From Dyella subtropica (lineage in GTDB: Bacteria; Pseudomonadota; Gammaproteobacteria; Xanthomonadales; Rhodanobacteraceae), in NCBI RefSeq assembly GCF_026283965.1, contig NZ_JAPDPD010000004.1, forward strand, positions 186,001 through 250,000: 64,000 nt of DNA, given 5' to 3'. The first letter of the stretch is position 1. Each line of letters opens with the position of its first letter. The position numbers were made by a program, and so were the translations under genes. Shown in pieces: positions 1 through 64,000 of this stretch. The notes beneath the pieces were generated by a model. It searched no databases and was not told the origin of the DNA. It was given only the letters and a program-made list of their open reading frames with translations.

Positions 1-3000
1 GCCTTCAGCACGCCGAGGATGGCCACCACGACTTCGGGCGAACGATCGAAGAAAAGCGCGACACGGACTTCCGGACCGACGCCCTGGCTACGCAGATAGT
101 TGGCCAGCCGGTTGGCCCGCAGCTCCAGTTCGAGATAGCTGATCCGCTGGCTGCGGAAACTCAGGGCGATGGCGTCGGGCGTTTCGGCGGCGCGTTGCGC
201 GAACAGCTCGTGCAGACAACCGCCCAGGCGCCCACTGTCCTCCAACGGCGGCTGCGGCGACGGCAGCAAGGCCGCGCGCTCGTCCGGCGCAAGCATGGGT
301 AAGGCCGACAGGCGGCGCAGCGGATCGGCGCTCGCGGCCACCAGCAACACGCGGTAGTGGCGCAGCAGGCGTTCTATGGTCTGCGCGTCGAACAGGTCGG
401 TGGCGTAATCCACGTGGCCGGCCAAACCGCCTTCGCACTCATGCAGTTCGACCGTGAGGTCGAAGCGTGCCGCGTTCGGATCGAGGGGGTAATCGGAGAA
501 AACCAGCCCGGGCAAGAGCAGCGGCGCCATCGGCGCGTTTTGCAGCACAAACATGACCTGAAACAACGGCTGCCTGCTGAGATCACGCTCCGGTTGTAGC
601 AGGCGCACCACTTCGTCGAAGGGAAGGTCCTGGTGGGCGTAGGCGTCCAGGGCGGTCTGCCGCACGCGCGCCAGCAGTTCGGCAAAGCTGGGGTCCGCGG
701 ATAGATCACTGCGCAGGACGAGGGTATTGGCAAAAAAGCCGACCGCGTCTTCCATCTCGGTCAACGGCCGGTTCGCTACAGGCGTGCCGATCGCTATGTC
801 GTTTTGCCCGGTATAGCGGTGAAGCAAGGCCTTGAAGGCCGCCAGCAGCACCATGTACAGCGTCACCTTGTGGCGACGCGCCAGATCGTTCAATGCGACG
901 CAGGTTGGCGCGTCGAGAGAGAAGGGCTGGCGCGCGCCGCGGAAGCTGGGCATCGCCGGTCGAGGCCGATCGGTGGGGATTTGCAGCGGTTCGATGCCGG
1001 CCAGCCGCGTGCGCCAGAAGTCCAGCAGGTTCGGCAAGACACTTTGGAGTTCGCGTCGTTGCCAGGCGGCGAAATCCAGGTAGTGGAAGGCCAGCGGCGG
1101 AAGGCTGGCCGCGGCGCCGCCGGTTTCCGCCGCGCGGTAGCCGGCCACCAGGTCGCGGCACAGCACGCCGACGGACCACGCATCCGAAACGAGGTGGTGC
1201 ATCACCAGCACGGCGACGTGTTCGGTTTCCGACAGACGCACCAGGGTGGCGCGCATCAGCGGCGGACTGGCCAGATCGAAAGGCTTGGCGCATTCCGTGG
1301 CGATCAACGCGGCCAGTTCCGCCTGCACCGTGTCCGCCGGCCGGTCCGCCAGGTCGATGCGCTGCAAGGCCAGGCTCGCGGCTGGCTGGATCAGCTGGTA
1401 AGCCTGCAGATCGTCCATCCGGAAGCCGGTGCGCAGCCCTTCCTGGCGGTGGAGCATGAGATTGAGGCCGGCTTCCAGGCTGTCGGCATTCAGCCGCCCC
1501 TCGATACGGACGGCCGCGGGCGTGTGGTAAGCGGTGGTGCCGGGTGTCAGCTGCTCAAGAAACCACAGCCTTTGCTGGGTGAACGACAAAGGCCACCGGC
1601 GGTCACGCGCCACCACTTCAAGCCGCTCGCGCGCATGCGACGAGGCGTTTGGGTCGAAGCGAGCGGTGTCGATCCACGCCGCCAGGGCAGCCAGGTTGCG
1701 GCTGTCGAACAAAGCGGCGACTGGAATATCCACCTCGAACGCGCCTTTCAATCGGGCAAGCATTTGCATGGCCAAAATCGAATGGCCGCCCAGGTCGAAG
1801 AAATGGTCGTTCACGCCGATCTGTTCCAGCCCCAAAAGCTGCGACCAGATATCGGCCAGGATTTGCTCGCTGGCCGTGCGTGGGGCTTCATAGGGCGGCC
1901 GTCCAAGCCGCCGCGCTTGCTCGGGTGCCGGCAAGGCCTTGCGGTCGACCTTGCCGGTGATGGTCCGGGGCAGCTCGGAAAGCGTGACGAAGGCGGCCGG
2001 AATCATCACCTCCGTGAGTGATTCGCTCAGCCGCGTGCGCAGTTCGGCCGCCGACAGTTCGGCGCGTTGAACCACATAGGCGAACAAAGCCAGCGCGCCT
2101 GCCGCATCCTTGCGCGCCACCACCACGGCATCGACGACTTCGGGCATGCCGCGCAGGCGGTCTTCGATCTCGGCCAGTTCGATACGCACGCCGCGGATCT
2201 TGACCTGGTTGTCCTTGCGGCCGATGAGTTCGAAGGTGCCGTCCTGGAGCATGCCGTCCTGGAGCACCCGGCCAAGATCGCCGGTGCGATAAACCACGTC
2301 TTCCGTATCGCCGTTCGCGAAGGGATTGGGAACGAATACTTCCGCCGTCAGATCGGGGCGCCGGTAGTAGCCGAGCGTCCGATAGGGAGTGCGGATGAGG
2401 ATCTCGCCGATCGTGCCGGGTGGGCAGGGCCGGTTGCGGGCGTCCACCACCAAGGCGCGCGCGCCCGGTATCGGCTGGCCGATGGGAACCGTCAGGCGAT
2501 GACCGTCCGCCGCGCTGATCAGGTGGCAGAATTTGGTCATGGTGGTTTCCGACGGGCCATACAGATTGGCCAGGCGGATGCGCTCGCCGAACATCTGGGT
2601 CCAGCGGTTGACGTCAGCGGGAGTCACCGGTTCGCCGGCAAGCAGCACCCAGCGCAGATCAGGCAGCGATTCGGGGCTGCTCACCCCATCGGACAGCAGG
2701 CGGAACACCGTCGGTACGCAATGCACCAGCTGGATTCGACGCGCCTCGATCCACGCCGCCAATCGCTCGGGCGTAAGCAACTGCGTCCGGTTGTCCGGCA
2801 CGCAGACGGTTCCGCCGGCACAGAGCGGGGTGAAGATGTCGCGCAAGAAGGCATCGAAGGACGGCGTAGTGAGCTGGCTGACGCGCGTGCCGGGGCCGAC
2901 GCCGAAGCTTTCGATTTCCCAGCGAATGAAATGGTCGATGGCTTTTAGCCTTCCCGCGATGCCCTTGGGCTGGCCGGTGGAACCCGACGTGAAAAAGAGG

Positions 3001-3530
3001 TAACAGAACGCATCCGGCGCCATCTCGACGGCGAACGGATCGGCGGCTTCATCCCACCACGGCTCCATCGACACGCGCCAGTCGGGCGCCAGTGCGGAGA
3101 AGTCGGCAGCGGCGTCGAGCGGCAGCACCGCCGGCCGCGCGGCAAGCGGCAGATTCAGGCGGGCCAGGAGCGGAGCCGTCCCGCTTTCCGCGAGGATCAG
3201 CGGCGCCTGCGCCAGCTCCAGCATGGCGTCGATCCGTGCCGGCGGCAGGTGGGGGTCGAGCGGCATGAAGGCCGCGCCGGCCTTGAGCACGCCCAGGATG
3301 GCGATGACGACGGTGGCGACGTCCTCGGCCAGGATGGCGACCGGCATGCCCGGCCCCACGCCCATCCTGGCCAGGCATCGCGCAAGCCGGTTCGATTGCC
3401 GTGCCAAGTGGCCGTAGGTGGCGCTTGGGTGACGGCCGTCCGCGGGCACGGCCTCGTACTCAATCGCCACTTGATCGGCGTAACGCTCGGCCATCTCGGC
3501 AAACAGGGTCTGGACGTTGCTGTTAGGCAT
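1..3530 (-). CDS. Non-ribosomal peptide synthetase, A-PCP-C-A..., incomplete at left edge
   Basis: This NRPS begins directly with an adenylation domain (start MPNSNVQTLF) and has no condensation domain of its own before it. The upstream protein ends in a free C domain, so the first module is split between two proteins at the C|A junction. Visible order: A (residues about 10-510, core FFTSGSTGQPKG, NLYGPSE, YRTGD), PCP (about 570-640, FFDLGGHSILA, phosphopantetheine Ser), C (about 650-1080, HHLVSDAW) and the start of a second A domain cut by the window edge. The pocket residues I read for the first A domain are D-A-R-H-L-G-L-M-T, a code I cannot assign. GAGGAG stands 12 nt before the ATG, and the upstream stop is 22 bp away, so it is co-transcribed with the megasynthase. 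It adds the residues after the D-amino acid; the thioesterase must lie beyond the window. Confidence 0.93.
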   Translation of the reverse strand, partial: MPNSNVQTLFAEMAERYADQVAIEYEAVPADGRHPSATYGHLARQSNRLARCLARMGVGPGMPVAILAEDVATVVIAILGVLKAGAAFMPLDPHLPPARIDAMLELAQAPLILAESGTAPLLARLNLPLAARPAVLPLDAAADFSALAPDWRVSMEPWWDEAADPFAVEMAPDAFCYLFFTSGSTGQPKGIAGRLKAIDHFIRWEIESFGVGPGTRVSQLTTPSFDAFLRDIFTPLCAGGTVCVPDNRTQLLTPERLAAWIEARRIQLVHCVPTVFRLLSDGVSSPESLPDLRWVLLAGEPVTPADVNRWTQMFGERIRLANLYGPSETTMTKFCHLISAADGHRLTVPIGQPIPGARALVVDARNRPCPPGTIGEILIRTPYRTLGYYRRPDLTAEVFVPNPFANGDTEDVVYRTGDLGRVLQDGMLQDGTFELIGRKDNQVKIRGVRIELAEIEDRLRGMPEVVDAVVVARKDAAGALALFAYVVQRAELSAAELRTRLSESLTEVMIPAAFVTLSELPRTITGKVDRKALPAPEQARRLGRPPYEAPRTASEQILADIWSQLLGLEQIGVNDHFFDLGGHSILAMQMLARLKGAFEVDIPVAALFDSRNLAALAAWIDTARFDPNASSHARERLEVVARDRRWPLSFTQQRLWFLEQLTPGTTAYHTPAAVRIEGRLNADSLEAGLNLMLHRQEGLRTGFRMDDLQAYQLIQPAASLALQRIDLADRPADTVQAELAALIATECAKPFDLASPPLMRATLVRLSETEHVAVLVMHHLVSDAWSVGVLCRDLVAGYRAAETGGAAASLPPLAFHYLDFAAWQRRELQSVLPNLLDFWRTRLAGIEPLQIPTDRPRPAMPSFRGARQPFSLDAPTCVALNDLARRHKVTLYMVLLAAFKALLHRYTGQNDIAIGTPVANRPLTEMEDAVGFFANTLVLRSDLSADPSFAELLARVRQTALDAYAHQDLPFDEVVRLLQPERDLSRQPLFQVMFVLQNAPMAPLLLPGLVFSDYPLDPNAARFDLTVELHECEGGLAGHVDYATDLFDAQTIERLLRHYRVLLVAASADPLRRLSALPMLAPDERAALLPSPQPPLEDSGRLGGCLHELFAQRAAETPDAIALSFRSQRISYLELELRANRLANYLRSQGVGPEVRVALFFDRSPEVVVAILGVLK

Positions 3531-3552
3531 GGGGAAGCAGTGCTCCTCGCGT

Positions 3553-6500
3553 TCACAGGGTCTCGTTGAAGCGCTCGGTCATAAAGGCCGGCAAGGCGCC
3601 GCCCTCCGGCACCAGTAGCGTTTCAAGCGGGCTGTCGATCTGGGATGGCAGGCTTTCGAGCATGCGGATGAATTCCGACAACAGTTGCTCCGCTGCCTGC
3701 CGGCCGATGCGGCTGCGATCGTGGGTCAGGCGCAGGCGCAGTTGCGGCCCCGGCACCGCCATCACCACGATGGCGCGGTCGCTGCGTTCGACTGTGTCCA
3801 GTTCACTGATCCTCAAGCCGCCCGGCGGTGTTTCCAGTGACCCCGGCACCGGGTAGTTCTCGTAGACCAGCACGCTGTCGAACAGCGATCCGCCGGCCCA
3901 GGCCTGGATATGGGCCAGTGGCGTGGTTTCGTGACTGCGTGCTTCGTTGAAGGCGGTTTGCAGGGTGGGCAGCCAGTCGCGGACGGCGAGTTCGTCCGGC
4001 AGCCGGACGCGCACCGGCAATACGTTGATAAAGAGCCCGAGCATGTCTTCGATGTGCGGCAATTCCGCCGGACGTCCGGCCACGGTGGCGCCGAACACGA
4101 CGTCGTCGGATCCGGTACGCGCGGCCAGGCTCAGCGCCCACGCGCCCTGCACCAGGGTGTTGGGGGTGACGCCCAGCGCGCGGGCCAGCGCATCCAGCGC
4201 TGCGGTTGCCGTGGTCGAAAGCTGGGCCTCGGCATCGTGAAAACCGGTGCCATCGCCTTCGTCGCCCAGCAGTGGGCTATCGACCTCATAACCAGCCAGG
4301 GCGTGGCGCCAGTAGGTCTCGGAGCGTGCTGCGTCCTGCTGTTCCAGCCACTCGACATAGCTGCGCAGCAAGGGCGGCGGGTCCAGGCGCGCCTCATGGC
4401 CTTCGAGGCCGGCCTGATAGATCGCCAACACTTCGCGCACGGCGATCGCCAGCGACCAGCCGTCCAGTATCAGATGGTGATGGGAGACCGCGAAGCGCCA
4501 GGTCTCGCGATCCATGCGCAGCAGTGTCAAACGCAGCAGTGGCCCGTTCCGCAGATCAAAGCCGCTGGTGCGGTCCTCCGCCAGCACGGTAGCCGCCTCC
4601 AGCTGCCGCTCCTCGTCGACGAGATCGCTCAAGTCCCGTGTGATGACTGGCAAATCGGCCTCGGGCATCACCAGCTGCAGCGGTCCGGCGGGGCCTTCCC
4701 AGCTGAAGCGCGAGCGCAGGGCCTCATGGCGAGCGACCACAATGCGCCAGGCGGCGACAAACCCATCCACATCGAGCGGGCCGTCCAGCCGTCCCGTCAC
4801 CTGCTGCACGTAGGCGGTGGCATCGCGCCTGCGCAGTGATTCGACCAGGATGCCGTACTGCATCGGTGCCAGCGGGTACGTCGCCACGACGGGAGACCCA
4901 ACCGTTGCAGCGTGCCGCCCGGTGAGCGGGGCGATCATGCTGCGCAGCACGGCCGTGAAACGCTCCGCCAATCCTTCCACCGCGCCTGGCGGCAAGCGCT
5001 GCGCGGCATGCCGCCAGTCCATCTGGACACGACCGTCGACCACTTGCACGGTGATCTCCAGCGGCCAGCGCAGCGGGGCGCGGGGGCTACGCTCGGGCGG
5101 CGGTGCTTCCTTCGCTGCCCGGATGCCGAGAGTGGAAGGCGGCGCATCGAAACGGCCGAGGTAGTTGAACAGGACGTCGGCAATCGGGATGTCCCGCAAA
5201 GCCTCGCGGATGGCCGGCCCGGCCGCGCCCTGGCACAGCGATAGAAAGCCAAAACCGTTGCGCGGCACGCTGCGCCGCAGCCCTTTGACGGCAGCCACCC
5301 AGCGTTCCGGATCGCCTTCGCGCGGCAGTTCCAGCAGCACGGGAAACTGGCAGGTGAACCAGCCGACCGTGCGGCTGACATCCAGCTCGTCGTCCGCGCC
5401 ATCGCGGCCGTGGTGCTCCAGCTCCACCACCAAAGCTTCGCCCTCGGCCTGCTGGGCCACCGCGCGGGCCAGCACGGCCAGCAGGATTTCCTCGACGCTT
5501 GCACGATGAGTCCAGGGCAGGGTGTTCAGCAGGACGGCGGATTCGTCGCGTGACAACTCCACGGTGAGCATGCCGAGGTCCGCCAGGGTCTCCCCGGCAG
5601 GCGGGGAGGCCAGCCGGATCGCGCGCTGCCAGGCGCGGCTCAGCCACCATTCCGCCTCCTTGGCGAGTACGGTCGAGTCGCTGCGGGCGGCGGTCAGGCG
5701 GGCCCAGTCGCGAAATGCCACTGTCTTGGCCGGCAAGGCGACAGATCGTCCGGCGCTGAGTCCGTCCAGCAGGGTGGCCAGGTCCTCCAGCAGGATGCGC
5801 CAGGACACGCCATCGACGACCAGATGGTGTGCAGCCAGCAGCAAACGGTCGGGTTCCGCTCCGCCCAGCCGGTAGCGCCGCGCGATCAGCACCGGCCCCG
5901 CGAGAGGGTCGAGGGCGATCGCCTCGTCGATCGCGCGACGCAGGGCCTCCGCCTGTTCGTGATGCGGGATGGCCGCCAGATCGATGTCTCGGAACGAGGG
6001 TGCTTCATCATCCAGATCCAGGGCGACCTGCTCCAGGGCGATCTGTTCCCAGCCTTGCGCGCCCTTGCGGAAGCGATGGCGCAAGGCGTCGTGATGTTCG
6101 AGCAGGCGGGCCGTCGCGGCATGCAGCACCGCGCTGTCCACCGGTGTGTCGAGCGTCAGCAGCACTGCCTGGAGGAAGTGGCCGGGATCGACCGGATCGT
6201 CATCGAGGAACCAGTGCTGGATCGGCGTGAGCGGCGCCGCCCCCACGACCCGCCCCGCTTCCGCCGGGACGGAGGGACGCGGGGTCCCGGCGATGGCGGC
6301 AAGATCGGCCAACACGGGGTGATCGAGCAAGGTCCGTGCGCGGATCGATAGCCCGGCCCGCTGGGCGCGTGCAGCGATCTGGATGGCTAGGATGGAATCG
6401 CCGCCCGATTCGAAAAAGTTGGCCTGGCTGCCGGGCGGATCGATGCGCAGCACCTCGGCCCAGATAGCTGCCAATGTTTGCTCGGCGGCCGAGCGAATGA

Positions 6501-9500
6501 CTGCGTGCGAGTCCGGCGTTGCCGCGCCGGCTTCCGGCGGTTCCGCCAGTGCGAGGCGATCCACCTTCCCGTTCGGCAACTGGGGCAGAACAGGGAGCAC
6601 GCGGAACGAGGCAGGGATCAACGCCGCGGGCAAGCGCTCACCCAGGTACGCCTGGACCTCGGCCGGATCGACGGTCATGCCGGCCCTGGGCACGGCGAAT
6701 GCGACGAGACGCCGTTCGGCGTCCGTCGCGCCGCGCGTCACCACGGCGCAGGCGGCGATCGCCGGATGGCCAGCCAGCATCGCCTCGATCTCGCCCGGCT
6801 CGACGCGATGGCCGCGAATCTTCACCATGGCATCGATGCGGCCGAGGAAGACGAGCGTGCCGTCCGGCGCATGCTTGGCCCGGTCGCCCGTGCGGTATAG
6901 CCGGGCTCCGGGCACGGCGCTGAAAGGGTCCGGCAAGAAAGAGGCCGCCGTTTGCGCGGGCTGCCCCACATAACCGCGCCCGACGCCGGGCCCGCCGACG
7001 TACAGCTCGCCCTCGGCTCCCGGCGCAACCGGCCGCAGATGCCGGTCCAGCACATGCAGGGCGGCACCGGGAATCGGGCGGCCGATGGGTGTAGGCGCGG
7101 GACCCTGGTGCGCTGTGGCGTCGTGCACGCTGCACCAGACGGTCGCTTCGGTCGGGCCGTATTCGTTGAAAAGCCTGCCGCCCGCGGCGGCTCGATGGTG
7201 TGCCGGCAACTCGGATGGGCAGGTTTCCCCGGCAACCACCGCAACCCGCAATCGTGCCAGGGCCGAGCGCGACGCATGCTCCAGCAACAGCGCGTAAAGC
7301 GACGGAAGCGCCAGCAGGTGCGTTACGCCATGGTGGTCCATCAGTGCCGAGAGGCTGGCGATATCCGTCCGCGCGACGGCATCGGCGATCACCAGGGTGC
7401 CGCCGGTGGACAAAGTCCAGAACAGCCCGGCCACCGAACTATCGAAGGAAAAGGGCGAGAGCAGGAGGAAAACGGGCGGCTCTTCGCCATACACCGCGAG
7501 CCTCGCTTGGGTGGAGTGGACGGCGTTGCGGTGGGTGATGGCTACGCCCTTGGGGCGTCCGCTCGAACCCGAGGTGAAAAGTACATAGGCCGGCGTATCG
7601 AGGTTGAGCGGCGCCAGGACTACAGCGTCCGCGCAAAGACAAGCGTCTTCCAGCGCCAGCGCGGTCACGCCGAGATGGGCGAGCAGGTCGTCCAGCATGT
7701 ACCGCGCACCGATCACGATGCGGGCACCGCTGTCTTCCACCATCAAGGCGAGGCGGGCGGCCGGGTAGGCGGGGTCGAGCGGCAGGTACGCCGCGCCCGC
7801 CTTCAGCACCCCGAGGATGGCCACCACCATGTCCACGCCGTCATCGGAGCAGACCCCCACCACGTCCCCGGTCGCCATGCCCATGGCGCGCAGCCGGGCG
7901 GCCACACGGCCGGCAAGCTGGTCGAGCGTGGCGTAATCGAGGTGGCGCTCGCGGCAGATCACGGCCAGGCTCGCGGGCCGCGCCAACGCGTGCCGCTCGA
8001 CCAGGGCGTGCAGCGGCAGGTCCGGCACCGATCCTGCGCCGCAGCAATCGGGGGTGTCGACCACGGAAAGAGGACGATTCGCGGGCACGGAGATCGCCGA
8101 CATGCCACCGCCGGGGCCGGTGACCAGCGTTTCCAGCAAGGCGGCATAGCGGTCTTGCCAGGTGCGGATCTGGCCTTGCTCGAAGCGGCTGGGGTCGTAT
8201 TCCCACAGGCCGTCCAGGCCGGCATCGCTCAAGTTCAGATTGAGCACCAGATCGAGATGGTCGGTGCCGCGATCGAGGGCAACCGGCCGCACCTCCAGGC
8301 CGGGAAGCTCAAGCACGGGCGGCGGCACGTTTTGCAGCACCAGCTTCACCTGGAAGAGCGGCGGCCGGTAGGCATGGCGCGGAGGTTTCACGGCCGCGAC
8401 CAGTTGTTCGAAGGGCAGTTGCTGATGGGCGAGATCCTGTCGGATCGCAGCCGCGATCCGTTGCAGCAGCGCGTGGACATCGGGCTCGCCCGAGAGATCG
8501 CAGCGCAGCGGCAGCGAATTGATGAAGAAACCGATCAGGTCCTTGCTTTCCGGCAGCTCGCGCCCCGCCACATCCGTACCGATGACCAGATCGCTGGCGC
8601 CGCTGAGTTCCCGCAGCAGCAAAGCAAACCCGGCCAACAGGACGATGAAGGGGGTGACGCCTTCCCGTTGCGCGCATGCCGCGATCCGCGCATTCAGGGG
8701 CTGCGCGAGTGGTAGCACCGCCGAGCTGGTCGCCGGTCGAGTGCGCGGCCGAGCTGGCGCCAGGTCCAGTTCCGGCGGCGCTCCTTGCAGTCGTTCACGC
8801 CAATAGGCGGCGAGCGTCTGCCCCGCCTGTTGGTCCAGCAGGCGGCGCTGATGAACGGCGAGGTCGGCGTATTGCAGAGGCAAAGCGGGCAGGGTGGCTG
8901 TCTGTCCGGTGAGGGCGGCGGCGTAGAGCTCGCCCAACTCGCGGGTGAAAATGGCCGTGGACCAGCCGTCGGCGACGATGTGGTGCATCGTGATGATCAG
9001 CCAATGATGATCGTCGTCGAGGTGGAGCAAGCTTGTCCGCCACGGGGCATCGTGTTCGAGATCGAAGGGGCGGCCGGCCAGCTCCAGGGCAAGGCCGCGC
9101 GCACGCTCTGCACGCTTCGCCGGTGGCACGGCGCGGAGATCAAACAGCGGAAGGGATGGCGGATCGGTGATGACGGCGCGCTGGGACGGCGTTCCGTTCG
9201 TCACCTCGATCACCGTGCGCAGGACTTCGTGACGTTGCGAGATCGCGGCGAACGCAGCATTCAGCGCACCGGTGTCGAGCGGTCCGTGCAAGTCCAGAGC
9301 GTTCACCAGGACGAAGGCGGTGCTGAGCGGCTCGATCTGCTCCAGCGCCCAGAGGCGAAGCTGGGCAAACGAGAGCGGCAAGGGCTGGTCGCGCGGCACG
9401 GGCGCAAAGGCCGGCGCCGATGGCTTGGACCGTTCGGCTTCCAGCATCTGCGCCAGCGCCGCAGGGCTCGGGCTGGTCAGCAATTGCGCCAGCGGAAGAT

Positions 9501-12500
9501 GCACGCCCAGGCTCTCGCGCAGCAAGGCGGCCACGCGCAACGCAGCGAGCGAGTCACCGCCGAGTTCGATGAAATGGGAGTCGGGATGGACGGCTTCGAT
9601 ACCCAGCACCCGGCGCCACACCTCGATCACGGCATCCAGGGTGCTTTCGCGACGGGAAATGGCGGGGCTGGACGCGTAGGGATGGATGTCGCCCAGGCGT
9701 GGCGCGGCCCACTGCCTTCGGCGGGACTCGAAGTCTTCCGCCGTGCCGGACACGATGGCGAGACGACTGGGGGCCCCGCGCCGCAGAACAGAACGCAAGG
9801 CGACCATGCCCGTTGCGGTAGAGAGTCCCTTGCCGCCGCCCGTTAGCGGTTCGCCGGGGAATGCCCAGGCATCCCAGTCCAGCGTGATCCAGCGCGTGCC
9901 CGCCGTCTGGTCCAGTGCTTGCGCCAGTGCGCCGGCGGCCCGGTTGGCGGCTGCGTAGGCGGCGAATCCGGCGCCGCCGAGGGTGCTCGCCAAGGAAGAG
10001 AACACCAGCACGAAGCGGGGCGCCCGGCCCGCGTCCGCGACGGCGCGCAGCCCCTCCAGCTTCGGACGGGCATGCCGGTCCATGACCTCGCTGTCGGTGT
10101 CGGCAAGCAGGGTGAGGGACGCCGTGCCCGTGATGCCGGCGCAGTGGAAAACCCCGTCCACGGGGCCGAAGCACCGTTCGGCGCGGTGGAATGCTTCCTG
10201 TATCACCGCACTTTCGGCGGCATCGCCGATCACGCATTCCACCTGGACACCACGGGCCGTCAAGGCGGCGAGCCTTGCTCGCGCCTCGTTCTGTGGCGGC
10301 TGGCGGCCGAGCAGGATCAGGCGTGCCTGCACGCCATCCGCCAGCTCTTCGGCCAGACGCAAGCCGATCCGCCCGAAGCCACCGGTGATCAGATAAACCC
10401 CGCCGGTACGCAGCAGCGATTCCTCTTCGGTGGCGGTCCAGGGCTGGAAGGCCAGTTCATGGCATCCATCCGGGCGCAGCGCGAGTTCCGTCGACGCGGT
10501 CTCTGCGAGCAGCACGGCCACCAGGCGGTGGAACCACGGCGGCAACGCGCCCGCCTCGGCGGTGGACGCCTCCGTGGCGGGCAGGTCGATATGGCGGCGC
10601 GACAGCCACGGCAGCTCTTGCGGCAAGACCAGGGCCATGCCGGCGACCGCCGCCGCTGCCGGTTCCGGCCGATCCGTCGGAAGCAGTTTTTCCGCGCCGC
10701 GGGTAACCACGTCGAGATGGACGGGTCCCTGCCTGCCGGCCAGCTCTCTCATCGTGACCAGCAAGGCGGCAGCGTCCCCGCGCAGATCCACCACGCGATC
10801 CACTTCGGCGCCGGCCACCTCGACGCCGGTTTGGGCCTCGATCGCAGTCTGCCCGGGCAGGTCGGCGATGTGGCTGGCCAGTGCGCGGGCCAGGGCATCC
10901 TCGCCCAGGATCAGCCAGCGCTGCGTTTTTGCTGGCGCCGCCGCCGGCAGCGAAAGCGCCCGCCACACCGGTTGCATCGGTTGCCAGGCAGCGCGCTGGA
11001 CTGGCATAGCCGGCTCATCCGGGTCGATCCAATGGCGCCGCCGCTGGAAGGGGTAGGTGGGTAGCGCGATGCGGCGCCCGCGTCCGCCGTTAATGCCGGC
11101 CGCGTCGAGCGTGACGCCGGCCACCCACAGCCTGCCGCAGGCGCCCAGCACTTGCGCCGGCTCGTCGGTTCCGGGCCGCTCAAGGCTGCTGACCACAACG
11201 GCGTCGGCACCCAGGCGGCGCCGTGCCAGTGCGGACAGGGCGGTTCCCGGGCCGACCTCCAGCAGGGCGGTCGAACGGACGTCTTGCTGGAGCCGGGTCA
11301 GACCGGCGTCGAAGCGAACGGTCTGCCGTACATGCTCCACCCAATAGTCGACTGAGGTCGCTGCGCTGGCACTGATCCAGTCCCCGCTCAGGTTGGAGAG
11401 GTAGCGCAAGCTCGGTGCGTGCAACGGGATCGATGCGACCACGGCGCGGAAGGGCGCCAGGATGGGATCCATCAGTGCGCAATGGAAGGCGTGCGAGGTA
11501 GCCAGGTGCTTGGTGATGACGCCATCCGCGGTCAGCACCTCGGCCAGCTTCCGGATGGCCTCGCGAGTACCGGCGACGACGCATTGGCCCGGCCCGTTGA
11601 CCGCCGCGACATCCACCCCTGGCGACAGGCGTGCGCGCAGGGCGGCTTCTTCCATCGCTACGGCCAACATGGCGCCGGCCGGCGCGGTCGCCATCAGCCG
11701 GCCGCGTGCGGCGACCAGCTTCAAGCCGTCTTCGAGCGAAAAGACGCCAGCCAGGCAGGCCGCCACGTATTCACCGATGCTGTGGCCGATCATGGCGGCG
11801 GGGGCGAGCCCCCAGCTCATCCAGAGGCGGGCCAACGAATACTCGAAAGCGAATAGCGCGGGTTGGGCGATGGCGGTATCGCTCAAGCGGCTCATCGCCG
11901 CCGCATCGTCCCGCTCGCCCTGGAACAGCACATCGCGCAGATCCTGCCCCCACTCAGGCCGCAACGCCTCGGCGCAGGCGGCGAAGGTGTCGCGGAAGAC
12001 CGGCTCGGCGGCATACAGCGCGCGTCCCATGCCCGGCAGTTGCGAACCCTGACCCGGGAACAGAAAGGCCACTCGGCGCTCGGCGCAGTCATCGGTCCGA
12101 TGCCATTGGCGATCCCGGTTGCGCAAGGCCGCTACAGCATCCGCTGTGCCGGTACAAACCAGCGCCTGTCGGTGGGCGAACCGGCGCCGGCCGGACAGCA
12201 GCGTGTAGGCGACATCCGCCGGCTGCGTATCGGCGCGCTGTTCCAGGTACTGGGCCAGTCGGCCGGAGGCGGTGTCGAGCGCCTCCGCGGAACGGGCGGA
12301 GAGCAGCAGCAGGTGAGCGGGACGCTCGTCCCGTGCGGCCGACACCGCCGGGGGCTCTTCCAGTACCACATGAGCATTGGTGCCGCCGATGCCAAAGGAG
12401 CTGACCGCGGCGCGGCGCGTTGTCTCGCTGTTCCATGTCTGCGCCTGGGGGCAGATGAAGAAGCGCCCACGGTTCAGTCCGCTGTCCGGATGCGGCGTGC

Positions 12501-15500
12501 GGAATTCCGGTTGCGGCGGCAGGCGGCCACTGGACAGGATCAGCGCCGTCTTGATCAGGCCGACCACGCCCGCAGCCGTATCGAGATGGCCGATATTGGC
12601 TTTCACCGAGCCAATGGCACAGGGCGTGCCGCTTTCGCCGAGGGCGGTCCGCAGGGCCTCCAGCTCTACGCGATCGCCGAGCTGGGTGCCCGTGCCATGG
12701 GCTTCGACATAGCCAATGTCGCTGCCGGCGAGACCGCTATCGCGCAAGGCGGCCTCGATCACGGCCGCCTGGCCTTCGACCGCTGGCGCGGTAAAGCCGA
12801 GCTTGGCCGCGCCGTCGTTGTTGATCGCAGACCCCTTGATCACCGCATAAACGGTGTCACCGTCGGCGAGCGCGTCGGCCAGCCGCTTCAGCACCACGAC
12901 CCCGACGCCGTTGCCGAACACGGTGCCCGCGGCCTCGGCGTCAAAGGCGCGGCAGTGGCCGTCCGGTGATTCGATGCCGCCCTCCTGCCACAGCGTTCCG
13001 GCTTCCTGTGGCAGGCGCAGGGCCACGCCACCGGCCAGGGCCATATCGCATTCGCCATCGCGCAGGCTGCGGGAGGCCATGTGCACGGCTACCAGCGAGG
13101 TCGAACAAGCGGTCTGCACGGTCAAACTGGGGCCGTGCAGATTGAGCTTGTACGACACTCGTGTCGCGAGGAAATCCTTGTCATTGGCGAGAGCCACGGA
13201 ACGTGCGTCGGCATCGGCGAGGGTTTGCCGGCTCTTGAGCACGTTGAACAGCAGATAGGTGTTCAAGGCGCTCCCGGCGAAAACACCGACCGGCCGCCCG
13301 CAGCGGTCCGGATCGATACCGGCGTTTTCCAAGGACTCCCACGCGCATTCGAGCAGCAGACGGTGTTGCGGATCGGTCAGCGCCGCATCGCTCGGGGTGA
13401 AACCGAAAAACTCCGCATCGAACCCTTCCACGCCGTCGAGCAGACCCACCCGCTTCACATAGTGCGGATCGCGCAGCCGATCCTCATCCACACCCCCTGC
13501 ACGCAAACGGACCGGATCCAACTCAGTGACGCTGACCCGCCCGCTTTCGAGATTGCTGCGGAATGCATCCAGGTTCGCGGCACCCGGCACGCGGCAGGCC
13601 ATGCCGATGATGGCGATGTCCTGTCCGCCCGGACGGGACGCAGCCGTGGGCGCTGGCGGCCGGGCCGGACGCGCCGCGGCGAAATGGCGTGCCTGCGCCG
13701 CAATCGTCGGATGCCGAAACAGGTCGAGCAGCGAGACAGGGCAGTCGAATGCCGCCGACAGCTGATTGCGCAAGGCGGGCAGTTGCAGCGAGTGGCCGCC
13801 CACGTCGAAGAAATTGTCATTCGGTGCCGCCGTTCTGCCCAGAACCTTGCGCCATGCCTCGCTTACGCGTTCGACGGTATCGAACGGCATGGCCTGCTCG
13901 TCTGCGCCCGCCGCGAGCGCGTCCTTGCCCGGCCCGGGAAGCGGCAACAGCGCGCGGTCTACTTTGCCGTTGCGCGTCAGCGGCAGCGCGGCCAGCAAGA
14001 CCACGGCAGCGGGTATCCATGCCGGCGGCAGGCGTTGTTCCAGATGCCGGCGCAGCACGTCTACGTCGACACCTGCGGGATTCGCCGGCACCACGTAGGC
14101 GACCAATTCGCGTGCGCTGTCTTCGCCGCGGACGGTGACCACCGCTTGTGCCACCTCGGCATGGGCAACCAGCGCCGCCTCGACTTCGGCGGGTTCGATC
14201 CGATGTCCGCGTACTTTGACCTGGTGGTCGACGCGCCCCACGTACACCCATGAGTCGTCCGCCCTTTGCCGCACCCGATCGCCGGTGCGGTACAGGCGGC
14301 TGCCTGGTCGACAAGAAAATGGATCGGGAACGAAGCGTTCCGCCGTGGCCGCCGGACGGTTGAGATAGCCGCGCGCCACACCGATCCCGCCGACGTACAG
14401 CTCGCCGACCACGCCAGGCGGCACGGGCTGCATGGCCTGATCGAGGACGTAGAGCTGCATATTGGCAATGGGCTTGCCGATGGGAACCGCACCATCGAAA
14501 GGATCATCCCCAGCGATTTCGTAGACGCTGCATCCGACCACCGTTTCGGTGGGGCCGTACTCGTTGATGATGCGGGTGCCGGGAGCGCCGCTGCGCCAGC
14601 GCGCCACGGCGCGGTTCAACAACTGATCGCCGCCGACAATCAAGGCATGGGTTTGCCCTGCCAGGCCCGATGCAGGCGGTTCCGCAGCCAATAGCTCCAG
14701 ATGCGCGGGGGTCAGTTTGAGGAAACTGAAACCGCCGCCGAGTTCGAAGCTGCCGTAGAGAGCCTCCACGCCCTGCTGTTCGGCCGGTGTCAGTGCGATG
14801 GATCGACCGGCGAGCAAGGGGACGAAAAGCGTCGTCACCGTGAGGTCGAACGCGACCGAGGAGTGCAATGCCGCGCCGTGTCCCTGATCGACACGGTAAT
14901 AATCCGCTGCCCAATGCAGGTAATTGACCAGCCCGCGGTGCGGCACCATCACGCCCTTGGGCCGTCCCGTGGAACCGGAGGTGTAGATGACGTAGGCGAG
15001 GTTGTCCGGCGAAACCGCCACCAGCGGCGGCGCCTCCGCTTCCTGCTTTTCGTCTTGCAGACACAGCAGTCTCACCGGCACGGCGGTGAAGGCGGCAGCG
15101 AGCGGCCGTGTGGTGACGACGACCAGTGCACCGGCGTCGCTCACGAGTTCGGCGCGGCGCGCTGGCGGATCGAGCGGGTCGAGCGGCACGAAGGCGCCGC
15201 CGGCCTTGAGCACGGCGAGCAATGCCACGATGAGATCAGGCTGGCGGCCCAGGCAGACAGCGACGCGGCATTCAGGCCCTACACCCATCGCCACCAGCTT
15301 GCCGGCGAGGTGATTGGCGCGGCGATCCAGGCATTGGAAAGACAGCGTTTCGTTCGATGACAGCACCGCGTCTGCCGCGGGCGTCGATGCGGCTTGCCGC
15401 TCGATCAAACGATGCAGCGGTTCATCCGCGGGAAACGTTGCCTCGGTGCGATTCAATGCAACGACTTGCCGCTGCCACGTCGTGCTGTCGAGCAGTGGAA

Positions 15501-18500
15501 GCGCTGCCAGGCTCGTATCAGGTGCCGCGACGATTCCATGCAGCAACGCTTGGTATGAACGCAGCAGGTGCTGTGCCAAGCAGTCATCGAAGAGCAGCGC
15601 GTCGTAGTCGAGATCGAGACGCAAGGCGCCGTCGATGTCGGTGACGTTCAGATGCAAATCGAGCTTGGCAACGCTGACTGGCGTGGTGAGCGGTGTCAGA
15701 ACCAGGCCGTCCATCACTGGCGGATCGATGCGCCTTTCCAGGTTGAACGACACGTTGACCAGGGGCTGCCGACCTTGCCGGCGCGGCGGATTCACCGCAC
15801 GCACGATCGCCGCGAACGGAAAGCGCGCATGCTCGAAACCGTCGAGCAACTGTCGCCGCGCCGCTTTCAGAAAATCGGTCAGGCGCAGGGCAGCGGCATA
15901 GCGGCTACGCACCGGGAGCATGTTGGTGCAATGCCCGACCAGTCGCTGGGCATCGGGACCGGAGCGTACCGAGACGGGAACCCCCACCGTCAGATCCGCC
16001 TGCCCGGAGAGCCGGTGCAGCAACAGCGCGTAGGCGGCATAAAGCAGCATGAACAAGCTGCATCCTTGCTGCCGACCGAGATGTGCAACGGCTTCGTGCA
16101 GTTCCTTGTCGATCCACAAGCTGCATCGGCCGGAGGGTGCAGGCGCGGCGGCATCCTCGCCCTTGCTCACCGTGAGCAGTACGGGCTCGGGAGCGCCATC
16201 AGCGAAGACATGTCGCCAATAGTTTTCTGCGCTGGCGAAGGATGGGCCAGCCAGGTAATCGACTTCGTCGCGCAGGTAGTCGCGATAAGAGGCAGCGGGC
16301 TGTAGCGCTGCTGCCGCCGCACCGCAGGCGGCGGTGTACAAGACCGCGATCTCGCTCACCATCACGCCCAGGGACCAGCCATCCACCATGATGTGATGGA
16401 CCATCAGCACCAGCCAGTGAACCTCGTCTTCCAGCGTCAGGACGGTGACACGAAGCAAGGGTGCGCACGCAAGATCGAAGCGCTCGCGTTGCGCTTGCGC
16501 CACCCAGGTGCGTGCACGCGCTTCCGCTTCGCCGCCGTGGCTGCGCAGGTCGACGGACGACAGCGCAAAACTCGCCATGTCACCCGCAGTGGTTTGAGTC
16601 AGGCCATCGGGCGACAGCGCCGTACGCAGGGCCTCATGGCGCGCGAATAGCTGTTGCAGCGCCGTTTCCAGCTGGGGGATGCGCAGCCGGCCCTTGAGTT
16701 CAATGACCAGGCCCTCGTTGTACGCGACCGAGGCTTCGTCTCCCATCTGCGCGAGCAGCCAGAGTTGCCGCTGGCTTTCCGTGGTCGGAAATGCGTCGCC
16801 GGACGCCGCAGCGGCCATGGCGGGCCGCGGCAGACTGGCGGGCACCGTGGTAGCGGTGGCACCGATCAGTCCTACGCTGCGCAACTCATCGATGGAGTCG
16901 CGGAACGCATCGTGGATCCGATCGAGGTCTTCATCCGTGTGCGCAACCGAAAGAAAGCAATTGCGCGCTTCCCAGATATAGATGCCGCGATAAATGAGCT
17001 GGAAATAAAGCAGATCCAGATCGCCGGGGTATCGGAAGCGGAACAGCGATCCGAAATGCACCATACGGATCGGCAATTGATAGCTGTCGAAGAGGCTGTT
17101 CAATCGCGTGGCCAGCAGATCGGTTTTGCGATTGAGGTTTTCCTGCAACGCGGGGCCTTGCCGCTTCATTTCATCCAACACGGCCACGGCGGCCGCCATG
17201 GACAGTGGATGCTTGCAGAACGTGCCGCTGAAAAATGCGGTCTCGATGTCGCGCGGAAGGCTGTCGTCGCCAAAGGACCATTGGCCGCCGTCGACGAAAT
17301 CCATGATGTCGGCGCGTCCCGCGACCACACCGATCGGCAGGCCGCCGCCGAGGATCTTGCCGTAGGTGGCGATGTCGGCGTCCACGCCAAACCAGGCTTG
17401 CGCGCCGCGCGGATGATTGCGAAAGCCGGTGAGAACCTCGTCGAAAATCAGCACGACACCGCTGCCGCGGGTCAGCCGATGCAGCTCGCGGACAAACTCG
17501 CGGGGTTGCAATTCCGGCGAACGACTCTGCACGGGTTCCACCAGAACACCCGCCAATTCGTCCAGGTGTTCGGCGACCCAGGTCAGCGCTTTGGGGTCGC
17601 CATAATCGAGAACGATCACATCGCCGATCATGCCCGCCAGCACACCGGGAGAGAGCGGCACCGGCGCGTCGCCGCCCAGCGCGGACGCACGCGCAAGCAC
17701 GCCATCGAAGGTGCCGTGGTAAGACCCTGAGAACAGCACGATCCTGGAACGCCCGGTGGCGGCGCGCACGATGCGCAGAGCGGTCATCACCGCCTCGGTG
17801 CCGGAATTGACGAAGCAGGCCCGCTCCTTGCCGGTAAGGGCGCAAAGCGCCTCGGCGACGCGTCCGGCGAGTGGCGACTGCGGCCCGATTTGCGTCCCTT
17901 CGGCGATCTGCGCTTCGATGGCACGACGGATGAATGCCGGATTGTGGCCGAACAGATTGACGCCAAATCCCATCGTCAGATCGACGTATTCATGGCCGTC
18001 TACGTCCCAGAAACGCGAACCTGCCGAACGCTCTGCGGCAATCGGGTAGAGCAGTTCCTTGGTAGCCAGCCTGAGTCCGGCCACCACGCGATTGTCGGCG
18101 AGAGATGGGCGAAAGCGCTGGGCGAGCGCCTTCGATCCGGCGGTGCGGGCGTTGTAGCGGGCCGTGAAATCGGCGATCCACGCGCGCTGTTCCGTGGTGA
18201 AGTGACCGAGGCTGCGGTCTTTCACACGAAACGCCGGCAAGGCCGAAGCGGGGCGCGCACTGGTGTCGATCGCCGCGATCGCAGAGGGTTGGGCAACAGA
18301 CGCCGATGGTGCCGTGGCGTGTATCGCCGGTGGTGGCGAGGCATGTGTCGCCGCCGCGCCGCGCAGCACGGCAAGCTGTTCCGCCATCACGTCCAGTTGC
18401 CGCTGGAATAACTGCGCCAACGGTGCGGAGTTTTCGCCAGCGGGGATCGTCATGGAAGCGGACGCAGGAGCCGGGGCTGCGAGGTTCGCGGGTGCTGGCG

Positions 18501-20877
18501 GATGCTCCGTTGGGAGAATGCGATCGATATGCGCCACGATCGCGTTCAAATTGCCGTAGTCCTCGAAGATTTCGCGGATGGACAGTTGGACGCCGTAGAG
18601 ATCGCGAATGAGGTTGATCGCTTCCATCAGGACGATGGAGTCCGCGCCCAGCTCGAGGAACGGCGTCGAGGGATCGAAGCGATCCGACGTCGTCCCCAGC
18701 CATTTGGCCAGGGCCGAACGAAGGCGCTCCGTGATGGCGGCGGCGCGGTTGTTGCCAGCGGGCGCGATGAGGCTGGAAGACGTCTCAGTCGGGTTCATGG
18801 TGATCCAATGCCTGCGCCGTTCGAAGGGATAGGTCGGCAACGGAACGCGCCGACACTGCGGATAAAGGCTTTGCCAATCCGGCATGCCGCCAAGCAGGAC
18901 GTGCTCCGCAAGCTGGGCGAGCGCCGCTTTCCAGCTGTCTGTGTCGGCCTCCAGGGCGGGCAGCACGGTGCACTGCTCTATGGCCAGATCGCCCTTGCGC
19001 GGGGCGTGCCCACTGCGCACGCCCTCGGCCAGCGTTCCAGCGGCGAATGCGCGGAGCCGCTCGGCGAACGCGGCAAGGCTGGGCGCCACGACCGTCAGGC
19101 GGTGCTCGAACGGATTGCGCCCGACGCCGGCGGTGAAGCAGACCTCGGCCGGGTCGAGATCCGGATGGGCCATAAAATGGGAAGCGAAGCGTTCGGCCTG
19201 TGCCCTCAGCGCTTGATTGCTACGTGCGGACAGGCAAAGCAGATGGAGCGGAGGGCGGGGCACCTTGGCCGGCAAGGAGGCTTCCGCCGGCTCGCCGACG
19301 ACGACATGCGCATTGGTACCGCCGAAGCCAAAGGAGCTGACGCCAGCGATCCGGGGCTTCGCCGATGTCCAGGGCTCCGCGGCGGCGGTGAAGCGAAATG
19401 GCCGTTCAAATGGCCGTTCGTCCAGCCGCAAAGCCGGATTGAGGTTTTGCAGCAACGGCTGTGGCGGAAGGGTCTTGCGTGTCAGGGCAAGCAGGGTCTT
19501 GATCAAGCCGGCGATGCCGGCCGCGGCCTCCAGATGCCCAATATTGGCCTTGACCGCACCCATCGCACAGGGTTGTGCGGCGCTGCGTCCCTCGCCGAGC
19601 ACATCCGCGAAGGCGTTGAATTCGATGGGGTCGCCCAGCGGCGTACCGGTGCCATGGGCCTCGATATAGGACACATCGGCCGGCAGCACGCCCGCTGCGG
19701 CCAGTGCGGCGCGAAGCGTGCGCCGCTGGGCCTCGCCGCTGGGCGCCGACAGGCCGTTGGTCGCGCCGTCCTGGATCACAGCCGAGCCGAGCAAGAGTGC
19801 CAGCACCGTATCGCCATCGCGGCGGGCATCGCTCAAGCGTTTGAGCACAATCACGCCGCAGCCCTCGCCGCGACCATAGCCATCAGCCGCGGCATCGAAC
19901 GCTTTGCAGCGACCGTCCGGGGCCATCATCCCGGCGGCGCGCAGGCTGCGGGTGATATAGGGCAGCATCAGCAGGTTGACGCCGCCTGCCAGCGCCAGGT
20001 CGCACTCGCCCGCCCGCAGGCTGCAACACGCCAGATGTGTCGCCACCAGCGAGGACGAGCAGGCCGTGTCCACCGCTACGCTCGGCCCGTGCAAGTTGAG
20101 CAGGTAGGAGAGGCGATTGGCGGCGATGCTATGGGCATTGCCGGTGGCGACGTAGGCGCCGGCCGGCACGCCGCTTGTGACGCGCAACAAGGCATAGTCG
20201 ATGCCGCTGATGCCAAACCACACACCGCTGCGGCTGCCCGCAAGAGAGGCCGGTGCGATGCCGGCGTTTTCCAAAGCCTCCCACGCCACTTCAAGGGCCA
20301 ACCGCTGTTGCGGGTCCATATCCGCCGCTTCGCGTGCCGAGATGCCGAAGAAGCCTTCGTCGAATCCGTCAATCTCGTCGAGAAAGCCGGCCGGGGGATC
20401 GGTGTCCATCCATCCTTCGCCGAGCCGGCTGGAAGGAGCCGGCCGGATAGCCAGCTTCCCCTCGTGCAGCAGTTCGGCGAAGCCGCTCAGGTCCGGCGCG
20501 CCCGGAAAACGACAGGCCATGCCGACAACGGCCACAGGCTCCTGCGCAGGCACGACGCGCGTCTGGCTCGATCCGCTGGATGTTGCCGGCGCCGCGGCTC
20601 CCGTCAGGGCCGAAGCAAGTGCGGCAGGCGTGGGATGTTCGTAGATCAGCAGCGGAGAGACCTCGATGCCCAGCCGGTCCTCCAGGCGACCGCTGAGCTC
20701 CAATGCGTGGAGCGAGCCGAGTCCCAGCGAGGCGAAAGGCGCTTCGGCGTCCAGCTCATGCAGCGGATGGCCGGTCAGCTCCGCGATGCGCGCGAGAATC
20801 CAGTCGAGAAGGTTGCGGCGGTCGCCGGGGAGGGGGGCGAAAGAGGGCTCCTGAATGCGCTTATCTCGCGACGGCAT
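3553..20877 (-). CDS. Hybrid PKS/NRPS megasynthase with in-line aminotransferase (iturin-type)
   Basis: This is a 5774-residue assembly-line enzyme. Domain order with approximate residues: ACP (10-90), KS (110-530), AT-less linker (530-690), ACP (700-790), class III PLP aminotransferase (880-1335), C (1360-1790), A (1815-2305), PCP (2330-2400), KS (2420-2840), AT (2930-3260), KR (3290-3680), ACP (3750-3815), C (3830-4270), A (4280-4770), PCP (4790-4860), E (4880-5320), C (5330-5760). The frame stays open further upstream, but I chose MPSRDKR at 20877. The longer N-terminus would lie inside the acyl-ligase gene and looks like shadow sequence, whereas this start overlaps that gene's stop by 17 bp (coupled translation). 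The ACP-KS-ACP-aminotransferase-C-A-PCP order matches MycA/ItuA of mycosubtilin and iturin, except that their ligase domain is a separate protein here. An added PKS module and an E-containing module make it different from those systems. Modules are detailed in separate entries. Confidence 0.95.
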   Translation of the reverse strand: MPSRDKRIQEPSFAPLPGDRRNLLDWILARIAELTGHPLHELDAEAPFASLGLGSLHALELSGRLEDRLGIEVSPLLIYEHPTPAALASALTGAAAPATSSGSSQTRVVPAQEPVAVVGMACRFPGAPDLSGFAELLHEGKLAIRPAPSSRLGEGWMDTDPPAGFLDEIDGFDEGFFGISAREAADMDPQQRLALEVAWEALENAGIAPASLAGSRSGVWFGISGIDYALLRVTSGVPAGAYVATGNAHSIAANRLSYLLNLHGPSVAVDTACSSSLVATHLACCSLRAGECDLALAGGVNLLMLPYITRSLRAAGMMAPDGRCKAFDAAADGYGRGEGCGVIVLKRLSDARRDGDTVLALLLGSAVIQDGATNGLSAPSGEAQRRTLRAALAAAGVLPADVSYIEAHGTGTPLGDPIEFNAFADVLGEGRSAAQPCAMGAVKANIGHLEAAAGIAGLIKTLLALTRKTLPPQPLLQNLNPALRLDERPFERPFRFTAAAEPWTSAKPRIAGVSSFGFGGTNAHVVVGEPAEASLPAKVPRPPLHLLCLSARSNQALRAQAERFASHFMAHPDLDPAEVCFTAGVGRNPFEHRLTVVAPSLAAFAERLRAFAAGTLAEGVRSGHAPRKGDLAIEQCTVLPALEADTDSWKAALAQLAEHVLLGGMPDWQSLYPQCRRVPLPTYPFERRRHWITMNPTETSSSLIAPAGNNRAAAITERLRSALAKWLGTTSDRFDPSTPFLELGADSIVLMEAINLIRDLYGVQLSIREIFEDYGNLNAIVAHIDRILPTEHPPAPANLAAPAPASASMTIPAGENSAPLAQLFQRQLDVMAEQLAVLRGAAATHASPPPAIHATAPSASVAQPSAIAAIDTSARPASALPAFRVKDRSLGHFTTEQRAWIADFTARYNARTAGSKALAQRFRPSLADNRVVAGLRLATKELLYPIAAERSAGSRFWDVDGHEYVDLTMGFGVNLFGHNPAFIRRAIEAQIAEGTQIGPQSPLAGRVAEALCALTGKERACFVNSGTEAVMTALRIVRAATGRSRIVLFSGSYHGTFDGVLARASALGGDAPVPLSPGVLAGMIGDVIVLDYGDPKALTWVAEHLDELAGVLVEPVQSRSPELQPREFVRELHRLTRGSGVVLIFDEVLTGFRNHPRGAQAWFGVDADIATYGKILGGGLPIGVVAGRADIMDFVDGGQWSFGDDSLPRDIETAFFSGTFCKHPLSMAAAVAVLDEMKRQGPALQENLNRKTDLLATRLNSLFDSYQLPIRMVHFGSLFRFRYPGDLDLLYFQLIYRGIYIWEARNCFLSVAHTDEDLDRIHDAFRDSIDELRSVGLIGATATTVPASLPRPAMAAAASGDAFPTTESQRQLWLLAQMGDEASVAYNEGLVIELKGRLRIPQLETALQQLFARHEALRTALSPDGLTQTTAGDMASFALSSVDLRSHGGEAEARARTWVAQAQRERFDLACAPLLRVTVLTLEDEVHWLVLMVHHIMVDGWSLGVMVSEIAVLYTAACGAAAAALQPAASYRDYLRDEVDYLAGPSFASAENYWRHVFADGAPEPVLLTVSKGEDAAAPAPSGRCSLWIDKELHEAVAHLGRQQGCSLFMLLYAAYALLLHRLSGQADLTVGVPVSVRSGPDAQRLVGHCTNMLPVRSRYAAALRLTDFLKAARRQLLDGFEHARFPFAAIVRAVNPPRRQGRQPLVNVSFNLERRIDPPVMDGLVLTPLTTPVSVAKLDLHLNVTDIDGALRLDLDYDALLFDDCLAQHLLRSYQALLHGIVAAPDTSLAALPLLDSTTWQRQVVALNRTEATFPADEPLHRLIERQAASTPAADAVLSSNETLSFQCLDRRANHLAGKLVAMGVGPECRVAVCLGRQPDLIVALLAVLKAGGAFVPLDPLDPPARRAELVSDAGALVVVTTRPLAAAFTAVPVRLLCLQDEKQEAEAPPLVAVSPDNLAYVIYTSGSTGRPKGVMVPHRGLVNYLHWAADYYRVDQGHGAALHSSVAFDLTVTTLFVPLLAGRSIALTPAEQQGVEALYGSFELGGGFSFLKLTPAHLELLAAEPPASGLAGQTHALIVGGDQLLNRAVARWRSGAPGTRIINEYGPTETVVGCSVYEIAGDDPFDGAVPIGKPIANMQLYVLDQAMQPVPPGVVGELYVGGIGVARGYLNRPAATAERFVPDPFSCRPGSRLYRTGDRVRQRADDSWVYVGRVDHQVKVRGHRIEPAEVEAALVAHAEVAQAVVTVRGEDSARELVAYVVPANPAGVDVDVLRRHLEQRLPPAWIPAAVVLLAALPLTRNGKVDRALLPLPGPGKDALAAGADEQAMPFDTVERVSEAWRKVLGRTAAPNDNFFDVGGHSLQLPALRNQLSAAFDCPVSLLDLFRHPTIAAQARHFAAARPARPPAPTAASRPGGQDIAIIGMACRVPGAANLDAFRSNLESGRVSVTELDPVRLRAGGVDEDRLRDPHYVKRVGLLDGVEGFDAEFFGFTPSDAALTDPQHRLLLECAWESLENAGIDPDRCGRPVGVFAGSALNTYLLFNVLKSRQTLADADARSVALANDKDFLATRVSYKLNLHGPSLTVQTACSTSLVAVHMASRSLRDGECDMALAGGVALRLPQEAGTLWQEGGIESPDGHCRAFDAEAAGTVFGNGVGVVVLKRLADALADGDTVYAVIKGSAINNDGAAKLGFTAPAVEGQAAVIEAALRDSGLAGSDIGYVEAHGTGTQLGDRVELEALRTALGESGTPCAIGSVKANIGHLDTAAGVVGLIKTALILSSGRLPPQPEFRTPHPDSGLNRGRFFICPQAQTWNSETTRRAAVSSFGIGGTNAHVVLEEPPAVSAARDERPAHLLLLSARSAEALDTASGRLAQYLEQRADTQPADVAYTLLSGRRRFAHRQALVCTGTADAVAALRNRDRQWHRTDDCAERRVAFLFPGQGSQLPGMGRALYAAEPVFRDTFAACAEALRPEWGQDLRDVLFQGERDDAAAMSRLSDTAIAQPALFAFEYSLARLWMSWGLAPAAMIGHSIGEYVAACLAGVFSLEDGLKLVAARGRLMATAPAGAMLAVAMEEAALRARLSPGVDVAAVNGPGQCVVAGTREAIRKLAEVLTADGVITKHLATSHAFHCALMDPILAPFRAVVASIPLHAPSLRYLSNLSGDWISASAATSVDYWVEHVRQTVRFDAGLTRLQQDVRSTALLEVGPGTALSALARRRLGADAVVVSSLERPGTDEPAQVLGACGRLWVAGVTLDAAGINGGRGRRIALPTYPFQRRRHWIDPDEPAMPVQRAAWQPMQPVWRALSLPAAAPAKTQRWLILGEDALARALASHIADLPGQTAIEAQTGVEVAGAEVDRVVDLRGDAAALLVTMRELAGRQGPVHLDVVTRGAEKLLPTDRPEPAAAAVAGMALVLPQELPWLSRRHIDLPATEASTAEAGALPPWFHRLVAVLLAETASTELALRPDGCHELAFQPWTATEEESLLRTGGVYLITGGFGRIGLRLAEELADGVQARLILLGRQPPQNEARARLAALTARGVQVECVIGDAAESAVIQEAFHRAERCFGPVDGVFHCAGITGTASLTLLADTDSEVMDRHARPKLEGLRAVADAGRAPRFVLVFSSLASTLGGAGFAAYAAANRAAGALAQALDQTAGTRWITLDWDAWAFPGEPLTGGGKGLSTATGMVALRSVLRRGAPSRLAIVSGTAEDFESRRRQWAAPRLGDIHPYASSPAISRRESTLDAVIEVWRRVLGIEAVHPDSHFIELGGDSLAALRVAALLRESLGVHLPLAQLLTSPSPAALAQMLEAERSKPSAPAFAPVPRDQPLPLSFAQLRLWALEQIEPLSTAFVLVNALDLHGPLDTGALNAAFAAISQRHEVLRTVIEVTNGTPSQRAVITDPPSLPLFDLRAVPPAKRAERARGLALELAGRPFDLEHDAPWRTSLLHLDDDHHWLIITMHHIVADGWSTAIFTRELGELYAAALTGQTATLPALPLQYADLAVHQRRLLDQQAGQTLAAYWRERLQGAPPELDLAPARPRTRPATSSAVLPLAQPLNARIAACAQREGVTPFIVLLAGFALLLRELSGASDLVIGTDVAGRELPESKDLIGFFINSLPLRCDLSGEPDVHALLQRIAAAIRQDLAHQQLPFEQLVAAVKPPRHAYRPPLFQVKLVLQNVPPPVLELPGLEVRPVALDRGTDHLDLVLNLNLSDAGLDGLWEYDPSRFEQGQIRTWQDRYAALLETLVTGPGGGMSAISVPANRPLSVVDTPDCCGAGSVPDLPLHALVERHALARPASLAVICRERHLDYATLDQLAGRVAARLRAMGMATGDVVGVCSDDGVDMVVAILGVLKAGAAYLPLDPAYPAARLALMVEDSGARIVIGARYMLDDLLAHLGVTALALEDACLCADAVVLAPLNLDTPAYVLFTSGSSGRPKGVAITHRNAVHSTQARLAVYGEEPPVFLLLSPFSFDSSVAGLFWTLSTGGTLVIADAVARTDIASLSALMDHHGVTHLLALPSLYALLLEHASRSALARLRVAVVAGETCPSELPAHHRAAAGGRLFNEYGPTEATVWCSVHDATAHQGPAPTPIGRPIPGAALHVLDRHLRPVAPGAEGELYVGGPGVGRGYVGQPAQTAASFLPDPFSAVPGARLYRTGDRAKHAPDGTLVFLGRIDAMVKIRGHRVEPGEIEAMLAGHPAIAACAVVTRGATDAERRLVAFAVPRAGMTVDPAEVQAYLGERLPAALIPASFRVLPVLPQLPNGKVDRLALAEPPEAGAATPDSHAVIRSAAEQTLAAIWAEVLRIDPPGSQANFFESGGDSILAIQIAARAQRAGLSIRARTLLDHPVLADLAAIAGTPRPSVPAEAGRVVGAAPLTPIQHWFLDDDPVDPGHFLQAVLLTLDTPVDSAVLHAATARLLEHHDALRHRFRKGAQGWEQIALEQVALDLDDEAPSFRDIDLAAIPHHEQAEALRRAIDEAIALDPLAGPVLIARRYRLGGAEPDRLLLAAHHLVVDGVSWRILLEDLATLLDGLSAGRSVALPAKTVAFRDWARLTAARSDSTVLAKEAEWWLSRAWQRAIRLASPPAGETLADLGMLTVELSRDESAVLLNTLPWTHRASVEEILLAVLARAVAQQAEGEALVVELEHHGRDGADDELDVSRTVGWFTCQFPVLLELPREGDPERWVAAVKGLRRSVPRNGFGFLSLCQGAAGPAIREALRDIPIADVLFNYLGRFDAPPSTLGIRAAKEAPPPERSPRAPLRWPLEITVQVVDGRVQMDWRHAAQRLPPGAVEGLAERFTAVLRSMIAPLTGRHAATVGSPVVATYPLAPMQYGILVESLRRRDATAYVQQVTGRLDGPLDVDGFVAAWRIVVARHEALRSRFSWEGPAGPLQLVMPEADLPVITRDLSDLVDEERQLEAATVLAEDRTSGFDLRNGPLLRLTLLRMDRETWRFAVSHHHLILDGWSLAIAVREVLAIYQAGLEGHEARLDPPPLLRSYVEWLEQQDAARSETYWRHALAGYEVDSPLLGDEGDGTGFHDAEAQLSTTATAALDALARALGVTPNTLVQGAWALSLAARTGSDDVVFGATVAGRPAELPHIEDMLGLFINVLPVRVRLPDELAVRDWLPTLQTAFNEARSHETTPLAHIQAWAGGSLFDSVLVYENYPVPGSLETPPGGLRISELDTVERSDRAIVVMAVPGPQLRLRLTHDRSRIGRQAAEQLLSEFIRMLESLPSQIDSPLETLLVPEGGALPAFMTERFNETL
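3600..4900 (-). other. C-terminal condensation domain without its own A domain
   Basis: The domain has PLAPMQYGI and HHHLILDGW and lies directly after the E domain, so it should be a D-accepting (DCL-type) condensation domain. The protein ends at FNETL shortly after it. Its acceptor A-PCP pair is at the start of the next protein, so the two proteins must dock here. No obvious COM-type docking helix is seen by eye. Confidence 0.82.
4920..9400 (-). other. Module 4: C-A-PCP-E, D-configured residue
   Basis: The C domain has HHIVADGW. The A domain has LFTSGSSGRPKG, NEYGPTE and YRTGDR. Pocket residues read by eye are D-S-A-L-V-G-E-V-W, which I do not recognise as a code for a particular residue. 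The PCP has FFESGGDSILA, the GGDS form typical before epimerization domains. The E domain has HHLVVDGVSW (His near residue 5018), EHHGRD, TVGWFT and FNYLG, all present, so it should be active and deliver a D-aminoacyl chain. Confidence 0.85.
9430..13630 (-). other. Module 3: KS-AT-KR-ACP, one reduced malonyl extension
   Basis: The KS has TACSTSL (Cys near residue 2591), EAHGTGT and KANIGH. The AT has FPGQGSQ and GHSIGEY (Ser near residue 3033); its SHAFH motif is the pattern usually seen with malonyl-CoA. The KR has a Rossmann motif (ITGGFGRIG), the Ser region FSSLAS and AAYAAAN with the catalytic Tyr, so it looks active. There is no DH or ER. The ACP has IELGGDSLAAL. The expected result is one C2 unit reduced to a beta-hydroxy group on the preceding amino acid, a statine-like gamma-amino-beta-hydroxy acid. 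KR stereotype is not assigned: no LDD motif is visible. Confidence 0.86.
13690..16800 (-). other. Module 2: C-A-PCP, predicted Asn (or Asp)
   Basis: The condensation domain has HHIMVDGW and would couple the beta-amino fatty acid to the first amino acid. The A domain has IYTSGSTGRPKG, NEYGPTE and YRTGDR. Pocket positions read against GrsA are D235 L236 T239 K278 V299 G301 E322 V330 G331 plus the invariant Lys. DLTK...G is the hallmark of Asp/Asn activation; E322 and V330 are closer to the Asn code (DLTKLGEVGK) than the Asp code (DLTKVGHIGK). The PCP has FFDVGGHSLQL. Iturins also carry Asn directly after the beta-amino fatty acid. The alignment was made by eye. Confidence 0.8.
16870..20877 (-). 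other. Module 1: ACP-KS-(no AT)-ACP-aminotransferase, beta-amino fatty acid formation
   Basis: The N-terminal ACP (GLGSLHALEL) would receive the fatty acyl-adenylate from the neighbouring ligase. The KS has VDTACSSS (catalytic Cys near residue 273), EAHGTGT and KANIGH, so it should elongate with malonyl. After the KS the usual linker is present (LSARSNQAL, VGRNPFEHRLTVVA) and so is the post-AT tail (PLPTYPFERRRHW), but the roughly 300-residue AT between them is missing. The second ACP has LELGADSI. The aminotransferase shows NSGTEAV, IFDEVLTGFR and YGKILGGG, whose Lys (near residue 1174) should bind PLP. By analogy with MycA it converts the beta-keto acyl-ACP to a beta-amino acyl-ACP. Malonyl loading must come in trans. 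Confidence 0.88.
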
Positions 20878-22555
20878 TGAAGGCCCCGGACATATACCGT
20901 TCGCGACACGCGTGGCGACGCACCTTGCCGCTGGTGGTGCGCGGCAGTTCGCCGAAGCGCAGAAACACAAGATCACGCAATGGCAGTTCGTGATTGACCG
21001 CGATAGCCTCGCGTGCGGCGATCACCACACTCTCGGTTCGCACCGCTTTGCGCTCGCATTCGATGGCTACTATCAGCCGTTCGGCGCCATCGAGTTCGAC
21101 TGAGAAAGCCGCGCAAGCGCCGGGGCGAAATGAGGAGTGCGCTTGTTCCAGCGTGCGCTCGATATCTTCCGGATGATGGTTGCGCCCATCGACGATGATC
21201 AGATCCTTGAGCCGGCCGGCCAGATACAGTTCGCCGTCCCACAGGGCGCCCAGATCGCCAGTTCGCAGAAAGCGTTGGATTGTCTCGCCCACCGGCAACG
21301 TCGCGAAGTGCGCGCCATGCTCGGCAATACCCCAGTAGCCTTCCGTGACGCTGGGACCCGAAAGCCAGACTTCGCCAATATGGCCTGGCGGCAATGGGCG
21401 TCCGCTCTCCGGATCGGCGATGACGATCTGGTGCTTGGGTTGGGGCGATCCCGATGAAACCAGGGGCACGCCGAGATCACCTGCCGGCGCATCGCGGAGC
21501 AGGCCATGGGCGAAAGCCGTCGAATCGGCTGTGCGTTGGCGAGGGCCATGGAGGCGCTGTCCAGCGGCCGCCATCAAGGTCGATTCGGCCAATCCGTAGC
21601 AGGGGAAAAAAGCTTCGTGCCGGAAACCGTGCGGCGCGAATACCTCGGCGAAGCGGTCCAAGGAACCCGACCGAACCGACTCTGCACCATTGAATGCCAG
21701 CTCCCAGCAAGACAGGTCCAATGCCGTGCGTTCTTCCGGCGTGGTTCGCCGCACGCAGTACTCGTACGCGAAATTCGGGCCACCACTGGTATCGATCCGA
21801 TAGCGTGAGATGGCCTGCAGCCAGCGAACAGGGCGTTGGAGAAAGGTGGCCGGAGCCATCAGCCAGCATGTGCTACCCATCGCGGCTGGATAGAGAATCG
21901 TCCCGATCAGGCCCATGTCGTGATAGTGGGGCAACCACGTCAACATGCGTTGATCAGGCCCCAGCTTTACCACCCGGTTGAGCACCTCGAGATTGGCGGA
22001 CACATTGCTGTGCCTGATCATCACGCCCTTGGGTGCGCCAGTCGATCCGGAAGTGAACTGCAAAAAAGCCAGTTCCTCTGCGGTATGCCGGCCTTCCGTC
22101 CAGCCCGCCGCGAAGGCTTCGGAAATGCCATCGGTAGCGAGGCAGGGGAGCGCCGCCTCTATCGATGTCAGCGACTCGGCCAACGCTGCGGTGGTCAGCA
22201 GCAGTGTTGGCTCGCACGCTACTGCGATAGCGCTCAAGCGTTCCCGCGTCGGTCGATGGCTTTGCGATGTATGCGGAGCTGGCGCAGGCACGGCGACTAC
22301 GCCGGCATAGAAACAGGCGAACAGCGCAACGATGAAATCCAGCCCAGGCGGATAAACCAGCAGCGCACGATCTCCCCGGGCAACGCGGTCTTGCAGAATG
22401 GCAGCGAGTGCGCGTGCACGAAGGTCGAGTTTGCCGTAGCTGAGTTCTCCACTCTCTTCAATACGGCTGTTTAGAGCGATGAAAGCAGCTCTTTCAGGAG
22501 CCACAGCGGCCCAGTGACGCAATCCGGTGATGGAATCGAAAATGGGGCAATCCAT
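20861..22555 (-). CDS. Fatty acyl-AMP ligase (FAAL)
   Basis: This is a 564-residue acyl-adenylating enzyme of the FAAL branch. Motifs in order are FTSGSTGAPKG (P-loop), HYHDMGLIG, GGPNFAYEYC, CYGLAEST, RTGDLGAL, GRLKDLIIVDGRNHHPEDIE and a C-terminal TSGKVRR. HDMGLIG and the DGRNHHPEDIE form are typical of FAALs rather than acyl-CoA ligases. It should activate a fatty acid and hand it to the ACP at the N-terminus of the megasynthase, which overlaps its stop by 17 bp. The start chosen is MDCPIFDSITG, which gives a normal N-terminus. An in-frame GTG at 22645 would add 30 residues of low-quality sequence. No clear Shine-Dalgarno precedes either start. Confidence 0.93.
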   Translation of the reverse strand: MDCPIFDSITGLRHWAAVAPERAAFIALNSRIEESGELSYGKLDLRARALAAILQDRVARGDRALLVYPPGLDFIVALFACFYAGVVAVPAPAPHTSQSHRPTRERLSAIAVACEPTLLLTTAALAESLTSIEAALPCLATDGISEAFAAGWTEGRHTAEELAFLQFTSGSTGAPKGVMIRHSNVSANLEVLNRVVKLGPDQRMLTWLPHYHDMGLIGTILYPAAMGSTCWLMAPATFLQRPVRWLQAISRYRIDTSGGPNFAYEYCVRRTTPEERTALDLSCWELAFNGAESVRSGSLDRFAEVFAPHGFRHEAFFPCYGLAESTLMAAAGQRLHGPRQRTADSTAFAHGLLRDAPAGDLGVPLVSSGSPQPKHQIVIADPESGRPLPPGHIGEVWLSGPSVTEGYWGIAEHGAHFATLPVGETIQRFLRTGDLGALWDGELYLAGRLKDLIIVDGRNHHPEDIERTLEQAHSSFRPGACAAFSVELDGAERLIVAIECERKAVRTESVVIAAREAIAVNHELPLRDLVFLRFGELPRTTSGKVRRHACRERYMSGAFNAVAR

Positions 22556-22678
22556 AATCGCATCGGTGAGGTGAACAGGCGAAAGAGAGGAACGCGCACA
22601 TAAAGTGGAGCCTGCCGTTGCAAGCAGACTCCACGTTGTTTTCACAATGTCGCGCGCAGGATCCGCGATTGCACCGCG

Positions 22679-22707
22679 GACCCCGCGTTACCGCTTTACG
22701 CGGGGTC
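22679..22707 (-). terminator. GC-rich hairpin at the 3' end of the duplicated-domain gene
   Basis: GACCCCGCG and CGCGGGGTC form a perfect 9-bp stem around an 11-base loop that contains the stop codon of the upstream gene. No T-run follows on the minus strand, so it may be a weak or Rho-dependent terminator, an attenuator or an mRNA-stability hairpin before the ligase gene. Confidence 0.5.
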
Positions 22708-23394
22708 GCTCAGTCCGGGCACGTAGGAAAGAATCGAACGCTCTGAGGATTCGATCATGCCGTCGATTTCGGTGAGCAACGCATCTGCCGAAGCTCCGCT
22801 CGTCTTCGCCAGCACCTCACCGGTGGTGGGCCAGCCGTCAAGTTCGGCGTATTTATCAAACGGAATGAATGCGTGATAGGTATCCCCCGTTCCTTGCGCC
22901 GTCGTATAACCCCAATACTTGACGCCGTTCGGCGCTTTACGATGGGCTTCAGCGATCTTCGCTGCGATCTGACCGGCCTTAAGCGTGTGGCCGGGCTTCA
23001 GCTTGGCTTTGACGTGATAAACGTTGGGGCCGGGGGCTGCAGCATCCTTTGTGGGCGGATTGCTGAGGTCCGGGACATACTCGACAATCGAGCGGTGTAC
23101 CGACTCCAGGTTGCTCTCCAGTGAGGTGAGCAGCTTGTCGATATCTTCATTCATTTTGCTCTTGGCCGCGATCTCTCCAGTAGTCGGACGGTCGAGATCA
23201 GCAAACTTCTGGAACGGACAGAACACGATGAAGTGCTCCGCCTGTCCGGTTCCAGTGGAATAGCCCCAATACTTGCTGGCGGAAGCTTGTCCCTTGATGG
23301 CCTTGACGATCTTGGTTACCGCGTCGCGGGCCGCGATCGTCGTGCCGGGCTTCAGCTTGGCTTCGATGAGAATGCCGAAAGGCGCTTTTGACAT
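22696..23394 (-). CDS. Unknown protein made of two copies of one about 110-aa domain
   Basis: I do not recognise the family of this 232-residue protein. It is an internal duplication: each half starts with (A)KLKPGxT, then KYWGY(S/T)T, a PF(Q/D)K(F/Y)A(D/E)LD stretch, PTTGE and ends in R(S)I(V/L)xYVPxLSxP. The compact alpha/beta pattern could be a dimeric alpha-beta-barrel-like fold; that is a guess. There is no signal peptide or membrane segment. Start MSKAPFGI at 23394 is preceded by GGAG 8 nt upstream; the frame extends further but without support. It lies 140 bp upstream of the acyl ligase on the same strand and may belong to the lipopeptide locus. Confidence 0.75.
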   Translation of the reverse strand: MSKAPFGILIEAKLKPGTTIAARDAVTKIVKAIKGQASASKYWGYSTGTGQAEHFIVFCPFQKFADLDRPTTGEIAAKSKMNEDIDKLLTSLESNLESVHRSIVEYVPDLSNPPTKDAAAPGPNVYHVKAKLKPGHTLKAGQIAAKIAEAHRKAPNGVKYWGYTTAQGTGDTYHAFIPFDKYAELDGWPTTGEVLAKTSGASADALLTEIDGMIESSERSILSYVPGLSDPA

Positions 23395-23787
23395 GTGCTG
23401 ATCTCCAATCTGGTGGGGTGCATGCAACCAACGTTGAATACGACTAACCAACAACACAAACTGGTGACGCGCCGACGAACATATCGTGCTCTTTGTCTAC
23501 TTACCGTCAAAGAAAGAATCCCGGTATGCTCGCGATGGAATCGGGCACGGGAATTACGGGTTTCTGCCGCCAGACGGCTCACGGAGGGTATTTTCACTCC
23601 AATAGGTCAACTAAAATTCGAATCGCCGTAAGGGTTGAAGTTGTTGAAAATCAGCTGGTCGGCGTAATCGCAATTTCCTGCACTCGCACTTGCACTTGCA
23701 TTTTCAGCGGCGAAGGCGCAATGAGCGTTCTCGTGGAGGGGAATTCCAACGCGCTTCATGCGCAACTGGCGCCATGCGCAATGCTTC
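23395..23787. other. Intergenic region, relatively AT-rich, likely promoter region
   Basis: This stretch of nearly 400 bases holds no convincing gene. It is visibly richer in A/T than the coding DNA around it and is where a promoter for the duplicated-domain gene, and possibly for the lipopeptide genes behind it, would lie. A TTGACG on the minus strand is present, but no well-spaced -10 goes with it. Confidence 0.5.
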
Positions 23788-24450
23788 TCAATCGGCGACG
23801 TTGCCGCGCTCGTAACGCTGGAAGTTATAGCCACTGGCAATCAGGATGTGGGCGAGTTGATGGCACACCAGAGTGAAGTTCTCGGTCAACGGTCGGGTCT
23901 CGTAGTGATAACCGGGAGGAGGAGGCGGTAGTTCTGCGCCTTCATTTGAGGGGAAGGAAGCGACTAACGCATAACGGTCGCCGTCATCCCCGACCAGTTC
24001 AGTGAGCGTCGTACCCTCACCGGCAAGCAGGGTGGTTTCGGTGTGCCGCTCGATCAGCCCCTTGGACCAGGCGGTTGTCGTCTGCGATGAACCTTGCGCT
24101 TGCGTGATCGGTTTTACGAAGATAATGCGGGCGATCAGCATGCAATCGACCGTATGTTTCCCGGCCAACAAGGTAAAACGCCACGGCATCTCGGTGGGTG
24201 GTACACCTGGATAGGGGAAAATGATCGCCGTCTGGGGCACCGAGTTCGTGCCTGGACTATCCTTTTGGAGATCGCTGGGCAGGTCGTGGTCCGAAAATGC
24301 CACCCGCTCTGGCAGCAGTGGGTAGATCGAATTCATGTAGGCGTCGTAGTTATCGCCTGTATGGCTATAAATATATCCGCCAGGAACATTCGTTTGTTGC
24401 CGATATTCTTGATTGAAGCCACCTTGCGGAACGGTCGTCGGCGTCAGCAT
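23788..24450 (-). CDS. Hypothetical protein, 220 aa
   Basis: I do not recognise this protein. Start MLTPTTVPQ at 24450 has GGGGA about 8 nt upstream, and codon use matches its neighbours. It has a Pro-rich loop (ELPPPPPGY) and a C-terminal segment containing CHQLAHILIASGYNFQRYERG. There is no signal peptide and no clear membrane helix. The frame runs upstream to 24549, but that part lacks a ribosome site. It is followed, after about 390 bp, by the duplicated-domain gene on the same strand. Confidence 0.65.
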   Translation of the reverse strand: MLTPTTVPQGGFNQEYRQQTNVPGGYIYSHTGDNYDAYMNSIYPLLPERVAFSDHDLPSDLQKDSPGTNSVPQTAIIFPYPGVPPTEMPWRFTLLAGKHTVDCMLIARIIFVKPITQAQGSSQTTTAWSKGLIERHTETTLLAGEGTTLTELVGDDGDRYALVASFPSNEGAELPPPPPGYHYETRPLTENFTLVCHQLAHILIASGYNFQRYERGNVAD

Positions 24451-24971
24451 GAAAAATCCCCCATGTTGGATTTGACAGCGGAAACACTTGAATTTCGCGA
24501 AGAGCGCTGCTGGATAGCGATGTTGCTTATGAGGTGAGTGGATATGCAAACTGGATCATGGTCAGCAGAATCGCGACCACGGAAGTGTATTTATATTTCA
24601 ATACAGAAAATGCGGCGCAAGATTGGCTTATAGGTCACCGATAGGAGGCCCAAAGTACGCGATGGAGAGTCGAGGTGTTGTGTAGGTGCCGTGTAGCTGT
24701 TGTGTAGCTGCGCCTCAGTGAAGCTCGGGAAGATCAGAAGGTGCGCTATGACCATGCCTCCTTTCAGGGGCCGTATTCATAGCCATTGCTGTATTCAATG
24801 AGCGTGCGCGTTTTCGGGCTCAATTGCCAAAGGGCCATTTTCTTTTGGCCTGAAGCGCCGCCCCTATTGCCGTTGCCAGTCGCTGATGGAAGCCATCCCG
24901 TGTCACTTCCCGCACGCCCTTTGATCCAAGAGATCGTCATTCATGGATAAATGTCCGCCTCCCATAGACCT
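24451..24971. other. Intergenic region with 11-bp-phased direct repeats
   Basis: No supported gene is visible in about 520 bases. The one notable element is three GTGTAG repeats starting at 24680, 24691 and 24702, described separately. The rest shows neither a strong hairpin nor a consensus promoter by eye. Confidence 0.55.
24680..24712. promoter_or_regulatory. Three direct repeats GTGTAG(G/C)TG with 11-bp period
   Basis: GTGTAGGTG, GTGTAGCTG and GTGTAGCTG start exactly 11 bp apart, about one DNA turn. Direct repeats with 11-bp phasing are the typical target of OmpR-fold activators of the SARP/BTAD class. They lie about 230 bp upstream of the 220-aa gene. Assignment as an operator is inference. 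Confidence 0.4.
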
Positions 24972-27074
24972 TCAAGTAGAGCTGGACGGCCATCGCGCCA
25001 GTACTGGAATGGCGTGCAGTTGTTCCGTAGTGCACGTGCCGCCCCTGCCATCAGGGCAGGTGGTTTGAGGCCCAGTGCTGCGGGCGTCGAGTTTGGTCGG
25101 GTCGTAGTCGAACGTTTTGCCGTCGGGGTACAGGCGGTGCACGGCCTCGATGCTTCCTTTCTTGGAGGAAAGCTGCGCTCTAGTCAGTACGACGTCCATC
25201 AAGGACGCCCCGACGAAATCGGCGCCGGCCAGACAGGCCGAGGAGAAGTTCGTCTGCTTATTGCCGGAGCGGGGCGCCTTGATGTTGGTGAACGTCGCCG
25301 ACACCAGGCATGCGCCCGAGAAGTTCACATTGCTCAGCTTGCCGTCGCTGATGCCCTTGAAATCCACCTCGGCCAACATGGCGGACGAAAAATTGGCCTC
25401 CGTGAGCACGGCGCCATTGAATGTGGCGTCCCACATCCACGCGTGGGAGAAGTTCGCGTTCATCAGTATGGCATTGGCGAAATTCGCGCTTTGCAGATGG
25501 GCGCCGGTGAAATCCGCGGCTTCGAGGATCGCCCTGCCGAACTTAGCGTTCTCCAGATTGCAATTGCCGAAGCGCATGCTGCGTAGATCCGCAGATTCGA
25601 AATCGGCGTCGATCAGCGCTAGGCCCGCGAAATCCACGATGGGCAGGATCGCTTCCTTGGCTTTGAAGTTCTTGAAAGTGCCATCGCCTGGCCGGTCCAG
25701 CGCAATGGTCGCACCGCTGGCATCGACATAAGACCAGTCGGTGCCCAATAGGCTGGAGGTGAACTTTGCGCCGGCCAGGTGCATGCGCTCTTTCTTGGAG
25801 GTGTCCCGACGGGGTGTGCGCGCATGCCTCACCTTGCCGGCCAGCACCGCGTTGCGGAAGTTGGTGCCCTGCAGGTTGGCGTTGTCGAAGTCCACTTGCT
25901 CGAAGCTGGCCACCGGCACCGGTTCGCGCATTCGCTGGCCCTTCTCGTATTCGGCTTCCCTGGCGCTGAAATCCGCGCCGGCCAGTTCGGTGTCCTTGAA
26001 CGACACGAGCCTCAGCGCCGTTCCCCCGAAGATGGCTTTGCCCAACTTCGCGGCCGCGAACGTGCTCTCCGAGATGCGCACGCCGTCGAAGCGTGCATCC
26101 GTGAGCGTGGCCCCGCTGAAATCGGCCAGGTGAATGGTCGCCGGCTCGTAGGGTCCACCGTTCGCGCTCGACTGCAGGTCGATGACCTGGAATATTTCTT
26201 CCAAGGTCAGCGCTGCGAAGCGCGCGTTGACGAGGCTTGCGTTCTGGGCGTTGATGCTGACGAGCTGCGAGCCGCCGAATGCCGGCCGTGTCAGCTTCGC
26301 GTTCTTCAAGGTGGCGAAGGCGAAATTGCAATCATGGAAAACAGTTGCTGTGCCTTCCATGCCGTCGAGCTCGGCATACGTCAGGTTCAAGCCGGAGAGC
26401 CAGGCCCGGTCGATGCTGGCTTGCTTGAGCGAGGCGCCCGACAGGTTGCAACCCCGGATGTTGGCACCGTTGAGCTTGGCGCCCTCCAGCTTGATGCCAC
26501 TCAGGTCCATGTCCACCAGGCTTTGCTTGGTGAAATTGGCTCTTATCATGCGCGCGGAGGGCAGCTGCCTGGAGCCGAAGGTGCAGCGCTCGAAGGTGCA
26601 ATCCGTGAAGTCGACGCCGGTCAGGATGGCCTTGGAGAAATTGGTGTCGATGAAGTGCACGCCCGTGAAATCGGTGTTGCTGAGATCGATCACCGTCCTG
26701 CCCTGGGGGCCGAAGTCGGCCTTCTCGCAACGCTTGGACTCGCGGATGTCCGACACGCCGGGCGCAACTGTGTCCGTGTAATACCTGTCGCGCTGCTGCA
26801 GCTTGACGCCCGCCAGCTGCGCCAGCAGGGCGACCCGCTCCGGCTCTAGCTCGTCCTGCGCTCCGGCCAGCGCCGACAGCAGTCCACGCGGGGCCGGGAA
26901 GGGGATGGGAACGATGCTCTTGAAGAAGGTGGCCCATTCTTCGAAGGATCGGGTGTCCGGTTCGCGCTCATCCACCTGAATCCGCAACCGCTTGGCGTCT
27001 TTGTCCACATGGAACATGAAGCGCAGGTGCACGTCGGCGAGGAACACGCTGAACTTGCCTTCGAAAATAAACAT
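24972..27074 (-). CDS. Pentapeptide-repeat protein, 700 aa
   Basis: The N-terminal 120 residues (MFIFEGKFSVFLADVHLRF) are not repetitive and look like a beta-rich domain. From about residue 125 to 670 the chain is a long run of A(D/N)(L/F)xx pentapeptides (for example LSNTDFTGVHFIDTNF and ANFANAILMNANF), which fold as a right-handed quadrilateral beta-helix. The C-terminus (about 30 aa) is Cys/Gly-rich. There is no signal peptide. The start ATG overlaps the stop of the upstream 1193-aa gene (TGATG), so the two are translationally coupled and probably act together. Pentapeptide proteins have varied roles (gyrase protection, effector scaffolds); none can be assigned here. Confidence 0.88.
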   Translation of the reverse strand: MFIFEGKFSVFLADVHLRFMFHVDKDAKRLRIQVDEREPDTRSFEEWATFFKSIVPIPFPAPRGLLSALAGAQDELEPERVALLAQLAGVKLQQRDRYYTDTVAPGVSDIRESKRCEKADFGPQGRTVIDLSNTDFTGVHFIDTNFSKAILTGVDFTDCTFERCTFGSRQLPSARMIRANFTKQSLVDMDLSGIKLEGAKLNGANIRGCNLSGASLKQASIDRAWLSGLNLTYAELDGMEGTATVFHDCNFAFATLKNAKLTRPAFGGSQLVSINAQNASLVNARFAALTLEEIFQVIDLQSSANGGPYEPATIHLADFSGATLTDARFDGVRISESTFAAAKLGKAIFGGTALRLVSFKDTELAGADFSAREAEYEKGQRMREPVPVASFEQVDFDNANLQGTNFRNAVLAGKVRHARTPRRDTSKKERMHLAGAKFTSSLLGTDWSYVDASGATIALDRPGDGTFKNFKAKEAILPIVDFAGLALIDADFESADLRSMRFGNCNLENAKFGRAILEAADFTGAHLQSANFANAILMNANFSHAWMWDATFNGAVLTEANFSSAMLAEVDFKGISDGKLSNVNFSGACLVSATFTNIKAPRSGNKQTNFSSACLAGADFVGASLMDVVLTRAQLSSKKGSIEAVHRLYPDGKTFDYDPTKLDARSTGPQTTCPDGRGGTCTTEQLHAIPVLARWPSSST

Positions 27075-30000
27075 CACTTTTTCCTTTTGCTGAGCGTCGT
27101 CGGCGGCGGTGGTAGCCACATGCTGAGTGACGGTTCGGTGCGGCGATCCGGACCGCTCAGGGTTTCCCAGTTGAGCGTGTAGAGGCTGCGCGCCAGGTCT
27201 ACCGCGATGCGCGCCGCGGCCACGCGCGGCGTGCTGACCAGGAAGCTGCCGTCCGGTTCGTAGATATCGATGCGGTAGTGCTCCGGCTGGCTGCCGTTAC
27301 CGTCGTAGGCCAGTACGAACAGATAGCCCTTGGCCTCCACCGATAGGTCCAGATAGGTAGTGCCCGTCGCGCCCGTCTGGCGCAGCGGGAGTACCGCGGA
27401 CTTCTCCGTCTGGTCCTTGGGTTTGAAGTACGGCACGGGGTTGCCGGAAATGTCGAAGCTCTGGATGCGTTTGTTGCCTTGCTCCAGTACCAGCAGTCGC
27501 CCATCCAGCGCCACGGCGATCGCGCATGGCTGCAGCAGCAGGCCCACACGTTCGCCTTCGCCGCTGTAGGGACTGGCGACGGTGGCCTCCTTGTTTTTTT
27601 TCGGAGCGGCCAGCTTCAGCAAGTAGAGTTTGGACGTGTCGGCGCTGACGCCGGCCGCGTAACCCTGCGGGTGCACCACGAAACGGTCCACCGGTGCGGA
27701 GAATCGGCCCCAGCTCTCCCCGTTGCCCGGTTCGAAGCGCGGCTTCTCATGCAGCGACAGCGCGATGCGGCGCAGGTGATAGCCGCCGGCGGGATTGCCG
27801 ATGTCGTCGTAGTCGCCGCCGCTGGGATCGAGATAGAAGCTGGCTCCGCTGCCGTCCTCCGCTGAGCCGAGGTCGTAGGCCACGCCGCAGGGCAGGGAGA
27901 AGCCCAGTGGAGAGCTGGCGTAGGAGGCCTCGGGATCTTCCAGCAGCGAGAGGTTCTGCATCGTGTGCATCGCGCCGTCGGTGGGCGGTCCTGGGCGGTC
28001 GCGCGGCCTGTTCAAGCCGTTGGCCTGCCAGGAGTAGCCAAGCATGCCCGGGCGCTGCGCCACGGTGATGCCGCCCATCGACAACAGGCGGTGGCCGTCG
28101 TCTGTCGGCGCCGTGGTGATAGTGGCGGTGGGGGCGGGGCGCTGCTTCCAGCGATGGCGTCCGCCTTCGAACACGATCGATTGCCGGTGCTGGTAGACCG
28201 ACTGGCGCGATAGCGGAATGAGTGCGTTCTTCACCACCACGTCCAGCTCCAGCACTGAGCTGCCTTGCGCACCCTTGGCATCCACCCAGCCCGAGGCGCC
28301 CATCGCCGACTGCCAGCCGTTGGCGGCGTAGAAGAACACCATTACTTTCACGCGACCGCCGGCGGCGATGCCGTTGAACTCGAACGGTAGTGGCTTGGAC
28401 AGCGTTTCGCCCGGCAGGCGAATCTCCTGCACCGGCAAGGTATTGCCTGAGTCGTAGAGTACGCGCACGACCATCCGGTCGTGGTGGTCGGGAAACTTGT
28501 TGAACGCCGGATCCGGCAGCACACGGCCGCGCAGGTCGAAGGTGCGGGTGAGTTCGGTGGTGTAGTAGAAGGGAGACTGCAGTACGGCAGCCGTGGTCTG
28601 CGCCAGCTGCATCAGCGTGATGGTGGTATCCAGCGCGAGGAAGGCCAGGTTGATCAGCGGCACGGCGCGCTTGGCCACGGCTTCGCCGGCCTTCTGCGCG
28701 AGGTAGAGGGAGAATTTCTTGGCCTCCAGCTTCGCCAGCTTGGGCAGCACCATCGCGGCCACCCTACCGATGGCCTTGGCGGGGTCTTGCGAACCGCCGA
28801 ACGCATAGCCGGCGGTGAGGCCGATACCGAGAGAATAGATCCCCGCGCGGACCCTCGGATCCTTCATCAAGTAGTTGATGATGCCGGTGTTCTTCTCTGA
28901 GGTGCCCTTGACCAGCAGGTAGATGGGCAGGACCATCTCAAGCACCGCCGTGCAGAGGATTCCCAGCACGCATACCGTTTCGTCGAACTCGCCGGTACCC
29001 AATCCGCCCCAGTAGAGCTTGACCGACGAAGCCGATTCGGGGACGTCGATCTCTAGCGTCTGCGTATCGGCCGGGATCGGCACGCCGAAGACGGTGGTCA
29101 CAGGGTTGATCAGATCGATGTAACGCTTGGTGTCGTGATGGTCGAAATACGGCACTAGCGGGGACGGCAGGTTCCCAGGGAAGTTTTCGGGCTTGATCAC
29201 GCGACCGGCGGCGTCGAAGAACTCGGCGTAGGCGACCAGGTGGCGCAACCAATCGTTCTTCATGTCCACGCGCAGCTGGCCGTACTTGCCCTTGGTGGTC
29301 GGCGCGGCGCTCCACACCCTCCGTTCCACGCCATTGGGCTCGCGCACGTACAGATGGGCGGTTCTGAGTACCTTTTTACAGGCCGAATGCATGCGCACGT
29401 GGAGGTACAAGTCCACCTGGAGCTCGTCGAGCCGCAAGTCCACCTTGAAGGCGTCCGCGCCCGCGCTGCCGCTGCGGTAGGCGGCCTCGAACACGGTTTC
29501 CCCTTCCTGCTTGGGCGGCTGCGCGGCGAAGCCCGCTTTCCAGGCATTGGCGTCGTCCGCCGTCTCCACACAGACAAACATGCGGCCTTCGATCAGCGCG
29601 CCGACCATGTCTTTGGACATGGGCGTGGGATCGCTCGACGACCAGCCCTCGTTGATCTCCAGGCCGCCTTCGCGAGGCGGATCGAAACTGACGGCGCCGG
29701 TGCTCACGCCGTTCATGGTGCTCAGCGCCTTCAGGGTCCAGCGCGTCTGGTCGGCCTGCAGCAGAGGGCGCTTGCCCTGCTGCGTCGCGCGCACGGGGCG
29801 GTGTTCCTCCACGGTCTGGCCGTACTGCATGCGCCATGTCTGGCCTTGCAGTTCCTCCATCTGCTGCGAGTACTTCAGCGCCAGGCCCATCGGGGCGCCC
29901 ATGTGACGGCGCACACCCTCGTGCACTTCGATAGTGAATATCGTGCCCTCGGCATCCGTCACCACCTTGCCGTCCGCGTCAAGCATGGGCACGCGGCGTG

Positions 30001-30655
30001 ACCATTGCTCGCCGAGGCGGCGGATTTCGTCGGGCAGGCGGCTGCGCTTACGCAACGCGCGGCCGACGCAATCGCGCAGGATCAGGGCGGGAATGGCGCC
30101 GCCGTGTTCCGTGTTGAGGTTGATCAGCGAAGGGTGCTGAAACAGCAACGTGGAGGCGGTTTCAAACGGGTCGATCAGATTGTGTAGCAGTTCGGTTTCG
30201 AGCAGCGCCGCGTCGCTGCGCAGCAGAGAGCCCAGTCCTTGCCTTACTTCGTCGTCTTCCAGCAGCCAGGCGAGCTTGGGATGCAGTTCCTGCGGCACGC
30301 CACGCAGCAGTCGGTTTTCGCGCAGGTGGCGCCGGCCTTCGCGCGGCACGTGCACGGCCAGCGAGAGGAAGTCCTCGGTGGGTGCGCCGCCGACCTCTGT
30401 GGCGCGCGCCAGGTAGGTGACCATGATCGAGTCGGTTGGCAGGTCCACCTCGAGATAGTGGCTCAGGCGAGCATCGGGCATCCGCTGCAGCAGCGGATTG
30501 CCGACGCGGGCATCGGCGCGCGTGGCCTTGGTGTGGGCGTGGACGCGGTGCGGAGTAAGGCCTGCGTAGTAGGTGAGCGTGTGGTCGCGCTGGAGCGAAG
30601 AGGTGGCATCGAACTGCAGCAGATGGCGTTCGCTAGCCTTAGAAGGTTGGCCCAT
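27074..30655 (-). CDS. Large unknown protein, 1193 aa, with propeller-like C-terminus
   Basis: I do not recognise the family. Start MGQPSKASERHL at 30655 has a GGGA site 8 nt upstream; an ATG 21 bp earlier has none. The middle (about residues 585-610) contains one hydrophobic segment (VLGILCTAVLEMVLPIYLLV) and a second Gly/Ala-rich stretch near 640. The last 300 residues contain short repeats of the type found in NHL/beta-propeller proteins (for example AIAVALDGRLLVLEQGNKRIQSFDISG). The very end is Pro-rich then KRKK. It is coupled by TGATG to the pentapeptide gene, so the two products probably form one system. The size and architecture recall large effectors or toxin-delivery proteins, but nothing proves this. 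Confidence 0.8.
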   Translation of the reverse strand: MGQPSKASERHLLQFDATSSLQRDHTLTYYAGLTPHRVHAHTKATRADARVGNPLLQRMPDARLSHYLEVDLPTDSIMVTYLARATEVGGAPTEDFLSLAVHVPREGRRHLRENRLLRGVPQELHPKLAWLLEDDEVRQGLGSLLRSDAALLETELLHNLIDPFETASTLLFQHPSLINLNTEHGGAIPALILRDCVGRALRKRSRLPDEIRRLGEQWSRRVPMLDADGKVVTDAEGTIFTIEVHEGVRRHMGAPMGLALKYSQQMEELQGQTWRMQYGQTVEEHRPVRATQQGKRPLLQADQTRWTLKALSTMNGVSTGAVSFDPPREGGLEINEGWSSSDPTPMSKDMVGALIEGRMFVCVETADDANAWKAGFAAQPPKQEGETVFEAAYRSGSAGADAFKVDLRLDELQVDLYLHVRMHSACKKVLRTAHLYVREPNGVERRVWSAAPTTKGKYGQLRVDMKNDWLRHLVAYAEFFDAAGRVIKPENFPGNLPSPLVPYFDHHDTKRYIDLINPVTTVFGVPIPADTQTLEIDVPESASSVKLYWGGLGTGEFDETVCVLGILCTAVLEMVLPIYLLVKGTSEKNTGIINYLMKDPRVRAGIYSLGIGLTAGYAFGGSQDPAKAIGRVAAMVLPKLAKLEAKKFSLYLAQKAGEAVAKRAVPLINLAFLALDTTITLMQLAQTTAAVLQSPFYYTTELTRTFDLRGRVLPDPAFNKFPDHHDRMVVRVLYDSGNTLPVQEIRLPGETLSKPLPFEFNGIAAGGRVKVMVFFYAANGWQSAMGASGWVDAKGAQGSSVLELDVVVKNALIPLSRQSVYQHRQSIVFEGGRHRWKQRPAPTATITTAPTDDGHRLLSMGGITVAQRPGMLGYSWQANGLNRPRDRPGPPTDGAMHTMQNLSLLEDPEASYASSPLGFSLPCGVAYDLGSAEDGSGASFYLDPSGGDYDDIGNPAGGYHLRRIALSLHEKPRFEPGNGESWGRFSAPVDRFVVHPQGYAAGVSADTSKLYLLKLAAPKKNKEATVASPYSGEGERVGLLLQPCAIAVALDGRLLVLEQGNKRIQSFDISGNPVPYFKPKDQTEKSAVLPLRQTGATGTTYLDLSVEAKGYLFVLAYDGNGSQPEHYRIDIYEPDGSFLVSTPRVAAARIAVDLARSLYTLNWETLSGPDRRTEPSLSMWLPPPPTTLSKRKK

Positions 30656-30981
30656 GTAGGTTCCCGCTGCGCGCATTGGGGCCCGGCTGGACGAAGAACT
30701 CGCCGGTTCAGCGCGTGCCCGTTCGGGCAGGGTGGCAGTGACCGTCGCCCCCTGCGAGCGGTCTTGTGCTCGATGTATATCGTTATCGCTGCGGCGGCGT
30801 GAAGTGCGTGGTTGTGGTCAATAAAGGGGATTGACAATAAGGGGGCAGAGATATTTTCTTGGAAAAAATAAGGTGCAACAAATGTCTCTGAGCCCTTATT
30901 TGCTAGACCCCTTATTTACTAAAGCGCCCACAATCGCTCGACCGCTCGGAAGCGCGTGTCGAACTCCACCTGGAAGGCAAC
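30656..30981. other. Divergent intergenic region with a REP-like palindrome
   Basis: This region separates the minus-strand 1193-aa gene from the plus-strand HNH gene, so it should hold two outward promoters. The only clear structure is the palindromic element at 30836-30901. Confidence 0.5.
30836..30901. repeat. REP-like palindromic element, copy 1
   Basis: The left arm AATAAGGGGGCAGAGATATTT and the right arm AAATGTCTCTGAGCCCTTATT are inverted with few mismatches around a spacer rich in A and T. It ends about 80 bp before the HNH gene. A second, more degenerate copy lies at 32069-32132. This type of AAGGGG(T/G)CAGAGA palindrome resembles REP/RAYT-type repeats of proteobacteria. Confidence 0.65.
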
Positions 30982-32004
30982 ATGCGCGACAACTTCGACC
31001 GTACCGTCATCGGTGATCTCCGCAAGCGAGCTGGCGAGCGCTGTTCGAACCCCGCTTGCCGGGCCGCAACCAGCGGGCCTCAGCTCGACAGTCGGAAGTC
31101 TGTAACCATCGGCGTGGCCGCCCACATTCATGCGGCTGCGCAAGGCGGCCCTCGCTTCCATGCCCACATGAGCGCGAAAGAGCGACGCGGAATCAACAAC
31201 GCCATATGGCTTTGTCAGAACTGCCACAAACTCGTCGATAACGATGCGCAACGATACACGGCCGAGGCGTTGATCCAATGGAAGGATTCGGCCGAACAGC
31301 GTGCACTGAGAGACATCGCCGAGCGTCCAGCGAGCGGCCACGTCCACGAGAACCCGGTAGACGAGGCCGATGGCTCGGCTCGCGAGGTGATTGAGCTCGG
31401 CGACAACAATGTCTTTAGCAACGATGTCGCCGATCTGCAGAACTTAGCCACACGCTGTGCGATTCACGCCATCGACGGGCGAAGGGTCGAGTTCGTCGTG
31501 CGCCTCCAGCCGACCATTCTGAAAACCGAACCCGCCGATCCGTTGTGGCGCCCCAGGTACGAGAAGGCGAGGCAGGAGCGAGCAGATATCCTAAAACAAT
31601 GTTTGGACATCCTCGCGTCGCCCGAAGTGCATCGCTGGTGGAGCCATTACCTGAGCACGGTTGCGGATTGGCAGGCGGCCATGACTGAATTAATGGAGGA
31701 GGCTTCCATACGCCCCTACCAACCGATGGGTCACAAGATCGATGTGTGGCGCACCGCCAAACCCAAGCTTAGTGCGCCGATTTACCTCGCCAGTGCGGAG
31801 TTGAGTGAGCTTATCGAGCACCTCAAAATCCAAAGTATGCGAGAACTGCAGTTCGGTCCGGACAACTATTGCGCGGTGGATCTTCCCCGCGAAATCGTGG
31901 TGAAGCGACTCATTCCCCGAATCGTCCTTGAATTGATCGGACATGACCTGGTAGTAGATAGCGCTGTCCTCAATTTGATGAGCTGGCATATCGGCGACGG
32001 GTAA
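30982..32004 (+). CDS. HNH-endonuclease-like protein, 340 aa
   Basis: The N-terminal 110 residues carry an HNH-type zinc/nuclease fold: CSNPAC, then AAHIHAAAQGGPRFH, MSAKERRGINNAIWLC and CQNCHKLVD. The Cys pairs plus A-A-H-I and N-x-I-x-L-C-x-x-C-H spacing match the HNH family often found in restriction-like and defence loci. The remaining 230 residues are unrecognised and could be a sensor or target-binding part. An AAGG ribosome site precedes the ATG. It sits between two related palindromic repeats and next to a small unknown gene, both hints of an acquired module. Confidence 0.8.
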   Translation: MRDNFDRTVIGDLRKRAGERCSNPACRAATSGPQLDSRKSVTIGVAAHIHAAAQGGPRFHAHMSAKERRGINNAIWLCQNCHKLVDNDAQRYTAEALIQWKDSAEQRALRDIAERPASGHVHENPVDEADGSAREVIELGDNNVFSNDVADLQNLATRCAIHAIDGRRVEFVVRLQPTILKTEPADPLWRPRYEKARQERADILKQCLDILASPEVHRWWSHYLSTVADWQAAMTELMEEASIRPYQPMGHKIDVWRTAKPKLSAPIYLASAELSELIEHLKIQSMRELQFGPDNYCAVDLPREIVVKRLIPRIVLELIGHDLVVDSAVLNLMSWHIGDG

Positions 32005-32068
32005 GTTCGTGCGCAGCGACTTGTACAAATTGGGCCGCGGACGCCATGGCTCAGTTTCAGGTATAGAA

Positions 32069-32132
32069 ATAATGGTTAAGAGATATTTTTTTTGAAAAAA
32101 TAAGGTGGACAAATGTCTATGACCACTTATTT
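32069..32132. repeat. REP-like palindromic element, degenerate copy 2
   Basis: The core (AGAGATATTTT...GAAAAAATAAGGTG...ACAAATGTCT.TGA...CTTATTT) repeats copy 1 at 30836 almost base for base in the spacer, while the outer arms have decayed (AATAATGGTTAAGAG against CTATGACCACTTATT). It lies about 50 bp upstream of the 153-aa gene, the same placement copy 1 has before the HNH gene. Confidence 0.6.
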
Positions 32133-32181
32133 CTCTAGCCCTCGCCACCGCCTGCAGCGCTGACAACATAGGAGAAACGCC

Positions 32182-32643
32182 ATGGCAGATAACGATGATC
32201 AGTATATCCAAGACCTCATCATGCAATTCCGAGCGAACCGCCCTACGGAGAGTCAGCTGATAGCCGAATCCTCACACCAAGAAATAGTCACTTGGCCATA
32301 TTACCGTGACAACCTTTTGCGACCAGCGATAGACCGCACCTTCTATGAATTCAATTTTAGGCGATTGGTGGAAATGGAATACACAGGTGATGGGGTAGAG
32401 ACTATCTGCCTCGTATGTCACCGTGCTGGCGATCACCGTGTCGCGAATGGTGGCTACCTTCTGTTCTATCCTGAACCTCTTCCGCACCTATCCGAATACG
32501 CGAGTAGCGAAATCAGGGCCGGTCAATTCCAGCGAGCCGATGGCTTTCATAATATGCGGATGACCAGGGAAGCTACCTTTCGTGATGTGGAGGCTCGGAT
32601 CTGGGAGTTCATTTACCGCTTTCGGCGGTTCGCGGGCACCTAG
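32182..32643 (+). CDS. Hypothetical protein, 153 aa
   Basis: I do not recognise the family. GGAG stands 8 nt before the ATG. The protein is acidic at the N-terminus (MADNDDQYIQDLI), contains one CLVCH and ends in an aromatic/basic helix (IWEFIYRFRRFAG). There is no signal peptide or membrane helix. Base composition is visibly lower in GC than the flanking genes, which fits recent acquisition. It follows the HNH gene on the same strand but is separated by a palindromic repeat, so it may have its own promoter. Confidence 0.65.
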   Translation: MADNDDQYIQDLIMQFRANRPTESQLIAESSHQEIVTWPYYRDNLLRPAIDRTFYEFNFRRLVEMEYTGDGVETICLVCHRAGDHRVANGGYLLFYPEPLPHLSEYASSEIRAGQFQRADGFHNMRMTREATFRDVEARIWEFIYRFRRFAGT

Positions 32644-32737
32644 CAACAGGCCTAGCGAACGGCAACACGGAATCGGGAAGTTCGAGCAACCGCCTGGCGC
32701 GGCTACGCTAACGATGGCAATCAGGGGGACGGCAAGG

Positions 32738-34798
32738 ATGACGGTGCGCTTCGATGTGCTTGCTCACATCCAGAATGTGGGGGACGTGCATGCGGGACCC
32801 GGCGAGTACGTCGGGACGCGCGGCACCGGCCTGCGCCTAGAAGGTTTCGCCATCACGCTGGAGCCATGGACGCGCGGCCTGGGCCTGCGCTATCGGGCGG
32901 ATATCCGCGGGCAGGGCGATACCGGCTGGGTGACGGACGGCATGTTCGTCGGTACCCGCGGACAAGGCCGGGCGCTCGAAGGTTTCCGCATCGAGCTGAG
33001 CGGCGAATGTCTGGCCGACTACGACGTGCTCTACATGGCGAACATCAGCGGCGGCGGCGACATCGGGTGGCTGGCCAACGGCGAGTATTGCGGCCTGCGC
33101 GGACAGGGGCGCCATATCGGCGGTCTGGCGATCAGGATCATGCCACGCAGGCCGGACTTCGGGGCGCTGGCGTCCAAGGCGGCCTCACGCAACGGCAAGC
33201 CGCTGGCGATCACGGCCTCGGCATCGCCCCGCAGCACGGGTGTGGCGGTCTCGGCGCTGGACGGCAGCGATCTGCAAACGTGGGACCGCCGCCCGGTACG
33301 GGGTGCGGAGGGGTATGCGCTGATCAATCGGGCGCGGCCGAGCATGTGCATCGCGCGCGGCCCGGGCCCGGAGGCGGTGCTCAAGCACGTGTCGGAAATC
33401 GATACGAACGACCGCTGCGTCTGGCTCGACGACACTGTCCCGGGCGCGTGGAACGCGATCCGTTCGAAGACCGAGCTCGAACTCAAGCTCAACATGCGCG
33501 GCGACCCGCCTTATGCCGATCAGGGTAACGCCTTGATCGTCCATCCCTGGTCGCGCGCGGCGGCGAACGAGTTGTGGCAGCCAAGGAAACTCGGCTGCGA
33601 TCTCATCGGCGGCACCGACGCCGTTGCCCCTAGCGACATCCTGCGCGCCATCTATCGCAGTTGTTACCCCGACCTTTTCAAGGGCGAGTTGACGTTCCAG
33701 TCGACCGACATCGGCAGGATCGCCTTCGATTTGGCCTACGCTCCCATGGTCCGCGTCCCGTCTTCCGATATCCCCGTCGACCCAGCGGATCCTTCATCCC
33801 TGGCGGCTTTCATGGTGGCGTTCGACGGCATCGAGCTTACGGTCGAAGGGGCGGGTGGGGCGTGGACAGCCACGGCTTCCCTGGAGATGCTGGCGAGAGT
33901 CCGTTTCCATACCTATGGGTCGCCGCCGGTCTATATGATGACCCTGGAACTGCGGCAAGGCTTGCTGCGGGTGGAACGGCATCCGGAGGCCGAGGCACGC
34001 CTCAACGAGCTGCTCGTGCCCTGGTTGATCGCGCACTTCAATCTGCAGATTTTTGCTCCCTTGCGCATACCCGTGATCGGACTGCCGGGCAATCAGTTCA
34101 GCGCGCCGGTGGTGACCGTGCAGCCTCCCTGCGTGACGGCAGCCTTCGCCAAGGCGCCTCATGCGACCATTGCACCCCGTCCCACCGCATGGCCGTTTGG
34201 CAGGGCGCTGACGGGAATCGGTACGTCGACGCTGGATACGGTGCTGGGCGAAGTGCTGGCAGGCATCGACGTCTACGACTCGTGGACGTATAAGGATCCC
34301 GGTCGCAGCTTCAACTTGCTCGTCTATTATCGGATCCACCTCGGTAATCCGCGCTTCACCATCTTTCCGTCATCCGGCAACCAGTGCCAGTTGCGCATCG
34401 ATCTGCGCGGCGACGGTGTCTTCGAAATCCGCCACGACTTCAGCCCGCGGGTCTGGAGTGACGGCTACGTCAATTGCAGCGCCCGCCTTACCGTCAAGGA
34501 CGATAAAACGATCGACGTTGTGGTGGAATCGATCGACGCCATTGTGTTCGATTGGAGCGCCGACGGCGAGGTGTACCCCGACGTGATGCTGGCGTTCGGT
34601 GTGGCCACCGGCAAGGTGGCGTCCGATTATCTGCGCGGAAGATCGTTCACGCTCTACACCCCTCCCACGATTAAGGTCGGTATCGCCGGGCGCAACTTTG
34701 AAATCACTCTGCGCGACCTTGAGGTAGGGAGCTTTGCCGATGCGGAGCAGCGGCCGATGGCGCTGGTGACGGGGATGGCGGCGGTCGCGGTGAAGTGA
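32738..34798 (+). CDS. ChW-repeat and ricin-like lectin protein, 686 aa
   Basis: Three repeats of about 45 residues open the protein (about 4-41, 52-87, 98-135), with the pattern (hydrophobic)-A-(H/D/N)-I, G(D)xGW(V/L)xxGxxxGxRGQGxxLEGxxI. This matches the 'clostridial hydrophobic W' (ChW) repeat. A segment at about 140-290 (LQTWDRRP, YALINRARPSMCIARGPG, ALIVHPWSRAAANELWQ) looks like a ricin-type beta-trefoil lectin. The remaining 400 residues are unrecognised and beta-rich. Start MTVRFDVLAHI at 32738 has AGGGGG 9 nt upstream; earlier in-frame starts overlap the preceding gene. No signal peptide is visible. A carbohydrate-binding surface or effector role is an inference. Confidence 0.8.
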   Translation: MTVRFDVLAHIQNVGDVHAGPGEYVGTRGTGLRLEGFAITLEPWTRGLGLRYRADIRGQGDTGWVTDGMFVGTRGQGRALEGFRIELSGECLADYDVLYMANISGGGDIGWLANGEYCGLRGQGRHIGGLAIRIMPRRPDFGALASKAASRNGKPLAITASASPRSTGVAVSALDGSDLQTWDRRPVRGAEGYALINRARPSMCIARGPGPEAVLKHVSEIDTNDRCVWLDDTVPGAWNAIRSKTELELKLNMRGDPPYADQGNALIVHPWSRAAANELWQPRKLGCDLIGGTDAVAPSDILRAIYRSCYPDLFKGELTFQSTDIGRIAFDLAYAPMVRVPSSDIPVDPADPSSLAAFMVAFDGIELTVEGAGGAWTATASLEMLARVRFHTYGSPPVYMMTLELRQGLLRVERHPEAEARLNELLVPWLIAHFNLQIFAPLRIPVIGLPGNQFSAPVVTVQPPCVTAAFAKAPHATIAPRPTAWPFGRALTGIGTSTLDTVLGEVLAGIDVYDSWTYKDPGRSFNLLVYYRIHLGNPRFTIFPSSGNQCQLRIDLRGDGVFEIRHDFSPRVWSDGYVNCSARLTVKDDKTIDVVVESIDAIVFDWSADGEVYPDVMLAFGVATGKVASDYLRGRSFTLYTPPTIKVGIAGRNFEITLRDLEVGSFADAEQRPMALVTGMAAVAVK

Positions 34799-34875
34799 CG
34801 CCGCGCGTTGCCGTTCACGCCTCCATCCGGGCCGCGATGAGAGGTCTGGTAGCCAATCACTGATGCAGAAGGATA

Positions 34876-35420
34876 AAGGGGTCAGAGACTGAGGTATCCC
34901 CACGTTTCCGCTGCAAAGTTGCCAGGAATTTCAGGCAATTCGTATAGAAGGCGCACGCATGACGAGATGCTTCGCAAGGCGACTAAGCCAAAAGGAAGCG
35001 CCCGCCATGCGTGCCACCGAAGTTTTGCAAAGCCGCCTGCACGACGCACTCAGTTCGATGCACGCGTTACGTTCGCAAGCGTTGCATCGTATCGTTACGG
35101 TGAAGCCTTCGGAGACAGCCTCACGCGCAAAGGACACCGAATCGAGATCCTTCTTCTGCTCAGCGCTATGGCTGCCCTCGCCGCATGGATTGTCGGCACC
35201 GCATGCGAATCGATCGGCCTTCAGCAGTGGCTGTCGCCGCGGCCAAGCGAGCGGCGACTGTACTCAGTGATGCGGCTAGGACGAGAAGCCCTTGTCATGT
35301 CGTGGCCGTTCCCTAGCGTACGAGAACTCATCCGGCGGCTGCGATATCCAGAGGCCGATCTACTCCAAGAGCTTGTTTTACCAGTGTGAAACGTGGAGAT
35401 ACCTCAGTCTCTGACCTCTT
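34876..35420. mobile_element. Internally deleted IS4-like element with 32-bp inverted repeats
   Basis: The ends at 34876-34907 and 35389-35420 are inverted repeats (left begins AAGGGGTCAGAGACTGAGG) with about two mismatches in 32 bases. Between them lie only the two ends of a transposase gene. The element is about 545 bp, too short to be autonomous. No target-site duplication is obvious by eye. Confidence 0.7.
35007..35389 (+). pseudogene. IS4-family transposase remnant (N- and C-termini joined out of frame)
   Basis: From 35007 one frame encodes MRATEVLQSRLHDALSSMHA, which resembles the start of IS4-type transposases. Near 35095 the similarity stops. A different frame then gives GHRIEILLLLSAMAALAAWI and the rest of a typical C-terminal end, to the stop at 35389. 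The whole DDE catalytic core is absent, so the gene is dead and the frame change marks the deletion joint. Confidence 0.7.
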
Positions 35421-35451
35421 GTTTCCATGCCTCACTATAAAAAGTTCGTCG

Positions 35452-38400
35452 CTACGCCACCTTGTCGCGGAGCCCTCGATCGGCTTCCGTATTCGCTGCT
35501 GATTTGGCATTGCCGCCCTTCAGTACTTTCAGCAAGCCGGCAACGCGCATGACATCCGGCGTATCGAAACCTTCACGGCAGCGGTCGTAGACGCGTTGAA
35601 GCAACTCCAGCGACACATCATTCCGTTCACATGGCAATAGGGCCAGATCGGCAGCCACGCGCAGTTCGAGGATCAGGGCATTTTGCTGTTGTGCCAACTT
35701 CAGCGCGCGAACCAGTAACGCTTTTGCATCGTCTTCGCGCGCGGTATCCAGCGCCATGATGCAGGCAGCTTGCTGGCGCAGGAATTCCGGCAGCATGTGG
35801 AGGTCTTCGTACGCTTCGGCGCGGGCGATCGTTTCTTCGATGCAGGCTAGCGCTTCGGTGAAGTGACCGAGGCGGAGCAGGGCGTCGGTCAAGAAGGAGC
35901 GGAAGGTGACCACCACCAACGGCATGGCAATCATCGCAGCCTGAATGCTGCCGCGAATATCGTCCAGGGCCTGCTCGTCACCGCGTACGGCGCGTGCCCA
36001 GCCCAGCGTGCCGGTCGCGACGGCGGACCATAACGCCATACCATGCTCATTGGCCAGTTGCACCGATTCCAGCAGAAGGAGTTCGGCTTCGTCGGCATCG
36101 CCGATGTGACGTTGCAGTTGAGCGGCGAACGTCAGTGCGAACGCAAGCGAGTGCGCGTGACCAAGCTGGCGGGCATCGGCCACGGCTTGCCCCATCTGCC
36201 TGCGGGCCTCGTCGGGCCGCCCTCGAAAGCAGAGGGTCCAGGCCAGGAAGCAGCGGCTGAAGTTGCGGCAGTCTTCGCCGTACCAGGCGACAAGCTGCTC
36301 GCCCTGCACGCTACTCGGCGCCGCAATCGCACGCTCCAGATGACGGGCTGCATCGTCATGGCGCCCCAGCCAGAACAGGTTGTTGCCGTATGCGTAGTCC
36401 GCGATCACCTGATGGAATGGATCGCCCGACGCACGTGCGATGCGCTCCAGCCGTTCGGCCAGTTCCACTGGCGCCGAGGTGACGCGATCGGTAATGCCGC
36501 CTTGCCACAGGCCAAATATCACCGGGAAGGTTGTCGCATCGTCCTCGACGTCGCGGATCAGTGCCACGGCTCGCGTGAACACCTGTTTCGCCTCCTGCGA
36601 ACCGTAACCCTGCATGGCTACATAAACGCTACCGAGACCGACCTGCAACGCAAGCTCCAGCCGCGCGCGTTCGCGCTCGCTGCGCAATTGCGGAAGCAAC
36701 GCCAGACCGGCCTCGAAATGATGTGCAGCTTCGCGGTCGGCCGAGCGGCGCGCGGCCCAGCGCCCGGCCTTGAGCCACAACTCGATCGCTTCGGCCGCTT
36801 CCCCCGCCAGTGCAAGGTGCTGCGCAAGAATTTCGGGTTGATTTTCCACCAACGCGGAAAACCCTGCGCGAAGCCCCTGGGCAATGCGCTTGTGATTGGC
36901 TACTCGGCCGTTACGTGTCAGCGACTGATAGGCGGCATCCTGGATCAGTGCATGCTTGAACTGATACGTGCCGTTGCCCGTGGCCAGGATCAGTCCGGCG
37001 TGCTGTAACGCATTCAATGCATGCTGCAGGCTTGGGCCTTTGAGCGGAGACAGCCATTGCAGCAGATTCAGGCTGAAATCCCGCCCCAAGGTAGCGGCCA
37101 GCTGGGCTGTGGCCTTGGCGTCAGGGCCTTTGCTATCCAGGCGAGCCGCGAGCAATTCCTGCAAGGTCAGCGATGCATGAGGGGCCTGCGCATGCGCTTC
37201 CGCTTGCGCATTCATGCGCGCCATTTCTTCCACGTAAAGGGGGATGCCGTCGGACCACGCCACGATCTGCTCGATGGTCTTGGACGGCAAATCGGCTTCG
37301 AGCCGGCGCACGAGATCCATCGCTTGTGCGTTCGACAAGGGCGGCAAGTCAAGCGTCGCCCTGGCGTGCTGCCATTCGCAGTCCGGTCGGCTGGTCAGCA
37401 ACGTCAGCATGGGGGCGGCGGTGGGCTGCAGAACATGCGAAGCCAGTACGTCGAGCGTGGAGGGGTCGCACCAGTGCAAATCTTCCACGATCAGCAGCGC
37501 TGGTTTGCCGTTCCCCAGTGTCTCCAGCAAGGCAAGCAGCAGTTGGAACGTCTTCTCGCGTTGCTTGAGTGGGGTCAGGGTGAGTTCGCAGCCGGCATCA
37601 CCTTCGCCCAGATGCAGCACGTCGGTCAGCAGCGATAACGCTTCGCGCACCGGCACAGCGTTGTGCATCGTCGGGAACGTGCGAAGGGCATCCGCCATCT
37701 TGTCGCGCTTTTGCTCCAGTGTATCGGCTTCGACGAAACCTGCGAGCGTCGTGAACAGCGCCAGCAGGGGATGGAAGGGTGTGCTGCTGAACTCGGGCAG
37801 GCAGCGCAGCTCGAAGATGGCCAAAGATTCATCGGCCAATTGATCGCGCAGGCTGCGTACCAGGCGCGACTTGCCGATACCCGCATCGCCACGGATCAGC
37901 AGGTTGGAACGATGGCCTTGCCTGGCTTCTTGCCACAGGCCCAACAGCGTCGCCAATTCCGCTTCGCGGCCTACCAAGGGACTGAGGCTGATTGCCGAAT
38001 CCAGGCGATTGTCGGCGCCGGTTTCTCCTTCTATGCGGAATACCGCCATCGACTTTTCGGTGTCCGCGCGGCCTAGTGATCCTTGCGATTGAAGATGAAA
38101 GTAGCCGCGCACCAAGTGCTGGGTGGGTTCGCTGACGACCACCTGCCCGGGCAGAGCCTTCTCCGTCAGCCTTATCGCGTGACCGGAAGCGATGCCGGCT
38201 GCGTCGGGTTCATCGGACTGCGCGTGCGTGATGACGATGCCGGTATGAATGCCGATCCGCGCCGCGACCGAACCTTCGATCTGGCGGCAGATGGATAAAG
38301 CGGTGTGCACTGCTGCCAGTGCGGCGTTCTCTCGCGCAAGCGGTAGCCCGAAATAGGCGAGTAGACGATTGCCGTGCGACATCACCCGATGGCCTGACCC

Positions 38401-39333
38401 TGACGCCAACATGGCCTGGCAGCGCAAGCGAGGTTGCGCCAATGCATCTGCGATGGCATCGACATCTTCTTCGCCGGGAACCTCCAATTCGCAGCACAGG
38501 ATCGTTACCAGCCGTCGCTCTGCAATGGCCTTGACTGGCAGTTCGTGGGCGGGAGCTGTCAGCGCGGCGAGCGATCCGCTTTGTATCAATGCGTGCAGGT
38601 GCTGCGTCTCGGGTTCCGGCGTCAGCCCCAATTCCCGCTCCAACGTCCAGCGGCAGGTCTCGTAATGGGCTAGCGCCGCTGCGGTGCGGCCGCTCAGCGC
38701 CAGCAGTCGCATGACATGGCGATGGGCGGATTCGTTCCAGGCATCCAATGCCAGGATGCGCCGGGCGTGCATCAGCGCCCGATCGAGCTGGCCTGCCGTC
38801 TCGGAGTGGTGGCGCAACCGGTCCAGCAGCGCCAGCGCCTGCTGCAGCATGTGCTGGCGCCGAACCTCCAGCCATTCCTCGAACTCAGGACTATCAGGGA
38901 GGGACAAGCCGTCGAGGAACTCGCCTTGATACAGCGCGGCACCGTGCTCCATGCGCGCAATGGCCGATTCGTATCCCGAGTCGTGCGGCACAGCCCGTTC
39001 GTTGGCCGCCGACAGGAACACTTCGGTGTCCAGCCATAGGCTGTAGTGCGGATTGAGCCGTAGCAGATTGCGCTCGGCGATCAAGGCAGTCGCATGGCCG
39101 GCCTGTTCCAGGCTGGACCGCAGGTTCGAAACGAGCTGACGCAGGTAACCCGCCGATCTGGCCGTGAACAGCTCGCCGAGCTTTTCCCGAGTGTGCCAGC
39201 CGTTTTCCAGGGCGAGGTAGGCCAGCAGCCCCCGTCCTTTGCGATAGGAAGGACCGCCGGCCGGCACGCCGTCGATCTCCATTCGCCATCCGCCCAATAC
39301 CCACATCCGTGCCTGAGGCTTTGTCTCTTGCAT
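35452..39333 (-). CDS. BTAD / cyclase-like / AAA-ATPase / TPR transcriptional regulator, 1293 aa
   Basis: Domains in order (approximate residues): winged-helix DNA-binding part (10-95), BTAD helical repeats (100-245, ending LTPEPETQHLHALI), class III nucleotide-cyclase-like domain (265-415), AAA/NACHT-like ATPase (440-650; Walker A GDAGIGKSRL near 484, Walker B LLIVEDLHW near 617), then TPR-like repeats to the end. The cyclase part lacks the metal-binding Asp residues: VTILCCELE replaces the usual F-x-D-I, and SHGNRLLAYFG replaces G-D-G. It is probably a ligand or protein sensor and not an enzyme. Start MQETKPQARMW at 39333 is preferred, since the frame upstream overlaps the autotransporter gene. 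It is divergent from that gene and is its likely regulator. Confidence 0.86.
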   Translation of the reverse strand: MQETKPQARMWVLGGWRMEIDGVPAGGPSYRKGRGLLAYLALENGWHTREKLGELFTARSAGYLRQLVSNLRSSLEQAGHATALIAERNLLRLNPHYSLWLDTEVFLSAANERAVPHDSGYESAIARMEHGAALYQGEFLDGLSLPDSPEFEEWLEVRRQHMLQQALALLDRLRHHSETAGQLDRALMHARRILALDAWNESAHRHVMRLLALSGRTAAALAHYETCRWTLERELGLTPEPETQHLHALIQSGSLAALTAPAHELPVKAIAERRLVTILCCELEVPGEEDVDAIADALAQPRLRCQAMLASGSGHRVMSHGNRLLAYFGLPLARENAALAAVHTALSICRQIEGSVAARIGIHTGIVITHAQSDEPDAAGIASGHAIRLTEKALPGQVVVSEPTQHLVRGYFHLQSQGSLGRADTEKSMAVFRIEGETGADNRLDSAISLSPLVGREAELATLLGLWQEARQGHRSNLLIRGDAGIGKSRLVRSLRDQLADESLAIFELRCLPEFSSTPFHPLLALFTTLAGFVEADTLEQKRDKMADALRTFPTMHNAVPVREALSLLTDVLHLGEGDAGCELTLTPLKQREKTFQLLLALLETLGNGKPALLIVEDLHWCDPSTLDVLASHVLQPTAAPMLTLLTSRPDCEWQHARATLDLPPLSNAQAMDLVRRLEADLPSKTIEQIVAWSDGIPLYVEEMARMNAQAEAHAQAPHASLTLQELLAARLDSKGPDAKATAQLAATLGRDFSLNLLQWLSPLKGPSLQHALNALQHAGLILATGNGTYQFKHALIQDAAYQSLTRNGRVANHKRIAQGLRAGFSALVENQPEILAQHLALAGEAAEAIELWLKAGRWAARRSADREAAHHFEAGLALLPQLRSERERARLELALQVGLGSVYVAMQGYGSQEAKQVFTRAVALIRDVEDDATTFPVIFGLWQGGITDRVTSAPVELAERLERIARASGDPFHQVIADYAYGNNLFWLGRHDDAARHLERAIAAPSSVQGEQLVAWYGEDCRNFSRCFLAWTLCFRGRPDEARRQMGQAVADARQLGHAHSLAFALTFAAQLQRHIGDADEAELLLLESVQLANEHGMALWSAVATGTLGWARAVRGDEQALDDIRGSIQAAMIAMPLVVVTFRSFLTDALLRLGHFTEALACIEETIARAEAYEDLHMLPEFLRQQAACIMALDTAREDDAKALLVRALKLAQQQNALILELRVAADLALLPCERNDVSLELLQRVYDRCREGFDTPDVMRVAGLLKVLKGGNAKSAANTEADRGLRDKVA

Positions 39334-39372
39334 ATCCGCGGGGCCCCTGTTCCCCGCCTTCCTTCTTAATCC

Positions 39373-39393
39373 CTGTGACGCCTCTGTGACGCC
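39373..39393. promoter_or_regulatory. Two CTGTGACGCC direct repeats with 11-bp period
   Basis: CTGTGACGCC at 39373 and again at 39384 lie in the 99-bp gap between the BTAD regulator and the autotransporter. SARP/BTAD regulators bind direct repeats with 11-bp phasing, so this may be the operator of the neighbouring regulator. A TTGACA follows at 39399, but no -10 fits before the ATG. Confidence 0.5.
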
Positions 39394-39432
39394 CTGCTTT
39401 GACAATCCGCGCCGCAAAAACAGGGAAATCCA

Positions 39433-42400
39433 ATGAACCGCGTCTATCGAATCGTTTTCAATCGCAATCTTGGCATACCGCAGGTCGTCTCGGAATTGGG
39501 TTGCAGCACGCAGGCTGGTGGTGACGCCCGTCACGCGAGCAGTGGCCGTGTGCACCGACCGGCGCGCATCGCGATCGCGATCGCGGCGGCGTTTGCAATG
39601 ACGACCGGTATGCCGGGCGCGGCATGGGCGACGACGTTCACCGGCGCGGCTGGGCTTGTCGGTTCGGCGGGCACCGCGCGCAATGAGCCGCCAGGCAACT
39701 GGGGCGTCGGTGGCTCCGGCGGTAATGCGGCAGCGCAAGGCGGAACTTCGCCCGCGGCGGGGGCTTCCGGCGGAGATATGTATAACGGCGGCGGCCAAGG
39801 TACCGCCGGCAGCGGTGGCGGCGGCGGTGGCGGTTCGTATACCCCTTACACCCTGTATGCCGGTGGTGCCGGTGGCGCCGCTTACCAAGGTTGGGCAGCC
39901 GGCGGTGCGGGTGGTACTGGCGGCGCCGGTGGCGGCGGAGGAGGTGGTGGTGGCGGCGGTTATGCCGGTGCTTACCTTGGGACGGCATCGTCCTCGCCCG
40001 TCTCAATCGCCGATTCATACGTCGGCGGTGCGGGTGGTGCGGGCGGCAGCGCCAGCAGTGGCAACTCGACGGCATCAGGCGGTGGCGGTGGCTCTGGCGG
40101 CGACGGACTGGCTGGCAGCGGTTTCAACCTCACCGTGCAATCCGGTACCAGCGCCACGGGCGGCAACGGTGGCAACGGCGGATCGAGCGGCGGCGCAGGT
40201 GCGGTGGGAGCCATCGGTGGAGTCGGTGGGCTCGGCGGTACGGGTGGCGATGGCGTTGGCGGCTCCGGTTTCACGTTGACGAGCCAGGCCACCATCACCG
40301 GCGGCAATGGTGGTAATGGCGGCGCAGCAGGTGGCCCAGGCGGGGCAACCGGCGGCAACGGCGGTACGGGCGGCGCCGGCGTTGCGGGATCGGCGATGAC
40401 CGTGATGAATACCGGCGCCATCACCGGCGGCAATGGTGGTAATGGCGGTGCCGCCGGTAGTGGCGTGGGTGGTGTGGCAGGAGCAGGAGGCGCGGGTGTC
40501 GCTGCGTCGGGCCTTTCGACCATCATCAACGCCGGCACCATTTCGGGTGGATTCGGAAATAGCGGAGCCGGCGCGCAGGCGGCTGCCGTGAATTTCACCG
40601 GCGGCGGCAATACCTTGGCGCTGCAAGCGGGTTCCACCTTGAACGGCAATGCCGTCAGCGCCGGTGGCGATACGTTGGCGCTGGGCGGTACAGCGAGCGG
40701 CAGCTTTGACCTCACCAACGTGGTTTCGACGCAGTCCGGAACGCTCAGCGGCACCCAGTACATCGGGTTCGGCACGTTGCAAAAGACCGGTTCGTCCACC
40801 TGGACAGTGACCGGCACCAACAGCAGCGGGGCAGGCTGGGTGCTCAATTCAGGCGTGCTGTCGGTGTCATCGACCAACGGCGCCGAGCTTGGTCCATCCG
40901 TGACGTTCAACGGCGGCACGCTCAATTTCACCAATAGCAGTGCGGCGGCTTACGTCGGCAACATCGTGGTCGGCAGCAACGGCGGCACACTCAACGCCGA
41001 CGGCGGCAATCCGATGAACTTCGCCAGCAACCAAGTCGCGCTCACCGGTGCGATCTCGGGCAGCGGACAGTTGGTGATCAACGCCGATCCGGCGAGCTCG
41101 AACGGCTTGGTCCTGCTCAGTGGCAGCGGCGGCACGCAATCGGTGGGAACCCTTACCGCCGACAATGGCATCGTGCAGATCGGCGATGGCAGAAACGCGG
41201 CCAGCGTGTCGGTCGGCGACCTCAACATCAATGGGGCCACCGAACTGAGCGTGTCCCACAGGGCGGTGCTGGCGGTGAACGGCGCGATCAACGCCGCCCC
41301 GACGTCCACCTTCTCCGTCAACGGCGAACTCGACGTGGCCGCGAGCACGGCGATCGGCGCCCAGGTGGGAGTCAATGGCGGCGGAACCATTTCGGTCGGC
41401 TCCGGCGCAACGTTGAATCTTCAACAAGGCTTCTACGGAGAAGGCTTCCTCACCGTGGCCGGCAGCGGCACGCTGCTCGACAATGGTGCTTCCAGCAACA
41501 TCATGGGCATGACGATCAACCGCGGCGCGACGTTGCAGGTCGGTAGCGGCGGTACGTCCGATGCCATCAATCTGTCCCCGTTCGGCGGTCCGTTCGGTGG
41601 CATGAACGACAATGGCACGCTGGCGTGGAATCACTCCGACCAGGCCAATCCAGGATGGTCGATCAACGGCAGTGGCGCGCTGATCCAGGAAGGCACCGGC
41701 ACCCTGACCTTGAACCAGACCAACGCCTATACCGGCGGCACCTGGGTGAATGGCGGGAGATTGTCGGTGGCCTCCACCGGCAGCCTCGGCACGGGCGCAG
41801 TGGTCATTGCCAGCGGCGCCGAAGTCGATTTCGCCAACGCATCGCAGCAGATCGCATCGCTCAACGGCGCCGGCGCGCTCCAGCTCAGCGGCACCGCGCT
41901 CAACATCACGGATAACAGTGCGAGCGTGTTTTCCGGATCGATCGGCGGCAACGGTTCGTTGAGCTACAGCGGCAGCGGAGCGCTGATGTTCGATGGCAAC
42001 AGCAGTGCCTTCAACGGCAGCACGACGGTGGCGAACGGCACGCTGGTCGTTGGCAGCGCGGCCGGCAACGGTGCAACGCTGGGCGGCAACGTCACGGTGG
42101 ACAGCGGCGCGACACTGCGCGGTCACGGCACCATCGGCGGTAGCGTCAATGTGTTGAATGGCGGGTATCTGGCGCCAGGCCATTCCATCGGCACGCTCAC
42201 CATTAATGGCGATCTCAACCTGGCACAAGGCAGCGTGCTGAACTACGACTTCGGCACGCCGGGTGCGAATTTCCAGACGACCGGTACCGGCGACAGCGTG
42301 CACGTGGGCGGCAACCTCTCGCTCAACGGCGCCACGCTCAACGTCAGCGACGTCGGCGGCATGGGGCCGGGTTTGTATAGCGTGCTCACCTACGGCGGCG

Positions 42401-45150
42401 CGCTAAGTGAAACGAACGGTGGCCTGACGCTGGGCACCACGCCAGCCGGCCAGACCTTGCAATTGCAAACCCTGACGGCGCAGAAGCAGATCAACCTGAT
42501 CGATATCACCGGCCTCACGCTGAACTTCTGGAATGCCAACGGTCTGGCGTCCTCCACGCGGATGGGCGGCGGCAGCGGGACCTGGTCCAACACTTCGCCG
42601 CAATGGACCGACGCAACCGGCAGCGCGCTGAACTTTATGTTGCAGCCGCAGCCGGGTTTCGCTGTGTTCGGCGGCACCGCGGGCACGGTGACGGTGGATG
42701 ACGGCGCAGGTGCGGTGCAAGCCAACGGAATGCAGTTCGCGGCAAACGGCTATGTGATGAGTGGCGGCGCATTGCAGTTGGTGAGCAGCCATGCCGGCAC
42801 GCCGGTGATTCGCGTGGGCGACGGTAGCGGTGCCGGGGCCGGCATGACTGCAACGATCAATAACGTACTGACCGGCAGTGCAGGGCTGACCAAGACCGAT
42901 GCGGGCACCTTGGTGCTGGCTGGCAATAACACGTACACCGGCGGTACCACGATCAATGGCGGCACCGTGTCTGTGACCAGTGACGCCAACCTCGGTGCAA
43001 CGTCGGGCGGCATGACCCTCAACGGCGGCACACTGGAGAATACTGCGGCGTTCACGACGGCGCGCGCGATGAACCTTGCAGGCAATGGCACCTTGCAGAC
43101 CGATGCGAACCTCACCGTGTCTAGCGCGATCACCGGTGGCGGTGCGCTGACCAAGACCGGCACCGGTACGCTGATCATCTCCGGTACCAATACCTACACC
43201 GGCGGCACCACGATCAATGCGGGCACGCTTCAACTCGGCAATGGCGGCGCCACCGGCTCCATCTCGGGTAACGTGACCGACAACGGCGCACTGGTTTTCA
43301 ATCGCAGCGACAATGCGACTTTCGGTAATGCGATTTCCGGCAGCGGTCGTGTCGTGCAGCAGGGCGCCGGCATACTGGCGCTGAGCGGCACCAACACTTA
43401 CACCGGTGGCACCACCATCAGTGCCGGCACACTGCAGGGCAATACGCAGAGCCTGCAGGGCAGCATCATCGATAACGCTACGCTGGCATTCACCCAAAGC
43501 AACGGCGTGTTCAACGGCTCGCTCTCCGGCAACGGTCAGCTCAATCTGCTGGGTGGCGGGACGCTGGTCGTCAATGGCACCAATCCGTTTAGCGGCAACA
43601 CCGCGGTGAGCGGAAGCACGCTGGTGGTCGGCGACGATGCTCATGTGGGTGCGACGCTGGATGGCATGGTGTTGGTGAATGCAGACGCTGCATTGCGTGG
43701 CATGGGCACCATCGGCAGCCTTGACCTTGCCGGCGCCATTGCGCCTGGAAACTCCATCGGCACGCTGCACGTAGCGGGCAATGCCGTGTTCGAGAAAGGC
43801 TCCAGCTATCAGCTCGAAGTGCGACCGGATGGCAGCAGCGACCAGATCGCAGTGAACGGCAAAGCAACCATTCTGGGTGGCAACGTCGCCGTACTGGCGC
43901 AGGCTGGCCATTGGGGCCCCGGTACCCATTACACCTTGCTCACCGCCAATCAGGGAGTGAGCGGCCAGTTCGATGGCATCAGCAGCAATCTTGCCTTCCT
44001 GACGCCGATGCTGAGCTACAGCGCCAATGCGGTGAACCTGTTCCTCGAGCGCAACGATGTCGCGCTGACCAACTTCGCCACCACACGCAACCAGCGCGCA
44101 GTGGCCACTGGTATCGAACGCATGGGTTACGGCCACGCAATCTACGACACCTTGATGAGCATGGATGCCGCCCAGGTACCCGCCAGCTACGACCCGCTGT
44201 CCGGCGAACTGCACGCGAGCACGCGGGCCGCCTTGCTGGACGACAGCTATTACGTGCGCGATGCCGTCAATCGCCATCTGCAGGGCCAGGATGAAACTGA
44301 TGCCGGCGCGCGATCGGCAACGCGCGGCGACGTCACGGCCTGGACTTCCGCATGGGGCCACGTCGGGCAGATCGACGGCGATGGCAATGCCGCACGCTCG
44401 AATGTGGACAGCAGCGGCTTGCTGGTCGGCGCCGACATTCCCGTGGGTGGCCAGGCGAGACTCGGTGCTTTCGCGGGTACCGGCGTGGAATCCACGCGCA
44501 CGGCGGAACGCGGTGATGATGCGCACGTACATGCCACCCACGTGGGTGTGTACGCAGCGACGCAATGGGATGCGCTGCAAGTCCGCGGCGGGTTGGCCTA
44601 TGCGTGGCAACAGATCAACAGCACGCGTGAAGTCGGTGCGGCTGGCGGCGCGACCACTGCCGATGCTCGCTACGATGCTCGTCTGGTTCATGGTTATGTC
44701 GAAGGCGGGTATCGCCTCCAGTTCGGCCACACTGCGTTGGAGCCCTATCTCAACGTGGCTCGTATGCAGTTGCGCACCGATGCGATCCATGAAACGGGGT
44801 CGTCTGCATCGCTCAATGTGGCCGGCCAAACCTCCAGCATGACAACCGCCACGCTGGGCGCGCGCATCTATGCAACGCTGGATCCGCAGGGGGCCGTTCG
44901 CGCATATGCCGGCGCAGGCTGGCGGCACACCTGGGGAGCCACGACACCTTCCATCCAGGCGCAATTCGCCTCTGGAGGCTCCGCGTTCGCGGTGGATGGT
45001 GTGCCGGTCACGAGCAACCAAGCGACCGTCGAAGGCGGGCTAAGTTGGCACTTCAGCCCACGCGTCGTGATGGATGCCAATTACCAGGGGCAGTTCGCCA
45101 GCCATGGCAAGGACCAGGCTGTGCGGTTGAGCTTGAATGTAGCGTTCTGA
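39433..45150 (+). CDS. Type Va autotransporter adhesin, 1905 aa
   Basis: The N-terminus MNRVYRIVFNRNLGIPQVVSE is an extended signal peptide region, followed by a hydrophobic core and a cleavage site after AWA (near 66). Residues about 70-390 are extremely Gly-rich (GGAGGAGG and GGNGGNGG runs). The passenger then has beta-helix sequence with autotransporter-associated repeats, for example (T)KTGTGTLIISGTNTYTGGTT near 745, 1150, 1240 and 1305. The last 280 residues are the beta-barrel, ending in LSLNVAF with terminal Phe as expected for BAM recognition. AGGGA precedes the ATG. It should be exported by Sec and displayed on the cell surface, probably as an adhesin or biofilm factor. A strong hairpin follows the stop. 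Confidence 0.93.
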   Translation: MNRVYRIVFNRNLGIPQVVSELGCSTQAGGDARHASSGRVHRPARIAIAIAAAFAMTTGMPGAAWATTFTGAAGLVGSAGTARNEPPGNWGVGGSGGNAAAQGGTSPAAGASGGDMYNGGGQGTAGSGGGGGGGSYTPYTLYAGGAGGAAYQGWAAGGAGGTGGAGGGGGGGGGGGYAGAYLGTASSSPVSIADSYVGGAGGAGGSASSGNSTASGGGGGSGGDGLAGSGFNLTVQSGTSATGGNGGNGGSSGGAGAVGAIGGVGGLGGTGGDGVGGSGFTLTSQATITGGNGGNGGAAGGPGGATGGNGGTGGAGVAGSAMTVMNTGAITGGNGGNGGAAGSGVGGVAGAGGAGVAASGLSTIINAGTISGGFGNSGAGAQAAAVNFTGGGNTLALQAGSTLNGNAVSAGGDTLALGGTASGSFDLTNVVSTQSGTLSGTQYIGFGTLQKTGSSTWTVTGTNSSGAGWVLNSGVLSVSSTNGAELGPSVTFNGGTLNFTNSSAAAYVGNIVVGSNGGTLNADGGNPMNFASNQVALTGAISGSGQLVINADPASSNGLVLLSGSGGTQSVGTLTADNGIVQIGDGRNAASVSVGDLNINGATELSVSHRAVLAVNGAINAAPTSTFSVNGELDVAASTAIGAQVGVNGGGTISVGSGATLNLQQGFYGEGFLTVAGSGTLLDNGASSNIMGMTINRGATLQVGSGGTSDAINLSPFGGPFGGMNDNGTLAWNHSDQANPGWSINGSGALIQEGTGTLTLNQTNAYTGGTWVNGGRLSVASTGSLGTGAVVIASGAEVDFANASQQIASLNGAGALQLSGTALNITDNSASVFSGSIGGNGSLSYSGSGALMFDGNSSAFNGSTTVANGTLVVGSAAGNGATLGGNVTVDSGATLRGHGTIGGSVNVLNGGYLAPGHSIGTLTINGDLNLAQGSVLNYDFGTPGANFQTTGTGDSVHVGGNLSLNGATLNVSDVGGMGPGLYSVLTYGGALSETNGGLTLGTTPAGQTLQLQTLTAQKQINLIDITGLTLNFWNANGLASSTRMGGGSGTWSNTSPQWTDATGSALNFMLQPQPGFAVFGGTAGTVTVDDGAGAVQANGMQFAANGYVMSGGALQLVSSHAGTPVIRVGDGSGAGAGMTATINNVLTGSAGLTKTDAGTLVLAGNNTYTGGTTINGGTVSVTSDANLGATSGGMTLNGGTLENTAAFTTARAMNLAGNGTLQTDANLTVSSAITGGGALTKTGTGTLIISGTNTYTGGTTINAGTLQLGNGGATGSISGNVTDNGALVFNRSDNATFGNAISGSGRVVQQGAGILALSGTNTYTGGTTISAGTLQGNTQSLQGSIIDNATLAFTQSNGVFNGSLSGNGQLNLLGGGTLVVNGTNPFSGNTAVSGSTLVVGDDAHVGATLDGMVLVNADAALRGMGTIGSLDLAGAIAPGNSIGTLHVAGNAVFEKGSSYQLEVRPDGSSDQIAVNGKATILGGNVAVLAQAGHWGPGTHYTLLTANQGVSGQFDGISSNLAFLTPMLSYSANAVNLFLERNDVALTNFATTRNQRAVATGIERMGYGHAIYDTLMSMDAAQVPASYDPLSGELHASTRAALLDDSYYVRDAVNRHLQGQDETDAGARSATRGDVTAWTSAWGHVGQIDGDGNAARSNVDSSGLLVGADIPVGGQARLGAFAGTGVESTRTAERGDDAHVHATHVGVYAATQWDALQVRGGLAYAWQQINSTREVGAAGGATTADARYDARLVHGYVEGGYRLQFGHTALEPYLNVARMQLRTDAIHETGSSASLNVAGQTSSMTTATLGARIYATLDPQGAVRAYAGAGWRHTWGATTPSIQAQFASGGSAFAVDGVPVTSNQATVEGGLSWHFSPRVVMDANYQGQFASHGKDQAVRLSLNVAF

Positions 45151-45165
45151 GCAGGGCTGCAGCGG

Positions 45166-45192
45166 CGACGCCGCGCAGATGGCGCGGCGTCG
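45166..45192 (+). terminator. Perfect 11-bp GC hairpin after the autotransporter gene
   Basis: CGACGCCGCGC and GCGCGGCGTCG pair without mismatch around AGATG, 16 bp after the stop codon, followed by ATTTC. It is probably a terminator separating the autotransporter from tpsA1. Confidence 0.7.
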
Positions 45193-45244
45193 ATTTCAAC
45201 CGGATGAACAGCTTCGGTGCCGATCACGATCGGCGGGCGAAGAC

Positions 45245-45305
45245 CATTACCGCATGACATGAATTCTGGCGCTGAAGCGTGAGCGCCGCACAGGGGGGCA
45301 ATCTG
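45245..45305 (+). promoter_or_regulatory. Conserved leader upstream of tpsA1 with hairpin before the ribosome site
   Basis: The 60 bases before the GTG start (ATTACCGCATGACATGAATT ... GGGGGGCAATCTG) are conserved at 60138-60200 before the second tpsA gene. GGCGCT and AGCGCC form a 6-bp stem at about 45269-45288, just 5 bases before the AGGGGGG ribosome site. This could influence translation. Confidence 0.45.
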
Positions 45306-48300
45306 GTGAACCATATTTTTCGGTTGGTCTGGAATCGCAGGCTGGGCGTGCTTCAAGTGGCGTCGGAACTCGCCCGCGGTCGTACCAAAAGTGGGCGCAG
45401 CGTTGCGGGTGGCGCGCGCTGTGCGGTATGGCTGGCTAGTGTGCCCTTGAGCCTGCCGCTACTGGCATTCGCAGCGGCACCATCGCCGCGCGTGGATACC
45501 GCGAAGGCTACGCTCACTACCGCTTCCGCGGTGGCTGCCAACGCACTACCCACCGGCGGCCAGGTCACCAGCGGCTCCGGCCAGCTCGCGCAACATGGCG
45601 ACACACTCACCATTACCCAGCAGAGTCAGAATCTCTCACTCAACTGGCAGACCTTCAATATCGGCAGCCAATCCACCGTGGATTTCGTGCAGCCCAACGC
45701 CAGCGCCATAGCGGTCAATCGCATCGCCGACACCAATGGAAGCCAGATCTTTGGCCACCTCAACGCCAACGGCCAGGTGTTCCTGATCAATCCCAATGGC
45801 GTGTTGTTTGGCCAGGGTGCGCAGGTGAACGTGGGCGGCCTCATTGCCTCGACGCTGAATGTCAGCGACAGCGCGCTGGGCACCGGCGCGCTGACTTTCA
45901 GCGGCGCGGGCAAGGGCAGCGTGACCAATCTGGGCACCATCACTGTTACTGGCGGCGGCTACGCGGCCCTGCTGGGCAACCAAGTCAGTAACCAGGGGGC
46001 AATTCACGCACAGCTGGGTAGCGTGGCGCTCGCTGGCGGCAGCGCCGTCACGCTCAACTTCGGCGGTAACAAGCTGGTGAGCGTGCAAGTGGACAAGAGC
46101 GTGCTCAATGCGCTTGCCCTGAACGGACAGCTGATCGAGGCAAGCGGCGGCAATGTATGGATGACCGCAGGCGCGCGCGACAGCGTGCTCGCCAGCGCAG
46201 TGAACAACACCGGCACCATCGCGGCGCAGAGCGTACAGAATAAGAATGGCCACATCGTGCTGATGGGCGGCATGGATGCGGGCACGGTTGCGGTGGATGG
46301 CACGCTCGACGCCAGCGCCCCCCATGGCGGAAACGGTGGCCAGATTGAAACGAGCGCATCGAAAGTCACCGTTGCCGATTCGGCCAAGATCACGACAGCC
46401 GCTCGTCTGGGCTTGTCCGGAACGTGGTTGATCGACCCGAATGATTTCACAATCGGGCAAGGCAACACCGGGACGGTGACGGGTGGGGTACCTTCCGGTG
46501 ATATTTCGGGCGCCACGCTCGGCGCTGCGCTGAACAGCGGCAATGTTGTCATCCAGTCCAGCCAAGGCAGCAGTACCGGCAGCGGTAACGTGAACGTCAA
46601 TGACACGGTGAGCTGGAGCGCCCACACGCTGACGCTGGATGCTCAGAACAACATCAATATCAACGCGACCATGACCGCGAGCAATTCGGCGGGTCTCGCA
46701 CTGAACTACGGCGGCACCAACGGCTCGTCGAGCGCCACGCCGGCGGCGGGCAGCAGCGTCAATGTGGGGTTGGGCGGCAGCGGTTTTGCTGGCCAGGTGA
46801 ACTTCACGGGAAGCAATACGCTCAGCATCAATGGTAATGGCTATACGCTGATCAATAGTGCAGCCGCGCTACAGGGCATGGGAACGAGCGGCTTCTATGC
46901 GCTGGCGGGCAATCTGAATCTCTCAGGCCTCTTCACGCCGATCGGGAACAGCACCACCGCATTCTCAGGTGTGTTTGACGGCCTTGGCCATACCATCAGT
47001 CACCTCGGCATCATGAGTTCTGCCTCCGGCGTTGGCGCCAGCGCAGGCCTGTTTGGATCATCCTTGGGCACGATCCGCAACGTTGGCTTGTTGGGCGGGT
47101 ACGTCTCAGGCACGGGTGTAGGAACTTCCATCGGTGGACTGGTGGGCGACAACGCAGGTGCCATCAGTAACGTTTTCACGACTGCAACGGTTAATGGCGC
47201 GGGAAGCGGCGCTGGAGATGGTGAATTGGTTGGCGGCTTGGTTGGCTTTAACGAAGCCCTTGGCACGATCAGTAACGCTTATGCGAAGGGCCCTGTCAGC
47301 GGGTCGTCAAACTACTCTACGGTCGGCGGCCTCGTCGGAAACAACTACGGTGCGATTCGCAATGCCTATGCGTCAGGTGCTGTGAGCGGCTCCTATTTCT
47401 TTGCCGGGGCAGCGGCGGACAGTATCGGTGGACTGGTCGGCATTAACGGGGGCGACATTCAGAGCGCTTACGCAACGGGCAGTGTGTCGTGGTACGCCAG
47501 TTATCCGGGTACGATGAACGCCATAGGCGGGCTGGTAGGCGAAAACGATGGCACGATCACCGACACTTACGCCACCGGTCGCGTGTCGAGCCGTAACCCA
47601 ATCGATACGCTCGGAGGTCTGGTTGGGTCTATCAATGGTGGCACGGTTGCGACCAGCTATTGGGATGTAACGACCACCGGCCAGTCCCGCGGAACCGACA
47701 TCACGAGCACCTCCACAACCGGGATGACCGGTTTGTCCAACACCCAGATGATGCAGCCGGGCAGTTATTCCTGGACCATCGCAACCAGCGCCGGCAGCAG
47801 CAACACCTGGCGAATCTACGCCGGCAACACCACGCCCTTGCTCGAAAGTCTACTGACTCCGCTGACGATAAGCGCAAGTAATCAGACGGTGACGTATGAC
47901 GGAACCAATCACGCTGGCGCAGTATTGAATTATTCGCTTGCATCGCCAGATCTTTCGGCCATCACGCTGGGGCTGACGAACGCACAGCACGCCGGCAGCT
48001 ATACCGAGAATGTGTCGTCGGCGTATTCCACCAGTTACGATCTGAGTTTTGGAACGCCAAGCGCGACTCTGACGGTCAATCCAGCGACGCTGACGGCGAC
48101 GCTGACCAACAGCGGCGTGACGAAAACCTATAACGGCACAACCAATGCGCCGGTCGGTTTCACGCCGACGTATAGCTACAGTGGACTGATTTCCGGCGAT
48201 ACCGGCGCTAGCCTGACTGACACTGGCGTGGCTTACAACAGTGCGCACGTGGCCAGCGCTACCGGCGTTGCTGTGTCGGGTCTAAGCATCAGTAGCATTA

Positions 48301-51300
48301 CCGGTAGCAACAGTTCGCAGGCCAGCGATTACAGCTTGGCGTCGAACAGTGCGAGCGTGGCGGCGACCATCACGCCGGCGATGTTGACGACGACGCTGAC
48401 CAATAGCGGCGTGACCAAAACCTATGACGGTACGACCGCTGCGCCGGTCGGCTTTGCGCCGACGTATAGCTACAGCGGCTTGGTCTCCGGCGATACCGGC
48501 GTCAGCTTGGCCAACACCGGCGTGGCTTACAACAGCGCGCACGTGGTCAGCGCTACTGGCGTCACCGCGTCTGGGCTGAGCATCAGCGGCATTGTCGGCA
48601 GCAATGGTTCGCTGACCAGCGATTACGCCTTGGCGTCGACTAGCGCGAGCGTGGCGGCGACCATTACACCCGTGATGCTGACGCCGATGCTGACCAATAG
48701 CGGCGTCACCAAAACCTATGACGGCACCGCAGCGACGCCGCTCGGCTTTACCCCGACGTATAGCTACAGTGGCATGGTCTCCGGCGATACCGGCGTCAGC
48801 CTGTCCAACACCGGTGTGGCTTACAACAGCGCGCACGTGGTCAGCGCTACTGACGTTACGGTGTCGGGCCTCAGCATCAGCGGCGTTACCGGCAGCAACG
48901 GTTCACAGGTCAACGATTACGCCTTGGCCTCCAGCAACGCGAACGTGGCGGCCACTATCACGCCAGCGCCGGTGGCGGTATCGCTTTCCAATACCACCAA
49001 CGTCACCAAGACCTACGACGGCACCACGGCGGCACCCGGCGGATTTAGCCCGATGTATCGCTTCACGGGCCTGGTGTCGGGCGACAGCGCTACGGTGAGT
49101 AGTTCGGCAACGCCTGTATTCAATTCTGCTCACGTCACCTCGGCAACGACGATCACGCAAGCCGGCCTGTCGCTGGCGTCGATCACCGGTAACGGCAGTG
49201 ACAATTCCGTGCTCAGCGACTACACGTTGGTGAGCACCACCGCTTCCACCGCTGGTGGTGTGGCCAGCATCTCGCCGGTCGTGTTGACCGCCACGGCGCC
49301 GACCATCGGCGGCACGACGACCAAGGTCTACGACGGCACCATGGCGGCGACTGGCGCCAGCTTGATCGGTGGCAGCGTTAGCGGAGCGCTCAGCGGCGAT
49401 AACCTGTCGTTCGATACCACCGGCATCGTGTTGGCCTACAACAGCAGTCACGTAGCAAGTGCGAGCAGCATCGGTGCCAACGGTAGCCTCGGAATGAACA
49501 TCGGCAGCAGCACGAACGGCAGCCAGCGCACTGACTACAGCGTGGCGCTGCCCACCATCTCTGCCGTGGCCGGAACCATCACGCCGGCACCGCTGACGCC
49601 GATCCTGACCAACATTGGCGTGAGCAAGACCTATGACGGCACGACCAGTGCACCGATCGGCTTTACCCCGGCATATAGCTATTTCGGGCTGGCTTCGGGC
49701 GATACCGGAGTCAACTTGACCAATACCGGCGCGGCCTACAATAGCGCGCACGTGGCCAGCGCAACTGACGTTACGGTATCGGGCCTGAGCATCAGCGGCA
49801 TTATCGGCAGCAACGGCTCGCAGGCCAGCGATTACGCCTTGGCGTCGACCAGCGCGAGCGCGGCGGCGACCATCACACCCGTGACGCTGACGCCGATGCT
49901 GACCAATAGCGGCGTGACCAAGACCTATGACGGCACGACCGCTGCGCCGCTCGGTTTTACCCCGACGTATAGCTACAGTGGGCTAATATCCGGCGATATC
50001 GGCGCCAGCCTGACTGACGCCGGTGTGGCATACAACAGTGCGCACGTGGTCAACGCCACCGGCGTAACCGTATCGGGGCTGAGCATCGGCGGCATTGTCG
50101 GCACCAACCGTTCGGTGACTACCGATTACGCCTTGGCGTCCACACGCGCGAGCGTGTCGGCGACCATCACACCCGCGACGCTGACGCCGATGCTGACCAA
50201 TAGCGGCGTGACCAAGACCTATGACGGCACCGCTGCGGCACCACTCGGCTTTACCCCGACGTATAGCTACAGTGGCCTGGTCTCCGGCGATACCGGCGTC
50301 AGCTTGGCCAACACCGGCGAGGCTTACAACAGCGCGCACGTGGTCAGCGCTACTGGCGTTACGGTGTCGGGCCTCAGCATCAGCGGCGTTACCGGCAGCA
50401 ACGGTTCACAGGTCAACGATTACGCCTTGGCCTCCAGCAACGCGAACGTGGCGGCCACTATCACGCCAGCGCCGGTGGCGGTAACGCTTTCCAATACCAC
50501 CAACGTCACCAAGACCTACGACGGCACCACGGCGGCACCCAGCGGATTTAGCCCGATGTATAGCTTCGCGGGCCTGGTGTCGGGCGACAGCGCTACGGTG
50601 AGTAGTTCGGCCACGCCGGTATTCAATTCTGCTCACGTCGCTTCGGCGACGGCTATCACGCAAGGCGGCCTGTCGCTGGCGTCGATCACCGGTAACGGCA
50701 GCGACAATTCCGTGTCGGGCGATTACGCCTTGTCGGGCACCACCGCCACCACCGGGGCAGGGGTGGCAAGCATCACGCCAGCGATACTGACGGCGACCTT
50801 GACCAACAGCGGCGTAACCAAGACCTACGATGGCACGATCGCTGCTCCAGCCGGGTTTGCCGCAACCTACAGCTACAGCGGCCTAGTCTCCGGCGATACC
50901 GGTGCAAGCCTGGCCGACACCAGCGTGGCTTACAACAGCGCGCGCGTGGCCAGTGCCACTGACGTTACGGTTTCGGGCCTGAGCATCAGCGGCGTTACCG
51001 GTAGCAACGGCTCGGGGGCGAGCGATTACGCCTTGGCGTCCACTGGCGCGCATGTAGCGGCAACCATCACGCCGGCGACGCTGGTGGTGGCTGCAAACAA
51101 CGCTGGCAAGACGTATGACGGCATCACCTACAGCGGCGGCCATGGTGTGACCTACAGTGGCTTCGTGAATGGCGAAGCCCCGTCGTTGCTCGGTGGCACG
51201 CTGACCTACGGCGGTAACTCGCAAGGTGCCCTCAATGCGGGGTTCTACAACCTCACGCCAGCCGGGCTGAACTCGAGCAACTACACGATCAATTACGCCA

Positions 51301-52334
51301 ACGGCGTGCTCACGGTGAACCCGGCCACCTTGACGGCTGGCCTCGTTGGCACAGTACGCAAGGTGTACGACGGCACCACGGCAGCAACGCTGGCGCCAGG
51401 CAACTACACGTTGACCGGTGTGATCGGCAGTGATGCGGTAAGCCTCGACGACCCCACCTCCGGTACCTATGCCACGGCCAATGTCGGCAGCGGCATCAAC
51501 GTCCAGGTGACTGGGCTGGCGATCAGCGGCAGCGGGGCGGGCAATTACATACTGGGCAACAGCACCGCCAGCGCCGCCATCGGCACAATTACGCCAGCGA
51601 GACTCACCGTCACGGCCAATAACGCAAGCACCATCTACAACGCACAGCCGTACAGTGGCGGCAATGGTGTGACCTATAGCGGTTTCGTCAATGGGCAAAC
51701 CGCCGCCGTGCTGGGAGGGGTGGTGACCTATGGCGGCAGTTCGCAAGGCGCCATAAATGTGGGCAGCTACACACTCACGCCCGGCGGTCTCGCCTCGAAC
51801 AACTACGCCATCACCTATGGCAGCGGCGCGCTCACGATAACGCCGGCAACGCTGACCTATGTGGCGACACCGGTGAAGTGGTACAGCGGCCAGGCGATTC
51901 CGACGCTGACTGGCACCGTCAGCGGTTTCCAGGGTGGCGACACATTGGCCAATGCCACCACCGGCACACCGACCTTTGCTACTTCGGCCACCGCACAGAG
52001 TCCGGCCGGGCAATACGCCATCGACGGCAGCGGTTTGGCCGCCAACGATGGCAATTACGTCTTCGTGCAGGCTGCTGGTAATGCGCAGGCATTCAACGTG
52101 GCGGCCAGCGCTGACGTTGCGTTGCCAGGCGTGGCGTACATGCAGCAGCAGTTGGGACAGCGGGTGCCCACTGGCGCGGCGCCATCACCGGGTGGCCTGC
52201 TGTTGTCGACGGCAGGCACGCGGAGCGAGTCGTCGCCGGCCGCAATGCCGCCTCGTTCTGCCTCCCCGATTGCCGTGTCGGATCTCTACGCCCCGGACGT
52301 CCGCGTAGTAGGCGACGGCGTGCGCCTGCCATAA
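45306..52334 (+). CDS. TpsA1: large two-partner-secretion exoprotein with GLUG, YDG and MBG repeats
   Basis: This is a 2342-residue filamentous-haemagglutinin-type protein. Start is GTG at 45306 (MNHIFRLVWNRRLGVLQVASE), because this gives the canonical ESPR N-terminus and has GGGGGG 6 bases upstream. The signal peptide ends near PLLAFAAA. The TPS secretion domain follows (about 75-300, with NWQTFNIGS and NPNGVLFGQG). GLUG repeats (GGLVGxNxGxIxNAYAxG) lie at about 600-780. From about 930 to 1920 ten or so tandem YDG repeats of about 99 residues follow (TKTYDGTTAAP...SYSGLVSGDTG...YNSAHV), then MBG-type repeats to about 2250. There is no barrel or LPxTG anchor; export depends on the TpsB encoded 44 bp downstream. 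It is likely a secreted or surface-held adhesin. Confidence 0.92.
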   Translation: MNHIFRLVWNRRLGVLQVASELARGRTKSGRSVAGGARCAVWLASVPLSLPLLAFAAAPSPRVDTAKATLTTASAVAANALPTGGQVTSGSGQLAQHGDTLTITQQSQNLSLNWQTFNIGSQSTVDFVQPNASAIAVNRIADTNGSQIFGHLNANGQVFLINPNGVLFGQGAQVNVGGLIASTLNVSDSALGTGALTFSGAGKGSVTNLGTITVTGGGYAALLGNQVSNQGAIHAQLGSVALAGGSAVTLNFGGNKLVSVQVDKSVLNALALNGQLIEASGGNVWMTAGARDSVLASAVNNTGTIAAQSVQNKNGHIVLMGGMDAGTVAVDGTLDASAPHGGNGGQIETSASKVTVADSAKITTAARLGLSGTWLIDPNDFTIGQGNTGTVTGGVPSGDISGATLGAALNSGNVVIQSSQGSSTGSGNVNVNDTVSWSAHTLTLDAQNNININATMTASNSAGLALNYGGTNGSSSATPAAGSSVNVGLGGSGFAGQVNFTGSNTLSINGNGYTLINSAAALQGMGTSGFYALAGNLNLSGLFTPIGNSTTAFSGVFDGLGHTISHLGIMSSASGVGASAGLFGSSLGTIRNVGLLGGYVSGTGVGTSIGGLVGDNAGAISNVFTTATVNGAGSGAGDGELVGGLVGFNEALGTISNAYAKGPVSGSSNYSTVGGLVGNNYGAIRNAYASGAVSGSYFFAGAAADSIGGLVGINGGDIQSAYATGSVSWYASYPGTMNAIGGLVGENDGTITDTYATGRVSSRNPIDTLGGLVGSINGGTVATSYWDVTTTGQSRGTDITSTSTTGMTGLSNTQMMQPGSYSWTIATSAGSSNTWRIYAGNTTPLLESLLTPLTISASNQTVTYDGTNHAGAVLNYSLASPDLSAITLGLTNAQHAGSYTENVSSAYSTSYDLSFGTPSATLTVNPATLTATLTNSGVTKTYNGTTNAPVGFTPTYSYSGLISGDTGASLTDTGVAYNSAHVASATGVAVSGLSISSITGSNSSQASDYSLASNSASVAATITPAMLTTTLTNSGVTKTYDGTTAAPVGFAPTYSYSGLVSGDTGVSLANTGVAYNSAHVVSATGVTASGLSISGIVGSNGSLTSDYALASTSASVAATITPVMLTPMLTNSGVTKTYDGTAATPLGFTPTYSYSGMVSGDTGVSLSNTGVAYNSAHVVSATDVTVSGLSISGVTGSNGSQVNDYALASSNANVAATITPAPVAVSLSNTTNVTKTYDGTTAAPGGFSPMYRFTGLVSGDSATVSSSATPVFNSAHVTSATTITQAGLSLASITGNGSDNSVLSDYTLVSTTASTAGGVASISPVVLTATAPTIGGTTTKVYDGTMAATGASLIGGSVSGALSGDNLSFDTTGIVLAYNSSHVASASSIGANGSLGMNIGSSTNGSQRTDYSVALPTISAVAGTITPAPLTPILTNIGVSKTYDGTTSAPIGFTPAYSYFGLASGDTGVNLTNTGAAYNSAHVASATDVTVSGLSISGIIGSNGSQASDYALASTSASAAATITPVTLTPMLTNSGVTKTYDGTTAAPLGFTPTYSYSGLISGDIGASLTDAGVAYNSAHVVNATGVTVSGLSIGGIVGTNRSVTTDYALASTRASVSATITPATLTPMLTNSGVTKTYDGTAAAPLGFTPTYSYSGLVSGDTGVSLANTGEAYNSAHVVSATGVTVSGLSISGVTGSNGSQVNDYALASSNANVAATITPAPVAVTLSNTTNVTKTYDGTTAAPSGFSPMYSFAGLVSGDSATVSSSATPVFNSAHVASATAITQGGLSLASITGNGSDNSVSGDYALSGTTATTGAGVASITPAILTATLTNSGVTKTYDGTIAAPAGFAATYSYSGLVSGDTGASLADTSVAYNSARVASATDVTVSGLSISGVTGSNGSGASDYALASTGAHVAATITPATLVVAANNAGKTYDGITYSGGHGVTYSGFVNGEAPSLLGGTLTYGGNSQGALNAGFYNLTPAGLNSSNYTINYANGVLTVNPATLTAGLVGTVRKVYDGTTAATLAPGNYTLTGVIGSDAVSLDDPTSGTYATANVGSGINVQVTGLAISGSGAGNYILGNSTASAAIGTITPARLTVTANNASTIYNAQPYSGGNGVTYSGFVNGQTAAVLGGVVTYGGSSQGAINVGSYTLTPGGLASNNYAITYGSGALTITPATLTYVATPVKWYSGQAIPTLTGTVSGFQGGDTLANATTGTPTFATSATAQSPAGQYAIDGSGLAANDGNYVFVQAAGNAQAFNVAASADVALPGVAYMQQQLGQRVPTGAAPSPGGLLLSTAGTRSESSPAAMPPRSASPIAVSDLYAPDVRVVGDGVRLP
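48085..51075 (+). repeat. Tandem about-297-bp YDG-repeat array inside tpsA1
   Basis: Repeat units start near 48090, 48390, 48685, 48980, 49285, 49590, 49885, 50185, 50480 and 50780. A stretch starting at 48861 recurs with near-identical bases at 50364, an offset of 1503 bp (501 codons), showing that a block of several repeats was duplicated. The arrays are coding and in frame. Confidence 0.85.
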
Positions 52335-52378
52335 CGACTCGCACCCATTCTTCTTTCACGCCCTTCGGATGCCTGCCA

Positions 52379-54055
52379 GTGACACGTTCCATCACGTTGC
52401 GCTTGTCGCCCCTCGCCATGACCCTGTTGGCTGCCCCTGCGTTCGCGCAACAGGTACCGCCCAGCAGCGGCCAGCTATTGCAACAGGCGCAGCCCTCACA
52501 GCAGCAGTTGCCCCGCAGTAAACCGGCAGTGCAGATCCAGCCCCCCGAGACTGCCCAAGCCAACGACAACACCCCTTTCGATGTGAAGCAGATCGTTGTT
52601 GGCGGCAACACGGTTTTCGATAACGCCACACTGCATGCACTGGTCGCCTATGGCGAAGGCCGCACGCAAACGCTCGCGACGCTCTCGGCCATCGCTCAGC
52701 GCATTACTGACTTCTATCGCGCTCACGGTTATCCGTTGTCCCGTGCGATCGTACCGGCACAAGCGTTGAATGATGGCCTGGTGCAGCTCAAGATCGTCGA
52801 GGCGCGCTACGACCAGGTGCAAGTGAGCAACCACAGCCGTGTCCAGACGAGCCTGCTCAACGCCACCCTTAGTCCGCTGCAATCCGGCCAACTGGTAACG
52901 CAGGATTCCCTGGATCGCCAGTTGCTGCTGTTGAACGATCTGCCAGGGGTGCAAGGGCATGCCGTACTAGGCCCCGGCAACGCACCCGGAACCAGCAACC
53001 TCAGTGTTGACGCGCAGGCGCTGCCGGCCGTAACCGGCAACCTAACGCTGGACGATGGAGGTGATCGCTATACCGGTCGATTCCGTCTCGGTGGCAACGT
53101 GGCTGTGAACAATCTGGCGGGCCTCGGCGATCAGCTCAGCGCGGGGGCTCTGGTTTCCGACGGGCACATGCATTACGGCCACGTGGCCTACGACTTTGCG
53201 TTCAATGGTGCGGGCACCCGGTTCGGACTGGCGTACTCCGCGCTGTCCTACCAACTGGGCGATGGCCTGTCGAAACTGGATGCCCGAGGGCATGCCACGG
53301 CAGCCAGCGCTTGGTTGTTCCAGCCCATCGTGCGCAGCCCCAACACAAATCTCAGCGTCCGACTGCAAGTCGACAATCGCCATCTGGCGGACGACACCGG
53401 CAGCACCGGTGTGCACGACGACCGCCACTCGTGGGACTGGATGGCCAATGGCACGTTTGATCACCGTGATGAGTGGGGCGGGGGAGGTGTGACGCTGGCA
53501 CAACTATCGGTGACACGCGGGCAACTGGGTTTTGACGACCCCGCAGCAAAGGCCAGTGATGCCCTGACGACTAACAAGCAGGGCCACGAGCTGCATTGGG
53601 ATGGCAGTGTGAGCCGTCTGCAGATGATCACTGCCACGACGCGCCTGTACGTGGCACTCAGTGGTCAGTACAGCCATCGCAACCTGGATTCCTCCCAGCA
53701 GTTCCTGCTTGGCGGCATGCAGAGCGTGCGCGGCTACGAAGTGAGCACACTGGCGGGTGCTTCCGGATACTTGGCCGCGGTGGAATTGCGCCACGACTTG
53801 AGCCTGCCGGGCGGTGCTTGGCAGGGTAGTGCGTTTGTCGATCAGGGTGGCATATGGATCAACCCGCAGCGGTGGGCCGGCAACACCGGCAGCAACCATG
53901 CCACGCTGAGCAGCGTGGGCTTGGGGCTGAACTGGGCGGGCCCGGATCAATGGGTGGCGCAGATTCAAGTGGGACAACCGGTAGGCAGCACGCCGGCACG
54001 GGCGGGCAAGCGTCCGTCCACGCGAGCGTGGGTGCAGCTCAGCAAGGGATTTTGA
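52379..54055 (+). CDS. TpsB: outer-membrane transporter of the two-partner secretion system (FhaC/ShlB type)
   Basis: This 558-residue protein has a signal peptide (LRLSPLAMTLLAAPAFA) followed by a Gln/Pro-rich linker. Next come two POTRA-like regions (FDVKQIVVGGNTVFDNATLHAL... and VQLKIVEARYDQVQV), then a 16-strand barrel with the conserved VRGY motif (GGMQSVRGYEVSTLAG), ending in LSKGF with C-terminal Phe. POTRA domains recognise the TPS domain of the partner and the barrel exports it. The gene starts with GTG, 44 bp after tpsA1, so it is in the same operon. A second tpsA in the window shares the same TPS domain and may use this transporter too. Confidence 0.93.
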   Translation: MTRSITLRLSPLAMTLLAAPAFAQQVPPSSGQLLQQAQPSQQQLPRSKPAVQIQPPETAQANDNTPFDVKQIVVGGNTVFDNATLHALVAYGEGRTQTLATLSAIAQRITDFYRAHGYPLSRAIVPAQALNDGLVQLKIVEARYDQVQVSNHSRVQTSLLNATLSPLQSGQLVTQDSLDRQLLLLNDLPGVQGHAVLGPGNAPGTSNLSVDAQALPAVTGNLTLDDGGDRYTGRFRLGGNVAVNNLAGLGDQLSAGALVSDGHMHYGHVAYDFAFNGAGTRFGLAYSALSYQLGDGLSKLDARGHATAASAWLFQPIVRSPNTNLSVRLQVDNRHLADDTGSTGVHDDRHSWDWMANGTFDHRDEWGGGGVTLAQLSVTRGQLGFDDPAAKASDALTTNKQGHELHWDGSVSRLQMITATTRLYVALSGQYSHRNLDSSQQFLLGGMQSVRGYEVSTLAGASGYLAAVELRHDLSLPGGAWQGSAFVDQGGIWINPQRWAGNTGSNHATLSSVGLGLNWAGPDQWVAQIQVGQPVGSTPARAGKRPSTRAWVQLSKGF

Positions 54056-54080
54056 CGTGACAGCGTGTACTTTCGTTTGA

Positions 54081-54106
54081 ACCCAACTCGGGCGCCGGAG
54101 TTGGGT
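54081..54106. terminator. Bidirectional-looking hairpin between convergent genes
   Basis: ACCCAACTC and GAGTTGGGT form a perfect 9-bp stem around an 8-base loop, 25 bp after the tpsB stop and about 67 bp from the end of the convergent deiminase gene. T-runs are absent. The placement fits a shared terminator. Confidence 0.6.
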
Positions 54107-54172
54107 GATTCGGGAGCGTTATCGTCATGGGACTAATGCGCGCCAACGGAAGGCGGCCAGGCTACCGTTACA

Positions 54173-55993
54173 TCAGCTGATTTGCTGCTGTGTCGCGCAA
54201 TGTATCGTGCCGCCGCCGTTCGCAATGCCGTCCGTGGTTATCTGAATGACGTAACGCTCAGGGTAGATGGCCTGGACGATCTGAAACGCGAGCAGATCAT
54301 TCGTCGGATCGCCGAACTGCGACATGACTATGCACCGGTTCGCCTCATAGTAGCCAACGTAGCCGGCGGCGAACGTGATTTCAAAGCCTGGCCTGTATGT
54401 CACCAGCGCGTTGTTGATGCCCGTTGATCGCACATTGACCGTCGACTTGACCTTGCTGAGGTCCGGAGTCGGCAGAAGAACGATGTTGATCTGATCGCGC
54501 TGCCGCAAGAGCGCGGCGAGATCGCTGATGGGAATCTGATTGATGGTTAGCGAGCCCAATGTGACTACGGCCGTGGGTACCCCCGCAGGCATCGGTTGCC
54601 ATACCTTCACCACCGGTGCGGCCGAACCGAAATAGGTCAGGTTTTCTTGAGCCGTCGTCTGCGGGGACGCGCCGCCCGGCAGGCTGGCCAGCAAGGCGGA
54701 CAAGTTCAGAGCATCAACCGATGTAGGCTGCCGGTCATTGTCGTTGACCTTGCCGCCATCCCATGTGGCCAGGATCACCGTCGCAAAGGCAGATGCTCCA
54801 GCGGACGGGAACCGCATGTAAAAGTCGGCATGGCCATCGGTAATTTCGGACGCCCTGACACCGGGAATCCAATAGACCTTGCGAACGCCGAGCAGTCGAT
54901 TGAATTCGCCCTCTATCTCTGCAACCGTCTTGGATGGGTTGCGGTTGTTGTTGATCACGCAGCTCTTGGTGACGATGGCCAGCCCGTTGCCACTCAATTC
55001 CACGCCTCCTCCCTCCATCGTGAGCCACGTGGACATCGGGGTTGCCCCGGTGCGCTCGATGATCGAGTGCGCAACGTCCATGTCGCCATCAATGACCTGG
55101 AACTCAACGCCACCCAGGCCGTTGGCTGCATCGAAGGGTCCCATCTTGACGGTGTCGTATCGAAAGAGCGAAGCCAGGCCGGTGGCCTGACGAAGACCGT
55201 TGAGATTGTTGGCCGACGGCGCCAGCCCGTCATTGTTCGGGCCAAAGCCCTGGCCCCATCCGTTGAAATTGAAGTTGATACCGTAGGTCCGGCCATCCGA
55301 GCCCTTGGCGAAGACGGGCGCGGTATCCCGAACCCACAGGTCATTGATCGGCTGCCGTGCAAAGCTGACCCGATCAGATCGAATGGCAGGCAACGGCTTA
55401 TCGGCATCCGGCCCGGTCGTAGGGGAGGCGACCAGGATTCGTCCGCCAGGCACTCCGTTGGCCGTTGTCTGATAGGGCGACTGCGTTGTCGAAGCGCTGA
55501 TCGGCGCTGACGTGAACTGGATGGTGTTCTTTTCGCCGACGCCGGCAATCATGCGGGCCACGTGTGCGTTCGCATCGACCAGATCCTGATCGCCGCGGTT
55601 GAGGTTCACGCTCCTGGGCGTGTCGACAAGCATGTTGACCAACTCGAAGCGCGACAGCTGCGTCGCGATACGAATAAGGTCTTCGCGCGCCATGGCTCGG
55701 GTTAGAGGCAGGTCCGTCGACCCGTTCCGGTTGGCGGCCACCATGGTGGCATCGTCACCCCAGGCGGACACCGTGGCGCCAAACGCCATCCATGTCGCCG
55801 CGTGCTCCGCACCTTCGCTGGGGACTTTGAGGGTCACGGAAGTAGGCACCCCCGGATTCCCGGGCGTGTTGCCGCCCGCGGCGGCGTCTTCGCCACCGCC
55901 GCCATCCCCGCCGCACCCTGACAAGGGAGCGACCAAGAGAAAGGCACCGGCTGTCATCGATGCTTCAATAAACTTGCGTCTCGTCAATTTCAT
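54173..55993 (-). CDS. TAT-exported lipoprotein of the agmatine/peptidylarginine deiminase family, 606 aa
   Basis: The N-terminus MKLTRRKFIEA has a twin-arginine motif, and LSGC near residue 27 is a lipobox, so the protein should be folded before export and lipid-anchored. The catalytic part carries the family marks: NDLWVRDTAPVF, MEGGGVEL, ITDGHADFY and, at the C-terminus, GGGTIHCATQQ with the nucleophilic Cys. It is longer than ordinary agmatine deiminase (about 370 aa) because of insertions (about 150-220 and 400-470). The family converts guanidino groups to ureido groups (agmatine, or arginine in peptides). The exported location argues for extracellular agmatine or protein substrates. A related but shorter gene lies 149 bp upstream on the same strand. 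Confidence 0.87.
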   Translation of the reverse strand: MKLTRRKFIEASMTAGAFLLVAPLSGCGGDGGGGEDAAAGGNTPGNPGVPTSVTLKVPSEGAEHAATWMAFGATVSAWGDDATMVAANRNGSTDLPLTRAMAREDLIRIATQLSRFELVNMLVDTPRSVNLNRGDQDLVDANAHVARMIAGVGEKNTIQFTSAPISASTTQSPYQTTANGVPGGRILVASPTTGPDADKPLPAIRSDRVSFARQPINDLWVRDTAPVFAKGSDGRTYGINFNFNGWGQGFGPNNDGLAPSANNLNGLRQATGLASLFRYDTVKMGPFDAANGLGGVEFQVIDGDMDVAHSIIERTGATPMSTWLTMEGGGVELSGNGLAIVTKSCVINNNRNPSKTVAEIEGEFNRLLGVRKVYWIPGVRASEITDGHADFYMRFPSAGASAFATVILATWDGGKVNDNDRQPTSVDALNLSALLASLPGGASPQTTAQENLTYFGSAAPVVKVWQPMPAGVPTAVVTLGSLTINQIPISDLAALLRQRDQINIVLLPTPDLSKVKSTVNVRSTGINNALVTYRPGFEITFAAGYVGYYEANRCIVMSQFGDPTNDLLAFQIVQAIYPERYVIQITTDGIANGGGTIHCATQQQIS

Positions 55994-56142
55994 GATCGTT
56001 GCATTAGGTAAAGCGTTAGCGGACTACGCAGCCGACATGGCTTTGCGTAAGTCCACAGACGCGATCAAGGTAATCGATGCGCGAACGCATCAAGAAAGGT
56101 TGGCCAGCCCATGGGGCGTACGACCGAAACACTAAAGCCTTG
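55994..56142. other. Gap between the two deiminase genes
   Basis: This 149-base gap has no gene and no clear terminator. The start of the downstream gene has no obvious Shine-Dalgarno sequence. Confidence 0.4.
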
Positions 56143-57261
56143 TCAGAAGCTGCCCTCTGGCTGCTGCTGAGTGACGCAATGGATCATGCCGCCATTGGCG
56201 TAGAGATTTCGCACATCGATCCCAACCACCACGCGATCCGGGAAAACCCGCTGAAGCGCCGCTTTGGCGACGGCGTCGTTCGCGTCGTTATACGTTGGCA
56301 TCAGCACGACCGAATTGCCGACATAGAAGTTGACGTACGAGCCCTTGTATCCGAGGTCCTTACCGTAGCTCGTCACCACGTTGTTTTCGGTGAGCGGCAA
56401 TTGAACGAATTTGTATGGCGCACCATTGACATCTTTGGCAGCGTAAAGTCGCTGGATGTCGGTGGAGGAAAGGCCCCAGTCATTGAGGTCGGCCGGACTC
56501 ATCGTGGCAATGGTGTCGCTTGTCGCAAATCGCGCAAAGCCGTCGATATGCATATCTGTGATGTCGGCATTCCGAACACCGTCCAACCAGATGAAGTTTG
56601 AAACACCCAGGTTGGCGGCAAGCACCGCATCCATCTGATCTTCGGTCACATCTGGATTGCGGTTGGGGTTGAGGATAGAACTGCGCGTGGCCAGAAAAGT
56701 GCCGCGCCCATCGGTTTCCACGGCACCGCCTTCAACAACATAGTTGCTGAGGTCGACCTTCGACATATTGAGCTCTCTCGCAACCACCGCGGGAACTTCC
56801 GCGCTCAAGTGATACGACTGCTTCTCGCCCCAGCCATTGAAGCCCCAGCTTTGAATAGCCATGGCGTGGTCAGGGCCATAAACGAAAACTGGGCCGTTGT
56901 CGCGAACCCACACATCGTCCGTGGGCTGAACCACGAAGGTCACGTTGGCCAGCGGGATGTCGGCTTCAGTCAGCAGATTTTGAATGCGCTCCTGCTCGCT
57001 GGCGCTGTAGGCGACAATGTGAACCTTTTCGCCGCTTACCAGGGAGCGCGTCATTTCGATCCAGGTCGACTCGATGCGGTCCCTGTAGGTGGAGCCATAG
57101 GTATAGGAATGCGGCCACTGCAGCCAGGTGCCTTCATGGCGGACATTCTCGTGCGGCATCGTGGTTTGGGCACCGGCACATGCTGTGCTGAGAAGTGCCA
57201 TGGCGGCTAGAAGCAAAGCCGGGCGACGGGTGGCAAGGCGTTTCGTTTCGCGATGTGACAT
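56143..57261 (-). CDS. Exported agmatine-deiminase-like enzyme, 372 aa
   Basis: The size matches ordinary agmatine deiminase (AguA type), but a Sec-type signal peptide (RPALLLAAMALLSTACAGA) precedes the enzyme. Motifs: WLQWPHSY, DDVWVRDNGPVF, VVEGGAVE, ITDMHIDGF and GGMIHCVTQQQ with the catalytic Cys. The second Gly-His region reads TDMH where most members have TDGH. Start MSHRETKR at 57261 has GAGG 7 nt upstream; the frame extends to 57342 but adds a sequence ahead of the signal peptide. Together with the 606-aa paralogue it makes a pair of exported guanidine-modifying enzymes, next to adhesin genes and a two-component system. Confidence 0.88.
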   Translation of the reverse strand: MSHRETKRLATRRPALLLAAMALLSTACAGAQTTMPHENVRHEGTWLQWPHSYTYGSTYRDRIESTWIEMTRSLVSGEKVHIVAYSASEQERIQNLLTEADIPLANVTFVVQPTDDVWVRDNGPVFVYGPDHAMAIQSWGFNGWGEKQSYHLSAEVPAVVARELNMSKVDLSNYVVEGGAVETDGRGTFLATRSSILNPNRNPDVTEDQMDAVLAANLGVSNFIWLDGVRNADITDMHIDGFARFATSDTIATMSPADLNDWGLSSTDIQRLYAAKDVNGAPYKFVQLPLTENNVVTSYGKDLGYKGSYVNFYVGNSVVLMPTYNDANDAVAKAALQRVFPDRVVVGIDVRNLYANGGMIHCVTQQQPEGSF

Positions 57262-57479
57262 GGCGTTACCTCGGGGTGCGCGCCGGGCGCATGAAGGGTT
57301 CGGCTGGCACCTTACGGGGCCAACCTGATATCGAGCTGACACCCCGGCCTTGCTTTCCCGTCACCGCACCATTTCATGTGGCGTCACCCATACCTGACCC
57401 GCCCTGTATCCAGCACCTTTCTTGGGAAGGGCAGGCAAGACGAACAATGCATGTTTGTTGGGGGTTTCCAGCCCAGCCT
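57262..57479. other. Intergenic region upstream of the deiminase gene
   Basis: About 220 bases between the histidine kinase stop and the deiminase start, likely holding the deiminase promoter. I see no consensus element or terminator. Confidence 0.4.
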
Positions 57480-58721
57480 TCAGCTGATCTGCAGGCGCAC
57501 CCTGGCGCCGTGCGGCGCGAGGTTCTCGAGAATCAGCTGGCCACCATGAAGTTCGGCAATGTGCTGCACGATGGATAAGCCAAGACCGTAACCCGGGCTC
57601 CCTGGTGCCTTGCGAAAAGCCTCCCGCGCACTCGCCAACTGATCCATCGGAAAGCCGGCGCCATCATCTTCAATCGTGACCGTGTGATGGCGCACTGTTA
57701 CGTGTACCGAAGCGCCGGTGTCGCTGTCGGTACGTCCATGGGTCAACGCGTTCTCGATCAGATTGCGCACCGCGATTTGCAGGAGGCGCGGGTCCGCAAC
57801 GACAACGGACTCCTCCATGTCCGTGGTGATGCCATGTCCCTCCGGAAGCGCCGCTTCTACGATCAGGTCAAGGCGGACTTTTTCCTTCATGACCCCGGCG
57901 GCCGACGAGTCGAGCTGCGCCAGAAGCAGCAGCTTGTCGATCAACGTCGCACTTGTTCGCGCCACATGACGAACCTGCGTAAAACCTTCGTCCAGCGAGA
58001 TATCTCCGTAACCCACCGAATCGCAGATGGCGAGCAGGTTGGCCACCGGTGCACGAAGTTCGTGGGCCGCTGCCGCGATCAAGCGCTCACGGATATCCAT
58101 GGTCTCCACAACAGGGCGCAGGGCCTGGCGAGCCAGCAGGGTGCCGACCGCGAGGCCGAGCAGGGCAAGCGCGGTCACTGCAAACAGGAGATTGCGCGTA
58201 AAGACGGCGTGTGCCGCATCGATCGCTCTTGGGTCGCCCAACACGAGGATCCTCGCCGCAACGTGATCGGCGTCGTCGTAGGTGGTTTTTGCCAAAGACA
58301 AATAAGAGGCGCCCGAGCTGTCGCGCCCCTCGCGGATCACGCCGTCCTCGCTGCCCGCATTGGCATTCGCCAGCTCGGCGGGAGCGCGGATGTTGAATAT
58401 GGCCTGTTTGGGCCTTAGCAGGACGGTATCGGGCGATCGTTGCGAGATAACCCAGATATCAACGCCGCCAGTGAGCAGGCCAGGCTCTTTGTGGAGGAGT
58501 TCGTCGTGGAAGCGGCCTTGTGCATCGAACCAGCTCAGCCCATAAACAGCCATCGCCCGCAGCCGCAGCATGTCTTCGAGCCCGACGCGCCCCAGCCGAG
58601 CATTCATGCTTATGGCCAACGTGCCCAGGCACGCGATGCCCACGATCCACGCGACAGCCCAACTCACGGTGAGCTTCAGATACAGACGCTGGTGGATGGT
58701 GTTATGACGACGCTTTGTCAT
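57480..58721 (-). CDS. Sensor histidine kinase, 413 aa
   Basis: Two membrane helices (about 15-38 and 180-200) enclose a periplasmic sensor of about 140 residues. The cytoplasmic part has the H-box AAAHELRAPVANLL, N-box NLIENALTHG, G1 DDGAGF and G2 GYGLGLSI. There is no clear HAMP linker motif beyond a short helix (LRPVVETMDIRERL). Start MTKRRHNT at 58721 overlaps the response-regulator stop by 20 bp, so the pair is translationally coupled. It should phosphorylate the regulator encoded just upstream. The signal is unknown. Confidence 0.9.
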   Translation of the reverse strand: MTKRRHNTIHQRLYLKLTVSWAVAWIVGIACLGTLAISMNARLGRVGLEDMLRLRAMAVYGLSWFDAQGRFHDELLHKEPGLLTGGVDIWVISQRSPDTVLLRPKQAIFNIRAPAELANANAGSEDGVIREGRDSSGASYLSLAKTTYDDADHVAARILVLGDPRAIDAAHAVFTRNLLFAVTALALLGLAVGTLLARQALRPVVETMDIRERLIAAAAHELRAPVANLLAICDSVGYGDISLDEGFTQVRHVARTSATLIDKLLLLAQLDSSAAGVMKEKVRLDLIVEAALPEGHGITTDMEESVVVADPRLLQIAVRNLIENALTHGRTDSDTGASVHVTVRHHTVTIEDDGAGFPMDQLASAREAFRKAPGSPGYGLGLSIVQHIAELHGGQLILENLAPHGARVRLQIS

Positions 58722-59382
58722 CAGGCGCCTCAAGGATGTATCCAGCGCCGCGCACTGTGCGAAGCAGCGGCGGCCCGCCCAGTTTTCTGCGCAATGACGC
58801 AATGATCACTTCTTCGGCATTGGACGCCGGCTGATTTTCCTCACCCCAACACCCGGCGATCAGCTCATCGCGCGACACGACCTTTCCAGCACGCTCCGCC
58901 AACAACTGCAGGGCGACAAACTCCTTGTTGCGCAGAGGGAGGGCAATGCCGGCGCGCCGAACTTCACGACGCCCGACATCAACCTCGAGGTCGGCAATAC
59001 GAATAATGCTAGGCCTGATGACTGATCCACGACGCGCTATCGCGGCAAGGCGAGCAAGCAACTCTTCCATGTCGAACGGTTTGACCAGATAGTCATCGGC
59101 CCCAACCTCGAAGCCACTCAGCCGATCAGCCACGCGATCGAAAGCGGTCAGGAACAGCGCAGGCGTGGTCACTCCGCGGTCTCGCCAGCCCTTCAGGCGA
59201 AGCAGTGCATCGCCATCGGGCAGGAGCCGGTCCAGGACCCATACGTCGTAGGTATATGACTGGATAAACGATTCGGCGGTGGCGCCATCAGCCGCCTCAT
59301 CAACCGCATGCCCTGAAGCGCGGAGCCGTTTCGCGATGGCATTCCTGACAGGTGCCTGGTCCTCAACAACTAAAGCGCGCAT
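58702..59382 (-). CDS. OmpR/PhoB-type response regulator, 226 aa
   Basis: The receiver domain (1-115) has the acidic pair ED near residue 7, the phospho-acceptor Asp in VLDRLLPDG (near 51) and Lys in VKPF. A winged-helix DNA-binding domain (125-220) follows, with VSRDELIAGCWG and VRGAGYIL. It lies first in a two-gene operon with the histidine kinase and is divergent from the second tpsA, 818 bp away. Control of the nearby adhesin or deiminase genes is plausible but not shown by the sequence. Confidence 0.92.
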   Translation of the reverse strand: MRALVVEDQAPVRNAIAKRLRASGHAVDEAADGATAESFIQSYTYDVWVLDRLLPDGDALLRLKGWRDRGVTTPALFLTAFDRVADRLSGFEVGADDYLVKPFDMEELLARLAAIARRGSVIRPSIIRIADLEVDVGRREVRRAGIALPLRNKEFVALQLLAERAGKVVSRDELIAGCWGEENQPASNAEEVIIASLRRKLGGPPLLRTVRGAGYILEAPDDKASS

Positions 59383-60137
59383 GACTCAGATGACTGGAAT
59401 GCTAGTCAGTTCGCTGGAGCATAGCGCATGCCCAGACGCAAAGCGGGGCAGGCGCCTTTAGATCCGCGGCCTGGTCGCGGAGTAAGGGCTAGTGACGCAC
59501 TGGTCGGACTGGCGTCGGCAAAACCCTGAAAGGTCCGTGTGCTCAAAGCACGCCAAAGCGATTGGGAGCCGACGCGCGACTAGCTCATCGTGGCCCGGCA
59601 CTGCTTAGGCGGTGCAGCGTCTAGAGGCCGGATATACGTGTGCAGCCGACACGGACGCCAGAGCTAGGGGATGCTTGGCAAAGGGGAGGAGTCCATATAC
59701 GGATCTTCGGCCGCCGGCTCCGCAGTCAGGTCGCAGGGGAGGGCTGTGGGCACAAAAAATTGCGATCGATGCCGACGACATACTGGTGGGCGTGGATCGC
59801 CATGGGCCACGCCGCTCAGGCGGATCATGCCGATCAGAACGAAGTGCCAGCCGTTGGTCTGGCCACTGCGCAATTCCATGCGGTGGGCGACGACCCGAAC
59901 GGGCGAGGTCAAAGAGCATTTTGTGATATGAATCACAAATGGGAGGCATGGCGGCCGGCTCAATCTCGGCCCAAGGTGTCGAATTTTTCAGCAACGCGAA
60001 TCGTTGTTGATTTCGTTGTGCCACCGCGCTGTTGCTGGCGGCGAACGAGAGAGTTGGCACAAAAGCTGCCTTGAGTTTTTGGGTATCGCCATTTGAGGGG
60101 ACACACGGCTCGTGCGAAGCGTGCGTGATATCGGTCG
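59383..60137. other. Long intergenic region between response regulator and tpsA2
   Basis: About 750 bases without a supported gene. Open frames on both strands lack ribosome sites and recognisable protein features. The one strong element is a consensus CRP-type palindrome at 59922-59937. Promoters for the two-component operon (minus) and tpsA2 (plus) should lie here. Confidence 0.55.
59922..59937. promoter_or_regulatory. CRP/Clp-type site TGTGA-N6-TCACA
   Basis: TGTGATATGAATCACA matches the CRP consensus exactly, and symmetry extends outward (TTTGTGAT...ATCACAAA). It is 264 bp upstream of the tpsA2 start and 540 bp from the response-regulator start. In Xanthomonas relatives the CRP-like protein Clp controls adhesion and exopolysaccharide genes. 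Confidence 0.65.
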
Positions 60138-60200
60138 ACCCACTACCACATGACGTGAAGTTTGGCGCTCAGACCTGAGCACCACACAGGGGGCAATCTG
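60138..60200 (+). promoter_or_regulatory. Conserved leader upstream of tpsA2
   Basis: The sequence before the GTG start (CCACTACCACATGACGTGAA ... AGGGGGCAATCTG) repeats the leader of tpsA1. The hairpin has shifted: GCTCA and TGAGC can pair here instead of GGCGCT with AGCGCC. Confidence 0.45.
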
Positions 60201-63200
60201 GTGAACCATATCTTTCGGTTGGTCTGGAACCGCAGGCTGGGCGTGCTGCAAGTGGCGTCCGAATTCGCCCGCAGTCGTACCAAGGGTGGTCGCAGCGCTG
60301 AAGGTGGCACGCGCCGCGCGGTGTGGTTGGCTGGCTTGCCCCTGAGCCTGCCGCTGCTGGCATTCGCCGCGGCACCGTCGCCGGGTATGGTCACGGCGAA
60401 GCCTGCCCTGACTACGTCCTCCACCGTGGCGGCCAATGCACTGCCTACCGGCGGCCAGGTCACCAGTGGCTCCGGTCAGTTGGCGCAACGTGGCGACACG
60501 CTCACCGTCACCCAGCAGAGCCAGAACCTATCGCTCAACTGGCAGACCTTCAACATCGGCAGCCAGTCCACCGTGGATTTCGTGCAGCCGGGCGCCAACG
60601 CCATTGCGGTCAATCGCATCGCCGATACCAACGGCAGCCAGATCTTTGGCCACCTCAATGCCAACGGTCAGGTATTCCTGATCAATCCCAACGGCATCCT
60701 GTTTGGGAAGGGCGCACAGGTAAACGTGGGCGGCCTCGTCGCCTCGACGCTGGATGTCAACGACAGCGTGTTGGGCACCGGCTCGCTGACCTTTGGCGGC
60801 ACCGGCAAGGGCAGTGTGACCAATCTGGGCACCATCAACGTCACCGGTGGCGGCTACGCAGCCCTGCTAGGTCATCAGGTCAGTAACCAGGGGGCGATTC
60901 ACGCCCAGCTAGGCAGCGTGGCGCTGGCCGGCGGCAGCGCCGTAACGCTCAACTTCGGCGGCAACAAGCTGGTGAGCGTGCAGGTGGACAAGAGTGCGCT
61001 CAACGCGCTTGCTCAGAACGGTCAGCTGATCGAAGCGAATGGCGGCGATGTATGGATGACGGCCGGTGCACGCAACAGCCTGCTCGCCAGTGCGGTGAAT
61101 AACACCGGCACCATCGAGGCGCAGACCGTACAGAACCAGCATGGTCACATCACGCTGCTGGGTGGCATGGATGCGGGCACTGTCAGTGTGGGTGGCACGC
61201 TCGATGCCAGCGCGCCCAACGGCGGAAACGGTGGCCAGATCGAAACGAGCGCAGCGAAAGTCAGCGTTGCGAATTCCGCAAAGATCACGACGGCGGCTCT
61301 TCTGGGTCTGTCCGGAACGTGGCTGATCGATCCGAATGATTTCACTATCGCGCCCTCTGGTGGTGACATGACGGGCGCCGCACTCGGCACCCAGCTGGGC
61401 AGCGGTAATGTCGTTATCCAGTCCAGCGCGGGCAGCACCAGCGGTAGCGGCAACGTGAACGTGGATGACACGGTGAGCTGGGGCTCGAACACGCTGACGC
61501 TGGACGCACAGAGCAACATCAATATCAACAGGATGATGACCGCAAGTGGTTCGGCGGGTCTCGCATTGAACTACGGCGGCTATAACGGTACGACCGTTAC
61601 CACGCCGGCTGTGGGCACCAGCGTCAACGTGGGACTGGGCGGCAGTGGGTTCGCTGGTCAGGTGAACTTTACGGGTGGTAGCAACGCGCTAAGCATCAAC
61701 GGGAACAGTTATACGTTGATCAGCAGCGGTGTCGCGCTGCAGAGCATGGGTACGAGCGGATTCTATGCGCTTGCGGGAAATCTGAATCTCTCGGGCAGTT
61801 TCACACCGATCGGAACCAACACCACGGCGTTCTCGGGTGTGTTCGACGGGCTTGGCCACACCATCACCGGCCTTTCTGTCACGGGGAATTCCTCCCTCAC
61901 CGATGTGGGTCTGTTTGGGGCATCCTCGGGCACGATCCGCAACGTTGGCTTGCTGGGGGGGAGCGTTTCAGGCGCAGCCTCAGGCACGGCTTTGAGCCTG
62001 CCAATTAGCATCGGCGGTCTGGTGGGCGATAACTCAGGCACCGTCAGCAACGTTTTCACAACGGGAACGGTTAGCGGTTCTGGTGATAGTGCGAATATCG
62101 GCGGATTGGTTGGCACTAACGAATCCAACGGCACTATCAGTAACGCTTACGCCAAGGGAGCGGTTAGTGGGTTGTCATTTGGAGACTATCTCGGCGGTCT
62201 CGTCGGGACCAACAACGGCACGGTTAGCAATGCCTATGCCACAGGTGCGGTGAGCGGTTCCTATGGCGGCGGCGCCGCGGCGGACTATCTCGGCGGGCTG
62301 GTCGGCTATGACACCGGAATAATCCAGAACGCTTATGCAACGGGCAATGTGTCGTGGAACTCCGGTGGGACTAATAACAACAATGCGATTGGCGGGTTAG
62401 TAGGTTTGATGAGCGCTGGCACGATCATCGACACTTATGCCACAGGCAGCGTGTCGACGGGTGATGCAAGCGATCAACAGGGCGGTCTGGTTGGGTCTGT
62501 CACGGGCGGCACGACTACGGCCAGCTATTGGGATACGCAGAGCACCAATCAGCAATACGGGACTGGCGGTGCCGCCGCAACCGGGATGACCGGCTTAGAC
62601 AACACCCAGATTGTGCAGCAGAGCAATTTTTCCTGGACTCCCGCAACCAGCGGCGGCAGCGGCGCCACCTGGCGAATCTACAACGGCTACACCACACCCT
62701 TGATCGAAAGCCTGCTAACTCCGCTGACCATCAGCGCGAGCAATCAGACGGTGACGTATAACGGCACCAATCAAGCCAGCGCAGTATTGAGTTATTCGCT
62801 TGCGTCGCCGGATCTTTCGGCGATCACGTTGGGGCTGACGAACGCGCAGCACGCCGGTAGCTATGGCGAGAATGTTTCGTCGGCGTATTCCACCAGTTAC
62901 GATCTGAGCTTCGGCACGTCGAGCGCGACCCTGACGATCAATCCGGCGACACTGACGCCGACATTGACCAATAGCGGCGTGACCAAAACCTATAACGGCA
63001 CCACCGCTGCACCGGTCGGTTTTACCCCGACGTATAGCTACAGCGGACTGATTGCCGGCGATACCAGCGCCAGCCTGACTGACACCAGTGCGAGGTACAA
63101 CAGTGCGCACGTGGTCAACGCTGGCAACGTCACGGTATCGGGTCTGAGCATCAGCGGCATTACCGGCAGCAACGGCTCGCTGGCGAGCGATTACACCTTG

Positions 63201-64000
63201 GCGTCCACTAGTGCGAATGTGGCGGCGACCATCACACGCGCCATACTGACGCCGAGACTGACGAACAGCGGCGTGACCAAGGTCTATAACGGCACGACCA
63301 ATGCACCGGTCGGCTTTACCCCGACGTATAGCTACCTTGGCTTGGTCCCTGGCGACACCGGCGCCATCCTGACCAACACCGGCGTGGCCTACAATGGCGT
63401 GCACGCGGGCAGCGCCTCTCGCATTACCGTATCGGGCTTGCGTATCCTCCTCGTTACGGGCAGCAACGGTTCGCTGATCAGCGATTACACCTTGGCACCC
63501 AACAGCGCGAGTGTGGCGGCGACCATCACACCCGCGACATTGACGGCGACACTGACCAACAGCGGCGTGACCAAGACCTATGACGGCACGACGAATGCGC
63601 CAGGCGGTTTTACGCCGACGTACAGCTACAGCGGCTTGATCTCCGGCGATACCCGCGCCAGCCTGTCCAACACCGGTGCGGCTTACAACAGCGCCCACGT
63701 GGTCGGTGCCACCAACCTCACGCTATCGGGGCTGAGCATCGGCAGCATTACCGGCAGCAACGGTTCGCTGGCCAGCGATTACACCTTGGCATCCAGCAAT
63801 GCGAATGTCGCGGCGACCATCACGCCAGCACCGCTGACGGTATCGCTTTCCAATACCACCAACGTCACCAAGACCTACGACGGCACCACAGCGGCACCAG
63901 GCGGCTTCAGTCCGACGTACAGCTTCGCGGGCCTGGTGTCGGGTGATAGTGCTACGGCGAGTAGTTCGGCGACGCCGGTATTCAATGCGGCGCACGTCGC
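60201..64000 (+). CDS. TpsA2: second two-partner-secretion exoprotein, incomplete at right edge
   Basis: This paralogue of TpsA1 is visible for about 1266 residues. Start is GTG (MNHIFRLVWNRRLGVLQVASE) with AGGGGG 7 bases upstream, exactly as in TpsA1. The signal peptide (LAGLPLSLPLLAFAAA) and TPS domain (NWQTFNIGS, NPNGILFGKG) are nearly the same as in TpsA1. GLUG repeats follow at about 590-770, and YDG repeats begin near residue 915 and continue off the window. The near-identical TPS domain suggests that both proteins can use the same TpsB. Whether a further tpsB follows is not visible. The frame is open to the window end. Confidence 0.9.
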   Translation, partial: MNHIFRLVWNRRLGVLQVASEFARSRTKGGRSAEGGTRRAVWLAGLPLSLPLLAFAAAPSPGMVTAKPALTTSSTVAANALPTGGQVTSGSGQLAQRGDTLTVTQQSQNLSLNWQTFNIGSQSTVDFVQPGANAIAVNRIADTNGSQIFGHLNANGQVFLINPNGILFGKGAQVNVGGLVASTLDVNDSVLGTGSLTFGGTGKGSVTNLGTINVTGGGYAALLGHQVSNQGAIHAQLGSVALAGGSAVTLNFGGNKLVSVQVDKSALNALAQNGQLIEANGGDVWMTAGARNSLLASAVNNTGTIEAQTVQNQHGHITLLGGMDAGTVSVGGTLDASAPNGGNGGQIETSAAKVSVANSAKITTAALLGLSGTWLIDPNDFTIAPSGGDMTGAALGTQLGSGNVVIQSSAGSTSGSGNVNVDDTVSWGSNTLTLDAQSNININRMMTASGSAGLALNYGGYNGTTVTTPAVGTSVNVGLGGSGFAGQVNFTGGSNALSINGNSYTLISSGVALQSMGTSGFYALAGNLNLSGSFTPIGTNTTAFSGVFDGLGHTITGLSVTGNSSLTDVGLFGASSGTIRNVGLLGGSVSGAASGTALSLPISIGGLVGDNSGTVSNVFTTGTVSGSGDSANIGGLVGTNESNGTISNAYAKGAVSGLSFGDYLGGLVGTNNGTVSNAYATGAVSGSYGGGAAADYLGGLVGYDTGIIQNAYATGNVSWNSGGTNNNNAIGGLVGLMSAGTIIDTYATGSVSTGDASDQQGGLVGSVTGGTTTASYWDTQSTNQQYGTGGAAATGMTGLDNTQIVQQSNFSWTPATSGGSGATWRIYNGYTTPLIESLLTPLTISASNQTVTYNGTNQASAVLSYSLASPDLSAITLGLTNAQHAGSYGENVSSAYSTSYDLSFGTSSATLTINPATLTPTLTNSGVTKTYNGTTAAPVGFTPTYSYSGLIAGDTSASLTDTSARYNSAHVVNAGNVTVSGLSISGITGSNGSLASDYTLASTSANVAATITRAILTPRLTNSGVTKVYNGTTNAPVGFTPTYSYLGLVPGDTGAILTNTGVAYNGVHAGSASRITVSGLRILLVTGSNGSLISDYTLAPNSASVAATITPATLTATLTNSGVTKTYDGTTNAPGGFTPTYSYSGLISGDTRASLSNTGAAYNSAHVVGATNLTLSGLSIGSITGSNGSLASDYTLASSNANVAATITPAPLTVSLSNTTNVTKTYDGTTAAPGGFSPTYSFAGLVSGDSATASSSATPVFNAAHV

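Follow-up and report, generated by a model that had tools for sequence, protein, structure and literature searches.

Lipopeptide synthetases of the iturin family, such as those for mycosubtilin (MycA) and bacillomycin (BamA), begin with a fatty acyl-AMP ligase (FAAL) and an ACP-KS-ACP stretch lacking an acyltransferase (AT), followed by an aminotransferase (AMT) and by asparagine as the first amino acid of a ring of seven. The FAAL is fused to the AMT-bearing megaenzyme, an extra C-ACP pair separates the AMT from C-A(Asn), the AT is encoded by an adjacent gene, and no PKS module follows Asn. Puwainaphycin is not known to contain an Asn-PKS unit. Its cluster (puw) encodes a separate FAAL and a hybrid protein of PKS module, aminotransferase and NRPS module, and differs from the locus described here in a monooxygenase and a reducing and methylating module, PuwB (PMC4219810). 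In microsclerodermin (msc) a β-amino acid is followed by Asn, and its line goes on with additional PKS and NRPS modules and includes an epimerase and a thioesterase (PMC6163206); its starter comes from several PKS modules with an aminotransferase and a monooxygenase (MOX), its Asn unit is closed to a pyrrolidone, and it contains GABOB, with sarcosine between the Asn-derived unit and Trp (PMC12559470). Anabaenolysin, compared by structure and not by genes, has a β-amino fatty acid beside a 4-amino-3-oxy acid (AOFHA) in a ring with Gly, but it carries extra hydroxyls, a lactone and Gly-Gly in a ring of four residues (PMC3400675).

The window analysed here is a stretch of 64,000 nucleotides from Dyella subtropica, in which two long minus-strand ORFs fill positions 3553–22555, the likely start of the second overlapping the stop of the first. 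Pfam finds an AMP-binding and a FAAL-type, DIP2-like C-terminal domain in the first protein (594 aa), and in the second (5807 aa, scanned as two halves) two KS domains, one AT, a KR, a class III aminotransferase, five carrier stretches, two AMP-binding domains and four condensation domains, one of which is the epimerase. Hidden Markov models (HMMs) made from the window's own domains and one relative give the order ACP-KS-ACP-AMT-C-A(Asn)-T-KS-AT-KR-ACP-C-A(His-like)-T-E-C. The initial annotation of a separate FAAL followed by an ACP-KS-ACP-aminotransferase series, C-A(Asn) and added KS-AT-KR-ACP and D-residue modules is thus borne out domain by domain. It did not include a second NRPS of 3067 aa, A(X)-T-C-A(Thr)-T-C-A(Gly)-T-TE, which extends 5.7 kb past the left edge of the window. 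Both large frames (5.8 and 3.1 kaa) are open throughout, with neither a stop nor a frame break.

Table. Features of the lipopeptide locus; positions are those of the window unless a contig is named.
Feature	Positions	Strand	Basis or remark
Stand-alone FAAL	20861..22555	-	Likely ATG 22555 (ORF from GTG 22645); start by eye
PKS/NRPS	3553..20877	-	5774 aa from ATG 20877, start by eye; ORF from GTG 20976 is 5807 aa
ACP1 (putative acceptor of acyl chain from FAAL)	20599..20811	-	Own-domain HMMs
KS1, AT-less module	19180..20544	-	Pfam, HMMs, KS tree
Joined KS-AT and post-AT linkers at missing AT	18736..19179	-	Aligned to 4 cis-AT relatives, 3 Bacillota lines
ACP2	18520..18735	-	Own-domain HMMs
Class III aminotransferase (putative β-amination), MycA-like	16882..18156	-	Pfam, HMMs, match to 6kfm
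C1 condensation domain	15472..16794	-	Pfam, HMMs, C1 tree test
A1, code DLTKIGEVGK (Asn)	13945..15420	-	Same code as BamA A1
T1 carrier domain	13675..13878	-	Own-domain HMMs
KS2	12259..13626	-	Pfam, HMMs, KS tree
AT, motifs GHSIG and HAFH	11077..12075	-	Pfam, HMMs, motifs
KR, GGxGxxG and Ser-Tyr-Asn present (read by eye)	9859..10401	-	Pfam, HMMs, motifs
ACP3	9436..9642	-	Own-domain HMMs
C2 condensation domain	8071..9384	-	Own-domain HMMs
A2, code DSALVAEVWK	6547..8016	-	9/10 letters as in His code DSALIAEVWK
T2 carrier domain	6286..6486	-	Own-domain HMMs
Epimerase domain	4927..6258	-	HHLVVDGVSW motif, E clade
C3, DCL type; partner A on next protein	3604..4881	-	HMMs, DCL clade
Second NRPS, first 1176 of 3067 aa	1..3530	-	In window: A3, T3, C4, start of A4
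A3, code DARHLALMTK	1932-3497	-	Own-domain HMMs, code reading
T3	1665-1871	-	Own-domain HMMs
C4	264-1598	-	Own-domain HMMs
Rest of second NRPS: most of A4 (Thr), T, C5, A5 (Gly), T, TE	Contig C41 180327-186000		Outside window

The catalytic motifs are present along the line. KS1 reads DTACS and KS2 QTACS, both with EAHGTGT; the AT of module 2 has motifs that we take to be of the malonyl type; HHxxxDG is found in C1, C2, E, C3 and C5, C4 departing from it with HHLVSDA; and the TE has GHSFG. The A1 code is identical to that of the first BamA module, and published codes for His, Thr and Gly match the assignments of A2, A4 and A5 (PMC12283262, an article that expands AMA as alpha-aminoadipic acid). 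None of the known codes matches that of A3, and its closest solved structure, LgrA, gave no information on the substrate. FastTree phylogenies place the E domain in an 18-member clade of E domains and C3 in a DCL clade, in keeping with a D-residue module. The Thr module lacks an E domain, yet C5, too, lies in a DCL-type clade, so the stereochemistry of the residues may differ.

The FAAL has as its best PDB match 7r7e, followed by 3kxw and FadD32-type FAALs, and the aminotransferase aligns with the solved MycA domain (6kfm) over 412 residues (E 2.7e-143). The general features of a β-amino lipopeptide synthetase are all present: a FAAL or ligase start, a KS, an embedded class III AMT, NRPS modules and a TE. 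From the domain order, the FAAL would adenylate a fatty acid and load it on to ACP1, KS1 would extend the chain by one malonate carried on ACP2, and the aminotransferase would convert the β-keto group to a β-amine. C1-A1 would then add Asn, and KS2-AT-KR would add and reduce a malonate, turning it into a statine-like 4-amino-3-hydroxy acid that keeps the side chain of Asn. The next residue, added by C2-A2-E, is likely to be D-His, and the second NRPS would supply X, Thr and Gly. The TE would release the chain, most likely by ring closure on the β-amine as in the iturins. The predicted product is a cyclic lipopeptide of a β-amino acid, an Asn-malonate hydroxy acid, D-His, X, Thr and Gly; compared with the iturin ring, five A domains and one PKS extension follow the AMT here. 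It is somewhat unlikely that the Asn-malonate unit is instead closed to a γ-lactone with loss of NH3, and is not an open amide. AOFHA, which we infer to derive from Asp or Asn, does have such a ring in anabaenolysin (PMC3400675), but it carries an additional hydroxyl, and no dedicated enzyme is seen at the cluster. With a C14 β-amino acid the predicted ring would have a mass of 678.41 Da plus that of residue X; were X Asn, [M+H]+ would be 793.46 for the open amide and 776.43 for the lactone, which is lighter by 17.03 Da.

Beyond the second NRPS follow a glycosyltransferase, an asparagine synthase (above the cut-off of TIGR01536), a racemase-like gene and an exporter that passes the threshold of the cyclic peptide export model TIGR01194. 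At E 1e-20, relatives among 83 related loci and four longer stretches number one for the glycosyltransferase, two for the asparagine synthase, none for the racemase-like gene and one for the exporter; with so few, it is position that places these genes in the cluster. Taking these data together, we consider it likely that the locus encodes a colinear line in full, that its product is a cyclic lipopeptide which is exported and probably glycosylated, and that its front end has lost an AT.

The absence of the AT from module 1 is clear from alignment with four cis-AT relatives and three Bacillota lines, in which KS1 retains both linkers with an AT-sized gap between them; of 68 related loci with a KS immediately ahead of the AMT, 55 retain the AT. 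Since the module's own AT is gone, ACP2 would have to be charged in trans. A search of the genome gave 13 AT matches, the only one inside the cluster being the cis-AT of module 2, and no FenF-like or BamD-like malonyl transacylase gene was found beside the line. Candidates for the malonyl supply are the module 2 AT of the same protein, FabD, and an AT-AT-PfaD protein from a trans-AT PKS cluster that lies at 116.7–153.3 kb of this contig (C41), with 27 kb between it and the end of the lipopeptide NRPS. We tentatively raise the possibility, itself open to considerable doubt, that a cis-AT β-amination module lost its AT and now takes malonyl from the AT-AT-PfaD protein; a single AT would then serve two assembly lines, and the iturin front-end layout would have evolved twice.

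Deletion of the AT could also have ended chain extension, leaving a decayed line with no product or with one that lacks the β-amino unit. The lack of an AT for module 1 inside the cluster would fit such decay, as would the finding that none of 232 other genomes of the family has an AMT above 55% identity, which leaves no conserved orthologue to show use. We nevertheless regard decay as unlikely, given the open frames, the catalytic motifs, kept except for a slightly altered C4, and the further AT sources elsewhere in the genome; iturin lines, moreover, function with an AT in trans.

The resemblance to the iturin lines, on which the locus had been termed iturin-type, holds for the AT-less plan. 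The order, initially equated with that of MycA/ItuA, is not quite that of BamA: BamA has three C domains and four carriers by Pfam, with an extra C-ACP between the AMT and C-A(Asn), and C-ACP-C-A is unbroken in eight of ten Bacillota loci (L048 has frame breaks, and in L064 it was not seen), whereas no C-ACP intervenes here. Nor does the likeness extend to the kinship of KS1 and the FAAL, for which topology tests support a separate placement. Forcing KS1 into one clade with the ten Bacillota KSs was rejected (lnL 82.3 lower, AU p 0.0013), as was a common clade for the FAALs (lnL 63.4 lower, AU p 1.7e-6). KS1 groups with cis-AT KSs that adjoin an AMT, in starred sets of 3, 10 and 24 rows that are nearly all cis-AT, the largest including the AT-less Nocardia KS L125; the trans-AT references in this tree are the Bacillota iturin KSs only. 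Holding the AMT with the Bacillota clade gave an lnL 6.4 above the free tree (AU p 0.61), and the AMT tree was dropped as an argument against iturin descent; for C1 the AU p was 0.17. Part of the front end could therefore be iturin-derived.

A true iturin-family line from Bacillota, later altered by splitting of the ligase, loss of C-ACP and insertion of the PKS and D-residue modules, would account for these two unrejected clades, for the common AT-less ACP-KS-ACP-AMT core with its identical Asn code, and for a large subunit that ends in a C domain, like BamA. The rejections for KS1 and the FAAL make such descent very improbable, as do the residual stretch at the missing AT, which aligns with cis-AT relatives, and the want of an adjoining FenF-like gene, an AT lying upstream in nine of the ten Bacillota loci. 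The AT-less front end seems, from these comparisons, to have been reached at least partly through domain loss and not by inheritance, and we propose that the ancestral module had a cis-AT, like modules known from cyanobacteria and Gram-negatives, and then lost it. A separate FAAL is found also in six cyanobacterial lines (L051, L054, L055, L057, L069 and L093) and the Chloroflexota line L060.

Relatives were sought by AMT identity alone, in the genome itself and 40 relatives and then in 233 genomes of the family including its own; most family matches were read to ∼1.5 kb of flank, L015–L020 further. The best other match in the family is 55% identical (G019, an AMT-MOX line), on plasmids 56%, and in a search of genome contigs 60% (best 80 of 581 matches, 79 loci), so that across these searches no AMT above 60% identity was found outside this genome. 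AMTs of the same family, including one from the same genus, share a clade with one of Pseudoxanthomonas (Lysobacteraceae) but also with those of Burkholderiales, and so agree only indirectly with the placement in Lysobacterales made initially from the DNA.

Precedent is partial. The Asn-PKS combination, part of what had been thought undescribed, is shared with microsclerodermin and, as a structure, anabaenolysin, and with a cluster from a Thiotrichaceae MAG (L065 and L131). The microsclerodermin type has a MOX with its AMT and was judged to lack a KR, the latter from the look-alike L099 and not from the msc genes, whereas our line has no MOX and its PKS module has a KR. A D-residue directly after the Asn unit of microsclerodermin, considered as a further parallel, proved wrong, as sarcosine comes first (PMC12559470). 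The Thiotrichaceae cluster has ACP-AMT-C-A(Asn)-ACP, KS-AT-KR-ACP and the same C-A(Thr)-ACP-C-A(Gly)-ACP-TE end, at 23–54% identity over ten domains, but has neither the D-His nor the X module. Upstream of its ACP-AMT are KS-AT-AT matches in another frame, and it shows no FAAL within the 60.9 kb read. We conclude that the line is a variant of a known β-amino lipopeptide type, its full module order being without match among the lines whose architecture was read. No matching product was found in the open-licence PMC literature, nor any described one in which a D-residue comes immediately after an Asn-derived hydroxy acid, and to that extent the initial view stands.

If this reading is true, the Dyella locus would likely specify a new cyclic lipopeptide scaffold, with an Asn-derived statine beside D-His, and would give an example from nature of a cis-AT module turned AT-less. 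It would then bear on how ATs acting in trans are taken into service by lines foreign to them by origin, and on the points at which an AT can be excised from a module with its linkers left intact.

The line is a beta-amino lipopeptide line of intact appearance, lying on contig C41 of the 4.95 Mb genome (window, G000:C41:186001-250000). Its domain order, assigned with Pfam and with our own HMMs (built from the window's domains and one relative), is FAAL, then ACP-KS-ACP-AMT-C-A1-T-KS-AT-KR-ACP-C-A2-T-E-C, then A3-T-C-A4-T-C-A5-T-TE, AMT being the aminotransferase; the remainder of the second NRPS protein was read from the adjoining stretch of C41. No description of this line was found in the open-licence PMC papers searched, a weak negative. 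Terminator-like hits in the FAAL upstream region numbered two, fewer than the mean of 3.5 in shuffled sequence.

Features of the window, contig C41 and contig C6 (w, window coordinates)
Feature	Location	Strand	Remarks
FAAL gene	start most likely ATG w22555	minus	
PKS/NRPS, 5.8 kaa	end w3553	minus	short overlap with FAAL gene upstream
NRPS, 3067 aa	start w3530, 22 bases beyond PKS/NRPS end; runs out of window	minus	
C5 domain	C41 183036-184352		before Gly module
Glycosyltransferase	downstream of 3067-aa NRPS		UDPGT above Pfam cut-off; macrolide-type MGT below NCBIfam cut-off
Asparagine synthase	downstream of 3067-aa NRPS		TIGR01536 above cut-off
Racemase-like protein	downstream of 3067-aa NRPS		Asp_Glu_race above Pfam cut-off; NCBIfam racemases below cut-offs
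Exporter	downstream of 3067-aa NRPS	opposite	TIGR01194 (cyclic peptide export) above cut-off
Hairpin, twelve pairs	w22605-22634	FAAL strand	just 5' of FAAL ATG
AT-AT-PfaD protein	C41 116.7-120.4 kb		second AT above FabD cut-off
Trans-AT PKS line	G000:C41:116697-153315 (L140, L141, L005)		AT-AT-PfaD protein, 10.9-kaa frame, then P450
PPTase	C41 157.5 kb		near trans-AT PKS
10,865-aa frame	G000:C6:90885-119429		seven AT domains; cis-AT modular PKS by its look
Pentapeptide-repeat protein, 715 aa, adjoining 1200-aa ORF	w24972-30676		ORF without Pfam match at E 0.01
Adhesin-like proteins, two-partner secretion	w39433-54055, w60162-63998		YDG/MBG repeats; also ShlB-type transporter and passenger-associated-repeat protein
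Two adjoining Porphyromonas-type peptidyl-arginine deiminase family proteins	w54173-57342		beside adhesins; match of the first split in two stretches

In the module before the aminotransferase, ACP2 follows directly on KS1 with no AT between. Alignment with four cis-AT relatives shows that both linkers, KS-AT and post-AT (the latter with the stretch just past the AT), are kept and that the AT itself is absent. Across 88 related loci, a KS directly precedes the AMT in 68, of which 55 carry an AT. The remaining 13 are from Bacillota (10), Streptomyces (two, with gaps of 872 and 1152 residues and possibly misread) and Nocardia (one); there is thus no Gram-negative AT-less locus among the 68. The KS tree places the Nocardia suismassiliense locus (L125, AT-less KS-ACP-AMT, 286-residue gap) apart from the Bacillota clade.

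In that tree (78 rows) KS1 lies within starred sets of 3, 10 and 24 rows, with the Bacillota KSs separate. AU tests rejected a single clade of KS1 with 10 Bacillota KSs and, in the FAAL tree (25 rows), the grouping of FAAL with Bacillota; the same grouping was not rejected for the AMT (94 rows), where it scores slightly above the free tree, or for C1 (67 rows, nine from Bacillota). All these tests are weakened because the KS and AMT trees had already been inspected when the groups were tested. The rejections for KS1 and FAAL support, for these two, that the AT-less arrangement arose a second time; the AMT and C1 may share the Bacillota origin.

The genome holds 13 AT matches, among them module 2 of the line, a FabD-sized protein on contig C11, PKS-sized frames and two in the tandem AT-AT-PfaD protein. 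The adjacent trans-AT PKS frame carries seven KSs and no AT, with a C-A-T-TE end at 153.3 kb. The AT-AT-PfaD protein may also serve KS1.

For the substrate codes, A4 served as the reference to which the other A domains were aligned, its own motifs yielding a Thr code, and the alignment was repeated with relatives. The A1 code, DLTKIGEVGK, equals the first code of the bacillomycin synthetase BamA, and Asn is therefore predicted. That of A2, DSALVAEVWK, is one position off DSALIAEVWK, which is carried by its two nearest A domains in the set (45% and 44% identity) and appears among the His codes printed in PMC12283262. DARHLALMTK of A3 had no match among the known codes compared, so its residue is left as X; the closest of the printed codes compared are DPRHLALLAK ('AMA') and DPRHVSLLAK (Asn). 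By the same printed codes, A4 (DFWNIGMVHK) corresponds to Thr and A5 (DILQLGMIWK) to Gly; the sixth letter of A5 read as C at first and as G once the relatives were included, and the motif fits G. In a FastTree tree with long branches flagged, the E domain lies inside a clade of 18 E domains, C3 groups with DCL domains and C5 too falls in the DCL-type clade, although the Thr module before it has no E.

A PKS module after the first NRPS module following the AMT occurs in at least five of 79 loci (from the best 80 of 581 matches), a lower bound because flanks were at most 10 kb: L054 (Ser code) and L065 (Asn code), both with a KR; L073 (Asn code), cut off by the contig end; and L077 and L099, in which no KR was seen, with a presumably beta-Ala-like code and an Asn code respectively. 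When extended, L065 reads KS-AT-AT, ACP-AMT-C-A(Asn)-ACP, KS-AT-KR-ACP and C-A(Thr)-ACP-C-A(Gly)-ACP-TE, like the window's line minus the two modules in the middle; ten domains compared between the two lines are 23-54% identical. L099, likewise extended, is probably a microsclerodermin-like line. PMC6163206 describes microsclerodermin biosynthesis with an aminotransferase and monooxygenase, Asn, and PKS modules later; the ring has pyrrolidone followed by sarcosine, as stated in PMC12559470. In anabaenolysin, according to PMC3400675, a beta-amino acid is joined to the 4-amino-3-oxy acid unit AOFHA and two Gly. Within the same family, L015 (G019:C6) is a FAAL-ACP-KS-AT-ACP-AMT-MOX, C-A line and differs from that of the window.

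What the line makes, which AT supplies it and how the ring closes are all predicted. It is ordinary in kind; what is unusual is the loss of the AT and the order of residues.
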